A DNA stretch of 64,000 bases from Prorocentrum cordatum (taxonomy: Eukaryota > Sar > Dinophyceae > Prorocentrales > Prorocentraceae). Location of the stretch: contig CAUYUJ010018882.1 in NCBI GenBank assembly GCA_963575745.1, forward strand, positions 347,833 to 411,832, written 5' to 3'. The position numbers and the translations under genes were made by a program. Every line of letters begins with the position of its first letter. Positions within the stretch are counted from its first letter, which is position 1. The notes below the pieces were generated by a model. That model had not been told where the DNA came from. It did no database searches and saw only the letters and a list, made by a program, of their open reading frames with translations. Below are positions 1-64,000 of the stretch, in pieces.

Positions 1-745
1 CGCGCTCGGCGCGCCCCATGCAGGGGCGATTTTGAAAGGGTGTCTCGAGCAAGGGCGCCGGGTTGGGACGCGCCCGGCGCGCCTGCCGCAGCACCAGAAA
101 TAGCCCCCGGGGGTGCGCCGGGGCCCCGCGTGGCGATTTTGCGAGGATGTCTCGAGCGAAGGCGCCAGGTTGGGACACGCCAGGCGCGCCCGGTGCGCCC
201 AGTGCAGCGCCGGCGCACCTCCAGGTGCCATTTGCGAGGATGTCTCGGGCGAGGGCGCCGGTCTGCGGCGCGCCCGGCGCGCCGGGTGCGCCAAGTGCAG
301 CGCCGGAAATGGTCCGCGGGGGCGCGCTCGGAGCCCGCGGGGCGATTTTGCGAGGATGTCTCGAGCGATCGAGGGCGCCAGGGCGGGGCGCGGCGCCGGG
401 CGCTGCGCCAGAAATGGCCCCTGGATGTGCGCTAGGGGCCCGCGTGGCGATTTTGCGAGGACGTCGCGGGGTTGCGCCGGGGGCCCGCGGGGCGATTTTG
501 CAAGGATGTCTCGAGCGAAAGCGCCGGTCTAAGACGCGCCCGGCGCGCTGGGTGCCCCCGGTGCAACGCCGGAAGTGGCCTCTGGGGGTGCACTGGGGGC
601 CCGTGGGGCGATTGTGAAAGGATGTCTCGAGCGAGCGCGCCGGTTTGGAACGCGCCCGGCGCGTCTGGCGCGCCCGGCGCAGCGCCGGAAATTGCCCCTG
701 GGGGTGCGTTTGGAAGCGACTCTTTTGCGCGCTGGAGGTATGGAT
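1..745. repeat. GC-rich minisatellite, ~95-116 bp unit
   Basis: Six to seven diverged copies of a unit built around GAGGATGTCTCGAGCGA followed by a GGCGCGCCCGG-rich stretch. The anchor recurs near 42, 145, 239, 355, 505 and 620, and a half-copy lies near 460. Long overlapping reading frames here are a by-product of the GC-rich repeat and change frame between copies, so I call no gene. Confidence 0.85.
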
Positions 746-1142
<397 letters not shown>

Positions 1143-1205
1143 AACCTGTCGGCCGTGGCCCAGGTCAGCTTGGTCTTGTTTTTGTCGAGCGTCTATTTCC
1201 TCTGG

Positions 1206-1905
1206 TCAGAGAGGCGCTGGCCCTTGCACCCGCTCGCGTTCAGCCTCTCGGGGGCGAGCTCGTCCACCCTCTGCGTGTCCTTCTTGGTTGATCTGGAAGG
1301 CACTCGGGCTCTTGGTCACCCTCTGGAGGATCTCGGCGTTGAAGCTCTTGTGGCCGACCTTCTGCAGGTGGAGCTGCTTGTCCTGCTCGAGAGCCATCTC
1401 GTTGCGCAGCCGCGCCAGGGCGGTTTTCTTCGCGACCTCGCGGCCGCGCCCGCGCCCTCGCTTGAATCGGCGCCCCAGGCGGCGCATGGCGCCCTCGAGC
1501 GGGCGCTTGGCGGTGACCGCGCCGGGGATCTCGCGGGCCGCCTGGCGCCCTAGCTTCTCTTAAGCCCGCGGCGGCTCGGCGCCGCGCGCCCGCGGGCTCG
1601 GGGGCCGTTCTCGCCGAGCCCCCCCGTGACAACCTTCTTCTCGAAAGCAGCTCGAAGGCCGTGCCATCGGGCAACCGCCTCGCGGTCCCAGTGCCCAGTG
1701 CCACTCGTTCTGCAGCTTGGCCTTCGCGGCGAAGGGCAGGAGGGCGAAATGTTTCGCGCCGTGCTCGTCCGCGTGCTTGCTCTTGTCGAGGAGGGTCTTC
1801 AGCTTGGACTGCGCTGTTGGGTCTCGTCGCAGCGCGGGCGCAGCTCGGGGCTCGCGCGCCCCCGTGCGCCCCGCCTTTGCGCGTGGGGGTCTGCCGCCCT
1901 TTCCG
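1206..1905 (-). pseudogene. 3' part of an unrecognised protein-coding gene, frameshifted
   Basis: Protein-like sequence in three successive minus-strand frames. The upstream segment (about 1905-1694) includes LLDKSKHADEHGAKHFALL followed by PFAAKAKLQNEW. The next segment (1690-1555) continues HWDREAVARWHGLRAAFEKK. The last (1553-1206) includes KLGRQAAREIPGAV and HLQKVGHKSFNAEILQRV and ends in a stop at 1206. The first break is explained by an exact 7-bp tandem duplication (CCCAGTG twice, 1687-1700); removing one copy joins the frames. The second change may be an intron boundary or an indel. The encoded protein is basic and helical. I do not recognise its function. Orientation and position fit the downstream half of the gene starting at 33523, split by the retroelement at 2126-31898, but that link is inference. 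Confidence 0.5.
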
Positions 1906-2089
1906 AAGACTCGCTTCGCGCCTCGGCCGAAAGGGGCAAGGGTGCAAGGAAAACTGGCTAACCTTGAGAAGATGGCTCATCCTTACTACGCGGGTGGACT
2001 TCAGCAGCAAGAATAGGATCACGAGCAGGAAGGGGGGGGAAGAAGGGCGGGGGGGGAAGAGAGCAGAGGATGGCCCCAGGATCGGTTTT

Positions 2090-2094
<5 letters not shown>

Positions 2095-2125
<31 letters not shown>
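2095..2125. repeat. (TA)n microsatellite at the retroelement edge
   Basis: About 31 bases of pure TA directly abutting the outer copy of the B repeat of the YR retroelement. It marks the retroelement 3' boundary. Confidence 0.9.
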
Positions 2126-2127
<2 letters not shown>

Positions 2128-2239
2128 CATGTTGGGCTGCTCCCCAGGGCCAGATGATGCATTTTTGAGAAGACCGAAGGAGGCAGACGTGTCAGCACCA
2201 CGTGGACGCCGGTTGCACGAGGCTTCGACTGAGCACCCG
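2126..2239 (-). repeat. YR retroelement repeat B2 (outer 3' copy)
   Basis: 114 bp, matching B1 (2373-2486) at all but two positions by eye. On the plus strand it starts AGCATGTTGGGCTGCTCC and ends GACTGAGCACCCG. Confidence 0.9.
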
Positions 2240-2303
2240 AGGCAGGTCGGGTGGAACAAATATTCAATCCAAGAGAGGAGAGAGAAAGAAGGAGGGAGGG
2301 CGG

Positions 2304-2370
2304 GAGAGCTTGAGCCGACACAAGTACGGCCCTTCTGCGCTGCAACACATGCTTCACTATGTAAAATATC
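2304..2370 (-). repeat. YR retroelement repeat A2
   Basis: 67 bp, matching A1 at 31832-31898 in the same orientation with three differences. It is placed between the two B copies, as expected for split direct repeats. Confidence 0.9.
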
Positions 2371-2372
2371 CC

Positions 2373-2486
2373 AGCATGTTGGGCTGCTCCCCAGGGCCAG
2401 ATGATGCATTTTTGAGAGGACCGAAGGAGGCAGACGTGTCAGCACCACGTGGACGCCGGCTGCACGAGGCTTCGACTGAGCACCCG
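2373..2486 (-). repeat. YR retroelement repeat B1 (inner copy)
   Basis: 114 bp, near-identical to B2. It starts two bases after A2 and lies about 83 bases from the stop codon of the methyltransferase-like frame. Confidence 0.9.
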
Positions 2487-2569
2487 CTCCCGAAAGGCGG
2501 ACATGGCCGAAGGCCGCAGTTAGAACTGACGCACGACCTCCAACCAAAAACACATTACAAGCGAGCAGC

Positions 2570-3362
2570 TCAAGAGACACCCCACAGGTGAGCCAGACGT
2601 CTGGATTGGACGACATGGGCGCTCTCTATCATCTGCGCAGCCGCTGCCCGCGCAAAGGCGGGCGGATAGGAGGCGGCCAAAGCGGTGTAATGGACACCGC
2701 CGGGGGCTCTGCCGCTAAGCACGAGGTGGGGGCGCTGAGGCCTGGAGCACACGCGCCCGCACGGGCGACATGTTTGATTGATGTGAAATCCTGACCCACC
2801 ATGCCACGCACAAATACGGGTAGGCTTCTTCCAAGGAGTGCCATATTGGCACATACGACAGATGGAGGAGGAAAACGAGGGGAGGCGGGAAAGGGCAACA
2901 AACCTAGGAGCCTGCCACATAAGAGAAGTTAAAGGGTTCTCCAAAAAGATTGGGATCCCGAGAGATGCGCACAGCCCAATCACCCTGCACGCGAAATGGA
3001 ATGAAGCGTTCCCGACTGTCAGCCGGGAAGCCTCGGCCGAGGAGAGGCCATCTATACCCATGGGACGCTCGGAGGACCTGAGAGGCTTGCGAAAGGCCCG
3101 GGTCCGGGACGCGCAGGGGGTGCCAAGCCACACCCCGATGACAGCACGGGACTTCACCCAGCCCGAGATTCTCCGCTGGAAGGTGGGAGACAGATGGTTC
3201 TCTGCAGGCCCGTTCAGAATATCAAGCGAAAGACAGGCGAATCCAGCGCGGCGCATCTGTTGGCCGATGCGGTCGCGCCCTGCAGAGAGTTCTAAAAACA
3301 GGCAGCGCCTGCGTCGCCGAGCGCCTCTGAGAGCGCGCTCGAACTTCTGGGTAAGATGCTGC
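2570..3362 (-). CDS. Cytosine-methyltransferase-like domain carried by the YR retrotransposon
   Basis: The frame ends at a stop at 2570. From about 3300 it shows, in order: CLFLELSAGRDRIG (like the AdoMet-binding motif I of C5-cytosine methyltransferases), GVWLGTPCASRTRAF (a PC dipeptide at the place of the catalytic-Cys motif IV), IFLENPLTSLMW (like the EN motif VI), then CQYGTPWKKPTRI, a Cys/His cluster CAWH...CRPCGRVC and a C-terminal YPPAFA segment. From memory this arrangement is common in dinoflagellate retroelement proteins. Cytosine methyltransferases captured by retrotransposons are known in dinoflagellates. Activity is unproven: the target-recognition region is not obvious, and the frame leading in differs from the recombinase frame. 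In the intact parent it was probably the C-terminal domain of a polyprotein. Confidence 0.7.
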
Positions 3363-3602
3363 TCTACGACGCGGGGCGAGCCGAGCGACGCCGGGCCGCG
3401 CGCCCGCGCAGCGCCGCCTGCCGCTCGGTCGGCGCCTCGCGCAGACACGCCTGGAGGCGGGCGGGCACGGCGCCGGCCAGGGGCTGGGTCAGCAGCCCGC
3501 CCAGCAGGATGCCCGCGAAGAGCGACTCCACCCGCCTCCCCAGCTTGACAACGTCGACGCGCACCTGGCCCATCTTCGCCAGCAGCTTCGTCTCCTTCAC
3601 GA

Positions 3603-4290
3603 ACCACTTCATGGAGCTGGAACCTGCCACAGGCCCTGCCTCTGCGTCTCCGCGGGCCTTGAGTACTGCGGGCCCGCGGCTGGTGGGGGGCGGACCAGGT
3701 TGCGGTTCTTCAGGCGGAAGCACTCGCACGGCCAGAGGCGGCGACTGCACGCCGGGGCTACTCTCAGCGCCGAGCGGGGAGGCACGGCGCAAGCCAGGTG
3801 GCCCGCGATCGCCAGAGCCGCCGCCTTGGGTAGCGGACAGCGGGTCCGAGGAGGGAACCGCCGCTTCCCCGCGACGGCGGCGCGGCAGCTCCGAGGCGGC
3901 AAGCTCCTGGCGGCGCCCTGCACCTCCGGGATGAAGTACGCCCTCGCCTCCAGGGGCTGGGGGCCGGTGCCCGACGCTTTGCCCGACTCCAGCAGCGCGT
4001 TCCTGAAGTCGCCGAAAATGCTGTCTAGCTGGGTCCGGGTGGCAAGGTCCCTCTCCGTGCCGGTGCAGTTCGAGCGGAACCGGAGAGCCAGCCTGCGGAA
4101 CGGCGCCTCGGTCACTGGCAGGACCGTGACGCGCTCCAGGGCGGACAGGCCGAGGATACGGCGGCTGCCCGCCACCAGCGAGGCCACCAGCAGCGCCCAC
4201 TGCTGGGCCAGGGCTCCGGCAGCGGTCCTCGGCCGCCGCGGGGCTGCAGCAGGCCGTCGCTTGGGCGCCATCCGCGGCCGGCGGCAGCGG
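3603..4290 (-). pseudogene. Tyrosine recombinase remnant of the YR retrotransposon
   Basis: In a frame different from RT-RNase H the segment contains ALERVTVLPVTEAPFRRL, EARAYFIPEVQGAARSLPPR and PLPKAAALAIAGHLA, matching the N-terminal core-binding half of dinoflagellate YR proteins. CECFRLKNRNLVRPP is a possible catalytic-Arg region. It then jumps to AETQRQGLWQVPAP (normally ...RRGRW... near the HxxR/Tyr motif), hits a stop at 3609, and in another frame continues KWFVKETKLLAKMGQV. A large part of the catalytic half is missing, and a Phe sits where family members I recall have the nucleophilic Tyr. I read this as an internally deleted, frameshifted recombinase. The alignment is by eye only. 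Confidence 0.55.
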
Positions 4291-4304
4291 TGTTGCCGCG
4301 GCGG

Positions 4305-6465
4305 GAGCCTGGGCGCGCGGAGCCCGCTCCCCTGAGAACCAGCCCAGACGGCCCCGAGAGAGGGGATCCGAGGGGTTGAGCTCGGACGGGATCCAGCGAA
4401 CGTGGATGCGGCTCCCAGTGGCGAGGCCCAAAGCAGCCAGCTTCCGCAGAGGCCCCCGAAGATGGACTGAGCGGGCCCTGCCCTTGGTGGCCCCAAGGGC
4501 CAAGGGGAGGTTGTCGACGAACACAAGGATACGCTTGCCGACCGCCGACGAGTCCCTGAACAGATGCCTCAGGGCCAGCAGCAGGGCCTCGCCCTCCAGC
4601 TCCAGAACGTTGGACCACGGCGGCACCTTGACCGCCACGACGTTCCCCCAGCTCCCAGGATGAAGAAGCCCCGCCGGGACCTCGTCGAACTCGGCCTCCG
4701 AGACCTCCAGGTAGCTGGGCTCCAGGTTACCCGACAAGACCGCCGTGACCTTGCCCGAAGGGATATGCTCTTCGTGATCCTGATGGAGGGCGCGTTCCCG
4801 GGCTTGCCCAGCCCCTTCGACACGATACCGCCAACGCTCACAGGTACGACCGATAGCGGCGACGCGATCTGGCCCCAGATGTCGGTGAACCACCCCGAGA
4901 CCGAAATCACTCGCGTCACTACAGCACACGCGATGATGCCACTCGGCCGACACGTCGAGACGAAGCAGCGGGAGAAGGCTCCGAACCTGCCAAAGCTCTC
5001 GACGCACAGACTGCCACAGGGTGGACGGAGTAGATCCCGCGAACTCAACGAAGGCATACACGGACTGCAGGATGCTGAGCCCCTCGCGGCGTATGAGGGT
5101 AGTCCAAGTGATATGACCTACCAGAACCCGCATGAGGGCCCCACTGCAGCGGCCCCTCTTCAGTATCTCCTCCAACGCATAACGCAGGCGCCAGATGTTT
5201 TTGTGGCGCACCGACAGCTCACGCCCACGTCGAAGGGTCAGTCCCAAAAACTCGGCGTCCTCGGAGGCTGGCTGGAGCTCGTGGACAGCCAGGCCGAGGG
5301 ACTGCAGCCGCTGAGAGATATACTGAAGGCGATCGTTCACGCACCTCGCAGACTTGCCGAGGGTAAAGAAATTGCCCACATATGCGGCGGCACCTATTGA
5401 CGAGGGGCACCTGAGACACAGGCCAGGTCTTCCGTCCTCCACCAGATCGGAATCCACGAACCCCGCGTCACGCACGACATTACGGAGACAGGCCTGGCAG
5501 ACGTGCATGGCCCAGTTGAACCCCATGGGCACGACCCTCAGACACGGCAGTATGGCATCCCCAGGGCCACCCGGGACGTCCGGCACTCCGAGCGACTCGA
5601 AGACCCCAGCGTCGACGACGGGCAACGAGAACAGATCAGACATATCGGCCGGGACCTCCATGTGATAGAAAGCTGTCTCGAGGTCTCCCGAAGCGATGCG
5701 GCACTTACCTCCAGGCGCTTCCAAGCTTGCAACGGCACTGGGAGTCGGCAGACGGGTACTGTGAGGGGACCTGAAGGAGCAATTGACCACCCGCGTGTCG
5801 AAGATCAATATTTGTTGGTCCCCCTTTTTGCGGACGAAAAACACTCCCATGGCCCCTTTTCGGCCCAGGGCGCGTTGAAAATGCAGCATGCCCCGACTGT
5901 GGGCCCCCCTTACAAACTTTCCGTACTCGAGAGGGCTGGAGGAGAGGAGAGGATCGATATAAGCCCCACGCGGGCATGCCTCGCGGCGCAGGGCCTCCGC
6001 CTCAGCCGGAGGCCTAAGCAGGTTCCCTCGCCATTCCTTAAACACAGACGCGTCGGCCGAGGACAACAGATCCAGGACAGGAACCGGTCTACAGTCCCGC
6101 GAGGGCCAGGAAACGCGCTCAAAAGAATAAGGCACCACGGGACCCGAATCAGAAGCATAAATCGTGGTCCCGGACAGGAGCTCGCTGAGGGCTCCCTGCG
6201 CAAAATCGGGGTCCCCTGGGGGACGATCAAGGCCCCGGTGAGACTCCTGCATGTGGCTCAGAACCCGCTCCTGACCCGCATTCGGGGAGGTGGGCTGGGC
6301 ACGAGCACCATAGAGATCGTTCAAAACCGCGACTCCATCCGCGGCCCAGGCATCAGCATGCTCCAGACACCGACGGCGCCTCCACACCCTCCGGCTAGGC
6401 CTGGCCACACCGACGACACATTGCTGGGTCTGGGGGAGAGGCAAAGGAAAAAGGTCTCGCTGCAC
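4305..6465 (-). CDS. Reverse transcriptase-RNase H of the YR retrotransposon
   Basis: About 720 residues of continuous frame. Segment 200-480 is the RT: FFVRKKGDQQILIFDTR (fingers), GDLETAFYHMEVP (motif A, Asp261), VVPMGFNWAMHVCQ (motif B-like) and AYVGNFFTLG (motif C, residues 361-370). RNase H follows with Asp517 (CCSDASDFGLGV), Glu624 (LELEGEALLLAL), Asp651 (VFVDNLPLAL) and Asp700 (WIPSELNPSDPLSRG), so all four acidic positions are present. In motif C the expected D of Y-x-D-N/D is Gly (codon GGC at 5374-5376, one base from GAC), which should abolish polymerisation. No ATG opens this frame; it overlaps the end of the gag-like frame by about 145 bases, suggesting either frameshift expression or an old indel. 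The C-terminus runs into the recombinase remnant in another frame. Confidence 0.85.
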
Positions 6466-7716
6466 CCGCCTGGACGAGGGACTACACGGCCCGCGGGGAA
6501 GCGAAGACGGGCCCTGCGCGCGGGGGGAGGAGAGGGGCCTGAAGCTCTCCCCCCCCGCAGCTCTAATTTCTTCTTGGGCCCCGGCTTGCCACTCTCCTCA
6601 GCGCTGGAGGTCTTGCAAGCCAGGGCCCTCTCTTCACGGGCTTTGCGACGTTCCTTGGCAATGGCACATTCGCGGGCCAGCTCGGCTGTGACCCAACTCT
6701 GGAGGTCAGGGCAAATGCGGAGGTTCCCACGAACCTTTCCAGTCCCCATGAAAAGGTGGCGATCGATGCCGGCCTGATCGGGGTTGGCGACTCTCTCTCT
6801 ATACCGTTCCTCCTGAATCTGGAGGTCTCTGCACACTATCTCGAGGCTCGCGTGATTGGGCACATTGACTTGGTCATACACAGCAGCGAGCTCCAGGGAC
6901 CTACAGCATTTTTCATGCTCCGCAACCCCAAGGTCTTTGTCGGTGAGACCAGCTTCCTGACGCCAGCGGACGTGGTGTCCCAAAGGAGTCATGCTGTTCT
7001 CCGAAATAAAACGGCAGCACCAGAGAGCGGTGCGAGGGCCCGAGAGAGGCCAGTCGGGCCACGGGTCCTCTCGCATCTGAAGCACCGCTTTTCTCAAGAC
7101 ACAATGCCGCTGCCCCAGCTGCTCCCGAATGATCGGCAGGACCCTGGCGTCGAGAAGCGGCGCCGCCGGTGGGAGCACCGGCGGAGCTCCCGCCGCTAAA
7201 GCGCCAGGGGCCCCGGGGTCCCCACCCCCGGCCGCGGGCCCCACAGGGGCCCCAGCCCCCGGGGCAGCCACGGCCCCGGGTGCCAGCGCGCCGGGGGGCG
7301 CCAAGCCAGGCCCCGCCGGGGCCAACACGGCCGCAAGACCCGCCAGGCCGCCTGGAGCCGGGCCGCCGCCACCCGGGGCCGGGGCGGGAGGCGCCAACGC
7401 CCCCCCGGGCACTCCGGGGGCAGCGCCCAGCGCCAAGCCACCAGGTGGCCCTGCTGCCGCGGGACCTGCTGGGGCCAGCGCGGCGGGCGCCGCCGCTGGG
7501 CCCCCGGCCGCAGCACGGCCGACATTCACAGCGAAGTGGACAGCAGGCAGAACATTCAGACGGGCAGCGGCCGCCGCCCGCGCAGCCACGAAGGTGTGCA
7601 GGAGAGGCAGAGCACGAAATCCGTGTACTCGTTGCCCCGCCAGATGAGCCGGCAGACCACCGCCCGCAGCGCGCCCCAAGGCCGAGATGTCCCCCCCGGG
7701 CATCAGGTCCTCCTCG
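6321..7716 (-). CDS. Gag-like protein of the YR retrotransposon, 3' part
   Basis: Open from the TA at 7717 to a stop at 6321. It begins with EEDLMPGGDISALGRAAGG in frame, continues through a Pro/Gly/Ala-rich stretch (about residues 60-180), and then a conserved charged region including NHASLEIVCRDLQIQEERY, HLFMGTGKVRGNLRICPDLQ and ECAIAKERRKAREERALA. It ends in a basic stretch KPGPKKKLELRGGRA. I recognise this as the gag-like N-terminal region that precedes RT in dinoflagellate YR/Ty3-like elements, not as a cellular enzyme. Its 5' half is 23.4 kb away at 31082 onward because of the nested insertion. The last ~145 bases overlap the RT frame. Confidence 0.75.
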
Positions 7717-7718
7717 TA

Positions 7719-7754
7719 CCCAGATCATTCGTTACCGAAAAATTTCGGTAGCGA
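7719..7754 (+). repeat. Left terminal inverted repeat of the giant element
   Basis: 36 bp identical to the reverse complement of 31044-31079. It contains an inner near-palindrome TTACCGAAAAATTTCGGTA. The TA before it (7717-7718) is one half of the target-site duplication. Confidence 0.95.
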
Positions 7755-7978
7755 TCGGGAACGACCGGTCGCGACCGATTCGGCCAAAATTTCGGTAGCG
7801 ATCGGTAGGGATCGGTCGCGACCGATGAGCAAAAAACGCTACCGACGGTAGCGTTTTTTGCCTGACAAATCGGTCGTTTGCCTGACAAAATCGGTCGCTT
7901 GCCTGACAAAATCGGTTGTTTGCCTGACAAAATCGGTCGTTTGCCATTCGCTACCGACCGTTACCGACGAACCAAAAC
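7755..7978. repeat. Left subterminal repeat zone with hairpin
   Basis: Words such as CGACCGGTCGCGACCGAT recur to about 7826. Next comes a 33-bp hairpin (7829-7861) with 15-bp perfect arms starting GCAAAAAACGCTACC and loop GAC. Then four copies of a ~21-bp unit TTGCCTGACAAAATCGGTCG fill 7859-7945. The GCCTGACAAA word also occurs near the right end (30882), so these may be transposase-binding repeats. Confidence 0.8.
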
Positions 7979-8006
7979 GATGATGATGATGATGATGATG
8001 AGGATG

Positions 8007-8042
<36 letters not shown>

Positions 8043-8221
8043 GTGATGGTGATGATGGTGATGGTGATGGATGGTGATGATGATCATGATCATGATCATG
8101 ATGGTGATGGTGATGATGATGATGATGATGATGATAACTTTGATGATGATGATGATAACTTTGATGATGATTATGATGATGCTGGTTTGGATGATGAAGG
8201 TGAATATGATGATGATCATGC

Positions 8222-8270
<49 letters not shown>

Positions 8271-8335
8271 GATGATGGTGATGATGAAGATTATGGTGAT
8301 GATGATGGTGGCGGTTCTGATGATGAAGTCTAGGA
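7978..8335. repeat. (GAT)n-rich microsatellite
   Basis: About 350 bases of ATG/GAT repeats with minor interruptions. Translations as poly-Met, poly-Asp or poly-His are artefacts. Confidence 0.95.
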
Positions 8336-8643
8336 GGAGGAGGAAGAGGGGGGGATACTTGACGATCGAACGCTTATACATACTCTTCACACGCACGCTG
8401 GAACTCACGTAGGGCTAAGTAGGGGACCCCTCGAAGAGGGGGCGGGGCGAACGTTCGCGAGGCCCTCGCCCTGCCATCCACGGGCTGCCCGCCCTCCAAC
8501 GGCGACGGACCCGTAGAGGCTGGCAGGGCAGAGAGGTCGCGATCGTTCGCCCGTCGAAGCCCCCTTTTCAACGGGCCCCCTATCGAATGCAGGAGGGGGG
8601 ATGGATAAAGAAGAGGACGGAGGAAGATCGGGAGAGGATGAAG

Positions 8644-8681
<38 letters not shown>

Positions 8682-10039
8682 GAGGGAAGGGGACGAGGAG
8701 GGGAAAAACGAGCTCCTGCTACTCCTCCTACTCCTACTCCTCGTGCTACTCCTCCTACTTTTCCTACTCATCCTATTACTCCTCCTACTCATCCTGTTAC
8801 TCCTCCTACTTTTCATGTTCCTCCTACTCCTCCTAATATTCCTGTTACTCCTCTTAGTTCTCCTACTCATCCTACTCCTACTAATATTCGTAATCATCCT
8901 ACTCCTCGCTCCTGGCCCAGCCGCCATTTCTGGCGCAGGCGCGGGCGCCGCTCCGCTCCCTGCGCGGCCCGTGCGAAGGAGAGAGGGGGGAGAGAGATGT
9001 ATGTATATATATATAGAGAGAGAGGGAGAGTCGAGCTGATGGTGGGGATGACGACCATTACGATTTCAACTACGATGCCGATGGCACTTATGATGACGGC
9101 CGTCGTGTTAAAACAAAAACGCACCCGTGCATTCAGAGGGGGGGGGCGTGGATGCGCGGAAGGGGCGGGGGGGGACAGGCGAGGGGGAGTCAGGTGGATA
9201 AGGGGTTTGCATCAGTAGTGGCAGCGGTAAGCATTAGGAAGTAATAGAAGAATAAAAAGAAGAAAAGGGAGGAGGCGAGCACAGAAGCACGCGCAGCCGA
9301 GCGTGAAGCGGGGATCGGCTAGCATTGCGTCCACCCCCTGCCCCGCGAGGGTGGAAGGAGGCGGAAAAGAATGAGGAGGAGGGGGAGAAGGAGGAGGAGC
9401 GGACGCGGCGGTGGGAGGAGGAGCAGCAGCAGCAGCAGCAGCAGCAAGAGCAGGATGGGGGAGGAGGAGGAGAGGGAGGGGGAGGAGGAGGAGGACGAGG
9501 AGGAGGAGGAGGAGGAGGAGGAGGAGGGGAACCGACCTCCTCCTCCTCCTCCTCCCCCCCTCCTCCCGCTATTTCTCCTCCTCCTCCTCCTCCTCCTCCT
9601 CCCCATTCCTCCTCCTCCTCCTCCTCCTCCTCCTCCTCCTCCTCCTCCTCCTCCTACCTCCTTCAACCCCCCCTCCTTCCCCTGGGGGCTGACGCAGTGC
9701 TCGCCGAAAAAGGCTGCTCCTACTCCATGGAGCAGCGCTGAAATTCCAGATCCGCAGCCCAGCATTGGGCAGGCGGCAGCACGCTTCGTCCTCGCGTCGT
9801 CCGTCCTCCCCTCCCCTCCCTGCCCTATGTTCCGCCCGCCGTCCCCCGACCCCTCCTCCGCCCCATCCTCCTCCATCCTCTGTCTCCCCCTCCTTCCTCC
9901 TCCTCCTTCTCCCCCTCCTCCCCCTCCGCCCCCCATTCCCCACCTCCTCCTTCCACCTCCTCCAAGGACCTGTCTCGTCTGTGCCCCGCCCCAAAAAAAC
10001 TCCTTCCTTCCTCCTAGGGCCCGTGGCGGGACCAACCTT
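8336..10039. other. Non-genic stretch with microsatellites
   Basis: GA tract near 8650-8682, CTC/CTA-rich tract 8713-8905, GGA tract 9365-9530 running directly into CTC tract 9537-9655, and CCTCC-rich tract 9785-9965. Nothing between them looks like a conserved exon. The stretch separates the left end of the giant element from the 3' end of its probable transposase gene. Confidence 0.6.
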
Positions 10040-12494
10040 GACGAAAGTCGTTTATATGCCTGCCCATTCTCATCCTCTCAGAAACCTTACGGCATACACT
10101 ATTGATAGATGTACCAATGGCGCAAGCACCCCCGACACGGGAGACGAAGCGTTGGTAATCTTCTGGTTGGTAGCACCAAGTGTACCGAGGGTTAAGTGGC
10201 ACCTGGCGTACCAGGTGCCACAAAGTGGTGTTTATTGACTATGGAGTACTTCAATTTGTGTTGTGCGAACGCCCTGCTGGATAACGATTGGTAGCATTCA
10301 AGCAGGTCGTCTGTCCACTTCTGGATGTCATTACACTCTGCTGCAGAAAAAAACAGATCGCCCGAATCGATCAGCTCATAGATTTTGCAAAGGCTCTTCA
10401 GCATGAATACCCTCGTTCGTGAAGGTGGGCTACCGTCGTCATAGTCCCTGGACAACTGAAGGCCGACGCGAGACAACCAGCGTGCCTCGGCCGCCTTCAC
10501 GGCGTGGGACAACACAGGAAAATCCGCGAACGGGGAACCAGGGTCTTTCACAAAGTATCCGAACTTGAAGTGTGATAGGCGGTGCTCGATGCCTTCCTCC
10601 TGGTAGACCTCCTGGATTCGCTTCCAGAGCTTCTCCACGCGGGCGGCCCTGGGTCCACGATCGTGCTCTGTAACTATCTCGAAGAACAAATTGGCGAGAA
10701 TGTGGCCCGTAACGCCGAGGTCAAAAGTATGCATCACGTCCAAACACAACGTGGACACAGTAACTCCCCATATAGTGAACACAGGGTGCTCAGCTCGGAA
10801 ATCTCGTTCGTGAAATTTCCAGTGGTTCGGCCCATCTGCCTGAAAATTATTGAACGGGTTGGCGCCGCTCTTGTCGCAGGGGCACAACCAACAGAACTGG
10901 TTGTCATTTGAATACGGCATGTGTAGGTAGGCTGCGAAAAATTCCAGGTCACCGAGGATGCCGTATATAAACGCCCTGAACGGCTTCGTTGGGCTACACA
11001 GGAACTGCCCACCCAACCTGGCACGATCAGGGTCTAACGGGTCGCCGTTCCAGTCCGACTCTCTCGTTCAAGCGAGGGTTATTGGCTAATGGTAGAGGCG
11101 GCGCAAGGGGCGGGCGGGCGGGCGGGGGATGGGGGGGCGCGCTGCGGGGGGAAGGGGAGGGGGGAGGGTGCGGGCTGGGGCTTCGGGGCCAGGGAAGACG
11201 AGGGATAGCAACGGGGAGGAGCTGAGGAGAGGGGCAAGCAATAGAAACTGACGCGGCGGAGCAGCATATCCGCAGACAGGCTACCGAACGCGGGCCCTGA
11301 TGGCATTAAAATGCGCAGAGGGCAAACGGGTGGAGATGGACGAAATTGGAAGCACGACGCAAGGCGCGGGACCACCGACAACACCCCCCAGGCCCCCTTA
11401 CACGTGTAAGTCTAGTTTGGTGTGTGCGTGGTGGCGAAGCCAATCTAATCTGTTCTAGGGTGCTTGCCCTCCGCCAGTGCCTGGAAGCTCCATCGCAACA
11501 CTTCCCATATCTCCAGGAACGTATCTTTGCCACCATGTTTTTTCTTTTTTCGTTAGGGTGCTCAATGGCCAACTGATTAAATTCAGTGTGAGCGCCTTTG
11601 TTGAACCGACCCCTAACAACCCTGTAAGGCTCAACGATACGAGGCTGTCCCGTGTGAGAAATTCGGCCCCGTCGCCGTGGATCCTCAAAGGCACGCATGT
11701 GGTCGCGTAACTTCGAACGGCCCAGACTGGGTGGTCTCGCAGACGTCGGTCGCCCCTGGGATGGTTGTTGGTGCCGCGCAGAATGATAATGCTCGAGCGG
11801 GAGTGCCGCCGCTGAAGCGTCGCCCTCCTGTCCTCCACCCCCGATGTTCCCCCAGCTGTTTCGTTTTCCTGACCGCCCCCCGCCCCCGCCCCCTCGCCGT
11901 CATTAAATGGCCAGGGGGAGGGGGGGAGGGGTGGGAAGGGGCGCGCGGCGGGTGGGGGCACCCGAAAACTGCTGGCACCAACACATGAGAGGAAACAAAA
12001 AAAAGAAAATGCGTCCTGCTGGCGTGATCCCAGAAGTCCGACAGGCGACCCACCCCGAAGATCTCCTCGAATTCCGTTGGATATTGATGAAATAATGCAG
12101 AAAACCACTCGTGTGGTAGGAGGGCCGCAGCTGTGCCTTCAGTTGGCTTAGTAGTTTTCGGATCGATGCACGACACGGGGAACGCCATGGGCTCTGGTAG
12201 CATATTCCTCCCAAGCATCCTCGTCAATTGTGAATGGATATTGCCTGGGTGGTTCCCCCAGGCGCCCAGGCTCGCGAGCTTCGATATTTCCTGGTGCTTG
12301 AGCCCGTCCCGATGCGCCGCCAGCGCAACGCGTTGAACTTCTGCGGCGGGCATCAAGCCCCAGCACCATTGCTTCAGAAGATACGTCCCTAAATTTGAAT
12401 ACTCTTGCACAGGAACACCTGGGGCCCCATCTGGAGCCTCGTCTGGGCCATCGCCAGCGGGCGACAGCCGACGTTTCTGCCCGCGTTTCACCAT
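10040..12494 (-). CDS. Probable transposase of the giant element (dinoflagellate multicopy family, TNP2/Plavaka-like)
   Basis: Start ATG at 12494 (MVKRGQKRRLSPAGDG). Exon 1 (to about 12035) has AEVQRVALAAHRDGLKHQEI, LASLGAWGNHPGNIHSQLTR and LLPHEWFSALFHQYPTEFEE. A middle part (about 11770-11450) has CVPLRIHGDGAEFLTRDSL, LTGLLGVGSTKAL and DTFLEIWEVLRWSFQALAEG, with a frame change in the A-rich tract near 11545. The core (about 11070-10196) has FRAFIYGILGDLEFFAAYL, CWLCPC and LCLDVMHTFDLGVTGHILAN. The 3' part (10220-10040) has NPRYTWCYQPEDYQRFVSRV after a second frame change at a 26-bp hairpin (10196-10221). The family is expanded in dinoflagellates. GD...C-x2-C...DVMH in this order resembles TNP2/Plavaka-type DDE transposases, and it is the only transposase-like gene inside the TIRs. 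Catalytic residues are not proven. Confidence 0.6.
10196..10221. repeat. 26-bp perfect hairpin at the transposase 3' break
   Basis: Arms GTGGCACCTGG and CCAGGTGCCAC with loop CGTA. The transposase frame changes here; without the hairpin, SIVNKHHF could run on to NPRYTWCYQPEDY. Confidence 0.8.
11085..11225. other. G-rich intronic stretch
   Basis: Runs such as GGGGGGGCGCG and GGGGGGAAGGGG occur between the core and middle parts of the probable transposase gene. No coding sequence is seen here, so it is probably intron. Confidence 0.4.
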
Positions 12495-12714
12495 TGGGGG
12501 CACGACAGGCGGGGGGGGGCTGGGGCGGGGGCCTCGACCCTCGAGCCCGAGCGCCTTGCGATGGTGACGGCATGGGCGAGAATGGAGATGAGGGGGGCTG
12601 AAGCACGGCCACACTTATCGCTGCGTGCGAACTCGCCGTGCGCTGGCTCACATCGCCCACCAATGAGAGCAACAGTCGCATCACATACGAACGCGTTCGT
12701 CTGCCGAGGGGCGG

Positions 12715-13190
12715 TCCGAGACCCTAGGCAAGCCGAGGCCCTGGACGACCCGAGACCCTGGGTGGCCCGAGACCTTGGTCGACCCGAGGCCTTGTGGGAT
12801 CAGGGGCCCACGCGTGGCCTCCCAAACTACAGGCGACGTTCCGAGCCCTGGGGGCATGGGTGGGGCCATCGACGTTGGCCATCGTTTAAGGCAAACTGCG
12901 TCGTGTATTTCAGGCGACGCTGCTCTCTCGGAGGCGGATGCCATCGGTGCGCCTACAGAGGCGCGCAGGGGAGGCGAAACGCTTGCTCGTGCCACCGCCA
13001 GGTGCGAGCTCATCGTGCACGGGCTCAGATGGGCGACGGCCGACGGGATCAGGATACCCTGGACGATCCGAGACCTTGGGCGATCCGAGGCCCTGGGCGA
13101 CCTGGGACCCTGAACGATTCGAGACCCTGTACGGTTCGAGACCCTGGATGACCCGAGCCCCAGGACGACCTAAAACCCTGACGGGTACGC
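12715..13190. repeat. ~20-24 bp tandem repeat, CCGAGACCCTGGRYGAYC-like
   Basis: Two clusters (12716-12800 and 13065-13185) of short units such as CGAGACCCTGGATGACCCGA. The unit suggests a minisatellite in the intergenic stretch between the probable transposase and the next gene. No gene is seen. Confidence 0.75.
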
Positions 13191-13589
13191 CAGAACTTAA
13201 CAACTGAAAAATGTCACCGAACACGTGGGGACCGAAACCAGATTTTAGACTTGACGCTTAGTCTTCGAAGCGTTCGACGCTGCTCCCGTGGCCTGGGATG
13301 CCCTCCTTGTGCGACGTAGTCGCACGGAAAAAAAGATGTAGCAGCAGCTCTTGCCGAGGTCTCCACCCACGGGGGTCCGCTTTCGGAGCTCCTCACGGAG
13401 CCCGCTGCACTTGCAGGCACGCATCAGGATGCAAGGCCCGAGGGCGTGTCATCATTCAAAGGCGCGCAAGGGAAGGACACAAGGGTGCATTGCTTATCAA
13501 GCGCACCCTCTCAGGGGCGCGCGGTGGGGGGGGGGGGCTCGTCGCTCTTAGGCAGAGCTGCTGCGTGCCAGGGCCTCCGACCTACAGCG

Positions 13590-16500
13590 CGATGTTCAGT
13601 TCGGAGCCCGTGTTGATCATACCTACTGCATAATGTTCAGCTCGGAGCCTTTCTTGAATATGCCGACGCTGATGTTCGACAACTTCTTGGCCTTGTTGAC
13701 GTCGGTGACGTCGTCGACCAGCGCCGCAGAGACAGCGTTGGCCAGCTTCTGGAGATCCTCCATCAACTATTCGATGGGGAGGAAAACAAATCTCCACCTC
13801 CCCTTCGCCATACCCTTGTGGCGCCGACGAAAAGCTGATTTGCCTCCTCCTCCTCCTCCTCCCCCTCCTCCTCCTCCTCCCCCGCTTCCTCCTCCTCCTC
13901 CTCCCCCCGTCCCGTTCCCCTCTTCCCTTGTCCCAGTATACTACGGTGTACATTTGCATTGAACACCCGCCAGTATTCCTCAATCTTGAACCTACAGTTT
14001 GGACTGTCCGTTTTGAAACCACCGTTGCAGGGCGGGGGAGGGAGCAGGGCACGTGCCCGATTACGGGGGGATGGTGGATGAGGGGGTGGAGGGATGGGGT
14101 GCGGGGGGGAGGATGAGGATGATGAGGGGGAGGAGGGTGACAATGAGGAGAAGGAGGAGGAGGATGGATATGAGGTGCATGCGCCTGGCGTCAGTCTGAC
14201 GTCCGTCGGACGCCGTGCTGACGTACGTACGATGTCAATATGGCGCCAGCCTGACGCCACTCTGACGTCAGGCTGGCGTCAGTCTGACGGCATTCCCACC
14301 TCAGTTTGGCGTCATCCTAGCGTCAAAGTGGCATCACTCTGACGTCAGTCTGACGTCAGGCTTACGTCAGGCTGACGTCAGGCTGACGCCATGGTGACGT
14401 CAATCGCGTATAAGATTGGCATCAGGCTGACTCCAGACTGACGTCAGTGTGGCGTCAGATTGACGTCAGTCTGACGTCAGGCTGACGTCAGTCTGACGTC
14501 AGACGGGCGTCAATCTGACGTCAGGCTGACGCCAGACTGACGTCAGTCTGATGTCAGTCTGACTTCGGACGAACGTCAGACCGACGTCAGTCTGATGTAC
14601 CCATCCGCATCCCCAGTTTAGACTGCTGACCTTTGTCGCAGCCTCGATGTCAGCTTTGTCCTGCCCGCCCTCGCGCTTGATGGTCCTGATCGCGCTGACG
14701 AGCGCGCTGCAGCCCTCCTTTGAAACGGCGGGAGGGCAGGGTTGGACCGAGGAGGGGGGCGCGTTAGGGTGCGAGGGGGAGTGAGTATTTGGGGCACGGC
14801 GGAAAGAAGGCATGCGCCAGGATGGCGGACAATCGGGCCAGTGAGGCCGAAACGCGGACAGAAGGTGAAGGGGGTCGGTGGGGGGGCGAATGCAAAGAAC
14901 TCAAGCGAGGGGCAGGGGACAAGGGAGGGCAACAGGGGGTAACAGAGGAGGAAGACGAGGATGACGCGAATGGCGAGGAGGACGCGGAGGAGGAGACGGA
15001 TGGTAAGGATTGGGAGGAGGATAAGGAGAATGAGGATACGGGGAGATATTGCGGTAGGAGAACGAGGGTGAAGGGGGAGGAGGAGCAGGCACGTGAGGAA
15101 GCGATAGTAATCATGGCCCGAAGTCTCCTTGATGTAGCCCTCGATCTTTTCGAGGATCTCCGAACCCTTCTGCGAGCTCTTGATCGAGTCGGGGTTGATC
15201 TTCGAGATGGCCTCCGCCTGTTTGCCCCACACCTTGATGATCTTCTTGATGTCAGCCTGGGCAAGGCTGGCGCTTGGATCGCGCTCGTGCCCTCCCCCAT
15301 GCCCCATCTCATTTAAGGCGAGGGCGTCTCCCATCTCTCATCCGCATCTCTTCCCACTCTTCCCCATCTCTCGTGCGTCTCTCCCCCGTCTCACTTAGGG
15401 AATGGTGAAGTCAAGGAGGTGGGGCCCAAGAACGGGCGAGGGTGACGCATGCAAGGGCGCTACAGGTTGATAAGTCGATGGGGCGAAAGGGCGAGGGCCC
15501 GATCGGTTGATGCCCTAATCCCACCAGCTCTCTGGGCTTAGGTGGTATAACGCGTTGTTTTCTGCTCTATACCCCTTCCCCTACCTCCCCTGGGGCTGGG
15601 AGGGGGGGGGGGAGGGGGGGGGGCGGAGGCACCGCAGCGTCCAAGATGGCCCAAGAAGGTCCCAAGAGGGCTTCATTGTCGCACGATGGCCTCCACGATG
15701 GCCCATGCTACTTCAAGATGGGTCAAGATAGCCTCCACCATACCCCCAAGAGGCCCCACTACAGCCCCAAGACGGATCCAAGTGCCCTCCGAGCCCTCCA
15801 CGGCGCCCTCCAAGATGCCCAAACCCTTCAAACGCCTAGGGAAAATCACTGTGGTTGTCATTATCGCCTTCTCGCTTCCCATGGGCGTTGGAAGCCTCAA
15901 GATGCCACAAACGAGGCCCAATATGGGGCCCGAAAAGGCCGAATACGGCCCCAATATCGCCCAAGAGGCGCCCACGAACGCTACAAGGGGGGGGGGCCCA
16001 CGATGCCGTTTGAGAACCTCCGAGGGGGCGATGTTAATTGAGGGACCTCATCTTTTTGAGCCATGGTGCCCAAGATGACCCCAAGATGCCTCCCAGCATC
16101 TCCCCAAATGCCCTCCACCCCGCCCTGTGTAGCCCAATATGGCTCCAAGGGGGCCCTAGATATGCAAATATGGCGTTCAAACTTGCCTAAGATAGCTAAG
16201 CATGGCTCAAGATGCCCCCCCGACAGACCTCCAAGATGCCTCAAGGCAGCCTCAAGATGGCCCACGATAGCCGAGCATGGCTCAATATAGCCTCCGACAG
16301 CCTCTAACCGAGCATCGCTCAAGATAGCCTCCGAGAGGCCTCAAGAAAATTGGCAATCAATTATGCATGGGCTCGTTGGGATACGCGAAGCGTCAAGAAT
16401 TGTGTTTTTGTTGTGGGTGAGGGAGGGGGGTGCGGGCGACAAGGCGTGCGATCTTCGAGAGATCGGCTCGAAACCGCGGTCTCCAAGATCTCGCTTCCGA

Positions 16501-19126
16501 GTCCGCTGCACTGCCCTTGCCGCGACCTCGTCCGCCGCGGCCAGCGCCGCGACGGCTCTCGTCTGCGTCCTTGTTCGGCAGGTCCAGGCCCATGCTGCTC
16601 ATGCTGCCTTGGGCTCCGAACGGGGGGGCAAGGCTGGTGGGGCAGGGCGGGGGTGGGTGGGGGAGAGAATCGGCGCGTTGAGGACACGTTGGGTTGCTGA
16701 GTTTAGTTTTGGCGCGGAGGTCAGGGGAGGTGGGGTGGCGGGAGGAGGGGCGAGAGCAGCGGGACCGATCAGGGAATCAGTGGGGAGAAATGGGGGGTTC
16801 AGTGGAGGCGTGGCAGTGGAGGGAGTTGGGGAGTCAGTGGTGGAGTGGGGAGTGGGGTGGTAAATGGACGAGTGGAGGGGCGGGGCCAGTAGCGACGATT
16901 GGGGGCGGGAGGTCACAGCATGGCTCCCTCGGTGCATCCCTTGACATCCCATCATATTATTGCTTATCTTCCTCCTCCTTCGCCTCCTTCTCTTCCCCCT
17001 CCACCTCATCCATTTCCTCATCCTCATCCTCATCGTCCCCCTTCCTGCACGCCCAGGCCTCCGCCGAACATATTACACCATCCCATGTGCTCTCATGATC
17101 CGTTCCTCAGTTAGCTGCGTCCACCCAATCCTCTCATCATATGAATCATCCACATCCTGGCAAATCAGCCCTCTCCCATGTACGTTCCCATCGCGTGCCG
17201 TATATGGCCAGATCGCCGCTCATGGCCAGGCCGCTCATGCCGCTCGCCATGTCGTCGAATTCGCCCTGGTCCAAGCATTTCCTGCCCCTGCCACCCTGCT
17301 CGCGCTTCTTGGTGAACGTCTTGCTCTTGCTGTCGCGAACGATGCAGTACTGCTTCCTGCGAGGGTTGTCGGGGTTCGGGCGCACCTGGGGAACGAACGA
17401 ATGATGCGTGGCGTAGGCGAAGGTGGGGTGTGAGGAGGAGGAGGAGGAGGAGGAGGAGGAGGAGGAGGAGGAGGAGGAGGAGGAGGAGGAGGAGGAGGAG
17501 GAGGAGGAGGGAGGGAGGAGGAGGAGGAGGAGGGGGAAGAGGAGGAGGAGGAGGCGGAGGAGGAGGGGGAGGAGGAGGAGGAGGAGGAGGAGGAGGAGGA
17601 GGAGGAGGGGGAGGAGGAGGACGACGGGATGATTCACGAGGAAAAGGACACGGATACCATCATGAGTGGGGAGTGTCCCATCGGGGAGTGAGGCCGAGGA
17701 TCGTTAGAGGGATGTCGCGTGTATACTACCCACCGTAATGCCCTCACCATTCGTCAGCGCCCCTTTCTTGGCCCCGATGCGTAAAGGCTTGGTGCGCCGT
17801 GGGACCAGATATGGGCGCGAACGAAGAGTAAGGGCATGTGAGCATTGGTAGGTACTTGGGCGTCATCAAAGCTATCCTCCCCATCCTCCCCCTACCTCAT
17901 ACATATGTTTGGGAGCATCGATCCTTGATCCTATCCTCGGCGATCATCTCCTCGGCCTCGCTGCCCGAGAACTCCTCCTTGAGCTTCTTGTGGCTCACCC
18001 ACTCCTCCCTGCGGCCGACGGACTCGGCGAACGAGATCGAGGCGCTGATCCCGAGGAAGCGCTCGCCGAGCTCGGGGTCCTTCAGATACCCCATGAGGAG
18101 CTGCGCCTTGCTGAGCTGCTTCCCGCTGTTGGGCGGGAGATTGTCAGCCTGCTCCAGAACCCGAAGCGCCCGCTCGGTCGCTCGCTCTGCTCGATCGGCG
18201 GTTCAACCGATCTGGGTCGCGCGCTCGGCACTTGTCATCTCTCTGCCAATATGTTCGAGCAAGTGGTCGTTCACGATATCATAGCTGTGTTTCTCTTGGC
18301 GCTCTCCATGGGGAGAGAAACACAGCGAGTGATACGCGTGAGCGGCCAGTGTTTGTATCGATCTGCTTATCGATCAATATTTGAAGGGGAGGGCCAACTC
18401 GTTTTTTTGTTTTCATACGGGCCTCCTTGAAGAGCTCCTCCGCGTCGGCGTTCTTCTTCCTGGCGTTCGAGAAGCGGCCGTAGAGCGCCCTGCAACGAAG
18501 GAGGATGGCATGACAGAGGGGATGAGAGGAATGCTGAGACGGAAGATGTCGATACAGATCTTCAAGGCAAACCGACCGAAGGGAACATTCATCGAACCGC
18601 CATTGAAGATCGTTGCATCTTCCTTCACAACATTCCCTCCATCTCAGTCGGACATCCTCCCCCACCCTTTGATGGGACATGGCCTGATCTCCTGCCCAGA
18701 GAAGATGCACTTGAGGTGCGCGACCGAGGTGTGGTCTGCGTGGTCCTGGAAGACCTTGATCTTCGCATCCAAGTCCTTGCACCTGCTAGCGGCCGCCGCG
18801 AGCTTGGCGATGGGCCACCTTCAAGGTTCGGGGGCGGAAATGGTATGTATAAAGAGGAGGTACAGTGGCGGATGGCGAGGGTAAGGGCAGCGAGGAGGAG
18901 GAGGGCGAGGAATGACAGAGAAGGGTATGACGAATCGGAAGAACCGAACTGTTGGGGATCGTAGGTGTTTCTGGGTGGGCCACATGTCACACGATGTCTT
19001 GCCGCTCTTCGGGATCAGCGCAAGCGGGATCTCGTCACTGTCGATCTCCTGATCGGGGCTCTTTCGAGCAGCAGCTGGCTTGCGCTTGAGCTTGAGCGCC
19101 GACTTCATCACACGTTTCGGAGCCAT
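13590..19126 (-). CDS. Multi-exon gene B inside the giant element, unknown function
   Basis: Start ATG at 19126: MAPKRVMKSALKLKRKPAAA, a Lys/Ala-rich start common among dinoflagellate proteins. Likely exons on the minus strand: ~19126-18980 (EIDSDEIPLALIPKSGKTSC); ~18810-18670 (RCKDLDAKIKVFQDHADHTS); ~18495-18420 (LYGRFSNARKKNADAEELF); ~18180-17930 (SKAQLLMGYLKDPELGERFL and EEWVSHKKLKEEFSGSEAEE); ~17390-17220 (NPRRKQYCIVRDSKSKTF); ~16605-16445 (MGLDLPNKDADESRRGAGRG); ~15280-15125 (DIKKIIKVWGKQAEAISKI); ~14730-14630 (GCSALVSAIRTIKREGG); ~13770-13625 (LMEDLQKLANAVSAALVDD, then SNISVGIFKKGSELNIMQ and stop). A second terminal copy GSELNIAL plus stop lies just downstream near 13590. Introns hold GAG tracts, TGACGTCA arrays and a dispersed repeat. 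It resembles an expanded dinoflagellate-only family of Lys-rich proteins; no enzyme motif is seen. Splice sites are unproven. Confidence 0.6.
13800..14170. repeat. CTC- and GAG-rich tracts in the gene B 3' intron
   Basis: CTC/CCT tract 13838-13905 and GAG/GAT tract 14112-14165. Each is a purine/pyrimidine asymmetric repeat with no coding support. Confidence 0.8.
14185..14605. repeat. TGACGTCA palindrome array 1
   Basis: More than twenty near-regular copies of (C)TGACGTCA(G) and one-base variants, spaced roughly every 10-12 bases, in the gene B intron. TGACGTCA is its own reverse complement. Confidence 0.9.
15520..16401 (+). repeat. ~0.88-kb dispersed repeat, copy 1
   Basis: Begins CACCAGCTCTCTGGGCTTAG, with a following GGTGGTATAACGCG like a tRNA A-box region. 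It passes through a C/G-rich run, then a body of CCAAGATGGCC-type words, and ends GGGATACGCGAAGCGTCAAG. Copy 2 at 19882-20772 matches along its length by eye, and a 3' fragment lies at 46680-46872. Confidence 0.85.
17430..17625. repeat. (GAG)n microsatellite in gene B intron
   Basis: Nearly 200 bases of GAG/GGA repeats with few interruptions. It abuts the protein-like exon ending near 17390. Confidence 0.95.
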
Positions 19127-19379
19127 GCGTCCGACAGGGCGAGCGTTGAATGGGAATTCAGAGATCTGCTGCTCTCCTGATCACCTCTCGAGCCCAGACT
19201 TCGCGATGCACAAAAACAGAATTGCGCGTCCACGGGAACGTCAAATCGGCAATTTCATACATGTTTTGTGTGATTCCAGAGGCTTATGTGTGACCCTGGA
19301 CCTTTTTGGACATATCCGAATGATGAGCTGTACATTCAGTGCCAACCGAAAACCTGAACTATATGGAAATATAGGTTTG

Positions 19380-19565
19380 ATACCAGTCTGACGTCAGCAT
19401 GACGTCAGGCTGACGTCAGGCATATAGCCTGACAAATGCCTGACGTCAGGCACTTGTCAGTGTGAAGCCTGACAAATGCCTGACGTCAGGCATTTGTCAG
19501 GCTCAAAGGCTGACGTCGTGCTGACGTCAGGGTGACGTCAGGCTGACGTCAGATTGACGTCATGA
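19380..19565. repeat. TGACGTCA array 2 with long perfect palindrome
   Basis: About a dozen TGACGTCA-containing units immediately upstream of the gene B start. A 38-bp perfect palindrome at 19466-19503 is centred on TGACGTCA with flanks GCCTGACAAATGCC / GGCATTTGTCAGGC. Array and palindrome lie between genes B and C. Confidence 0.9.
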
Positions 19566-19881
19566 TGTCGCCATGCTAGTGTCATATCGAACGCATGTTT
19601 GTGAAGTGCGAATAGTAGGTGGTTGTGCTGATGTGTATGGTGTTTCGCTGCCTTAACCTAGCACGCATATGTTAAACGTGCCGAAAATACGAAAACCCTG
19701 GCACCTCGTTAACCAAACTATCATACATTATACATTCGGATATGCCTGAACTGGAAGGAGAGACACGACCTGACCAAACTGAACTGCACTGGCCACATCA
19801 AGATCAGCAACGCTGAACGGGATTGCACGGCACCTGACAATAATGGATCCCGCTGCACGGCAACTAGAATGTGACTGAAAT
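19566..19881. other. Unannotated gap between palindrome array and dispersed repeat
   Basis: About 300 bases without recognisable coding or repeat structure. Confidence 0.4.
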
Positions 19882-20772
19882 CTCACCAGCCCTCTGGGCT
19901 TAGATGGTATAGCGCGTTTGTTTTTCTTATCCCTACCCCTCCCCCTACCCCCTCCCCTGGCCGTGGGAGAGGGGGGGAGGGGGCGGAGACGCAGCAGGGT
20001 CCAAGATGGCCCAAGAAAGCTCCAAGAGGGCTTCAAAGTCGCAAGGTGGCCTCCAACATGGCCCATGCTACCTCAAGATGGGCAAATATAGCATCCGACA
20101 TACTCCCAAGAGGCCCCATGACAGCCCCAAACCGTATCCGAGTGTCCCCCGAGCCCTCCATTGCGCCCCCCAAGATGCCACCACCCTTCAAACGCTTAGG
20201 GATCATCACGGTTTTTTGGCATTATCGCTTTCCCGTTTCCGATGGGCTTTGGAAGCCTCAAGATGGTTCCGAATTGCCCAAACGAGGCCCAATAGGGGCC
20301 CAACAAGCTGAATACTGCCCCAGGATCGCCCACGAGGCGCCCACGAACGGTCCAAGGGGGCCCCAAGATGCCGTTTGAGAGCCTCTGAGGGGGCGGTGCT
20401 AAGTCAGGACCTCATAGTTTTGAGTCATGGGGTCCACGATGACCCCAAGAGGCAAGAGGCCTCCCAGCCTCTCCCCAAAGACTTTGCACACCGCCCTGTG
20501 TGGCCCTATATGGTTCCAAGAGGGCCCTAGATATGCAAATCTGGGTTTCAAAGTAGTTCAAGACAGCCAAGCATGGCCCAAGATAACCCCAGACAGACCT
20601 CCAATACACCCCAAGACAGCCTCAATATGGCCCAAAATAGCAGAGCATGGATCACTATAGTCTCCGACAGCCAATAACCGATCATGGATCAAGAGGTCCT
20701 CCAACGAGGCCTGAAGACAACTAGCACTCAATTATGGATGGGCTGGTTGGGATGCGCGAAGCGCCAAGAATG
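19882..20772 (+). repeat. ~0.89-kb dispersed repeat, copy 2
   Basis: Same order as copy 1 (15520-16401). It starts CACCAGCCCTCTGGGCTTAG then ATGGTATAGCGCG, has a CCAAGATGGCC-like body, and ends GGATGCGCGAAGCGCCAAGA. It lies between genes B and C. Confidence 0.85.
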
Positions 20773-21424
20773 GATTGAATCGCATCAAGAGGCCAACTCG
20801 AACAGCACGGAACCGACCGCTCTCAGCACGATTGAATGGGATCAACAGGCATTTGACCATCATCACATGCTTATATGCCACGTCCCTCCTCCCTCCCCCC
20901 CCTCCCTCCTCCATGCTCCCTCCTCCCTCCTCCCTATCACAATTTGGATTACTTTGGATATCTACACACATATATAGGAACGCACGTCACCAAATGCAAC
21001 GATGCCACGTGTTTCAACGTACGTCTGAACAGGAATGCATGTCACCAGACGTCTGAGCAGCAATGCACGTCACCAAATGCAACGATGCCAATTCTGTTTC
21101 AACAGACCTTAATTCCGAGGCTGCAAACTGTAGATCCACGTGCATTCTCCGCATCGGTTGGGTTCTACGCAAACTATGAACGGGCATTGCCGTGCGAGAG
21201 CTCACCCACCACAGAGCTTCCTACACTACCACCTCATCCTCGTGTACATGTTCCTCCTTATCCTCCTCCAAATCATGAACGTATTCCTCATCATCTCCTG
21301 CCCCTCATGTATTCATGATCATCCTATCCTCCTCCTCAACCTCGCTTACGCCGCCTCCACTTCAAAACCTTATTCCACCTCCTGACGTCCTCCTGTTGTT
21401 GTTCTACATCTGGCATTGCGGAAC
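20773..21424. other. Non-genic stretch downstream of gene C
   Basis: CCTCCCTCC-rich piece at 20885-20940 and a short repeated piece containing AATGCACGTCACCAAATGCA (20980-21100). No conserved coding seen. Confidence 0.5.
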
Positions 21425-22211
21425 TCAGCCGCGCCTTGGCCCTTGCGAGCACTGCATCGCCATCTTCTTGTCCTCGGGGCAATCCACCTGGTCTACGTCC
21501 TCCGCCCCGTCCACATCGTTCATCTCCTCCAACTCAGGCACCGCGGGGCTCGTGGGGGACATGTCGTCATAGTCGGAGGGCACGATGATCTCGATCGGCG
21601 AGCGGGACGTACGTGGGCACGACACAGAGGGGCTCAACGTCGTGAACTCTGGGGTGCAGAGTGGCGTCGTCGAGCCTGCATATGATGGTGGCGGTGCTGC
21701 CTGGGGGTCATTGAACACCGCCTCGAACTCGCGCAGGGCATCATCTGCAATCGATGCAGCGTGGCGGGACCTCTGCTGCAAGTATTCTAGCTCCATGAGT
21801 AGCTCATCCACGCTAGGGGAATCGGGCCCCTGGACGGAGCGCTCCATCGATGGACCGCCCTGAAATGATCGAGATGTGCAGTTCTGCAACACTTCGAGAA
21901 ATCTGGCTACGGATCGAGATGGGCCACCCTGAAAACTTCGACACGGATGGGCCTTATTGTTCCAAATCTTCCAAGGTGGCTTATATGGCAAAGACGGGCC
22001 CGAGGGTTCCAGGGCCAAGAGGCCGAAGTATACGGCTCTATCATCCAGGGGCGCCCAGGGAGGAGGGGGAGGAGGAGCAGGGGGAAGAGAGGGAGGAGGA
22101 GGAGGAGGATGGGGGCCACAACTCTGGCGCGCGAATTCTGATGCATGAGCAACAAAACCCTTTGAACCTGTGGCGGTGGCCTGCGGCGTAAAAGGAAGTC
22201 ATATTGAGGGA

Positions 22212-22269
<58 letters not shown>

Positions 22270-25200
22270 ACGGTGCTCCTACCCACCTCCTCCTCCTCCT
22301 CCTCCTCCTCCTCTTGTTGCCAGTGGTATCTTCCCCCTCCCAAGCACAAGGTGCTTCCAATTCCGTGCATTATCGGGTTTCTGGCGTGGCCGCGGCGAGC
22401 CCCCGAAGAAACGCAATGCGGGATGAACAAACGTTTTTTTGAACGCATCTGTTGTATCCAACGTGTACTCCCCACTGGCATGCGCGGCTGATAGCCGCCG
22501 CGCAGAAGATGAAACTATGCGCGGTCATTGTTGCGTGTCCTACGCCCCCGCGGACGCAACGTGTCCCAAAGGCCACTCGTGCTTCCAAGCCCCGAGCTTG
22601 GATAAGTATTCGTCGTGAGAGAGGGGGAAGGCGTGCATGTTGAGGGGTGAGGCAGTTTGAGGACAGGGCCGAAACTTCGGCAGGAGGGGCAGTGGGGGGT
22701 GAAGGTCGTTCGAACGTCCTTTCAGCATATTCAATCTCACCCTGCCCGTCGCCCGCCTCATTTCCCTTTCGTTATCAGAGAAGAGGGAATGTGACAATTC
22801 GGGGGGGCGCACGCGTGGGACAGACTCGATATTGGAGAAAGGGAGGTCGAACCACCTGGCATCGTCATCGGGTCGTCACCCACCTCGCTTCTTGAGAAGC
22901 CTTGACCTATGCTCAATGCACTCCTCCTTGGTGCTAGAATTAGCCTCGGCGAGCTTCAGAATCTTCGCGCAAATCTTGGCGTGGTCGGGCGACATCGACT
23001 CCCCAATCTGGATCAGCAGTTTCGGTTTCTGTGAGGTTTTGTCCTTAAACGTAATATAGGACGCCTTGCTACCGTAAGTGACGTACAGCTTGCCCAATCG
23101 TTCGTGATTGGCCCAGCGCGGGAGACCAGAAGAAGTCGCGGCCCCTGAACTGCCTCCCCGTTGACCTGACCTGGCTGCCTTCACGGTTGCCTGAGCGTTA
23201 CATTATTGGGGGTCCGATTCTGACGCGTTAAAGGTTTGCGTTGGCAATTCAGATTTGGAATTTGGATGAACTTGGGGCCACTCGGCCCCGCCGCTGCATT
23301 CACCCCGTTCGATACCCCCAATAATACGTGATATTGAGAAGGGAGAGTCGGTGGACGGAGGGGAGGAGTGGAGGTGGGGTGGGAATATGGGATGCATGAT
23401 CGCGGCGAGGTGGAACGATCGGAGAGGCGATGGGGATGCTGGGATGAGTGGAAGAGTGGAGGTGTAGAAGGAAGAGTGGACAGGGATGGGTGGGGGAGTG
23501 CAGGGGGGTGATGATGACACGGTGGGAGGAAGAGAGGATAACGGCTGTCCGAACACCTTTTCCTCATCGTCGTTCACGCGAATCGCTTGCCCTCCATCTC
23601 TGTCCCCCCATCGGGGTTGACGGGGCTAGCTGATTCGAGATGGCATGGATGAGGGATTGGGTTCAAGCAGCTCAGATTATGATCCCTATGCCTTCATCTC
23701 CCGTTTATTGACTGGAACGGGCACGCACTTCTTGTTCATCTTCCTGATATCATCGTCATCATCTGAATCGTCCAGGCAGAGGGAGGACACCATCTTCTGC
23801 TTCTTGCCAGTGGACCCCCTCGCCTGCACCACGGCCTTCTCTGGGGTCTCATAGACGCTGTCGCCGTCGTTGGGCGTCGAAGCTAGCCAGCTGGCGAGCT
23901 CCTGGCCCAACGGGGGAGGACAATGCGCAGGTGAACGGATGGCGGGCGGGAGAGGGATGCGAGGGCAGGGGCTCAGGAGTGGACGAGCAATGCCACATGC
24001 AATTGGCGCCTCTGGAGGCCCCAGTGTCGATGCAAATGGTGGCCTCTGACGGCCTCAACGCATATGCAGGTGGCGGCCTCTAAAGGCCCCAACGTAGATG
24101 CAAATGTGTGCCTCTGGTAGCCTCTGAAGGGAAGACGGCGCATTAATGCAAATGGCGGCCTCTGAAGCTCATGGTGACGTTTTGGCGGGGATGATACTAG
24201 GTATTTCATGGGCCCATGGCTGTCATTCAAGGTCTCATTCTGGCCTCGTGGGGCCGCTGCGCGGGCCGTTGGCGGCTGGCGATGCTGATGTTTGATGATG
24301 GGTTTGACAAGGAATTGGTGGAGATGGGCTCGCATCACCGCCGCTACCCGCTAGCAAAACATGCTTTCCCCGTTCGACCGAAATCGGCCGATGCACGCCT
24401 GCGAACCAGCATACAACCTAATGACCTAGCGATTGTTCCTCACCCCTGCCGAACGATCAATCACTGGTCCACGCAGTCGCCAAATACTTGCCAAGCTGCG
24501 CCAACTCCCCATCGCACGGCAACGAGTCGCCGTCGCTCTCTTCCTCCCCGGGCTCTTCCTGATCGGTATCTTCGGGCCCCTCCTCCTCAGACGACTCCGC
24601 TCGGAAAGTGCACTGTTCCGAGGGGCACTCATCCAACTCCTCCCCCTTGTCCTCCTCGTCCTCGTCCTCCTCGTCCTTGACCTCCTCTGGGGGCAAGGCC
24701 CCGCTCCCGTCGATCACCGCGACCTGGCTCTCAGGGGTGTCGGGGGCCTGCGGGCTCATCATGATCGAAGCGGTCGGGCTCGCGGGCACCAGCGTTTCCG
24801 TGGACGGGATGTCGCGGGGGGGGGAAACGGTTCATAGTCCATTTGTCCAGCGCGGGCGACATCTTGGGCTCTGGCGAAGAGGCCGCGGAAACTCCGATGG
24901 GCGGGCAGGTAGTGCTTGCAGTCTCGGGGGACTTCGTCGAAATCCTGCGCCGCTTGATCTGGGGAGTCGCATCCGAGCCCTCGGAGCCGTCTGGGAAGGC
25001 CAACCTTAATGTGCCACGACGCTAGACCAGGGCGAACCAGGGCAGAGACGAGAGGATCTCGGAAGGGTTTAACCAATGGAGACGGCGAGGACGGAGAAAT
25101 GGGGTTAACCAAACAGGAGTAGGCGAGGAGGAATGAGGAGGAGTAGGCGAGGAATATCAAGAGAACGATCTGTCTTCTAATGTCACCTCCGTGATCATGA

Positions 25201-28200
25201 TCATCCTCCTCATCGCTCCCATCGTCATCGCCCCCGATCACCATTTCCATATCGAGTCAGCGACAACTGAGCTCGCAGCGCGCTGGGCTCGCGCGTGGGC
25301 AACGAATGCGTGAAACCGCAGTTCAGGCACAAGCACTGCAAGACGGGCGCTTTGAACACGGGCATCTTCGCGATAGTCCCGCAGTTTGGACAGAGGCCAT
25401 TCATCGGTGGGACAAGCACCGACATCCCCGCGGTCGCGTGCAGTGCGACGGCCCCCCCCTCACAACACGGGCTCGGGAGAACAGCTACGAACGATTCGGA
25501 ACAGGCGGCTTCATGATACAACAGCTAGAAGTCACCTACCCATATCCCTTGCACGTGCAAACATACCCCTGGGACCTCGGGATGACTTGGGGTTCTATAT
25601 GTTTTCGTACCTGAACGCCTGGGCATCCTGGAACGTCTGTTTCCGATGGACCCCCCGAAACGGGATCAACACATCCTCCTCCATCCCGAACGGGTGCCCT
25701 CGGAAACGTATTCCTCTGCATCATCCTGACCCCCTTGGAAACGCCCCTCCAATGAAGCATCCGGAACCCCTCCGAAACGCCCGTCCTCGGACACACCATG
25801 AAACCATTATGATATGTCCAGGAACCTTGTGGAACGGGATACATGCATATGTTCATGTATACCCACATATATATATGTATGTGTATATATATGTGTATAT
25901 ATATGTATATTTATGTACATAAATATAATTACAGACTTACATACATACATACACGCAGACACCCATGCACAAACCACATACATTCAAACATACATGCATA
26001 CGTACGTGCGTACTTACCTACCTACCCACCTACCTACCTACATACATACACACACGCATGCATACATACACACGAACATACGTACAAACGTCCTCGCTAG
26101 TCTGATCTGTCCTGCCATGTCCATTCTCAAACGTGCTCCCATCCTTCTCCTCCTTAGCCCCTGCCTCCTCTCCCTCCACATCCTCCTCCCCCTCCTCCTC
26201 CTCCTCATCCTCCTCCTCCTCCTTCTCCTCCTCCTCCTCCCCATCCTCCTCTCCCTCCTCCGCCTCCTCCTTCTCCTCCCTCTTCTCCTCGCCTTGCCCC
26301 CCCTGCCCGTCCCCCCCCCTGCCAGGCTGTGTCCTTGAGCGTCTGCTCGTCCATGCCGCTGCCCTGCTCGAAGTTCCGCTCCTGTTCGTCGAAGTCGCTC
26401 TGCTTGTCGAAGTCGCTCTGCTTGTCGAAGTCGCTCTGCTTGTCGAAGTCGATCTGCTTGTCGAAGTCGCTCTGCTTGTCGAAGTTCCGCTTCTGGTGGC
26501 AGAAGTCGCTCTGCTTGTCGAAGTTCCGCTTCTGGTGGCAGAAGTCGCTCTGCTTGTCGAAGTTCCGCTCCTGCATGTCGAAGTCGCTCTGCTTGTCGAA
26601 GTTCCGCTCTGGCTTGTGAAGTTCCGCTCTGGCTTGACGAAGTCGCTCTGGCTTGTCGATCTCCGCTCTGGCTTGTCGAAGTCGCTCTGGCTTGTCGAAG
26701 ATCCGCTCTGGCTTGCCGAAGTTCCGCTCATGCTTGTCGAAGTTCCGCTCTGGCGTGTCGAAGGTCCGCTCATGCTTGTCGAAGTTCCGCTCTTGCGTGT
26801 ACTCGGCTGCCAAGCTCTCCAGCACGTCAGCATCGCCGAGCGGGATCATGCAGTCGGACGGGTAGTAGCTGGCAGCGCGCTTCGTCCTCTGCGATGGCGT
26901 CGCGGCGCGCGCTGGGCCAGCGGGAGACCTTGTCCTCGGAGAGCGGAAGGGAGGAGGAGGAGGAGGAGGAGGAGGAGGACGAGGAGTAGGACGAGGAGGA
27001 GTAGGACGAGGAGGGGGAGGAGGAAGAGGAGGAGGGGGAGGAACAGGGTTGACGGAGGAGAAGGAGGCGGAGGCGGACGAGAACGAGAACCAAGAGGAGG
27101 ACGAGGACAGGGAGGCCAACCCGACGCCCCCTCTGAGGAATCATAACGCCCGATCTTTGGCCCCTCGGCCACCCTTTTGGGGGTGGCCCAGAACTCCCAA
27201 CCTTGGAAAGGATTCCCACCCCCTTACCCCATATCACCCCCCTGTCCTCCTCTGTCGTCTTTGTCCTCCGCTTCCCCCCCCCTCATCGTCATGAGTATCC
27301 TCCTCCTACTTATCCTCTTAATCATCCGCCGTGTTTCTGCATCCTCCCACTCACCCCCGCCTCGTCCTTCTATTCCTCCTCCTCCTCCTCCTCCGCCTCC
27401 TCCTCCTCCTCCTCCTCCTCCTCCTCCTCCGAATCGCCACCCTGGTCATGTTGTCCCCTCCAGCAGTCCTGCAACGGTAGTCCTCAGGCTCGTCGCGACA
27501 GCCCATGAGGTGCAGGTAGTACCAGATCGTGTCAATCGTCTGGCTGCTGCATTTCCTGAGCGCCTGGTGGGTAAGGGGCGAGAGGCACTCTCAACGGTGT
27601 CACGCCAGCCTGACGTCAGGTTGACGTCTGCCCGACGTCAGGCTGACGTCTGCCCGACGTCAGGCTGACGTCTGCCCGACGTCAGATTGACGTCTGCCCG
27701 ACGTCAGTCCTGACGTCTGCCCGACGTCAGGCTGACGTCTGCCCGACGTCAGGCTGACGTCTGCCCGACGTCAGGCTGACGTCTGCCCGACGTCAGATTG
27801 ACGTCTGCCCGACGTCAGACTGACGTCAGCCAGGCTGATGTCAGACTGACGTTAGTCTAACGTCAGTTATGCTGACGTCACCTGAGCTGACGCCAGTCTG
27901 ACGTCAGACTGACGTCAGCCAGGCTGACGTCAACGTGGCCCAAGGTTGATGTCAGTCTGACATCACACCGAACTACTAGTTGACGGACACTGGTTTACGT
28001 CAGCTTGACGTCAGGCTGACATCAGTATAACGTCAGGTTGACGTCAGTACGCAGCCACGAGCCCACGAACATGACGACAATTGCGCAAATCGCAGCCCCC
28101 AGGACACCGCGAGGTCCCGCGGTGGTCCGTGTGGACGTACCCCCGCTGGGCTTCCCAGGAGCCCACGAACGTGGCGACAGTTGCGCGGATCGCAGCCCCC

Positions 28201-29479
28201 AATGCACCGCGAGGTCCCGAGGTGATCCGCGTGGGACGTACCTCGGCTGGGCCTCCCAGGAGCCCACGAAAGTGGCGACAGTTACACAGATCGCAGCCCC
28301 AAGGAATGGGCAGGATGAGGAGAATGAGGAGAAGGAGGAGGGGGGAAGAGGAATGGGGGACACGAGGGCAAGGAGAGGTAGAAGGAGGAGCAGGGCGATC
28401 CCTCCTCATCGTCACCCTCGTCGTCTCTGTCACGTTCCTCTTCGCCATCACCACCGCCATCATCACCATCCTTCGCCCCCCCTCTTCCTCCGTAGTCTCA
28501 TAGTCATCAGGTTCCTTAACCTCATGATCATGCTCCTGATTCACGGGGCCTGGCGGCGTCTGGTGCTGCTGTCGCGGAGCCGTCGCAGATGTTTCAGCAT
28601 GCACCCGAGTTTGTCGGCGAAGCTGCCACCGCGAGCATCTGGTGTCCCAGCAGCTTCGCGAATGGAACGCGGGTGCCTGCGGGATATTGCGCTACATGTG
28701 GTGCAATGAGGAGATCGGGTAGGAGGAGGCAGAGGGGGAGGCGGACGACGGAGCAGGAGGGGAGGGGATGAGGAGGAGGAGGAGGAGGAGGAGGGGGAGG
28801 AAGGGGGGGGAGGAGGAGGGGGGGAGGGAGACTGACACGGAGGAGGAGGAGGAAGAGGAGGAGGAGGGGGGGGACGAGGGAGGAGGATGGCAAGGAGGAT
28901 GAGCAACATCAGGAAGGCTCCTCCGTTTCCGTCTCATCTCCCCCTCTCCTTTTTACAAACTCCTCCGCATCATCATTCCACCCTCCTCCTTTCTGGCCAA
29001 TAGCACCGTCTCACGACGGCGACGCAGGCCGCGCGCATCTCTGACCAGCGAGCCTCCGCCTCTGGTACGTGCGTCAGCAGCAGCTCCACCTGCACAGGGA
29101 GCAGTATATAATTGTATCATCCAAGAGGCTGCACTCCAGGAAGAATCAGGACGCAACATGTGAGTTGAAGGCACTTTCTGATGGGCACCGCCTACTAAAG
29201 ACATCCAGGGGACAACACAACATCAAAGTGCAAATGCCCTCCCAACCAAACAAACAACCGCCCCTTCCACCACCTCTCCCACCACACCCATGTTCATCCG
29301 ACCCGACCCCCATCAACATGATCATATTCAAGACACAACGATAACAACAACAACTGCAACACCAACAATAACACCAGCCACACCAACAGTACCCACAACA
29401 ACAACACACGCACACCCATACACACAAACACACACACACAACAGCAACCTTTACAACAACAACAACAACAACAACAACA

Positions 29480-29512
<33 letters not shown>

Positions 29513-30058
29513 GCTACACCATAAAAACAACAACAACACAACAACAACTACAACCGCACAACAGCAACAGCAACAAACCATAACCACAATACGAATCAGT
29601 TTAATAATGTTTGCTCACAAAAAAAGGAGGATGGGGACAAGAAGCAGGAGGAGGAGGAGGAGGAGGACGGAGGAGGAGGGTGGCCCCAACGGGATCCGAA
29701 CGTGATCCCCTTCCCACCTCCTCCTACCTCGTCGACGTCCCCAGGTCCCCCCGACCCCCTTCCATGCTATTCCCGCTTGTGTACCTCCTAACAACAATCC
29801 TCCCTCAACCTCCTGTAACGATTTTTGGTGCAGTCCGACCGCCAACTCTGGATTCTTGGCGAGGCTGTCCGCGTGGACAGCTTTGTCCCGCGTGAGGTGC
29901 TCGTACTGCCCTATGTCGAGGGCAGTGCCGACGCCCACGGTCTCCACGTGGTGGAGGAGGGCCGCCTCGAGGCCGTCCTCGAGTGGCGGCGCTGGCCGCC
30001 GAGGGGCCATCTGGCCCCTGCGGGCCCCCGAAGAGGAACGGCCCCGCGCGGCAGCCAT
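21425..30058 (-). CDS. Multi-exon gene C (or two adjacent genes) inside the giant element, unknown function
   Basis: Start ATG at 30058 (MAAARGRSSSGARRGQ). Exon 1 runs to about 29830 and includes ALDIGQYEHLTRDKAVHADS. Further likely minus-strand exons: ~29090-28990 (VELLLTHVPEAEARWSEM); ~27565-27460 (TIDTIWYYLHLMGCRDEPED); ~26950-26330 (GDADVLESLAAEYTQ, then a 6-residue repeat); ~25500-25250 (zinc-ribbon-like CPNCG...CLCLNCG); ~25010-24845 (PQIKRRRISTKSPETAS); ~24800-24465 (very acidic, EEVKDEEDEDEEDKGEEL); ~23900-23690 (STPNDGDSVYETPEKAVVQ); ~23180-22895 (LYVTYGSKASYITFKDKTS, KICAKILKLAEANSSTKEE); ~21862-21425 (SVDELLMELEYLQQRSRHAA, stop at 21425; acceptor TTTCAG). A piece near 22640-22575 (KLGAWKHEWPLGH) is doubtful. 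The TYGSKASYI part recalls a dinoflagellate-only family. One transcript unit is assumed; it could be two genes. A relic spliced leader lies just upstream of the start. Confidence 0.5.
22205..22318. repeat. (GA)n followed by (CTC)n microsatellite
   Basis: About 55 bases of GA from 22207, then CTC from 22282. It is intronic or intergenic relative to gene C. Confidence 0.95.
23990..24175. repeat. ~43-bp tandem repeat
   Basis: Four diverged units around GATGCAAATGGTGGCCTCTG. It lies in an intron of gene C. Confidence 0.8.
25850..26095. repeat. AT-rich TATG/CATA simple repeat
   Basis: Alternating ATATATGTATG-like and CATACATACA-like units, GC-poor compared with neighbours. No gene. Confidence 0.9.
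26130..26300. repeat. CTC-rich microsatellite
   Basis: Pyrimidine-rich CTCCTC tract with short interruptions, immediately downstream (minus strand) of the six-residue-repeat exon. Confidence 0.85.
26385..26810 (-). repeat. 18-bp coding minisatellite in gene C (FDKQSD-type)
   Basis: About twenty tandem copies of an 18-bp unit (plus strand CGAAGTCGCTCTGCTTGT and variants). On the minus strand the frame stays open, giving six-residue repeats such as FDKQSD, FDKHER, FDKPER and FCHQKR. The frame is kept through the array, supporting a translated repeat that is rich in Asp, Lys, Gln and Arg. Confidence 0.75.
26945..27110. repeat. GAG/GAC-rich tract
   Basis: GGAGGAGGAGGACGAGGAG-type purine repeats, adjacent to the start of the repeat-containing exon of gene C. 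Its translation on either strand is low complexity. Confidence 0.8.
27370..27432. repeat. (CTC)n microsatellite
   Basis: About 60 bases of CTC repeats just downstream on the plus strand of a C-rich stretch, and adjacent to the WYYLHLMGCRDEPED exon. Confidence 0.9.
27600..28050. repeat. TGACGTCA array 3, with GCCCGACGTCAG subarray
   Basis: The 5' part is a regular array of a ~20-bp unit TGACGTCTGCCCGACGTCAG (eleven or so copies, 27620-27815). The 3' part is degenerate CTGACGTCAG. Third array of this kind in the giant element. Confidence 0.9.
28045..28315. repeat. ~96-bp tandem repeat, three copies
   Basis: Units share GCCCACGAACGTGGCGACAG and TCGCAGCCCCCA. Copies start near 28048, 28153 and 28260. 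Confidence 0.85.
28690..28920. repeat. GAG-rich microsatellite
   Basis: Purine-rich GAGGAGGAGG and GGGGGG tracts flanking poorly supported coding of gene C. Confidence 0.85.
29335..29590. repeat. CAA/CTA/CAC simple-repeat mosaic
   Basis: ACAACAACAAC tracts, a (CTA)n core at 29480-29512 and ACACACAC. It lies in the first intron of gene C and has no coding support. Confidence 0.9.
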
Positions 30059-30066
30059 GGTGGCTG

Positions 30067-30089
30067 CTTCTAGCCAAAATGGCTGTCGG
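30067..30089 (-). other. Relic spliced leader just upstream of gene C start
   Basis: Minus strand reads CCGACAGCCATTTTGGCT then AGAAG. The dinoflagellate spliced leader has CCGTAGCCATTTTGGCT then CAAG. The match is 13 consecutive bases plus both ends, with small changes. The gene C ATG follows after eight bases. Relic leaders upstream of genes are known in dinoflagellates as traces of mRNA-derived gene copies; this one is degenerate. Confidence 0.5.
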
Positions 30090-30299
30090 GAGAACGTGCC
30101 GTTTCGAAGGGTGAGAAGGGTTTGGAGTGAGGGGGCGGGTGAGGTTTCTGTGGAGGGGGAGAAAGCGACGCGGACGAGGAGGAGAAAGAGGTTTTGGAGG
30201 AGGAGGCGGACGGCGATACTGCCGCTACAGGTTCCAGGAAATCTGGAGGACCTCATCGTTACGCTATCCCACGCGCTGTGATTCATCGATCATATCCAC

Positions 30300-30870
30300 G
30301 CAATTTAGTTATGATGTTAAATTCATACATATATATGTACATATAAATGTATACATATGTATGTATGCGTATGTATACGTAGGTGCTTACACGCGTACAT
30401 ACTATGTATAGATGTGTGTTTCTCTGTTTAGACATGTGCAGTTATAAGTTTCCACATATGGATGTAGCTATGCATGCGTATATCTGCATATCTATACTAA
30501 TGTATGCATATATGTATATGTATATTTACATATATACACGTATATAAATGCGTGTATGTGTGTATAGGTTGATAGTTTATGTTTATACATACGTATACAC
30601 ATATACATACACGGATGTTCAACAGTATACTTACATATATCTTTATACATATACATGCAGATGTGTAAATATATGTTAAGCACGTATGCAACGTACAAAT
30701 ACACCTCTATGTATACATATATATACACATACATACACACATATATATATATACACACATACATACAGATATAACTATATATATATATATCTATATATAT
30801 ATATGAATATATGTATAAATATCTCTACATGTATACATTCACATACATATATATATATAAGAAGACAGCG
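30300..30870. repeat. AT-rich (TATA/CATA) low-complexity tract
   Basis: Nearly 600 bases of TATGTATACATA-like words, the most AT-rich part of the giant element. No gene. Confidence 0.9.
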
Positions 30871-30879
30871 GACATCCGA

Positions 30880-31043
30880 GCCTGACAAAAATGAAACGTC
30901 AGGCCATTCTGCCCTGACGGTCGCGATCGGTCGCTACCGGTCGCGACCGGTCGCGACCGGTAGCGACCGACGGTCGCGACCGGTCGCGACCGGTAGCGGC
31001 GACCGAAATTTTCAGCGTTTCAGAGAACGACCGGTAGCGCCTT
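30880..31043. repeat. Right subterminal repeat zone
   Basis: GCCTGACAAAAATGAAACGT at the inner edge, then repeated GGTCGCGACCGGTAGCGACC words to about 31008. It mirrors the motifs of the left subterminal zone, as expected for transposase-binding subterminal repeats. Confidence 0.85.
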
Positions 31044-31079
31044 TCGCTACCGAAATTTTTCGGTAACGAATGATCTGGG
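31044..31079 (-). repeat. Right terminal inverted repeat of the giant element
   Basis: Perfect 36-bp inverted copy of 7719-7754, followed by TA at 31080-31081, the second half of the target-site duplication. Confidence 0.95.
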
Positions 31080-31081
31080 TA

Positions 31082-31345
31082 GCAGTCGCCGTCGGGAGTG
31101 AACCCCGTGAACGAGTGCGGTGGTTGGCTGGAGATCAGCAGGACGCACCTCTCGTGCCACAAAGCAGCACCCGCGACGTTGTACTTCACCGCGATGAAGT
31201 CGCCCTCGAAGACGCCCGCCGCCGTGAGCGCATGGGCCAGCTCCGGCTGCGCAGCAGAGCAGGCCCCGCCACGCCAGGCCCAGGGGGCGCGGCCGCCGCC
31301 CCAGGAGGGGCCAGGAAGGGGCCGGCGCCAGGCGCCGCCATGCTT
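31082..31345 (-). CDS. Gag-like protein of the YR retrotransposon, 5' part
   Basis: Minus-strand frame containing ELAHALTAAGVFEGDFIAV, KYNVAGAALWHERCVLLIS and HSFTGFTPDGDCY, reaching the TA at 31080 exactly in phase with EEDLMPGG of the 3' part at 7716. A matching frame in another phase further upstream (31640-31345) encodes a hydrophobic segment GLIAVGFLTFGLAVGSLIG, perhaps the N-terminal part of the same polyprotein before a frameshift. The true start is unclear. Confidence 0.6.
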
Positions 31346-31831
31346 AGCCGCGAGAGGCCACGGCCGCGCGCCTCTCGCGCACGGCGGCGGCCTGGGCCCG
31401 CGCCTCAGCAGCGAAGTCCCCCCCCACCACGGAGGTCGGCAGGTGCGGCGCGTCCGGCAGCGCCGCCGCCGCGCCCTTCGGCTCGCGAGCCGGCGGCGCC
31501 GGCCCCTGCGAGCCCGCGCCTGCAGAGCGCCGCGGGCAAGCCAGAGCTGGCAGAAGCCGGCCTGCGAGGAACCCGATGAGACTGCCCACCGCCAAACCGA
31601 AGGTCAGGAAGCCTACGGCGATAAGGCCCCGGTGGCGGCCACGTAAGGGATAGACGATCCCTCGGGGCAACGGCAGCCCCCACAGCTCAATGGCGGACAG
31701 GCAGGGAGGCTGGGGAAGTGGGCCTCGGGGCAGGCGGGGCAGACCGCTGCCAGCGAGGCAGTGTAGTAGTGGATGCCTACCACAATGGAATCCTTCAGAC
31801 CTTCCCACCAGATGTGTTGCATCTGGCGATT

Positions 31832-31898
31832 GAGAGCTCGAGCCGACGCAAGTACGGCCCTTCTGCGCTGCAACACATGCTTCACTATCTAAAATATC
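31832..31898 (-). repeat. YR retroelement repeat A1 (5' end)
   Basis: 67 bp, direct copy of A2 at 2304-2370 with three differences. It marks the 5' end of the retroelement. Confidence 0.9.
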
Positions 31899-32109
31899 AT
31901 ATTTTTTTCGATTTCGGGGCCATCGGTTTTTCTATGTAAAAACCAATTCTTCTTAATCGTTTTCAATCTCGCACGCGGGGGCGGGCGCCCGCGGCGGGGC
32001 CCGGCGGGGGGTGGGAAAATCCGGGGGCGAAGAAGTTCGGGCCCTGGGGGGGAAGGGGGGGGGGCCAGAAGGAAGAGGGGGAAGAGGACAAGGAAGGGGG
32101 AAGGAGACA

Positions 32110-32696
32110 GAAGACAAGAAGATATCCTTCTCTGCTGTCTCAGCCTCGAGCCTCTTGGCCTCGAGTTCCTTGTGGGCGTTCCCAGCAGACTCGGCGCTCT
32201 CGCAGGGCGAGGTCCCCATCTTCTCGCGCGACCTAGGGGCCGCTGGGGGCGGGCTCGCCGGGCCCCAGAGGCTCGACAAGCTCGTCTGCCTCGTCGGCGC
32301 GGTCATCGGAGTCTCGCCGCGCAACTGCAATTGCTCGAAACGCGAATCCTCCAGCCAACGTGGCTACGGAAAGTGGTAGGCTTCTGGCTGTTGCTGGAGC
32401 GTTCTTGTTCGCTGCTTGTTGTTGCCCTCTTCTTGTCGGCGTTATGTTGCTAACTTGTCGTTGCACACTTTCTTGTTGTTGCTTCTTGTTGTTGCATGTG
32501 TTGCTGCTGTTACGGCTTGCTGTTGCGCTGGTTGCTAGTGTTGCTGGTGTGCTTGCTGTTGTTTATGATGTTGCTGGTGGTGCTGTTGTTTTGCTGGTTG
32601 ATGTTGCTGTTGTTTGCGTTGTTGCTGCTGTTGCTTGCGCGTGTTGTGCTGCTGGCGTGTGCTTTAATTCTTGCTGTCGTCGATTATGTTGTTCTG

Positions 32697-32759
<63 letters not shown>

Positions 32760-32762
32760 CTC

Positions 32763-32795
<33 letters not shown>

Positions 32796-32796
32796 G

Positions 32797-32840
<44 letters not shown>

Positions 32841-33523
32841 TTTCTCTCTTTTATTGGCGTCCTCGAGACCGGTGGCCATCTCGCTGAGAGCCCCCGGCAC
32901 CTCGTCCTCGCTCTGCCCGGCAGCACCTCGCTCAGAGCTCCCTGCGGCCCGCGAGGCGCCTCAATGCTGAGTCAAGACTCGGAGCAGAGGCTGGGGGCGA
33001 GGCAGGGCTCGGCACGGAGTGCAAAGCATCGCGCTGCCTCGTCGCTACAAGCTTGCAGAGGCGCCTGAGCTTCTCCTCGGGCTCGACCTTGCAAGAGTCC
33101 AGCTTGAGCATCTTGTCCGAGAGCTTCTTCTCGGTGCGTGCGTTGTCCTCGAGCTTGCTGTTGTTCTGGCGCTCCTTGTCCTCGAGCTTGCAGGGGCCCT
33201 TCTTGCCCTCCACCTTGACCGTCTCGTCCTCCAGCTTGACTTCCAGCTTGACCTTCTCGCCCTCCAGCTTGACCTCGGGCTTCTCGTCGTCGGGGCTCTC
33301 GTCCTCGGGATTGCTGGCGTCCTCCTCCAGCGTGGCGGGTTGCGCCCTCGTGCTGCTCGTAGCCGTCCTCGGTCTCCACATCCTCGAAGTCCTCGGTCAG
33401 CGCGCCCCCTGGCGCCCGCTCGTCGCCCTGCGTCTGCTCGACGAGGAACGTCGGCGAGACGACGCTTTCGCCGTCCGACCGCTCGGCGAAAGGCCGACGA
33501 TCGTCTCTGTCCGACTCTGTCAT
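32110..33523 (-). CDS. 5' part of an unrecognised host gene (possibly continued at 1206-1905)
   Basis: ATG at 33523 (MTESDRDDRRPFAERSDGES) and acidic run EDFEDVETEDGYEQHEG to about 33345. Continuing one frame over, LEEDASNPEDESPDDEKPEV and charged repeats such as KLEGEKVKLEVKLED extend to about 33000. A short stretch near 32900 (ALSEMATGLEDANK) may be an exon. A further exon at 32330-32115 includes MTAPTRQTSLSSLWGPAS and NAHKELEAKRLEAETAEKD. Between lie TTGCTG and CT repeats. The frame step near 33345 could be a tiny intron or indel. No known domain; predicted highly charged and coiled-coil-prone. The gene abuts the retroelement 5' end, and a similar-looking charged segment follows beyond its 3' end. 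Confidence 0.5.
32385..32855. repeat. TTGCTGTTG-rich tract and (CT)n microsatellite
   Basis: 32385-32695 is a TTGCTGTTGT-like simple sequence; 32700-32843 is CTCTCT with short interruptions. Both are intronic in the gene above. Confidence 0.9.
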
Positions 33524-33717
33524 GGAAAGCCTTGCGCCCTCAGCTGGCTTGGCATGCTCGGTCCTAAGTGGGCCGCGGAAAGTGTTGCGCCCCCAGCGGG
33601 ATTGACCCGAACCGTGCCTGCACTGCAGAGCTTGCGCCCATTGCGCCACACGGCTTGCGCCACCTCGGCGATGCGCCGGCGGGCCTCGGCGATGCATCGG
33701 CAATGCGGTGGGCGTGG

Positions 33718-33972
33718 CCTGTGCTGCTGTGGCAGCTGTTATTGGTGCTCTTGGTCTTTGTCTGGTTGCTGTTGTGGCCTGCTGTTGCTGTTGTGTTGCC
33801 GGTTGCTGTTGCTGTTGTGGCTGCTGTTGTGTGTGTTTTGTTGTTGTTGTGTGTGTGAGGGTGTGTGTGTGTGTGTGTGTGTGAGTGTGTGTGTCTGTGT
33901 GCGTGAATAAGTGTGCGAGTAAGTGTGCGTGCGTGTGTGCGTGCGTGCGTGCGCGTGTTTGCGCGCGTGTGC
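33718..33972. repeat. TTGCTGTTG tract and (GT)n microsatellite
   Basis: TGTTGTTGCTG-like repeat to about 33850, then GTGTGT and GTGCGTGC to 33970. No coding support. Confidence 0.9.
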
Positions 33973-33989
33973 GCGTGGCCGCCAGGCGT

Positions 33990-34870
33990 CGAGGCTCGAC
34001 CCTCGATCCTCGGATCGCGAACCCGAGATCTTCGAGTCCAAGCCTAGTGACCCTCGGATCTAGGATCCAGAGTGCTCGAAGATGCTCGGACTCAAGATCT
34101 CGGGCCCTCGATCCGAGGATGGGGGATGGAGCCTGCTCGATGGCCCGAGGACGGCGGCGGGGGGCGTCGACTATCTCCGCGGATCGATGCGATCCTCGGA
34201 TCTCGGATCCAAGGCGCTCAGAGATGCTCTGGGCCAAGATCCCGGATCCTCGATCCGAGGACCGAGGATCGAGCGGTCTGGGCGCCCGAGGGCGACGAAA
34301 GGGGGCGATCAACTATCGCCGAAGCTCGATCCTCGGTTCTCGGATCGCGAACCCGAGATCTTCGAGTCCAAGCCTGGCGACCCTCGGATTTAGGACCCAA
34401 GGCGTTCGAAGATGCTCGGAACCAAGATCTCGGATCCTCGATCCTCGATCAGAGGATCAAGCCTGCTTGATGGCGGTCTGGGCCCGAGGACGGCGACGAG
34501 GGCGATCGACGATCGCCGGGACTCCATCCTCGACCCTCGGATCGCGAAACCAAGATCTTCAAGTCCAAGCGTGGCGATCCTCGGATCTAGGATCCAAGGA
34601 GCTCAGAGCTGCTCGGAGTCAAGATCTCGGATCCTCGATCCGAGGATCGAGCCTCCTTGATGGCGGCCTGAGCCTGACGACGGCGACTGTGACGATCGAC
34701 GCTCGCCGAGGCTCGATCCTCGATCCTCGGATCGCGAAGCCGAGATCTTCGAATCTAAGCCTGGGTGCCCTCGGATCTAGGGCCCAAGGTGCTCGAAGAT
34801 GCTCGAACTCAAGATCTCGGGCCCTCGATCCGAGGATGGAGTATCGAGCCTGCTCGATTGCTTGATGCTT
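33990..34870. repeat. ~150-200 bp minisatellite, five copies
   Basis: Units carry CTCGATCCTCGGATCGCGAA and GATCTTCGAGTCCAAGCCT. Anchors lie near 34011, 34191 (degenerate), 34341, 34539 and 34729. Rich in GATC and TCGA palindromes. Confidence 0.85.
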
Positions 34871-35078
34871 GATCGAATATTACTCGGCGAGAGGGGGGAG
34901 TAGTACCCCGCAGCTTGGAACGCCACTCGCGCGTGCTCGAGCACTCGCTTGGGGCTTGAAAAGTAGACGGGGCTCGAGCGTGTGCCTCGAGACGCTCGTG
35001 CGGCACCTTCGTAGCGAAAAGCGCGGGGGCGCCTGGCTCGGGGCGCCCGTGCGCCGGGCGCTCGCCGCCGCTCGGCTC

Positions 35079-36079
35079 TCAAGAGTCCACGGGTATGAAC
35101 TTGTCGGCCTCTGGCTCGGACTTCGCGTCGGCCCAGCTACTCTCGGTCTCGCGCTGGTTGGTCATCTTGTCGTAGTTGGCGTGGATCTTGGCGAAGGCTT
35201 TGAAATTCAGCTTGATGTGCTGGTTGAGATGCGTTGCCTCGATGGCATGCTGATCGCCGGTGCTTGTGTAGTCGAGCTTGGAGCGCTTGTCCTGGTAGCT
35301 CCGCTCCTGGGGCTCGTAGGCCATGTCGGCAGTGCGCTTGGGGGGGGCCGCTCGCATTGCGCGCCGGGGGAGGACTCCTCGTCCCGCCCCTCGACGGGCA
35401 TGAGCCAGAAGCGATTCTCGGGCGGCTCTCCGCGGTTCTCGAAGATGCCGCGGAGGCGGTCGTCATTGTCGCAGTGGGTCCTGTGGAACAACGCCACCGC
35501 CAACTCGATGCGCCTCTTGCCCTTCTCGTTTGAGATGCGCCCGTGCTCGATGCTCTTGGGGGGGCCGCCGTTGCGGGCCATCTCGAGGGCGGCTTGCCGG
35601 GCGCAGCTTGACCACGGGGCGCTTTCCGCCTGGGGAAAGCAGGCCGTCATTCTTGCTGCGTCAGTGCTTTGCGAGCTCGATCGGCATCGGCGCATCTCGG
35701 CAACGGCGATCTTGTCCGCGATGAAAATCAGCTGGTCGAGGATCTTCTCGTTCTGCTTGGCCATGCGCTCGATGATCCTGTTCGGGATCGGGCTCGCGAC
35801 TACTTGCAGGGCAGCGACGGGCTGGGTCGCCGCTCGGGCGCGCTCGGCGGCCTGGGACATGGCCGAGGCTCGCGACGCGCTCAGGGGCGACGACGTGGGG
35901 GGATAGGCGTTGGGAGGGAAAAAGTCGACCTGGAATCGGCGATACATCGCAGACGCATCGGCGATGCGCGCCCGATCGTGAATCCGCACGTTCCTGCGCG
36001 GGTTCGGGCGCCCTCTCTGCGATCGCAAGCGATAGGGGATCGATGCGCCCCCTTGCGCGCATCCCCCGCCCCCAATCAC
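35079..36079 (-). CDS. Unrecognised gene with homopolymer frameshift
   Basis: Minus-strand frame from about 36079 (best internal start ATG at MYRRFQVDFFPPNAYPPTSS) with NRIIERMAKQNEKILDQLIF, ADKIAVAEMRR, SIEHGRISNEKGKRRIELAV and PPENRFWLMPVEGRDEES to about 35350. The product continues in the next frame as PKRTADMAYEPQERSYQDKR, then HLNQHIKLNFKAFAKIHANY and a stop at 35079. The switch coincides with seven G at 35341-35347, so a one-base indel (assembly error or mutation) or an intron edge explains it. The protein is basic and helical. I do not recognise it. GGA repeats lie upstream at 36180-36280. Confidence 0.5.
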
Positions 36080-36179
36080 TGCCCCTGGGGCGAAGAGGCT
36101 CGGCGCCTCGAAGCGGCTCGAAAGCTCGGGGCCTCGGAGACCCGGGGGAGCTCGGGCCCGGGCACCTGCGGGGGTAGAG

Positions 36180-36285
36180 GAGGAAGAGGGAAAGGAGGAG
36201 GAGGAGGAAGGGGAGGAGGAGGAGGAGGAGGAGGAGGAGGAGGAGGAGGGGGAGGAGGAGGAGGAGGAGGAGGAGGAAGGGCCAC
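36180..36285. repeat. (GGA)n microsatellite
   Basis: Mainly GGAGGAGGA, about 100 bases. It lies directly upstream of the preceding gene on its strand. Confidence 0.95.
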
Positions 36286-36369
36286 GAACCGTGCGAGGGA
36301 TGCATTAAAACAAATAATTAACTCGAATGCTCTGCCTGCTCGAAAAAAAACGCATGTAACATCAGAGCC

Positions 36370-36550
36370 CGATCGGCACCGATGGCCCTGCCGCGCGTTC
36401 CTGACTCGGGAACGGCTGAGAAAATGAGAATCCCATGGCCCTGTCGCACGTTCGTGACTAGGGCAAACTGAACTGGTGAGAATCCCACCGCTTTGCCACG
36501 CGCTCGTGATTGCGGAAGCTGATATGGTGAGACCACCATGGCCATGCTCA
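36370..36550. repeat. ~60-bp tandem repeat, three copies
   Basis: Units include CATGGCCCTGTCGCACGTTC and CTGATATGGTGAGA-like endings. Copies start near 36382, 36434 and 36492. Confidence 0.75.
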
Positions 36551-36599
36551 GCATGTTTGATACTGCTTCTAGTCAACAAGAGATGATAGCAACTTCGAT

Positions 36600-37480
36600 T
36601 CGTAACTTCCCCCGTGGATTATCATGTTCGGCCCCCGCGCCCCTCTCCGCAATTGCATCCGGGGATAATGCAAAATAGAAGGGGTGAAGGGGGATATGTT
36701 TCATTGTCGCCCTTGCTCGGTCACCGCGCGGCAGTCGCCCCAAGTGCCCCCGCCAGGCCTTGCGCCACCAGCATCCCGGAGCCAGCGGGCATGGGTTCTT
36801 TTCGGGGCCACCCACTCTGCAAATGTGGTCCCGGGGCGGCCCGCCACGCCTGACTCCGCCAGGGCCTCTGGGCATCGATTCTTAACGGCAGCCCGCCCTG
36901 CAGACGTCGCCCCAGGACCCCGCGCCGTGCCTGACGCCGCTAGCCTCCTGGAGGCTCTGGGCGCACGTGCTCCGGGCCCCCCCGACCTGCGCGCGTTGCC
37001 CCCAGACCCGCTGCCGCGCTCGACATCGCCGCAGCCCCTGAGAATGGATTGCTCGGGGCCGCCCGCCCTGCAGAGGTCGCCCAAACCCCCCCCCGCCGCG
37101 CCTGGCGCCGCCGGCCTCGCGGGGCCCGCGGGCGCGTGTTTCCAGGGCCCACCCGCCCTGCAGAGATCTGCTGCTCGTTTCTCTGCGGCGAACGCGCGGC
37201 GGCAGGGCCGGCAGAGGCGCGCGCTGCGAAGGCCGCGGCTTCAAATCCACATCCCAGAAGGGGCGCCCATGGCGGGCGAGGTCGGGGGGGGGGGGGGGGG
37301 GGGGCGTAGCTCGACCAGCGTTGCGGCGACGGCCGAATACTTCTCAGCAAACCCCTGCGCCGCAGAGACATGCTGCTCATTGTTCTGCGGCGAACGCGCG
37401 ATGGCAGAGCCGGCATGGGCGCGTGCTCTGACGGCTGTGGCTCAAAATCCAAACCCTTGCGCAGCAAAGGAAGTTCGCGT
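36600..37480. repeat. GC-rich diverged tandem repeats
   Basis: Repeated GCCCGCCCTGCAGA (about 36890, 37065 and 37155) and a second unit CTCTGCGGCGAACGCGCG (about 37181 and 37382). Frames change between copies and no gene can be supported, although long frames exist. Confidence 0.6.
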
Positions 37481-37649
37481 CGAAACAGCAGGCCCCCCCA
37501 TGATGGGGGGGGGGCAAGGGCCCCGCGCGGCCGCGGCCCTGGGGCGGCGGAGTTGCGTCAGAGATGACTCTGGAGAACAAGCTTCGCCAGGAAATCGCAA
37601 AATATATAAAGCACGCAGCGGCTTTGCTGGTCATTGACGAACCAATGAG

Positions 37650-38190
37650 GGCGAAGTGTTTCTGACCAAGCCTAAAGCTGCAGGGGCCGCGTTTGTCGGG
37701 GCTGCGGAAGCTGCGGGGCCCCATCCGAAGAGGGTCAACATCGACGACGTTTTGAAATAGAAAACCGGTCGCCTCGCGGCAACTGGTTCCGAAGGCGCAG
37801 ACGATTTGCAATTCCACTGATCCTCTCCGACTGCGCGATTGAGAAGAGGATCCTCTAGAGCCGGGAGATCTGGGGTTCTCCATAGCACGGGGGATCTCGT
37901 GCTCATCGCAAACTCTCAGAACTGCAAATCATGCGTCCAGACGCGCGTTCGCCACCTGAACCTCGAGACGGCCAGCTGTCAACAAATCTGGGGGGCCACG
38001 GACGCGAAAAGCACTGCGCGCAGGATGGCGATTGCGCGCCACAGAAAAGCCGAGCAAGGAGGGGCCACTATCTGGCCTCCGGCCAGATGCCGCAAGATAG
38101 CTCGAACGTTTGCCTTTGAATTGAGACCCTGGTCGGGGGCGCCCCGAAGGTCAAGGCCCCCCCCCTGGCAGCCCCCATCGGGCGACCGAT
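37650..38190 (-). pseudogene. Methyltransferase-like remnant of the second YR element
   Basis: Segments in different frames: NSKANVRAILRHLAGGQIV, then APPCSAF (PC motif), internal stops, LWRTPDLPALED (where the first element has LMWQAP), then CAFGTSCREATGFLFQN matching CQYGTPWKKPTRI of the first copy. Order and spacing follow the first element, but stops and indels disrupt the frame. Confidence 0.5.
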
Positions 38191-38444
38191 CGCCGAAGGC
38201 CGCTGCCGCCTAGAAGGTCGAGCACGCGTCGACAGGCGCGCTCAGGAGATCCCGGCGCGCCTGAAAGTGGGGCCCACGCCTTCCCGAGCCTGAGGCGGCA
38301 GCCGTGCCAGCTCGCCTGTGGCGCCACTCTCTCAAACGACCGCATGCGCTGCGCCGCGTGGCCCTGGTCGCCCCTGCCGAGCTCGCTCCGGGCCCGGCTC
38401 GCCTGGCCTGCCTTTTCGCCGCGGCGGGCGCTCGTTGAGGCCTG

Positions 38445-39000
38445 CTAACGACCCCCTTTCATCGGCTGCTCTTGGGCTCGGTGGCCCTCGGCGCGGTCCG
38501 CGCTGGCCCCTGCGCGGCGGCCCGGGCAAGGCGCCGCCGCCCGACCCGGGCTGAGACGCGCCCTGCGGGACGCGCCCACGCGCTCGCGGCATGTCCAGTC
38601 CAGGACGCGGCCCGATCCCCGCCGCCGCGACAGCGCCCGGTAAACGGTCTCCATCCAGGCGGATCTACAGGAGTCCAGGGGGATGCTGTGTGCTCTCCGC
38701 CCCGTCTTGCTCCTCGGGTTCCCCTCCTCGAGAAACGTCGGCAGCGCCCAGGTCGCCGCGCCGCTTGGGGTCGTGGCCAGGAAGGCCTGCGGCGCGAGGC
38801 TCAGCGTCTCCCCCAGACGTAGATAGCACTCCACCGTGACCTGCGTCATCCTGGCGATCTCCGCGCAGATGGCCACCCGCGCACTGATGATCGACAGGGG
38901 CCGCCGCGAGCGAAATGGCGACGCGACGCGCCGGCCGTCGAGGGCACGCAGGGCGCGCGGAAAGTGGTCGGCGCCGCATCGCCCGTGCCGAGGCATGTGG
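38445..39000 (-). pseudogene. Tyrosine recombinase remnant of the second YR element
   Basis: In one frame: ALRALDGRRVASPFRSRRPL, then IARMTQVTVECYLRLGETLS (Tyr-Leu-Arg-x-Gly-Glu, the catalytic-Arg neighbourhood in these YR proteins), and NPRSKTGRRAHSIPLDSC (SKTG block). The C-terminal HxxR...Tyr part is not recognisable downstream. N-terminal portions are scattered in other frames up to about 39.7 kb. Confidence 0.5.
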
Positions 39001-39849
39001 AAGATTGCCCCAGCCAGCAGCTTCTCGCCCCGCCCAACTCTTATGGCCCTCCTCGAACTCGTGGTTCATGACAGCCACCGACGCAGCGTCGAGGCGCTCG
39101 GGTCGCTCCTGGATCGAGGCCGAGTAGCGGCCTTAGCTCGAGAACTCTTGGACGCGCCGGCGGCAGTGCGCAGCTGCTGCCGGCGCCGCCGACCTGATGT
39201 GCAGCGCTGTCAGCCTGGCGGACAGCGCCTGCGCCAGCGAGGGCCTGTCGGACGTGGCCCTTCCCGCGCCGGCGGAGGCTCCGCTGGCGAGCCGCCGCAG
39301 CTGCTCGCTCCTCGGGGTCGGGCGAGTCCGCCCGCGGCCGCGTCGGTCGCGCGGTCGCGCCCGCCGCCCTGCGGGCCTGGCCCGCGGGCGGGGGGGGCGC
39401 CTCCTCTGCTGCGCGCCCCGGGAAGGTCTCCACGCCCTCGTCGGTCTCCGGCCGATCGGTCAGCCTGGGTCCCAGAGTCGAAGGCCCGTGTCCGACTCGA
39501 AGATGTCTCCGTCGCTGGCCTCGCCTGAGAGGCGATCCAGCAGCGCCTGCGCGCGGGGCCCGGGGAGGTGCTGGGGCGGCTCGCGGGAGGCCGCTCTCGC
39601 GCCTGGGCCAGGCGCCTCTCCGCCGCTGCATTCGGGGTCAGACGTCGGAGACGGGCCCGAGCTAAAAAACCCGCGACGGGGGGGGCGAGCGAGAGAGGGA
39701 TCAAACTGATCAAAAGACGGACCTCTATCTCTTTCTGGGCGCTTCGCCGCGGCGTCTGCGCTGGCGCCGAGGTGAGAAACTAAAGTCTTCTCAGCGTCGT
39801 GGGGAACATTCGGAACATCGGGGGAATTGTCGCCGCGTTCCCAACGCGC

Positions 39850-41516
39850 CGCCATGCCTTGAGGATCTCTCCCGCCCCCCTGTCGAGCCGACCTGGGCGG
39901 CCCGAGAAGTCGCGCTCCGCCTCGCCGCTCGCACTGAAGCCGGCCACCTCGAAGGCGCGCTCTCGGGCGCGGGCGCCGCCGGGCCGAGAGCGGCCCGGCC
40001 CTGGCGCGCGCCCCGCCGCGGCAGCGCCCTCGGGCCTCCACCGTGGAGGCTTGCGTCGCTGGCGTGCGCGTTGGGCGTCCAGGGCAGCCCTCAGTCGGCC
40101 TCGATGAACGCCGTCGCTCCCGCGAAAGCGACCAGCTGCAATAAGGCCGAATCCCAGAGCGGCTGCAACTTGCCGTAGGACTCCCGCGCGAAACGGTACA
40201 CGGCATGGATGATCGAGAGAAGCTCTCGGCGCATGAGGCACGGCCTCGACTTGCCAGCTGGCCGCCCTCCTCAGACGAGGCAAACCCCGAACTTCCTGGC
40301 GCGCGAGGGCGAAGCGCTTGTCGCTGGGGCGGGCAGCTCGGGCGCGGCCGTCCAGTTGCCACCCCGGCGAGGCCCCGCCGTGCTCATGGATCTGCATCTC
40401 GTGGAAATCAGCGAGCCGCCATCGAAGTCGCGCTGGGCCTGTCTCAATTCCCGATCCACGATGTCACCGTCGAAGGACAGCACTCTTGTTTTGGCAACGT
40501 GCATGTAGTGACCGGCCGCCCTTGCCCCGTGCCCGCCGAGGCCGAGGGAAGGCCCCCGGTCCGAGAGCAATCGGCTCTGGCGGAGGGCAAGCTACCGGAC
40601 CAAGCGCGAGGCGTTCGCGGCCTGGGCAACATGCAACGACCGCGAGAACCCCATCGGCAGGCTCGCGCACGTGTGCCAGATCGTGACCTGCGCCCCGTCG
40701 GTCTCGCTGACTGCAGCGCGGCGGGCCGCCAGCAGCGGCCGGCAAAAAAGAGCGGCGGATGTCGCCGCCGGCCGTCTTCACCAATCTCATCCCGCGGAAG
40801 CAGTCCGCCATGTCTCCAACGCCGCGGTGGACGGGCAGGCCGCGCTGGAGGCCTTCGGGATCATCGACCTCGACCCTGGACAGCCCCTCGCCGCTCAGGA
40901 GGGCCACGCCCAGGGCTGTGTAAAAGAGCTGGCTCGCGCGACGGCAGTCGACGATGAGCCTGAACTCGTCGGCCTTCGTAGCGGCGGACAACATGCCCAG
41001 CACGCAAGACCTCCGCGCGAGGCGGCCGTCCGCGCGGGGTTTCTTCTGCAGCGCCAGGTCCGCGTGACAGCCTGGCACCCTTTCGTATCGATGACTTACC
41101 TCCGACTCCCCCGCGGACCGGAGCATATGCTTCTCGAAATCCTCGGGCTGAATCCTCGCTTTTGCAGGACGCGTGAAGATGAGCGACAACACGTTGTGCA
41201 GGTCACTCGGGGGCGAAACCTTCGAGCACTCGTAGGACCCGACGCTGCATGGGGGCGCCGGCGTGTAGCCGGAACGCGCCTTCAAGAGCCCGGCCAAGGC
41301 TTCATGCTCGCTGACGGCGCTGCCGACGTCGCTCCAGCGGGCTGCCGCCTCGACGACGCACTGCCGCGCGTCAGCTTGAAGGCCCAAAATCTTGCGCCAC
41401 GATGCCGCCGAGACTCTGTGAGGGACGAGGCGGCAGGCGCTACCACGCATCCAATTCAGCGCGTCAGTGGCCGCCACGACGTCGCGAAACATCTGCCCGC
41501 GCTGGCCGCCAGTCAC
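39850..41516 (-). pseudogene. Reverse transcriptase remnant of the second YR element
   Basis: The 41516-40464 frame has MFRDVVAATDALNWMRG, KADEFRLIVDCRRASQLFY and GVGDMADCFRGMRLVK (motif A). In other frames follow LPMGFSRSLHVAQ (motif B-like), GHYMHVAKTRVLSFDGD (motif C position, acidic pair lost) and VYRFARESYGKLQPLWDS with AHASDAS (start of RNase H) near 40.1 kb. The RT is therefore dead in this copy. Confidence 0.6.
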
Positions 41517-41599
41517 CGCCGCGAGGATGCCCGCGGCTTGCAGTGGAGGCAGCGGCAGGAGCGCGCAAACCCTGCGGGGCTCCCGGGCGACATTCGGGC

Positions 41600-41987
41600 C
41601 AAGATGGCCTCAAGGTGAAGGAAGACGGGCCAAGAGGCCCCCAAGAGGCCTCCAAGTCAGCCAAACAGGTCCCCAAGAGGGCGGTTTTTGAATCGCCCAA
41701 AGGGCCTCCAAAATGGCCCCTAGAACGGCCCAAGACGCCCCCAAGACGACCCCAAGAGTGCCCCAAGACGGCCCAAGTGGCCTCCAAGACGCCCACGATG
41801 GCCTCCAAGATGGCCACGGAGCACCTTCAGAAGGCCCAAAGTCGGTCAAGAGAAGCCCCCAAGACGGATTCCGACGGCGTCAGACAAGCCAAAAATGCCC
41901 TAAGACGGGCAAGGAGGCCCCCGAGAAGCTCCCAAAGGCCCCCAAGGCCCAAGAGGCCCAAGGAGGCCCCCAAGATGCCTCCATTAG
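41600..41987. repeat. CCAAGATGGCC-type short repeat
   Basis: Irregular units such as GCCTCCAAGATGGCC and CCCCCAAGACG. Similar to the body of the ~0.88-kb dispersed repeat. Frames through it are Lys/Pro-rich artefacts. Confidence 0.8.
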
Positions 41988-42197
41988 AGGCCTCCTAGAT
42001 GGGGTCGGAGTAGATGGGGTCGGAGGATCATCGACAATGCATCGCCGATGCATCGTCGATGCATCGCCGACGTCGGCGACGCAGCGGCGACGTCGGCGTG
42101 GAGAAAATCGGGCTCCGCATCAAGCCGCATCGTCGATGCATCGGCGATGCGGAGCAATCCTCCGACACCATCTACTCGGACCCCATCTAGAAGGCCT
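41988..42197. mobile_element. ~210-bp foldback MITE, copy 1
   Basis: Terminal inverted repeats of about 40 bp, starting AGGCCTCCTAGATGGGGTC and continuing GGAGTAGATGGGGTCGGAGG, with few mismatches. The internal part is built of CGATGCATCGGCGATGC words. Copy 2 lies at 44204-44410. Confidence 0.8.
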
Positions 42198-42419
42198 GGA
42201 TCCAAGAGGCTCTCAGGAAACTCCTCAGAGGTTTCAGAGTGCCCCAAAAGGCTCCCAAGATGCCCCTCCTCCTCCTCCTCCTCCTTCTGCTCCATTCCTT
42301 TTCCTTATATATAACTTCTCCCTGCCGCACCCCGAGTCCAATGTTTAAGACGGGCCGGGCGTCTCGCCTGATATTTGCTCATCATCGATGACCCTGAAGC
42401 TTAACAGATAGCAGCAGTT

Positions 42420-42850
42420 TGAAGCATGGAAGGCGGGTCGTTTTGAAAATGTGGCTTTCGCCTTTGCGCCGCACACATTCTTACAAACACATGGCAAACG
42501 CTCCACGGATTGAGGACAACCCATTTTCAAAATGTGGCTCTTGCCTTGGCGCCACGCACATTCGTTTTCCAAATTTGCGAGAGCTTCACGGATTGAGGGC
42601 AGTTCCTTTTCAAAATGTGGCTCTCGCGTTAACGCCGCTCACATTCGTTTGGGACATGGCAACCACTTCACGGATTGAGGGCGGTTCCTTTTCAAAATGT
42701 GGTTCTCGCGTTAGCGCCGCGCACGCTCGTTTTAACACATTCCAGAAACTTCACGGATTGAGGGCGGTTCTTTTCAAACTATGGCTCTCGCCTCGGCGCT
42801 GCGCACATTCGTTTTCAACAGCTGTAAAAGTTTCACGGTCTCCGATGATT
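42420..42850. repeat. ~80-bp tandem repeat, five copies
   Basis: Units contain TTTTCAAAATGTGGCTCTCG, GCCGCGCACATTCGTTT and CACGGATTGAGGGCGGTTC. Copies begin near 42430, 42514, 42600, 42682 and 42766. Further diverged pieces extend to about 43020. No gene. Confidence 0.85.
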
Positions 42851-43079
42851 AGCGCACCATAAACGGTGTTTTGGAAGGATTTAGGGTTATAAGGTGCAAC
42901 AGTTATGTTGATTCGCGGCGTTGAAGTCTCAGGAATGGCGTTCTGGCATGATTCCGGATCGTTAAGACGCAAAAGTCAATTTGATCCGTGGCGTTGGAAT
43001 CCCGAGATAAATGTCTTGGCATGCTTCGGGGTCCTCAAACGGTTGTCGTCCAACGAGGCAGTTCCCTCTGTGGAAACGA

Positions 43080-43770
43080 ACCATTGTAGGGGCCTGTGAA
43101 GAGGGAGCTTGAAGGGAGTGTTACTTCCAACATCGTTGATGACTCTTTGGTTTACACTGGTCCTCATCCTCCTCCTCCTCCTCCTAATCTTCCCCTCCAT
43201 CCTCCCCCCAATGTTCCCCGAAGTGCTTCCACAAGGGCTGGGGGAACACATGGTCCGATGGCTTGGCAGAGCTCTTGCCATAACGCGGTCGCATGGGCGA
43301 TTCCAAAAGGCAGGGGGCGGCGGTGATTCGCCGTCTGCGTCTTCGATGGAGAGATAGCAGAAAACGGCAGGCACACCGGGAACGGCGCGAGAGCCAGACC
43401 TGGCATGGGCGAGAATACGAGGCCCGAGGGGGAATTAATAAGTGAGGGGGAGGAGGGGATTTCGGTGGGGGAGGAGAGGGGGAGGGCTTCTGCTTGAGGG
43501 GAGGGGGGAAGCGCGCGTAATCTGCCCTGCAACTTCCGCTGCAGACCCAAAGAACCAGGCATCGAGGCCAGCTCTCGGCGTGCGATCTCGTGTTTCCCTA
43601 GGCCTGGTTATGCTCCAATCCTGGTTGCGGTCTCACATCACGACACACACACATTCGATCGATGCCCGAGGCGCTCAGCTGGTCGCGGACGTGCAGGCTT
43701 CGGTGCCGCTGCCGGACGAGGAAAAAGACGTGCTGGTCTCGCCAGTGCCGCCCGTGGGGAAACCGAAAGG
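43080..43770. other. Stretch with no supported gene
   Basis: Contains a CCTCCTCCTC tract (43168-43185) and G-rich tracts (43443-43505). Candidate reading frames have no conserved motif. Confidence 0.4.
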
Positions 43771-43925
43771 TACAGATACTACTACTCTCCTGACCTTCCC
43801 CAGGGTGCGTTCTGACTAGAGTTTCGAGGCGAATCCATCGGTGGCGACGAGGGCCCCCCAGGAGGCCCAAAAGGGGGAAAACGAGGCAAGAGTAGCGATA
43901 CGGGTACCTTCCCAAAAATTAGACG
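43770..43925 (+). repeat. Dispersed ~150-bp repeat, copy 1
   Basis: Shares CAGGGTGCGTTCTGACTAGA, TTTCGAGGCGAATCCATCGG and TGGCGACGAGG with 51213-51360 in the same orientation. Confidence 0.8.
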
Positions 43926-44203
43926 TCAATTTTTTTCAATACGGGGTCCCTGGAAGTCCCGACCATTTCCCCGGGACCGGCCCGGCGAGAGCCCCTCGAT
44001 GCCGAAGACGGCCAAAAACCTCTCGTCATATTTCTTCACGACGCGATCATGTCTGATCCCGCGGGCGCGCCGGCCTCGGCGCAGCGGCCGGTCACGGCCG
44101 CCCTGCGCAGCCGGGGCGGCCGCCGCACGCGCCGACCCCCGCGCGGCCCGAGGTCGCCAGGGTTGCTGGATAGCCAGTCGTCGGAGGGGGGTCCTGGCCA
44201 TGA

Positions 44204-44410
44204 GGGGCCTCCCTGATGGGGTCCGAGTGGATGGGGCCGAGGGATCGCGCCGCATCGGCGATCCATCGCCGATGCGTCGGCTACGTCGGCGATGCATCGC
44301 CAACGTCGGCGTCGAGAACATCAGGCTACACATCGACCCGCATCGGCGATGCATCGGCGATGCAGCGCGATCCTCCGACCCCATCTACTCCGACCCCAAC
44401 TAGGAGGCGT
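44204..44410. mobile_element. ~207-bp foldback MITE, copy 2
   Basis: Inverted ends GGCCTCCCTGATGGGGTCC and (reverse complement of right end) ACGCCTCCTAGTTGGGGTC. The interior has GCATCGGCGATGCATCGG words. It interrupts the spliced-leader retrocopy. Confidence 0.75.
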
Positions 44411-44539
44411 AGTCGTGGTCCTCGAGGGTGAAGCAGCCACAGCAGTGGCGTCCGGGTGGTCGTCCGCACCGCGCGGAAAGCCCATGTCGCCGAGTGAAGC
44501 CTCACCGATTCGGCAAGATCGTCCAGTATCGGCTCGGGG

Positions 44540-44561
44540 CTTGAGCCAAAATGGCTACGGA
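44540..44561 (-). other. Dinoflagellate spliced leader, exact 22-nt match
   Basis: Minus strand 44561-44540 reads T, then CCGTAGCCATTTTGGCTCAA, then G, identical to the conserved dinoflagellate leader (first base variable D). Flanking downstream sequence is CCCCGAGCC, not an intron donor. Confidence 0.95.
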
Positions 44562-44859
44562 ATATCCCTGTGATGCCTTATTTGCCTTGGTCCGCACTCC
44601 CATCGGATATGCAAAAGCAAGCTGGGAGGCAACACCTGGGCTCTTCCTTACTGAGGCTCGCAAGCGTCAAAACTTCGCTCCGCAACACATATCGGCAAAC
44701 AGCCAGTCCATATCCTCCCCGGTATGCGTAAATTCTTGTGTGTGCAGCGTGCACCATCTATCTGGGCGCGGCATGTACTCAACTGACTATTTGTCCATGC
44801 GTCTTCTGGAAACCTCCGGGGAGCTCCCTGAGGCGAAAGATTCCAAATTATGCTTCATG

Positions 44860-45225
44860 ACCCCCCTCGGGAGGCCATCTTGGGGCCGTCTTCAGGGCGT
44901 CGTGGGCCGTCTTCTGGGGGCCCCTGGAGTCCTGGAGCCCTGCAGGGCCGTCCCGGGGCCATCCTGGGGGCCGCTGGGCGCGTCCTGAGGCGGTGTCGGA
45001 GGCCGTCCGAGAGGGCCCAAGACGGCTCCAAGAGCGCCTCGGAGAGCCCAAGATGAGCTCCAAGCTGGCTCAAGATAGCCTACAATGCCTCAAGATGCCT
45101 CCGAAGATGCTCCAAGAGGCCCCAAGATCGCCCCAAGACTCAGACGGCTCCAAGACGCCAAAAAGCTTCCCAAGGAGGCCCAAAGAGGCCAAAATCCATC
45201 AACAACCCAAGGACAACTCGTGATT
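44860..45225. repeat. CCAAGATGGC/GGGGGCC-type repeat
   Basis: First half GGGGCCGTCTTCAGGGC-like, second half CCAAGATGCCTCC-like words, which are reverse-complement related. No gene. Confidence 0.75.
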
Positions 45226-45299
45226 TTTACCTTCTCGCCTTTTCGCTTCCGATGGCCATCCAAGGCCTCAAGATGGCTCCAAGAGCTGAGACATGCTCA

Positions 45300-45955
45300 C
45301 AAACTGGCCCCGAACGGGCCCGTGAAAACACCCCTGGCGGCTCCCCTTCGGGGTGCTGAAACCAGCGCCCCGCCTGAGACATCCTCACAGTCTGCTCTGA
45401 AAGCCAAGGATGTTGGGCATGAAAACGAGCAAACCGCCTGAGACATCCCCAACAACTGGCCGCGAACGGGCCTGTGAAAACACCCCTGGCCGCTCCCCTT
45501 GGGGGCACTGAAACCAGCGCCCCGCCTGAGACATCCTCAAAAGTCTGCTCTGAAAGCCAAGGATGTTGGGCATGAAAACGAGCAAACCGCCTGAGACATC
45601 CCCACAAACTGGCCGCGAACGGGCCCGTGAATACACCCCTGGCGGCTCCAATTGGGGGTGCTGGAACGCCCCGCCTGAGACATCCTCACAATCTGCTCTG
45701 AAAGCAAAGGATGTTGGGCATGAAAACGAGCAAACCGCCTGAGACATCCCCACAAACTGGCCGCGAAGGGGCCCGTGAATACACCCCTGGTGGCTCCCCT
45801 TGGGGGTACTGAAACCAGCGCCCCGCCTTAGACATCCTCACAATCTGCTCTGAAAGCAAAGGATGTTGGGCATGAGAACGAGCAAACCGCCTGAGACATC
45901 CCCACAAACTGGCCGCGAACGGGCCCGTGGAAACACCCCGGCGGCTCCCCTTGCG
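45300..45955. repeat. ~152-bp minisatellite, 4.3 copies
   Basis: Anchor CTGGCCGCGAACGGGCC at 45304, 45456, 45609, 45757 and 45909. Copies are very similar and include AAGGATGTTGGGCATGAAAA and GCCTGAGACATCCTCA. No spacers, so not CRISPR. Confidence 0.95.
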
Positions 45956-46255
45956 AGTCTGAGTATGACTAGGTCTGAGTATGAGTAGGTCTCAGTCCGT
46001 GCGTTGAGTAACTCAGTCTGTGAGAAGGTCTGACTATGTGTAGGCCTGAGTATGAATAAGTTTGTGTATGATCAGGTCTGGGAACGAGTCTGGGTATGAG
46101 TAAGTCTGGGTATGAAGGAGTCGCAGCATGAGTAAGTCTGAGTATGAGTAGGTCTGCATGTTGTGTGTTGAGTAAGTCAGGTCATGATAAGGTATGCGTA
46201 TGAGTAGGTCTGAGTATGAGTAAGTCTGTGTATGAGTAGGTGTGTTCTCTCTGGA
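45956..46255. repeat. GTCTGAGTATGAGTA short repeats
   Basis: Irregular 12-24 bp units of GAGTATGAGTAGGTCTGAG. No gene. Confidence 0.85.
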
Positions 46256-46299
46256 GTGGGCGGCGTCCGAGTAATAACAAGAACCCCATCTTAGGACAT

Positions 46300-46308
46300 A
46301 GGGGATAA

Positions 46309-46343
<35 letters not shown>

Positions 46344-46450
46344 TACCAATGCACATGTATGTATGTATGCATGCATACATGTATGCCTGCATGCATGTCT
46401 GTACGTACGTACATATGTATATATATGTATATATATATATATATGAATAT
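46300..46450. repeat. (GA)n and GTATATATG microsatellites
   Basis: GA tract 46308-46343, then GTATGTATGCATG and TATATATATA to 46448. Confidence 0.9.
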
Positions 46451-46679
46451 ATCAAAATATGTATGGATGATCGGCGACTCATACGACCGAACGCTCTCAA
46501 CCTCAACACACTCCTTCTCTGCCTTCTCATCCTGAAGATCGTGACCATCCTCATTCTTATCCTGAACTATCATAATTCGCCTTACCTTTTCCGTCGTCGC
46601 CACCATCATCAGTAGCATCGTTCTCATCCACGACGAACAGCATCCAACGTGTCACGGTGGGTCAGGCCAGTCCGTCCTC

Positions 46680-46872
46680 CTGGGTGTGAAGAGGCCTCCA
46701 AGAGGCCCCCAAGAGGACCCCAAGCGGCCCCAAGAGGCCTCCCCGAGGCACCCCAGGACGCCACAGTCCCCCAGGACGGCCAAGAGACCCCCAAGACGTC
46801 CCAAGAGGCCTCCAAAAAACCGCCCCATGGGCGTCGGATGGGCTGGTGGGGATGCGCGAAGCGTCTAGAATT
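46680..46872 (+). repeat. 3' fragment of the ~0.88-kb dispersed repeat
   Basis: CCAAGAGGCC-like body ending GGATGGGCTGGTGGGGATG then CGCGAAGCGTCTAGAA, matching the 3' ends at 16401 and 20772. Confidence 0.7.
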
Positions 46873-46937
46873 TGTCAGCCCTACTCGTATCAGAGAACTC
46901 CACCACCCCTAGTGCTGCTAGGAGCTACTAGGACCGC

Positions 46938-48542
46938 ATGGGGGAATCCGGGACCACGCTCAATAACGTTCACGGCGATGAGATCGGGCTCATCACAGAC
47001 GAACTTCTCAACTCTGCAGAGGATGTAGCTGTACCGTGGGTTCGTGTTTCAGCACATGAGTTTACTGGAGCGGGCTTCGCTATCGGACAATTCTACGCGA
47101 GAGAGGGTATCCTTAGGAATAAGCCCCAGCCAGGGCTGACCCTGGAACAACGGACAGAGTTTCATGATCGGCCTTTCCGTGTGTTGTTCATCGACGCCGT
47201 CGGTCCTATCTCACCTCCCTCCGATGGCAACGAGTGGATCTTCCATGACGAGTGTCCTTTTTCAGGGTGGTGCTGGATCCGCGCTTCGCCGCGCGAGGGT
47301 GCTGAGAAGTGGACGCGTTTCTTGATCGAGGACGTCTTCTTCGACGTGTGCGGACTCCCTGCGGCACTCAGGTCAGATCGTGGCAGTGTTTTCACCAGCG
47401 TATTGGCTCGATCTGCCAAGGAATGCTTTGGGGCAGGTTCTGGCCCTCGGCTCCTCGCACCATCCTCAAAGCCTGGGGCACGTGGAAAGGACGCATAAGC
47501 CCATCAACAGAGTCCTCAGCGCACACTGCCGGGACCACCCCCAGGAATATTCCTGGTGGATCAATCGGGGGCGGCCGAAAGGGGGGCGTCCAAGAGGGGG
47601 GGGGCGCAAATCATGGCCGGCAGCATGTGCGCGGCCCAGGGGGGGGCAGGGACGTAAGGAAACAAGAAGCGGCGCCATGAAAGCTGAGGAAATATCATGG
47701 CCCACGCCGTGGTATCCCCCCCTAGTCATCTCCCCCTCTTGGCCGCCCCCGAATCAAACTCGCCCGGTCGGCGACGACGAGCACACCCCGCGCAGACCTT
47801 GCCTGGTGCTCGTTGTGCGAGCCGGTGACCTGTGTGCGGCCGCAGGGCCCCATCCAGAAGCTCTTCGAGAAGCGGCGGGGCACTGGGATCATGGATCGAG
47901 GAGGAGGAGGAGAAAGGAGGAGAAAGGAGGAGGAGAAAGGAGGAGGAAGAAGGAGAAAGGAGGAGGAGAAAGGAGGAGGAGACAGGAGGAGGAGGAGGAG
48001 GAGAAAGGCGGAGGAGAAGGATGAGGAGAAAGGAGCGCGCATATTTGTGCATGCACATTTTTGCACATTTCGTCGTCGGCGGTTTTGGGCCTCCACACGA
48101 GCCTGGAGACCATCCACAACAAGTTCCGCCGTGATCACCTGGATCGATGTCCGACTGGTGAGGGCAGAGCGCTCACACCGGACAGAGCGCTGCTTTGAAG
48201 GTCGGTGGCAGGGTCTTCCTACGGATGCCGCCAGATAAGCCAGGGGACGAAAGAGTTTCGAGGAGGCTCCGGCCGCGATCGCGCTCACAGCTGCTCGAGG
48301 TGGACAAGCTCGTCTCTGTCCAGGCAATCGTGCTGATGGATCCTGACACTCATAGCCGTGAGTTGGGCTTCGCGCGGCCAGTAGCTGTTTCGAAGAACAT
48401 CAAGCACGACATGCACGAGTTATGGGAACCTGTGTCCCGGGGCCCTCTGAGGCTGGAACTCCGCCGGGTGTCCCGGTGTGTGCACGCGAAGGTTACGCAG
48501 CAGAGTGCCACAGGAGCCGTGGTGTTGATGGAGGGTGGCTAG
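46938..48542 (+). pseudogene. Retrotransposon integrase remnant (Ty3-like)
   Basis: 46938-47440: FRVLFIDAVGPISPPSDGNE (first Asp), GLPAALRSDRGSVFTSVL (second Asp, DRG). After a frame shift near 47430: SSHHPQSLGHVERTHKPINR (Glu) and AHCRDHPQEYSWWIN. Together this is a D,D(35)E integrase core. The C-terminal part (about 48195-48542) has KVGGRVFLRMPPDKPGDERV, VDKLVSVQAIVLMDPDTHS and LGFARPVAVSKNIKHD, similar to the SH3/chromodomain-like tail of Ty3 integrases, ending at a stop. A GGAGGA tract at 47895-48020 separates the parts. No RT or LTRs are seen, so it is a fragment. Ty3 versus Ty1 assignment is by impression. Confidence 0.7.
47890..48025. repeat. GGAGAAAGGAGGA microsatellite inside the integrase remnant
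   Basis: Purine-only repeat of GGAGGAGAAA units between core and tail of the integrase remnant; probably a later expansion. Confidence 0.9.
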
Positions 48543-48649
48543 GAGCAGCCGCGCATGGCCACGTGTCGCCTGAAAGACGAAGAGTACAGGTGGCTCGCGT
48601 GAGATCAAGGGGGATGCTGGTGTAAATGCAGTGCCACAGGACATGTATA

Positions 48650-50109
48650 ATTAATCGATCTCACTCTTCTGAGGCACACTTGGCCCAAAGTGGCCACAAC
48701 AAAATGTGGTCCTGATTCTTCGCTAGTCTGGCCGAGAAGAAGGTTAGGGGTGAAGCAAGCAGGACGGCTACCATTTAGGTTGTCACGGACAGAGCCGATC
48801 CTGGAAACGTCCCGCAGGGTATGTTCCACAAAGCGATCCGCCGGAACATGGCTCCAAGCCTAGATGTAGGGACTGGGCTGCCGCTCTCGTCAGCGTGCGC
48901 CACTAAACCTTGCAGCTTGTCCCAGCCGCGCGGCCGATGGACCGGGGGCAATCCACTGCGCGCTCCACTTCGGTCCCCATTTGCTTTTCTTCGCGATCTT
49001 CTCACGCTCGGAGGCCTCGAAGGCCACCAGAGCACTGCAGCACTGTTTGCATCCTGTGGACCCCGAAGAATGTTTTCGGGAGTTTAGCCTTCTACCCAAG
49101 CTGGGTGTGAACGGTTTGTGATGTCACTGCGCTCTTCTGCGCCGCAACAGCAAAGCCTGGGACGGACGAGGATCCGTACCCCGCTCTGCCTCTGGACTCA
49201 CGCGAGTTTGCCGAGAACACATGCGCATTCCAAAGTGTCACACGCGGAGTGCAGCCAAAGCAGCTGAGAAACTGCTGAAACGACCTTTGCGCGCAGGGCC
49301 GATCGCAAAGCATAATGGAGATGGATCACAGGTCCCCTGTCCTGGCATCCCAGAGCACAGGCGTTCAGATATGGCGTCGTGACAGGCGTTCGCGTCAGCG
49401 CCCCCCATCTCCCTCCCCCTCCCGACCCCGCTCCACCCCCTGCTACCTGTCCTGCGGCCCTCACCTCCCCACCCTCACTCCTTTCCCTCCCTACCCTCCC
49501 CTAAGCCAGATCAGGCGTTCGCGGGGCACCGTGACGCAGCGCATCGCGTGGCCGAAACTAACACTCGAGCGTCGCTCATAAAATCATACACAAGAACAAC
49601 GCAGGACCACCGATCACTCATGTGGGTTTATGTTACATACTGATACGGATCACTCGTGTGGGTCGTACGTTCATGTGGGTCACTCATGAGTGTCGTACGC
49701 AACACATGCGAACCGCCAGTCCCAGACATATGAAGGAGCGTTGGGCAATTCGTGTCGTCATGATATTGCGCGTTCATTGCGTTTTGACAGTACCCCCAAT
49801 GGGCTGCGGCCGAAAGAACGACCTACGCCACAATTAATAATTAGCGGCTGTTAACTTCGGCAACAACAAACACTCGGCAACAACAAACACAACCCACGGC
49901 GCAACTCTTGTTGGCGCAATTCACGGATATCGAAATGATGGCGGGTTCCAGAAACCCGGAATCCAAACAAACTCGTATGTCTTGGAAAACAAATACCTGT
50001 TCCCGCTGGCGTGCCCCGGCCTTCCTCCGGCATCCGCCAGCGGAGGCGGCCTCGTTTCTCTTCCGCTGGGAAGAGCGCCTTCGATCCTCGACGGCGAACC
50101 CCTCTCTAG
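48650..50109. other. Stretch with no supported gene
   Basis: No coherent coding or repeat unit beyond a C-rich piece at 49407-49505 and CACTCATGTGGGT duplicates near 49615-49690. Confidence 0.5.
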
Positions 50110-50400
50110 AACGCCTCCTTATGGCGCAACCCATGGCAGGCGCGACCTAGGAAGCAACTCAACGATTGCGCAACCCTTGGCGCAACCAATTGATGGCGCG
50201 GCCCTTGGTGCAACCCATGGATGGCGCGACCTCCGACACGACCCAGTGATGATGCAACCCGTGACGCAACCAATGGACGGCGCAACTTACGATGCGACTG
50301 GATGGCGCAACCTCTGGCGCAGCCCATGGCGCAGCCTATGCCGCAGTCCATGACCTGAGCCACCCATGGCGCAGCCTGTGGCCTGACCTGTGGCCCAGAG
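50110..50400. repeat. ATGGCGCAACCC-type short repeat
   Basis: Irregular 12-30 bp units with CCCATGGATGGCGCGACC and TGGCGCAACC words, about fifteen copies. Confidence 0.85.
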
Positions 50401-50415
50401 TGCTTGACTTAGCTC

Positions 50416-50561
50416 GGGCATGTCCTCCTACAGGCGGATTTCGGGCAACAAACTAAAAGATAGCCAAAACATGTTCAAATATAATCACAATTAGTCGAAA
50501 AAACGTCCCCAGACTATTTTTAGTTTGTTTCTGCATATTCCTCCTGTAGAAGGATATGCCC
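50416..50561. mobile_element. ~146-bp inverted-repeat MITE, copy 1
   Basis: Ends GGGCATGTCCTCCTACAGG and, read from the other end, GGGCATATCCTTCTACAGG. The central part has GTCCCCAGACTATTTTTAG. Related to 54188-54330. Confidence 0.75.
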
Positions 50562-51212
50562 TATGCTTGGCCCATGACGATACTTCGGGGCTGCGCCCGA
50601 ATCGCGCCGGCAATTTTGGTGTGGCGATGGGGCCGAAGCGGCCAGAAATCTTGCGGCTGCCTCCACGGAGGAATTCGGCAGGATCTCGTGATGCGCATGG
50701 GTCGAGTTAAAATATTGGATGACTCGGCCATGCGTTCACAGGCTGGTCCACCGCTTCCGCGAGCACTGCCTTTGACGTTGACACCTGCTTTTCTTTTCTA
50801 GACTCCGCACCCGACGCGCCAGAACGGGACATCTCTGGACATCATGGGGAATCGAAAGATACCATGGAGGAAGACCCAATCTCCCACAAGATAAAGCGAC
50901 AACGCCGTTTTGAACCCCAGCGGAACACAACGCTTCCGCCTCTTCATGATCGGGGGCCAATTTCAGGGCAGCTAGATTTTCGAAACATGATGACGATCCA
51001 GGCAGGCCTAGGCAAATAAGCTAAGTTGGGTGGCGCATTCTCAACTACCCGCCGCCCGCTAGTCCCTGCCATCCTCCCCTGCCCGATTTCCCATCTCCCT
51101 GCCCCACTCCCCCTCCTCTCCCCCTCCCTTCCCCCTGATCCCCATTCACCGCCCCTCCTCCCCCTTCCTCCCTTTCCCCCCTCCTGGCAGGCGCTAACAT
51201 GGATTAGAAGGA
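50562..51212. other. Stretch with no supported gene
   Basis: A C-rich piece at 51060-51185. Otherwise unique-looking sequence with no recognisable exon. Confidence 0.4.
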
Positions 51213-51360
51213 AGATGCTACCCCCCAGACCTCTCCCAGGGTGTGTTCTGAGCAGAATTTCGAGGCGAATCCAACGGTGGCGACGAGGCCGTCCAAAGAG
51301 GCCCCCAAAAGAACAACACGATGCAGAGGTAGCGGTATGGGTACGGCTTCCTCCTCGAAA
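51213..51360 (+). repeat. Dispersed ~150-bp repeat, copy 2
   Basis: Matches 43770-43925: CAGGGTGTGTTCTGAGCAGA, TTTCGAGGCGAATCCAACGG. Confidence 0.8.
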
Positions 51361-52089
51361 GTATGCACAACAATTGCACATATATGAATTAGCCACATGG
51401 ATTAGCGAAGGAGGCGAGGGGGGCCCCGGAGCGACGAGCCGAACGCCATCGACACCGCTGGGCCCCAGCGGCTCGGATGCTACCGCGCACGCCTGGGCGG
51501 TTGGGTCCGGGCACGTAGGCGGGTGCGGGGGAGTAGAGTGGCCCAGGGTCACAAGAATAAATGGACACAAATCCAAGGATTCCCAAGGTGCTTACACATT
51601 TTCTGGATTTTCGCCTCCTCCTCCACTTCCCATACTTTCCTACTTTTTCATGGGAGTCGCATATTGTTTGTGATTGTGTCGATTCTCGCCTTCAGAGGGA
51701 GGAATGGTGGAGGGGGGGGCGAGGAGCCCATGGATCTGCGGCCCGGCAAGGACCTCCTGTGAAACGTGGAGGCGGGGCTTCTACAGGCAGCGCCCAGGGG
51801 GTTGGTCCCCCCAGCCCTTCGACGAAACTGCCTCGATACCTGCGGAGCGCAGGCTGCGTTGCGAAAGTGCTGGCAGTCTGTGAGGCACTGCGATTCTGCC
51901 ATTTATGTTGTAAAACTGAAGTGCCCGATGTATGCACAAAACCCGTGCAATATATTTATAGCAGGATCCGTCGCTGATCCACCTGCCTGGAGAAAAGGGA
52001 GGAGGGGAGCAAGGCTTTCGCATTTCTCCTCTCGTCCCCCGTGTTCCCCTCCTCACCGCCAGCCCTCGCTCCTGCTCATGCCCCCACTC
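51361..52089. other. Stretch with no supported gene
   Basis: Short reading frames only, with no recognisable motif. Confidence 0.4.
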
Positions 52090-53000
52090 CCTCATACCCC
52101 CCCCTCCTCCTCTCCCTCCCACATTTCGTCCTGCTCCGAACCTCGCTCTCGTCCCGCTTCTTCGCTTTCCTCCTCCTCCTCCTCCTCCTCCTCCTCCTCC
52201 TGCTCGTCGTCAGCGTCGCCGTCCTCCTCCTCCTTCTCCCGCTCGTCGTCGTCGTCGTCGTCGTCGTCCTCCTCCTCCTCCTCCTCCTCCCTCCTCGTCG
52301 TCTCCCTCCTCGTCGTCTCCATCCTCCTTCTCCTCCTTCTCCCTCCTCGTCGTCTACCTCCTCCTCCTCCTCCTCCTCCTCCTCCTCCTCCTCCTCCTCC
52401 TCCTCCTCCTCCTCCTCCCTCCTCGTCGTCTCCCTCCTCCCCGTGGGGCCTCACGCGGCCATGCTGCGTGAGGCGCCGGCGGCGCCGCCGCGCGCTGGCT
52501 CCCTCAGGCACGCGCGGGCCCGCCCTCGAGAGAGAGCCGCGCGGCTGCGGCCCGCGCCGTGCGGCGCCGGCGCCCCCTGTCGTCGCTCCTCCGTCCTCCT
52601 CCTCCTCCTCCTCCTCCTCCTCCTCCTCCGACCTCCTCCTCCTGTGTTCTTTTCCTCCTCATCCCCGGTGCCTCTCCCCCCAGCACCTTCTGTCCCTCCT
52701 TCTCGGGACCACCCCTCGCCCTCTCCTCTTGCTCCGCCTCCTCACGCACTTCCTCTTTTCCCCCCTTCCGAAACCATCACCACTATTCTCACCGTCACCA
52801 CCATCACTGTCACCAACATGATCATCCTGCACCTCATGTGCCTCTTCTTCCTCCTCCTCCTCCTCCTCCTCCTCCTCCTCCTCCTCCCTCTCCTTGACCT
52901 GCTCTCTCGCCTTCTCATAGCCCCGCCTTCCACTCTGCTGCTTCTCTTCATCCTCCCCCTTGATTTTTATGTTCCTCCTCCTCCCTCCTCCTACGCCTCC
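52090..53000. repeat. CTC-rich microsatellite cluster
   Basis: Main tracts 52168-52205, 52240-52290, 52350-52420, 52592-52630 and 52845-52885, with interruptions such as CTCGTCGTC. Long Ser/Pro/Leu frames on one strand and Glu/Gly frames on the other are repeat artefacts. Confidence 0.9.
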
Positions 53001-53089
53001 TACTTCTCTCTTCTTCTGATTATCCAGGCCCTCCTCGTTCTCGAGAGCCAGCTAGGGGTGCCCAAGATGCATCCAAGATGTACCGCATA

Positions 53090-54187
53090 GCCTCGACGAG
53101 ATCGCCAGAGACGATATCAACAAGATACATCTTACCCCACGCTGGGCATACCAGCTGGAACAAGTATTGCCTGTGACCATTCGCGCTGCTTGAACAAACA
53201 ACATAACACTTAGTTGGACAACCCCCTTACGCAAAAAACTACATCGCACCCAATATCACGGGATTTGAATTGCGTGCGCCTCTACATAGTTGGTGCGGGG
53301 AGCCCAGCCTAGAACAGCAAGACGCTCAGGGTCAAACCACGTATCAACCAGCCATTGGCAGCGGCTGGGAGGGGTGGGATGTTTTAAAAAAGCAGTTGAG
53401 TTGGCGACTTCGGTATTTTCAAACGTGAACGATCGCCAAAGTATTCATCACACCCGCGCGCATCAATAACAGCATGGAGCAAGGCAACCAACATTGCAAT
53501 CGACTCGGACCTGGCAGCTGACTGCTATAGTCCAGAATGGGAACCTGAAGAAACTACACGATCCTATCCACTAGCGGGCACCGACACGGCCCAAATACCA
53601 CAACTGAGGGCATTTCGAGATGGCCCCCGAAAAGCCGAAGCCATAGCCAACAACGGCAAAAATGACAATGGCCTGAGGGCCCAGTGGACTACCGTGTTTG
53701 GGAGGGGTGGATGTGGGGGGGAGACACTCTGGATCATATACCAACCCTGAATACCAAAGTCGATGTGCTCGTAAAATTCTCACGCCTGCAGTCCGTGCGA
53801 ACAACGGTCTTCCCATGGAGCAGCGCAACTGGAGTCCAGATGGCACAGCGCAACCTGCATCCACAAGTGTGTATCCACGTGGCGAGCACTCCGAACACGA
53901 TTCCACCGACCCGGTCAACAGAGCACGAATACACTTGCTCGGATGTCGCCCCAGACACGAAACGGGCCCCCCTCGGCCCGGACGCAGCCGGCAGACACGG
54001 AGAGGGGAAGGGGAAGCGAGGGGGGGACGGGAGGGGGGAGGCCTCAGCGGGGGGCGGGGGCGTTCTCGCTCTCTGCCCCCCCCCCCCCTCCTCTCGCCTC
54101 CGGCAAAAGAAGGTTTGCCCTCTCAACCTTCGCGAGCAACGCCTTCGAGGATGGGGCAGCCCCATGTGCCCCACCCTACTCTTAAGT
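53090..54187. other. Stretch with no supported gene
   Basis: Non-repetitive to about 53980, then G-rich (54005-54062) and C-rich. No conserved coding recognised. Confidence 0.4.
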
Positions 54188-54330
54188 CGGGCGTGTCCCC
54201 CTGCAGCGGGATTTTTGGGCGAAGAAACAACTCAAAAATACCCCCCACATGAGCAAAAATAGTCAAAACACTGTCCCCAGACTATTGTTTGACTATTTTT
54301 GAATGATCCCCCTGTAGAGGGACAGGGCCG
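54188..54330. mobile_element. ~143-bp inverted-repeat MITE, copy 2
   Basis: Ends GGGCGTGTCCCCCTGCAGC and, from the other side, CGGCCCTGTCCCTCTACAGG. The central GTCCCCAGACTATT is shared with copy 1. Confidence 0.7.
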
Positions 54331-55000
54331 ATTTAACCCTACTCATCAGGTTTATTCCTACCCCTGCTGCAGCCCTCGCCATCCCTTCTTCATCCTCCTG
54401 CCTGCCTGCGGCAGAGGGGGTGGGGGGCTGCTGGAGACCGGAGCGGGGTCAGATGGCCGCGGCGGCGCCGGGGCTGCGGCGTGCGGTGTCGCGCCGCACG
54501 TGCGACACGAGCGAGTCGGGGTGGAGGAGGCGCGGTGCAAGTGTACTGTGGAGGGGTCGGGCAAGGTTGGCTGGCTGCGGTGGGAAGTGGAGCCGTGCTG
54601 CGATGCCGTGCCACGCGAGTGGAACGAACGAGTCGCGGGCGGAGGGGGCACAGGGCTGCTGCGGTGGCAGGAGAGAAGCTGGCTTGCTGGCTGGCTGGCT
54701 GGCTGGCTGCAGCGACAAGGCTGCGGTGCGTTGCTGGGCCGTGCGTGCGAATAAGGAGGTCGAATCTCTAGACACAGACTGCAAAATAATGAGATCCTCC
54801 TCCGCCTCCCCACTTGTTCCTCGCACTGATCTGCAAGAGCGGAAGCCCGCCTACAGATAAATTGTCAGAGGTCCGCGCAGAGTTCGTGCGTCGTCGACGC
54901 TGGACCCCCCCAGGGGTCTCTGGCGCGCAACACGCTCCAGGGGTGGCGCTGGAGGCGCCGCCGTTGGATTCCATAGAAACGTGGGTCAGTATGGTTTTTG
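54331..55000. other. Stretch with no supported gene
   Basis: GC-rich, with a GGCTGGCTGGCTGGCTGGCT tract (54682-54708). No convincing coding sequence. Confidence 0.4.
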
Positions 55001-55004
55001 CTAT

Positions 55005-55062
55005 TCTATCCTCCTCCTCCTCCTCCTCCTCCTCCTCCTCCTCCTCTTCCTCCTCGTTCGTT
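55005..55062. repeat. (CTC)n microsatellite
   Basis: About 40 bases of CTC followed by CGTTCGTTTGTTCGTTCGTT. Confidence 0.95.
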
Positions 55063-55559
55063 TGTTCGTTCGTTCGCGGCTTTAGGGCAGGGAGTGAAAG
55101 CCCGATCACTGAAGGTGGACGGCAAAAGAGGCGGATGCGGGGAGAGAGTGGCGGCGGCAGCAGAGCCAGCAGCCAGCAGCTGCGAATGATTGAAGTCCTC
55201 GTCGGAAGGGTGCTGCCCTTGTAAGTCTGGCGGAGACTAAGTCCTTCCCCAACCCAACGGTACTTTCCTTGACGGTACTACCGCTTTACGGCGCGGTGAA
55301 CCCCCCTCGAGGACTCAACAAGCGTAGCAACAGTAGCAAACTCAAGGGCCCTTCCCTAGAAAAGGTACTGACAAATGAGTGCGTCGTACAAAAGCTCCGG
55401 CATCAGGCCAGAGGTGAGGGCAGCAAGCATTAACCATCAACCTTTATCCTGAATCCGATCTCGCTGGCTTATTTTGTTGCATGCAATCCATGCCCAACGT
55501 CTGTGTGTCAATGTACGGGTCCACGGGCACATAGTAACAGCGTAATGACGGTGGAATCC

Positions 55560-55670
55560 ATTCCTCACTCCTCCTCCTCCTCTTCCTCCTCCCCCTCCTC
55601 CCCCTACTCCCTCCTTCTCCTCTTCGTCCTCCTCCTCCTCCTCTTCCTCCTCCTTCTCCGCAATTACACC
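55560..55670. repeat. CTC-rich tract
   Basis: CTCCTCCTCC with CTTCCTC interruptions; no gene. Confidence 0.9.
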
Positions 55671-55929
55671 ATCTGAACAATATTCTCCTCTCTCCCATGA
55701 TGACGTCTGGAAGATACTCGGTCCCCTCCGCGTATTATTTTTTACGCACGATTCCCGGGAATTGGGCTTTCTCTTGGTTTTTGTTCTCCTCGAAAATGCA
55801 GTTCCCGCTGGAGCGCTGGCCTCCTTTTCGGGCTTCCGCTCGTTCCGACTCGTGCTCCCGCAGCAGCGCTCGCCTCATTTCCGCGCATCCGCTTGTTCCG
55901 AATTGTGCTCCCGCTGCAGCGCTTGCGTC

Positions 55930-56245
55930 ATGGTTTCCCGTGCCATGCCAAAGCATGCAATGCAATGCTATGTGGTGTTCCGCTGTGCGATACCATATCT
56001 TCAGGTACGATGCTAGGATATGCAATGCTTGACTGCGCAGTGACACGCCATGCTATGCCATGCTACGCTGTTATCTTCAACGCCATGCTACGCCATGTTC
56101 TGTTTTGTGCCGCCGTGCGATGCCAATCTGTGTGTTACCATGCTTTGTGATGCAACTCTTTAATACGCAACGCCACGTCATGCTATGACATACTACGCTC
56201 TGCCGTGCTCTTCTACGCCCTGCTATGCCGTGCTCTACGATGCAT
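55930..56245. repeat. ATGCYATGC degenerate repeat
   Basis: Words such as GCCATGCTATGCCATGCTAC recur with irregular spacing. No gene. Confidence 0.75.
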
Positions 56246-56284
56246 CGCGCACCCTCTCGGGATTATTGCCCTGCTCGACATCGT

Positions 56285-57115
56285 TATGGTAAGGGATGGG
56301 AGGGAGGGGTAGGACGTCAGATATGACGCGAGCGCACCTAGCTTGCCCCCCCCTCCCAGCTCCACAATTACACAATATGAATACTACGCGTTGATCTTCA
56401 ACACCATGCTATGCCATTTAATGCTATGCCACGCTACTGAGTGTGGGAATAGGAGAGGAGATCTACGCCATGGTAAGGGATGGGAGGGAGGGGTAGGACG
56501 TCAGATATTACGCGAGCGCACCTAGCTTGTCCGTCCCTTTCCCCCCCATTCCTCCCTCCCTCCCTCCCCCCTTTCCTCCTCCTCCTCCTCCTCCTCCTTG
56601 CTCCTCCTTCTACTGCTCCTCCTTCTACTCCTCCTCCTCCTCCTCCTCCTCCTCCTCCTCCTCCTCCTCCTCCTCCTCCTCCATTCCCTCTGATGGACCC
56701 GCCCAGGCTGCGCGTTTTGCCTTGCTGCCCCGCGGCTGTGGTGTCCGCTGGCACGCAGGACGCGGAGGCGCGGCGCCGTCATTCCACCGCTAGGGCCACC
56801 TGCCCAAGGTCCTCCTCCTCCTCTCCTCCTCCGCCTTTCCTCCTCCTCCTCCTCCTCCTCCTCCTCCTCCTCCTCCTCCTCCTCCCTTCCCTCTGATGGA
56901 CCCGCCCAGGCTGCGCGTTTTGCCTTGCTGCCCCGCGGCTGTGGTGTCCGCTGGCGCGCAGGACGCGGAGGCGCGGCGCCGTCATTCCACCGCCAGGGCC
57001 ACCTGCCCAAGGTCCTCCTCCTCCTCCTCCTCCTCCTCCTCCTCCTCCTCCTCCGCCTCTACCTCCTCCTCCTCCTCCTCCTCCTCCTCCTCCTCCTCCT
57101 CCTCCTCCTCCTCCT
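56285..57115. repeat. Paired duplications embedded in CTC microsatellites
   Basis: Two near-identical 60-bp pieces (56286-56345 and 56472-56530; GGTAAGGGATGGGAGGGAGG). Two near-identical ~125-bp pieces (56690-56815 and 56890-57015; GATGGACCCGCCCAGGCTGC). Long CTC tracts flank and separate the second pair, which suggests microsatellite-mediated duplication. Confidence 0.9.
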
Positions 57116-57244
57116 TTTGCCAAATTTTGCCCTCGGGATCGAAGAAAAAGGAGCCCTCTGACGCTTTGTGGGCCGCTGGCGGGCCTCCCGCGGCCGCCCG
57201 AGGCCTCCGGAGGCCGGGGGATCTCGGGGGACCTCCGGGGTCAG

Positions 57245-57655
57245 GATCTGGCAGAACGAGGAGAAGGAGGAGGAGGAACAAGGAGGAGGAGGAGCAGGAG
57301 GAGGAAGAGCAGGCGGAGGAGGAGCAGGCGGAGGAAGAGCAGGCGGAGGAGAAAGAGGAGGCGGAGGCGGAGCAGGAGGAGGAGGAGCAGGAGGAGGAGG
57401 AGGAGCCGGAGGAGGAGGAGCCGGAGGAGGAGGAGGAGCAGTCGAAGGAGGAGCAAGGAGGAGGAGGAGCAGGAGAAGGAGGAGCAGGAGGAGGAGAAGC
57501 AGGAGGAGGAGGAGGAGGAACAGGAGGAGCAGAAGGAGGAGGAGGAGCAGGAGGAGCAAAACTGACCACCTCCTTCTCCTCGTCATCGTCCTGCTCCCCC
57601 TTCTCCTCGTCATCGTCCTGCTCCCCCATCTCCTCGTCCTCGTCCTGCTCCTTCT
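57245..57655. repeat. GGAGCAGGAGGAGGA tract and CTCGTCATCGTCCTGCTCC repeat
   Basis: Purine tract 57255-57560, then three copies of a 27-bp unit (57574-57650). The plus frame is Glu-rich and open for more than 300 codons, but it contains the duplicated microsatellite and I do not call it a gene. Confidence 0.8.
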
Positions 57656-57849
57656 CGATTCCCGCCCTTCGAAGGCAACGCGTTCGAGCGTCTGAAGAGA
57701 TGGACTCCGAATCACCACTAACTCTGCTCGAACATAGTGGCACAGTCATGTGGAATTTGGAGACCATCAGTGTTTCCTTCGCTGCGTTGCCATCGATCCT
57801 CTTCAACAATATCTGGACTCCAAACCATCACCAGCCCCGATTCAACATC

Positions 57850-60800
57850 TGAAGGCGTTCTGCGTTCCACTTATACGTTCCTGGCAAAAGAAGAAATCAA
57901 ACGTCGGATGGTGAGCAAAAATACGTCCACCGCACACTTCTCTCCACCAGCCACCTCCCACTCCCCCCTGCCAGTGCTCCCTCCCCATCTCTCGTCCCCT
58001 CCTTCCCTTCCCACCTTCCAAACGGGGCGATGCCCCCCCCACACACACACCTGAACCACAAACCCCGCGCTGGGCGGCCCTTTTGCCCAAATGCGGGGGA
58101 CGTCCGGAAGAGCGGGAGACCAAGGCAAGGGGGCAACGCATGGGCGGAGGGGTGGCAGGGTCAGTCTAACTACCGTGACGAGGGAGACACGAGACAGAGG
58201 GGGGGCGGTGGCATGCAACAACATTCGATTTACGGGATTGCGAAAGTAGTGAGCTCCACCTTGTCTGTATCCGTCTGAGATCCGCCAGGGGTGGTGGGAA
58301 GACAGAGAGAGAGGGAACAACAATAATAGAGAAAAGGATGACTGGGAGGGAGAAGAGAGGACGTATGACGGAGAAGTGGGACGTTGGCAGGCGCGTCCAA
58401 GACTGAAGACGATGGCACGCTGACGGCACTATGATCTTTGCCAATTGTGTCCTCAAGCCCTGCAAGAACCAGGTGTTTTTGGGCCCACGTGCCTCTTGCT
58501 CCCAGAAGGCTTTCAAGGCGGCCCAACCGGCACATATTGCGCCCCGAAAGGGCGTCTCTCGAGTCCTGCCCAGAGGCCCAAAACAAGCTTCCAACAGGCA
58601 TCAACATGGGCCACAAGTCCCCCACGACGGACCTAGAACTCCTCGAGAGCGATATGAGAAGACAGCCAAAGAGGCCGCCGACAAACTCCCAAGACGGCTG
58701 TAAAGACCATGAGACGTCCGGAAGCATCTAAGACGCCAGCAATAGCCCCCCCCAATAATCTACTCAAACGCCCCCGGCATCCCCCGAGATTTGAGTAGGG
58801 CTGGGGGGTCAGGTCTGCAGAACGCCCCAAACGGACGTCAAGGGGCGGAAACCAACCTGTTCGGTCAAGCCGAAATGGATGCACCACACGCAGTGTCACG
58901 CAAAAACTTTGGACACAAGCGAATTTTGACTTTGCACATATTCGTCGGCTTAACCAGCGAGGCGTTTGACCACCTCGACGTCCTTTTTTGGTGGTCTTGC
59001 AGAGGAAGGTACTCTCTGACCGTCGGCTGCACTAATCCCGAGAGGCGTCCACATCCTTGAGAAACTCAAATACTTAAAGAAAGGCATCTGAGACGGCCAT
59101 AGCAAATTCAACGAAACTGGTGAGGGTTTCCAAAGCCCCCGGGATACTCCCCATACGCGTGCCGAACGGCTTCGTCATTGTGTGACTGCTTATCTCGCTC
59201 ATCGCGCTCCTCTTCATGTTGTTCCTCTCGCCATCGCTCGGACGTCCTTTCCCCGTGCATGTTTCGATTTCGTGCGTGTATCTCACAGGAGAATCCAGGA
59301 TGCTCCTCGATGGTCCTCGCCGAGGGAAAAATGCACACGTCCGCGCGATGCCACGTCTTCTGCTGTGTATACGTTCATGGCAGGCTGGAGAGCAGCACAC
59401 AAAATATTAAACCATAGACGCTATTACAAACCAAAGGCAAACCATAGCATGGCAACCTTGTTTACATCGCAACGCTGACGGACACTCAGCCCGGTCGGAA
59501 CGGCAACAAGAGCAACGGAATCACAACTTGGGCACTACACGGAAGAGCAAAGAGGTGCAATACCAGGACACACGCTGGACAACACACTCCGAACTGACAT
59601 GGCTATACAAAACAAGAGCAAGCAAACCAACATGGAAAAGGGCTATAACATGACAGGGTACACTATAATGAGCCAGCCGACGCATGCGGATATGCAGGTG
59701 GCACGCAGAAGTCAGACCAGACCATGTTACATTGGAGACCACCAGATACAAACAGGGGGATCAGACCATACGAGACTACGTATACTAGGATGTGAAGATA
59801 GGTAAGCGCATGATCGTAATGTCCTCATCCTGCCGCCATCATCACAGTTCTTTCAGATCACCATGGCATGGCTATAACTGCTGTTACCCCGCTCATGCTG
59901 GTATTGCTGTTTCCTCTTGTTGGCCGAGCAGATCAGACCAGATAAAACATGGTCATACCTGGTCATGTTAGAAGGCCCTATCACTGCAGCCAAGGCCAGA
60001 CCAGCAAAGGACAGGCGAAGAGGACGACGATGTTGATGTGATGGGATCCATCAGTAATGAGTAGAGCGGGGAGGTGAGGCGGGGCAGGAAAGTCAGGATG
60101 CGTGGGATGTGGAAGCAAGGAATGAGGAGCACCATGAGGAAAATGAGCGAGGACCAAGCCTCCGAGGCCAGAGATGATCCCCAACCGCTGCCTAAAGACC
60201 CATGAAACAGCCAAAGGGGATCCAAGAAACCGCCAAGACTTGTCCAAACTATCTCCCGATGCTACTTCAGATGGTCCAAGCGACAGCCTCAGAGCACTCA
60301 AATAAGCTTCTCACAAGAGGCTGAAGGCGGCCCTGAGACGCCAAGGGCCCAACACATCAGCCGTAACACGCCCGGAATGTCCAAATCACACCTGAGACCC
60401 CAGAGAAAAGATGGCCGCCCACACTCTCAAAACATCGGACATTGCACACAACGGCTCCGACACAATTGGAGATAGGGGGTTCAAGAAAGAGGCAATGCGC
60501 ACGCGGGGTGTGATCGCACGCACCCCCTGTGCATCCAACCGTGCGCCAGAGAAACGACGTTAAACACGGCGAGACACGAGAACTGCCCCACCCTCGAAGG
60601 GAGAGACCTCGCCGGCCCATCGGGCCCGAGGAGCGTTTCAAACGCTCGTCTGGCTCGATGGGCCACATTCGGTGTGCAAAATTGAACAGCTTGATCTTCC
60701 GAACGGATAAACTGTCAATCTGATTCATGCTAGGACATAGGTGGTCTAGCTCGCGCGCGCGAGGGCGGACTTGGCGCCCACGACGCCAATTCTGGGCAAA

Positions 60801-61149
60801 AGCTACGAAAGCACCATCCATCATCAAGGCGAATGGGGCCAACCAGTGGAAAACGTCAACATGGCCAAGATGCACCTCGAAAAAATCCCAAAGCTGAAAA
60901 CAGAAATTACAGCGGTGCACGCCCAAGACACCACATTGGGTGCCCGCCTTGTGTAGACACGCAGGCGGCATGAGGGGGAGGATATACAAATGGAGTAGTT
61001 GACGGGATTATGTGCAGACGGAATAAGAATGGGAAGGTAGAGTGGTACAGACTTCGGACGGATGCACAGGAAATGCTGATTTGCGAAAGAGCCGATCGAA
61101 TGCACCCCTTACCGAATTATCATTAATCACACCTGCGCGCTCCCATATA
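57850..61149. other. 3.3-kb stretch with no supported gene
   Basis: Holds CCAAGACGGC-type words (58600-58720 and 60180-60360) and the 60614-60664 hairpin. Otherwise no tandem structure, and no conserved reading frame that I can recognise on either strand. Confidence 0.45.
60614..60664. repeat. 51-bp imperfect hairpin
   Basis: 25-bp arms around a single C, with 22 of 25 bases pairing; the inner part is GAGCGTTTCAAACGCTC. Confidence 0.8.
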
Positions 61150-61990
61150 TGCGTGTCGGCCCTGCGTCTCCTAACCCAGCGGACTGCGCGTGGCGGAGGA
61201 ATTCTGGTGAGATGTGGTGCGTCGGCAATACGGTGACCCACAAGTCCGAAGGGCAAAACGCCCATGCATTACGGCGCTGCGTCTCGTGGCCCAACAGACT
61301 GCACGTGGCGGGGAATTCTGGTAAGTTGTGGTGCGTTGACCATGTGGCAACCAACCAATCCGAAAGCCACAACGCCCGTGCGATTCGGCTTGGCGTCTCC
61401 AGGGCTGACAGACTGCGCGCGGCGAGAGAATTCTGGTGAGATGCGGTGCGTCGCCGATGTGATAAACAACAGGTCCGACGGCCGAAACGCCCGGCGCGTT
61501 TCGGCGCGTTTCGGCCCTGCGTGTCCTAACCCAGCGGGCTGCGCGTGGCGGGCACATTCTGGTGAGATGTGGTGCGCCGGCTATGTGATAATAAACAGGT
61601 CCGAAGGCCAAAACGCCCATGCGTTTCGGCGCTGCGTCTGCTGGACCAACAGACTGCGCGCGGCGGGAGAATTCTGGTGAAGTGTGGTGCGTCGACTATG
61701 TGGTAACCAACGAGTCCGAAGGCCACAACGCCAATGCGTTTCGGCCCTGCGTCTCCCAACCCAACGGACTGCACGCGGCGGGGGGATTATGATGAGACGT
61801 GGTGTGTCGGCTATGTGGTAACCGACGAATCCTCCGAAGGCCAAGACGCCCATGCGTTTCGGCCCTGCGTCTGCCAACCCAACAGACTGCACGCGGTGGG
61901 GGGATTCTGGTGAGATGTGGTGTGTCCGCTATGCCGTGACCATCGAGTCCAAAGGCCACAGCGCCAGTGCGTTTCGGCCTTGCGTCTGGG
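61150..61990. repeat. ~118-bp minisatellite, seven copies
   Basis: Units contain CCCTGCGTCTCCTAACCCAG, GAATTCTGGTGAGATGTGGT and GGCCAAAACGCCCATGCGTT. Copies diverge by point changes with constant length. Confidence 0.95.
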
Positions 61991-62039
61991 GCGGCAGCTT
62001 CCGTCGCCCCTCCTCTCCCATCGGCCCTCCTCCTCCTCG

Positions 62040-62140
62040 TCCTCCTGCATCCTCTTGCCCCCCCCTCCTCCTCCTCCTCCTCCTCCTCTTACTCCTCCTC
62101 ATCCTCCTGCTCCTCCTCCTCCTCCTCCTCCTCTCAAGCC
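62040..62140. repeat. CTC-rich tract
   Basis: CCTCCTCCTC repeats immediately upstream of the LINE-like element. Confidence 0.9.
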
Positions 62141-62390
62141 ACTTGGGCCCGCACCATTTTGGCGGGGCTCATTCTCCGGTGTTTTCTCGGAGCGCTTGAG
62201 GTACTTTGCCCGCGCACCCCGCCGAGGAATTGCGCGGCACCGACTCAAGCATGAAGAATTGTCCAGTCGCTATGGCGCCAGGTGCTCGCCTGTGGACTCG
62301 CTGCCCTTCGTGCCAGTCCTGAGGGCACAGCAACGTCCGGGTACGTAATCGCTCCGCCTGTGGCACCTCTGGCGAGGAAGTAGTGCTGCT

Positions 62391-63491
62391 CCCAAGTCCA
62401 AGGGTGCCAAGGTGCACTTCTTTGACTTGTCCGAGGGAGCTCAGGAGGAGGCCTCTCTCGCGCACCCGAAGGGGACCCTCCGCACCTCGAGGAGCGCCTC
62501 GCCAGCCAGCGGCCCTGGGGCTGGCAAAGGCGACCGCGGGACGCTTGGAAGCGGCAAGAAGCCGCCGTGGCGCGAGGTTGTGAGTGAGGAAGGCATCCCA
62601 AAGCAGGTCGCCTCGCTCCTGTCTGGCGCCCTGGCGGCCTCCAGCGACAGTGATCTGAAGTCCACTCTTCAGCAGCAAGTCGTCAGGCTGGATAAGGAAG
62701 TCGAAGAAACCAAGCAGCACGAGACCTCGGCAATTGAGCAGCTACGCCGCGCAGGCGGAGTTTACCGCGACGCGGCTCACAAACATTCCCAGGCAGTTTC
62801 TAATGTGCTTCGCCTTCGTCAATCGCTGGCAGCGGCCTAGACCAAGGAGGAGGAGCTCGACAAGCAGCTGGCGCAGGCGGCCCTGGCCAGGAAGGCGGCG
62901 GCGGCAGTGGCTCACGCAGGGGGCGTTGGCGCGGCGGAGGCCCCGCTCGCGGCGCCGTCGCAGGGTGCGTATCTCTCAGGCTTCGTGGATCACGAGTTCT
63001 TCAACGGCATCGAGGAGCTCGAGTGTGAGGACAGCGGGCGCGAAGGCCTCAAGGAGATCCACCAATGCTTGCTTGCAACGGAAAGGTAGATGCCGGCCAA
63101 GGGGACCGAGGATCGGAACTGGCTGACGCGGATGGAGAAGTATCGTAAGGAGCTCGCCGACCGCATGGCGAAGAAGCGGAACGTCTCCGATGGCCCGACC
63201 GCCGCTGCCCCAGGAGGCGATGGCGCGGCTTCTAGTAGGACTCCTGCCACACCTGGCGCTGCTAGCGCCCCTGCGGCCGCTGACGCTGCAGCCGCAGCGC
63301 AGGCGGTGTCCACCAATGCCGCCGAGCTCGATTCGGAGGCCAAGCGGCTTTCGGAGGCCAAGTTCCAGGCGGAGCAGCACATCGGCCAGGGCGCGAAGGG
63401 CCAGAAGGTCAGCGGCAAGGGCAGGGACGGAGCGCCTGGAGGCTCTGCAGCTCCTGCGACTGGCGCTGGCGGGCCCCCGCCTCTGGACTAG
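62391..63491 (+). pseudogene. LINE-like ORF1, interrupted by two in-frame TAG codons
   Basis: One frame carries KGAKVHFFDLSEGAQEEAS, DSDLKSTLQQQVVRLDKEVE (coiled coil), TKEEELDKQLAQAALARKAA, GFVDHEFFNGIEELECEDSG and LTRMEKYRKELADRMAKKRN, ending PPPLD and TAG at 63489. TAG also occurs at 62838-62840 and 63087-63089, with protein-like sequence continuing without a frame change. A probable frame shift near 62380 joins it to the Cys-rich N-terminus (WTRCPSCQS). I read the TAGs as ordinary nonsense mutations in an old copy; recoding is possible but unsupported. Confidence 0.6.
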
Positions 63492-63569
63492 CCCCTGCTA
63501 CGCTGGTTGGCGTGGAGGCGGCGCGGGCTGAGCAGGAACCTGCAGCCGCCAAGAAGGGAGCATGAATGG

Positions 63570-64000
63570 CGTTCCGCGCCGGTTCTATGCCCACGTGTCC
63601 TGCATGGGGGGGGTGAGGCCTGGTCGTGCGCCGACAACTCTGACTATCAGTTCTACGCCATAGTAGTGGCACATGCACATCAGCAGGCCGCTCTTCGTCG
63701 TTGGGAAGGTAAGGCCAGGGGGCGTGGCCTTCGTACTGCCTTCAACCCTGCTCGTCCTCGGGATCGGCACGTGTCGTTGTCGCAGGAGGTCTACGTCAAC
63801 GAGGGTGGCGAGGGGCTGTTGGCCAAGAATCACCTTCGCGCCCATGGTCTACCAGTCGTTCGCGCCGCTGGGGCGCTGCTGCAGGCGCCTTCGCATGAGG
63901 CGCAGGACGGCTTCTCTGTCATGCTGGTCCACTTCCAAGGCTTCTCGATGGTGGTCATCACCTTCTCCGCGCTCCACAGCATGGGGCTCACTGGAGCCAA
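63570..64000 (+). CDS. LINE-like ORF2 5' end (endonuclease-like), partial
   Basis: Open frame to the window edge with DNSDYQFYAIVVAHAHQQAA, LRRWEGKARGRGLRTAFNPA, GEGLLAKNHLRAHGLPVVRA and QGFSMVVITFSALHSMGLTG. The last part resembles the strand-rich ...GF/SVVV..YLHHS..GAN block of exonuclease/endonuclease/phosphatase-like domains in dinoflagellate LINEs. No start codon is certain; an ATG at 63562 in another frame and a run of G at 63606-63613 suggest a frameshift near the start. Confidence 0.45.

Follow-up and report, generated by a model that had tools for sequence, protein, structure and literature searches.

The CACTA/Mirage/Chapaev/Transib (CMCT) clade of DNA transposons is recognised by a spaced D-D-E set and C(2)C and H(3-4)H motifs in the transposase, and by target duplications of 2-5 bp. 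RAG1 carries the corresponding residues as D600, D708, C727/C730, H937/H942 and E962. CACTA/EnSpm elements of plants follow a two-part logic, in which a transposase works with an accessory protein and arrays of subterminal words stand at both ends; in CACTA elements, the accessory protein TnpA binds these words. Starships and Polintons/Mavericks extend over tens of kilobases and carry several genes as a mobile unit, with a 6-bp target duplication in Polintons. Tc1/mariner elements usually have 34-39 residues between the second Asp and the Glu. For terminal sequences, the available text of PMC12730594 gives CA..TG in most CMCT members, and CAC..GTG with 3-bp duplications in CACTA/EnSpm. The dinoflagellate records in the available parts of the literature comprise Merlin-related sequences in five of seven genomes (PMC8101967), a 119-bp EnSpm6_SB RepeatMasker match in Alexandrium (PMC3229502), and non-autonomous DNA transposons invoked for introners (PMC10666404, PMC7789003).

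We analysed a 64-kb stretch of the genome of Prorocentrum cordatum, a bloom-forming dinoflagellate, called the window below. Its positions 7719-31079 are very probably one copy of a dinoflagellate family of cut-and-paste-type DNA transposons. As a joint claim held with high confidence, members of this family are about 21-24 kb long and end in 36-bp inverted repeats, just inside which a 9-bp word forms arrays on both sides; they duplicate 2 bp of target DNA, of any sequence, and carry three intron-bearing genes of their own on one strand. The end structure, empty sites, copies, gene order and selection pattern were all observed. The first observation of this element, made in an earlier note, is confirmed and proves larger than first noted.

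The terminal inverted repeats (TIRs) lie at 7719..7754 (+ strand) and 31044..31079 (- strand) and have the same sequence, matching at 36 of 36 bp. They are flanked by TA at 7717..7718 and 31080..31081, in agreement with the perfect, outward-facing and TA-flanked repeats first described. The element begins and ends with CCCAGATC..GATCTGGG, and the first 13 bp of the TIR occur nowhere in the 64-kb window beyond the two element ends. The word CGGT[AC]GCGA occurs seven times in the 300-bp left subterminal zone (7719..8018) and 12 times in the 300-bp right zone (30780..31079), but never in the 22.8-kb interior. Two other subterminal words had been proposed as common to both ends, and this stands in part. 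The word GCCTGACAAA is indeed found at both ends of the window element (left four, right one), but also three times inside; in a word search, it was missing from the copies C8802, C5191 and C5803. In contrast, CGGTCGCGACCGGTAGCG is confined to three places at the right end, and it is its core, CGGTCGCGACCG, that is common to both (left two, right four, interior none).

These features relate the element to several described systems without matching any one of them. Its gene 1 has C(2)C and H(3)H motifs as found in the CMCT clade and a candidate D-D-E set at similar spacing, and the 2-bp duplication of the element falls within the range of that clade. However, its ends are CCCAGATCAT..ATGATCTGGG (CCC..GGG) instead of the usual CA..TG and fit none of the CMCT subgroups compared; it also differs by having three genes, a length of about 21-24 kb and no Pfam match. 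Gene 1, together with gene 2 or 3 and the CGGT[AC]GCGA arrays, recalls the two-part arrangement of CACTA/EnSpm, whereas the CAC..GTG ends and 3-bp duplication of that group are both absent. PlavakaA is alike in its 2-bp duplication and transposase motif layout, a likeness drawn from the description in the available text of PMC12730594. Its hosts are fungi, and its TGT..ACA ends are unlike those found here. Starships and Polintons/Mavericks likewise move several genes as a large unit, but the present element has a fixed content of three genes and no polymerase, integrase or capsid match in Pfam; nor did the Pfam scans match a tyrosine recombinase. The introners are inverted-repeat elements in the same genome (PMC10666404, PMC7789003, available text). 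They are intron-sized, whereas no small element occurs among 28 strictly defined end pairs, and the family is therefore not presented here as an introner driver. The remaining dinoflagellate reports concern domain matches or short fragments in the available text (PMC8101967, PMC3229502), in contrast to the complete multi-gene element described here.

The earlier note had expected one probable transposase gene and two multi-exon genes, and comparison of exons between copies revealed three genes, all on the - strand of the window. Gene 1 comprises exon 1 (12016..12494), exon 2 (11451..11755), with the first Asp in an HGDGAEF motif, and exon 3 (10014..11058, 3' end approximate), with the second Asp, C(2)C, H(3)H and Glu. 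Exons 2 and 3 are frame-broken in the window copy, and gene 1 is broken in at least three of five close copies (window, C14914, C14562). Some of these breaks may be homopolymer errors of the draft assembly. Open relatives exist, for example of exon 3 in C15066. In the C15066 protein, the motif residues are D188, D298, C317-x2-C320, H539-x3-H543 and E561, which gives 110 residues between the two Asp, 263 from the second Asp to the Glu and 19 from the second Asp to C(2)C, a spacing close to that of RAG1. The first Asp is kept in 6/6 exon-2 alignment rows, the second in the 4/4 exon-3 rows that cover its position, and the Glu in 6/6. Between the second Asp and the last Glu, the C(2)C motif reads CWLC or CWVC in the 4/4 exon-3 rows that cover it; its recorded variants are CWIC in C8802, CWLC in C5191, CWRC in P0002 and CAQC in P0003. 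H-x3-H stands 18 residues ahead of the Glu in all six rows. This later motif was relied upon because C5191 has lost HWKFH, a similar H(3)H-like candidate that stands earlier in the protein. The Glu of KAAEAR was considered as the catalytic acid and dropped, because two of the six rows carry Gln there.

From this motif pattern, we infer that gene 1 encodes a transposase of CACTA/Mirage/Chapaev/Transib-like type, with D-D-E residues assigned by motif. Gene 1 had no match to any Pfam family, the Merlin-type domain included, and PDB sequence searches gave no convincing relative. A scan of IMG/VR yielded no confirmed relative of gene 1. AlphaFold2 models were poor, with a mean pLDDT of 47.5 for exon 3 alone and 46.7 for the metagenomic homologue P0003. 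Weak Pfam and PDB matches for the three genes were taken as chance (zf-UBP, E 3.2; PRD_Mga, 0.027; DUF501, 0.012; peptidyl-prolyl isomerase, 0.47 and 0.68). With gene 1 identified by motifs and its structure poorly modelled, the transposon could be real and yet have its transposase in gene 2 or gene 3, with gene 1 as the accessory; in line with this, copy C5803 keeps gene 3 blocks while gene 1 was not detected. We regard such a division of roles as unlikely. Conservation is strongest in gene 1, which is also where D-D-E, C(2)C and H(3)H were found at plausible spacing, genes 2 and 3 having been screened in less detail and with incomplete exons.

Genes 2 and 3 are described by conserved blocks, the coordinates of which are block limits and not exon borders. 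For gene 2, conserved exon blocks lie at 22891..23118, 18677..18820, 17903..18151 and 17191..17403, all on the - strand, with a short conserved block at 18420..18491 (-; E 2e-4 to 4e-4). A possible short block at 16558..16608 (-) is weak (E 0.03-0.05), as is a possible exon at 15116..15256 (-), which was collinear and matched C5191 only (E 0.3). Gene 3 has conserved exon blocks at 29810..30010, 28979..29092 and 28544..28678 and a conserved block at 27462..27566 (E 2e-5 to 5e-5 against C8802), all on the - strand, and a weak possible exon at 24896..24967 (-; E 0.08, collinear, C8802 only). Neither gene has a known domain in Pfam scans.

This absence of known domains would suit a smaller ordinary transposon that had recently acquired two genes of the host as cargo before it spread in one burst, as would the existence of elements of 9.5-9.9 kb and of C5803, in which the conserved-exon comparison found gene 3 blocks only. 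The arrangement of the genes makes this quite improbable. Among the matches listed, gene 2 lies upstream of gene 1 on the same strand in 70 of 119 gene-1 clusters and on the other strand in none; for the remaining 49, no gene 2 was listed in the range covered. In at least 53 loci, gene 1 is accompanied by both other genes in the same order and strand, and these loci include members whose exon 3 of gene 1 shares as little as 54-61% identity with the query. Between three diverged copies, pN of gene 1 is far below pS, and genes 2 and 3 have dN/dS of 0.19-0.52; their exons hold fewer amino-acid-changing than silent changes. These values show that all three genes are under purifying selection between subfamilies. 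Because order and strand are kept across diverged subfamilies, genes 2 and 3 are the element's own genes and not recent cargo. Their capture, if there was any, would predate the family.

Genome-wide searches showed that the element is one of many. A 37-nt end pattern with up to three mismatches found 35 ends and a degenerate 25-nt pattern found 109, with none in either control. Among 100 listed of these 109 ends, 56 form 28 outward-facing pairs and none forms an inward pair; 27 of the 28 pairs span 20.4-24.1 kb. Numerous small relatives with the same ends are unsupported among these 28 strict pairs. Five full-length copies are 98.5-99.0% identical, gaps being left out of the count. In the flank of the window element, a repeat's reading frame is cut into parts at 6321..7718 and 31082..31603 (both -), which become a single continuous frame of 639 aa once the element and one TA are removed. 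A 300-nt query of the joined flanks is crossed uninterrupted by 20 other loci of the same genome at 79-93% identity, and all five loci fetched have a single TA at the paralogous empty site. Mobility as a unit, as first proposed, is thus borne out by the empty sites, by near-identical copies elsewhere and by common outward pairs of like length. For the same reasons, the concern that TIR copies elsewhere might be only short solo elements does not hold.

The assembly is a draft and C18770 is a 43-kb composite, so an assembly artefact or a segmental duplication was weighed in place of transposition. Either is very improbable. The similarity of the fetched copies stops at the inverted ends and their flanks differ, so that the near-identical copies occupy different sites; the pairs of like length and the single TA at five of five empty sites also argue against it. 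In addition, C19660 and C18770 are inserted in tandem-repeat DNA, and collapsing exactly 2 bp there restores the phase of the repeat best, at 31/32 positions in C19660 (period 8) and at 23/23 in C18770. Misassembly of the interval from 7.7 kb to 31.1 kb is likewise unlikely, because independent copies exist.

The flanking 2-bp duplications are identical in 15 of 21 pairs, against a cross-pair rate of 7.1% (P about 2e-13) that was computed with another left position for C7202, and matching flanks are absent in the other six; by eye, the flanks of C7202 are CC and TG, a mismatch. TA flanks only the window copy and C5803. The other 13 matching pairs have TC, AA, AC, CG, AG, TT or CA. The duplication is therefore any 2 bp and insertion is not TA-specific, because the duplications match within pairs but vary in sequence. 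The TA duplication first reported holds for the window copy, but not as a rule for the family, and the proposed check for TA at each insertion found it in just two of 15 matching pairs. A TA-specific Tc1/mariner (IS630)-type element, which TA on both sides of these two copies might suggest, is scarcely credible given the 13 non-TA pairs, a gene 1 spacing of 263 residues, far from 34-39, and the lack of a Pfam transposase match in gene 1. Size and inverted ends would also fit an element of viral origin, Polinton/Maverick-like or other, that is 15-25 kb long, and protists are known to carry Polinton-like elements (PMC12220804, available text), but this too is hardly tenable, as the duplication is 2 bp and not 6 bp and none of the three gene modules (conserved exons from three diverged copies, with incomplete gene models) matches a Pfam polymerase, integrase, ATPase or capsid family.

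For the cut-and-paste family favoured here, the predicted transposase of gene 1 would cut and join DNA at the 36-bp ends. Gene 2, gene 3 or both might help, for instance through binding to the word arrays near the ends, as TnpA does for CACTA. Because its own gene 1 is broken, the window copy would at present need transposase supplied by other copies. More tentatively, and with slightly less than even confidence in the joint claim, the family may be a distinct lineage within or beside the CACTA/Transib-like clade, uniting a D-D-E transposase with two other proteins that have travelled together as a fixed, intron-bearing three-gene cassette of about 21-24 kb, and its genes may account for an appreciable share of the dispersed dinoflagellate gene families that lack an explanation.

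The available text of PMC10666404 reports that 52.2% of the 85,849 gene models of P. cordatum have no assigned function and that 64.8% are dispersed duplicates. An element with near-identical copies and three domain-less genes would offer a concrete cause for part of these dispersed or functionally unassigned genes, and annotators should treat the gene 1-3 families as transposon genes. Our literature searches found no paper on such a dinoflagellate element. It gives this group, which in the available text of the sources above is otherwise known for introners, Merlin-related matches and short RepeatMasker matches, a DNA transposon that is complete and can be defined. The size of the element poses a testable question, namely how DNA of that length can be moved. 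To our knowledge, a uniform length of about 21-24 kb with introns is unusual among D-D-E elements. Protein searches returned at least three, one and one relatives for the three genes, respectively. One sequence, P0005, is labelled Pyramimonas, but a long part of it is the same as an exon block of C5191, and it is probably contamination and not a case of spread to green algae.

The suggestion in the earlier note that the element moves as a unit is real and well supported. The window copy, at 7719-31079, is bounded by exact 36-bp inverted repeats that face outward (7719-7754 and 31044-31079), each adjoining TA, as that note had described. We searched the genome of the window, which comprises 4.128 Gb in 21,875 contigs (4.15 Gb, 59.7% G+C and 22,724 scaffolds in the published P. 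cordatum CCMP1329 assembly; PMC10666404). A 37-nt end pattern with up to three mismatches identified 35 ends genome-wide and a degenerate 25-nt pattern identified 109, with none in either control. Among 100 of the 109 ends listed, 56 form 28 outward-facing pairs, which is the pairing the note had proposed to look for; 27 span 20.4-24.1 kb and one spans 9.5 kb. The idea that copies elsewhere are only short solo elements is contradicted by these 27 pairs. No neighboring ends among the same 100 face inward and one contig carries two ends in the same direction; some of the 44 unpaired ends lie close to contig ends or have a partner outside the strict pattern. At least 22 outward pairs were also matched by eye from the 37-nt pattern ends and from searches with a 201-bp left end (best 40 of 92 candidates scored) and a 231-bp right end (best 40 of 229).

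Seven copies besides that of the window were fetched whole. Four of them, named by contig (C14914, C15066, C19660, C14562), align end-to-end with the window copy; gap columns excluded, identity is 98.5-98.7% to that copy and 98.8-99.0% among the four. C14562 has 0.9 kb extra. Such near-identity points to a recent burst. The other three (C8802, C5191, C5803) are diverged. Shorter relatives lie at C5803:504237-514176 (9.9 kb, with 100 N), possibly a non-autonomous derivative, and C15600:813195-822682 (9.5 kb). A 43-kb composite between outward ends (C18770:57833-100976) holds a single gene 1 set together with two sets each of gene 2 and gene 3, and represents either tandem copies or a misassembly.

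Insertion duplicates 2 bp. Flanks were compared for the 22 outward pairs, leaving out C15109 due to its degenerate right end. The same dinucleotide occurs on both sides in 15 of 21 pairs, compared with 30 of 420 cross-pairings of unrelated flanks (binomial P ~2e-13). Since the matching dinucleotides vary (TA, TC, AA, AC, CG, AG, TT, CA), the duplication has no fixed sequence; the TA duplication claimed previously is present at both sides of the window copy, but is incidental. The six mismatched pairs are C16235, C9857 and C18521, which have one end variant in common, and C14711, C17611 and C7202, the last judged by eye. Two copies are inserted in tandem repeats, of 8 bp (C19660) and 11 bp (C18770). 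Collapse of exactly 2 bp best restores the repeat phase in both, at 31/32 positions (other cuts 23-26) and 23/23 positions (other cuts 13-19) respectively.

The window flanks, joined minus one TA, give a single 639-aa open frame on the minus strand. A search of the genome with 300 nt of the joined flanks returned 32 matches, among them the two halves from the window itself, separate from each other. At 79-93% identity, 20 other loci span 293 or more of the 300 positions; a further locus spans 2-300 at 73%, and nine matches are partial. The flank is itself a repeat. All five loci fetched from the 20 have a single TA at the site (CTCGTAGCAG or TTCGTAGCAG). Relative to these five, the window flank is 12 nt short at a point some 40 nt away from the junction, a deficit unrelated to the insertion site.

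Both quoted subterminal words had been placed at both ends. The long word occurs at the right end only, though its palindromic core, CGGTCGCGACCG, is found twice at the left end, four times at the right and never inside the window copy; GCCTGACAAA is indeed at both ends, yet also three times in the interior. In the four copies counted, CGGT[AC]GCGA forms arrays within the outermost 300 bp at either end and hardly occurs in the interior (left/interior/right: window copy 7/0/12, C8802 6/0/8, C5191 4/1/11, C5803 2/0/3).

The element is a DNA transposon, probably of the D-D-E type, that combines an invariant set of three genes with introns and a uniform length of more than 20 kb. When the window copy was compared in translation with C8802, C5191 and C5803, collinear conserved blocks emerged, all on the minus strand, in keeping with the probable transposase gene and two multi-exon genes that had been noticed between the ends. 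Gene 1 occupies 12.5-10.0 kb, gene 2 extends over 23.1-17.2 kb at least, perhaps as far as 15.1 kb, and gene 3 covers 30.0-27.5 kb, perhaps to 24.9 kb. Apart from a repeat, the blocks seen in C5803 all belong to gene 3. At the start of gene 3, C8802 and C5191 share an extra block, which this comparison did not detect in the window copy. A 0.9-kb repeat is present twice inside the element (15517-16400 and 19879-20771, 80% identical), with relatives in a stretch of C5803 and in pieces at 41.7 and 45.0 kb of the window. Arrays on the 10-bp palindrome CTGACGTCAG lie between conserved exons at 14185-14595, 19384-19562 and 27602-28047.

In C15066, gene 1 is open throughout and encodes 609 aa in three exons. 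The two introns between them measure 262 and 392 nt and have GA-AG borders; in P. cordatum, 23.8% of donors are GA (PMC10666404). In C19660 each of the three exons is open. Of the five close copies, that of the window carries two frame-breaking differences not shared by the others, and C14914 and C14562 lose the frame at a different place, within a T run. Homopolymer assembly errors may account for some of these breaks.

Gene 1 matched no Pfam family and, by sequence, no convincing PDB relative. The C15066 protein contains D188 in HGDGAEF, D298 in GDLEF, C317-x2-C320, H539-x3-H543 and E561 in PEDY, which are conserved in the aligned rows covering them. Their spacing is near that of RAG1. Because of this motif set and spacing, gene 1 most likely encodes a CACTA/Transib-like D-D-E transposase, an assignment made with good confidence. 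Both predicted structures are too poor to confirm the fold. Among the matches listed, the best database relative of gene 1 is P0001, a deposited 747-aa P. cordatum model that joins a piece of exon 1 to a later part of exon 3. This model skips the stretch holding the first and second Asp, and automatic annotation of the element's genes is therefore unreliable. Among these matches, relatives from outside the P. cordatum genome are few: gene 1 has P0002 and P0003, gene 2 has P0004 and gene 3 has P0005. The last, a EukProt entry labelled Pyramimonas sp., has a long stretch identical to the C5191 gene 3 region and probably reflects contamination of that data set by dinoflagellate sequence.

The genome was also searched with protein queries. 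Gene 1 exon 3 gave at least 123 matches (the best 119 of 2114 candidates being scored), two gene 2 exons gave at least 150 (best 150 of 696), and exons of gene 3 likewise gave at least 150 (best 150 of 919). By hand count, 103 of the 123 gene 1 matches are stop-free. The matches cluster into at least 119, 85 and 91 places respectively. Within 30 kb upstream on the same strand, at least 70 of the 119 gene 1 places have gene 2 (median 6.1 kb) and at least 63 have gene 3; conversely, gene 1 lies downstream at 69 or more of the 85 gene 2 places. No partner is on the opposite strand at these gene 1 and gene 2 places among the scored matches. Both partners occur in order at 53 or more gene 1 places, with gene 3 allowed to 40 kb, and exon 3 identity to the query reaches down to 54% within these. 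Gene 3 is on the other side within 30 kb at two places, from a neighboring copy on the same contig. Sixteen gene 2 and 15 gene 3 places are partnerless, where the partner may merely be unscored.

Selection was assessed among C8802, C5191 and C15066 and in three pairs of close copies. Between the diverged copies, pN for gene 1 is 0.19-0.29 against a saturated pS of 0.82-0.86, and dN/dS is 0.35-0.52 for gene 2 and 0.19-0.33 for gene 3. As non-silent rates are far below silent ones, all three genes stayed functional along the element's lineage. In the close pairs, based on only 4-15 differences, genes 1 and 2 have ratios of 1.1-4.1, with no constraint after insertion seen, and gene 3 has ratios of 0.08-1.7.

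In the probable mechanism, the gene 1 protein would recognize the 36-bp ends, aided by the CGGT[AC]GCGA arrays just inside them, cut both ends and join them with a 2-bp stagger. Genes 2 and 3 would be conserved partners; by analogy with the CACTA accessory protein TnpA, our guess is that their products bind the subterminal arrays. Broken copies, that of the window included, could only be moved with enzyme from other copies. Our literature search found no description of a multi-gene DNA transposon of this kind in a dinoflagellate; most subscription papers and all bioRxiv preprints were beyond its reach, so this is no proof of absence. A 2024 dinoflagellate genomics review treats transposons in a general way (PMC11453091), Merlin-related sequences have been reported from five of seven dinoflagellate genomes (PMC8101967), an Alexandrium survey lists a 119-bp EnSpm match and hAT matches (PMC3229502), and an account of Amoebophrya introners describes no general transposase (PMC7789003).

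Retroelement-like frames lie beside the insertion at 2570-6597 on the minus strand. One of them, at 3364-6597, neighbors the flank and matches reverse transcriptase weakly (RVT_1, E 0.029, below cut-off). Another frame of the group has a methyltransferase-like look. These frames suggest a DIRS-like repeat. A weak integrase-core match at 46932-47498 on the plus strand (rve, E 0.008, below cut-off) is a possible remnant of another retroelement.
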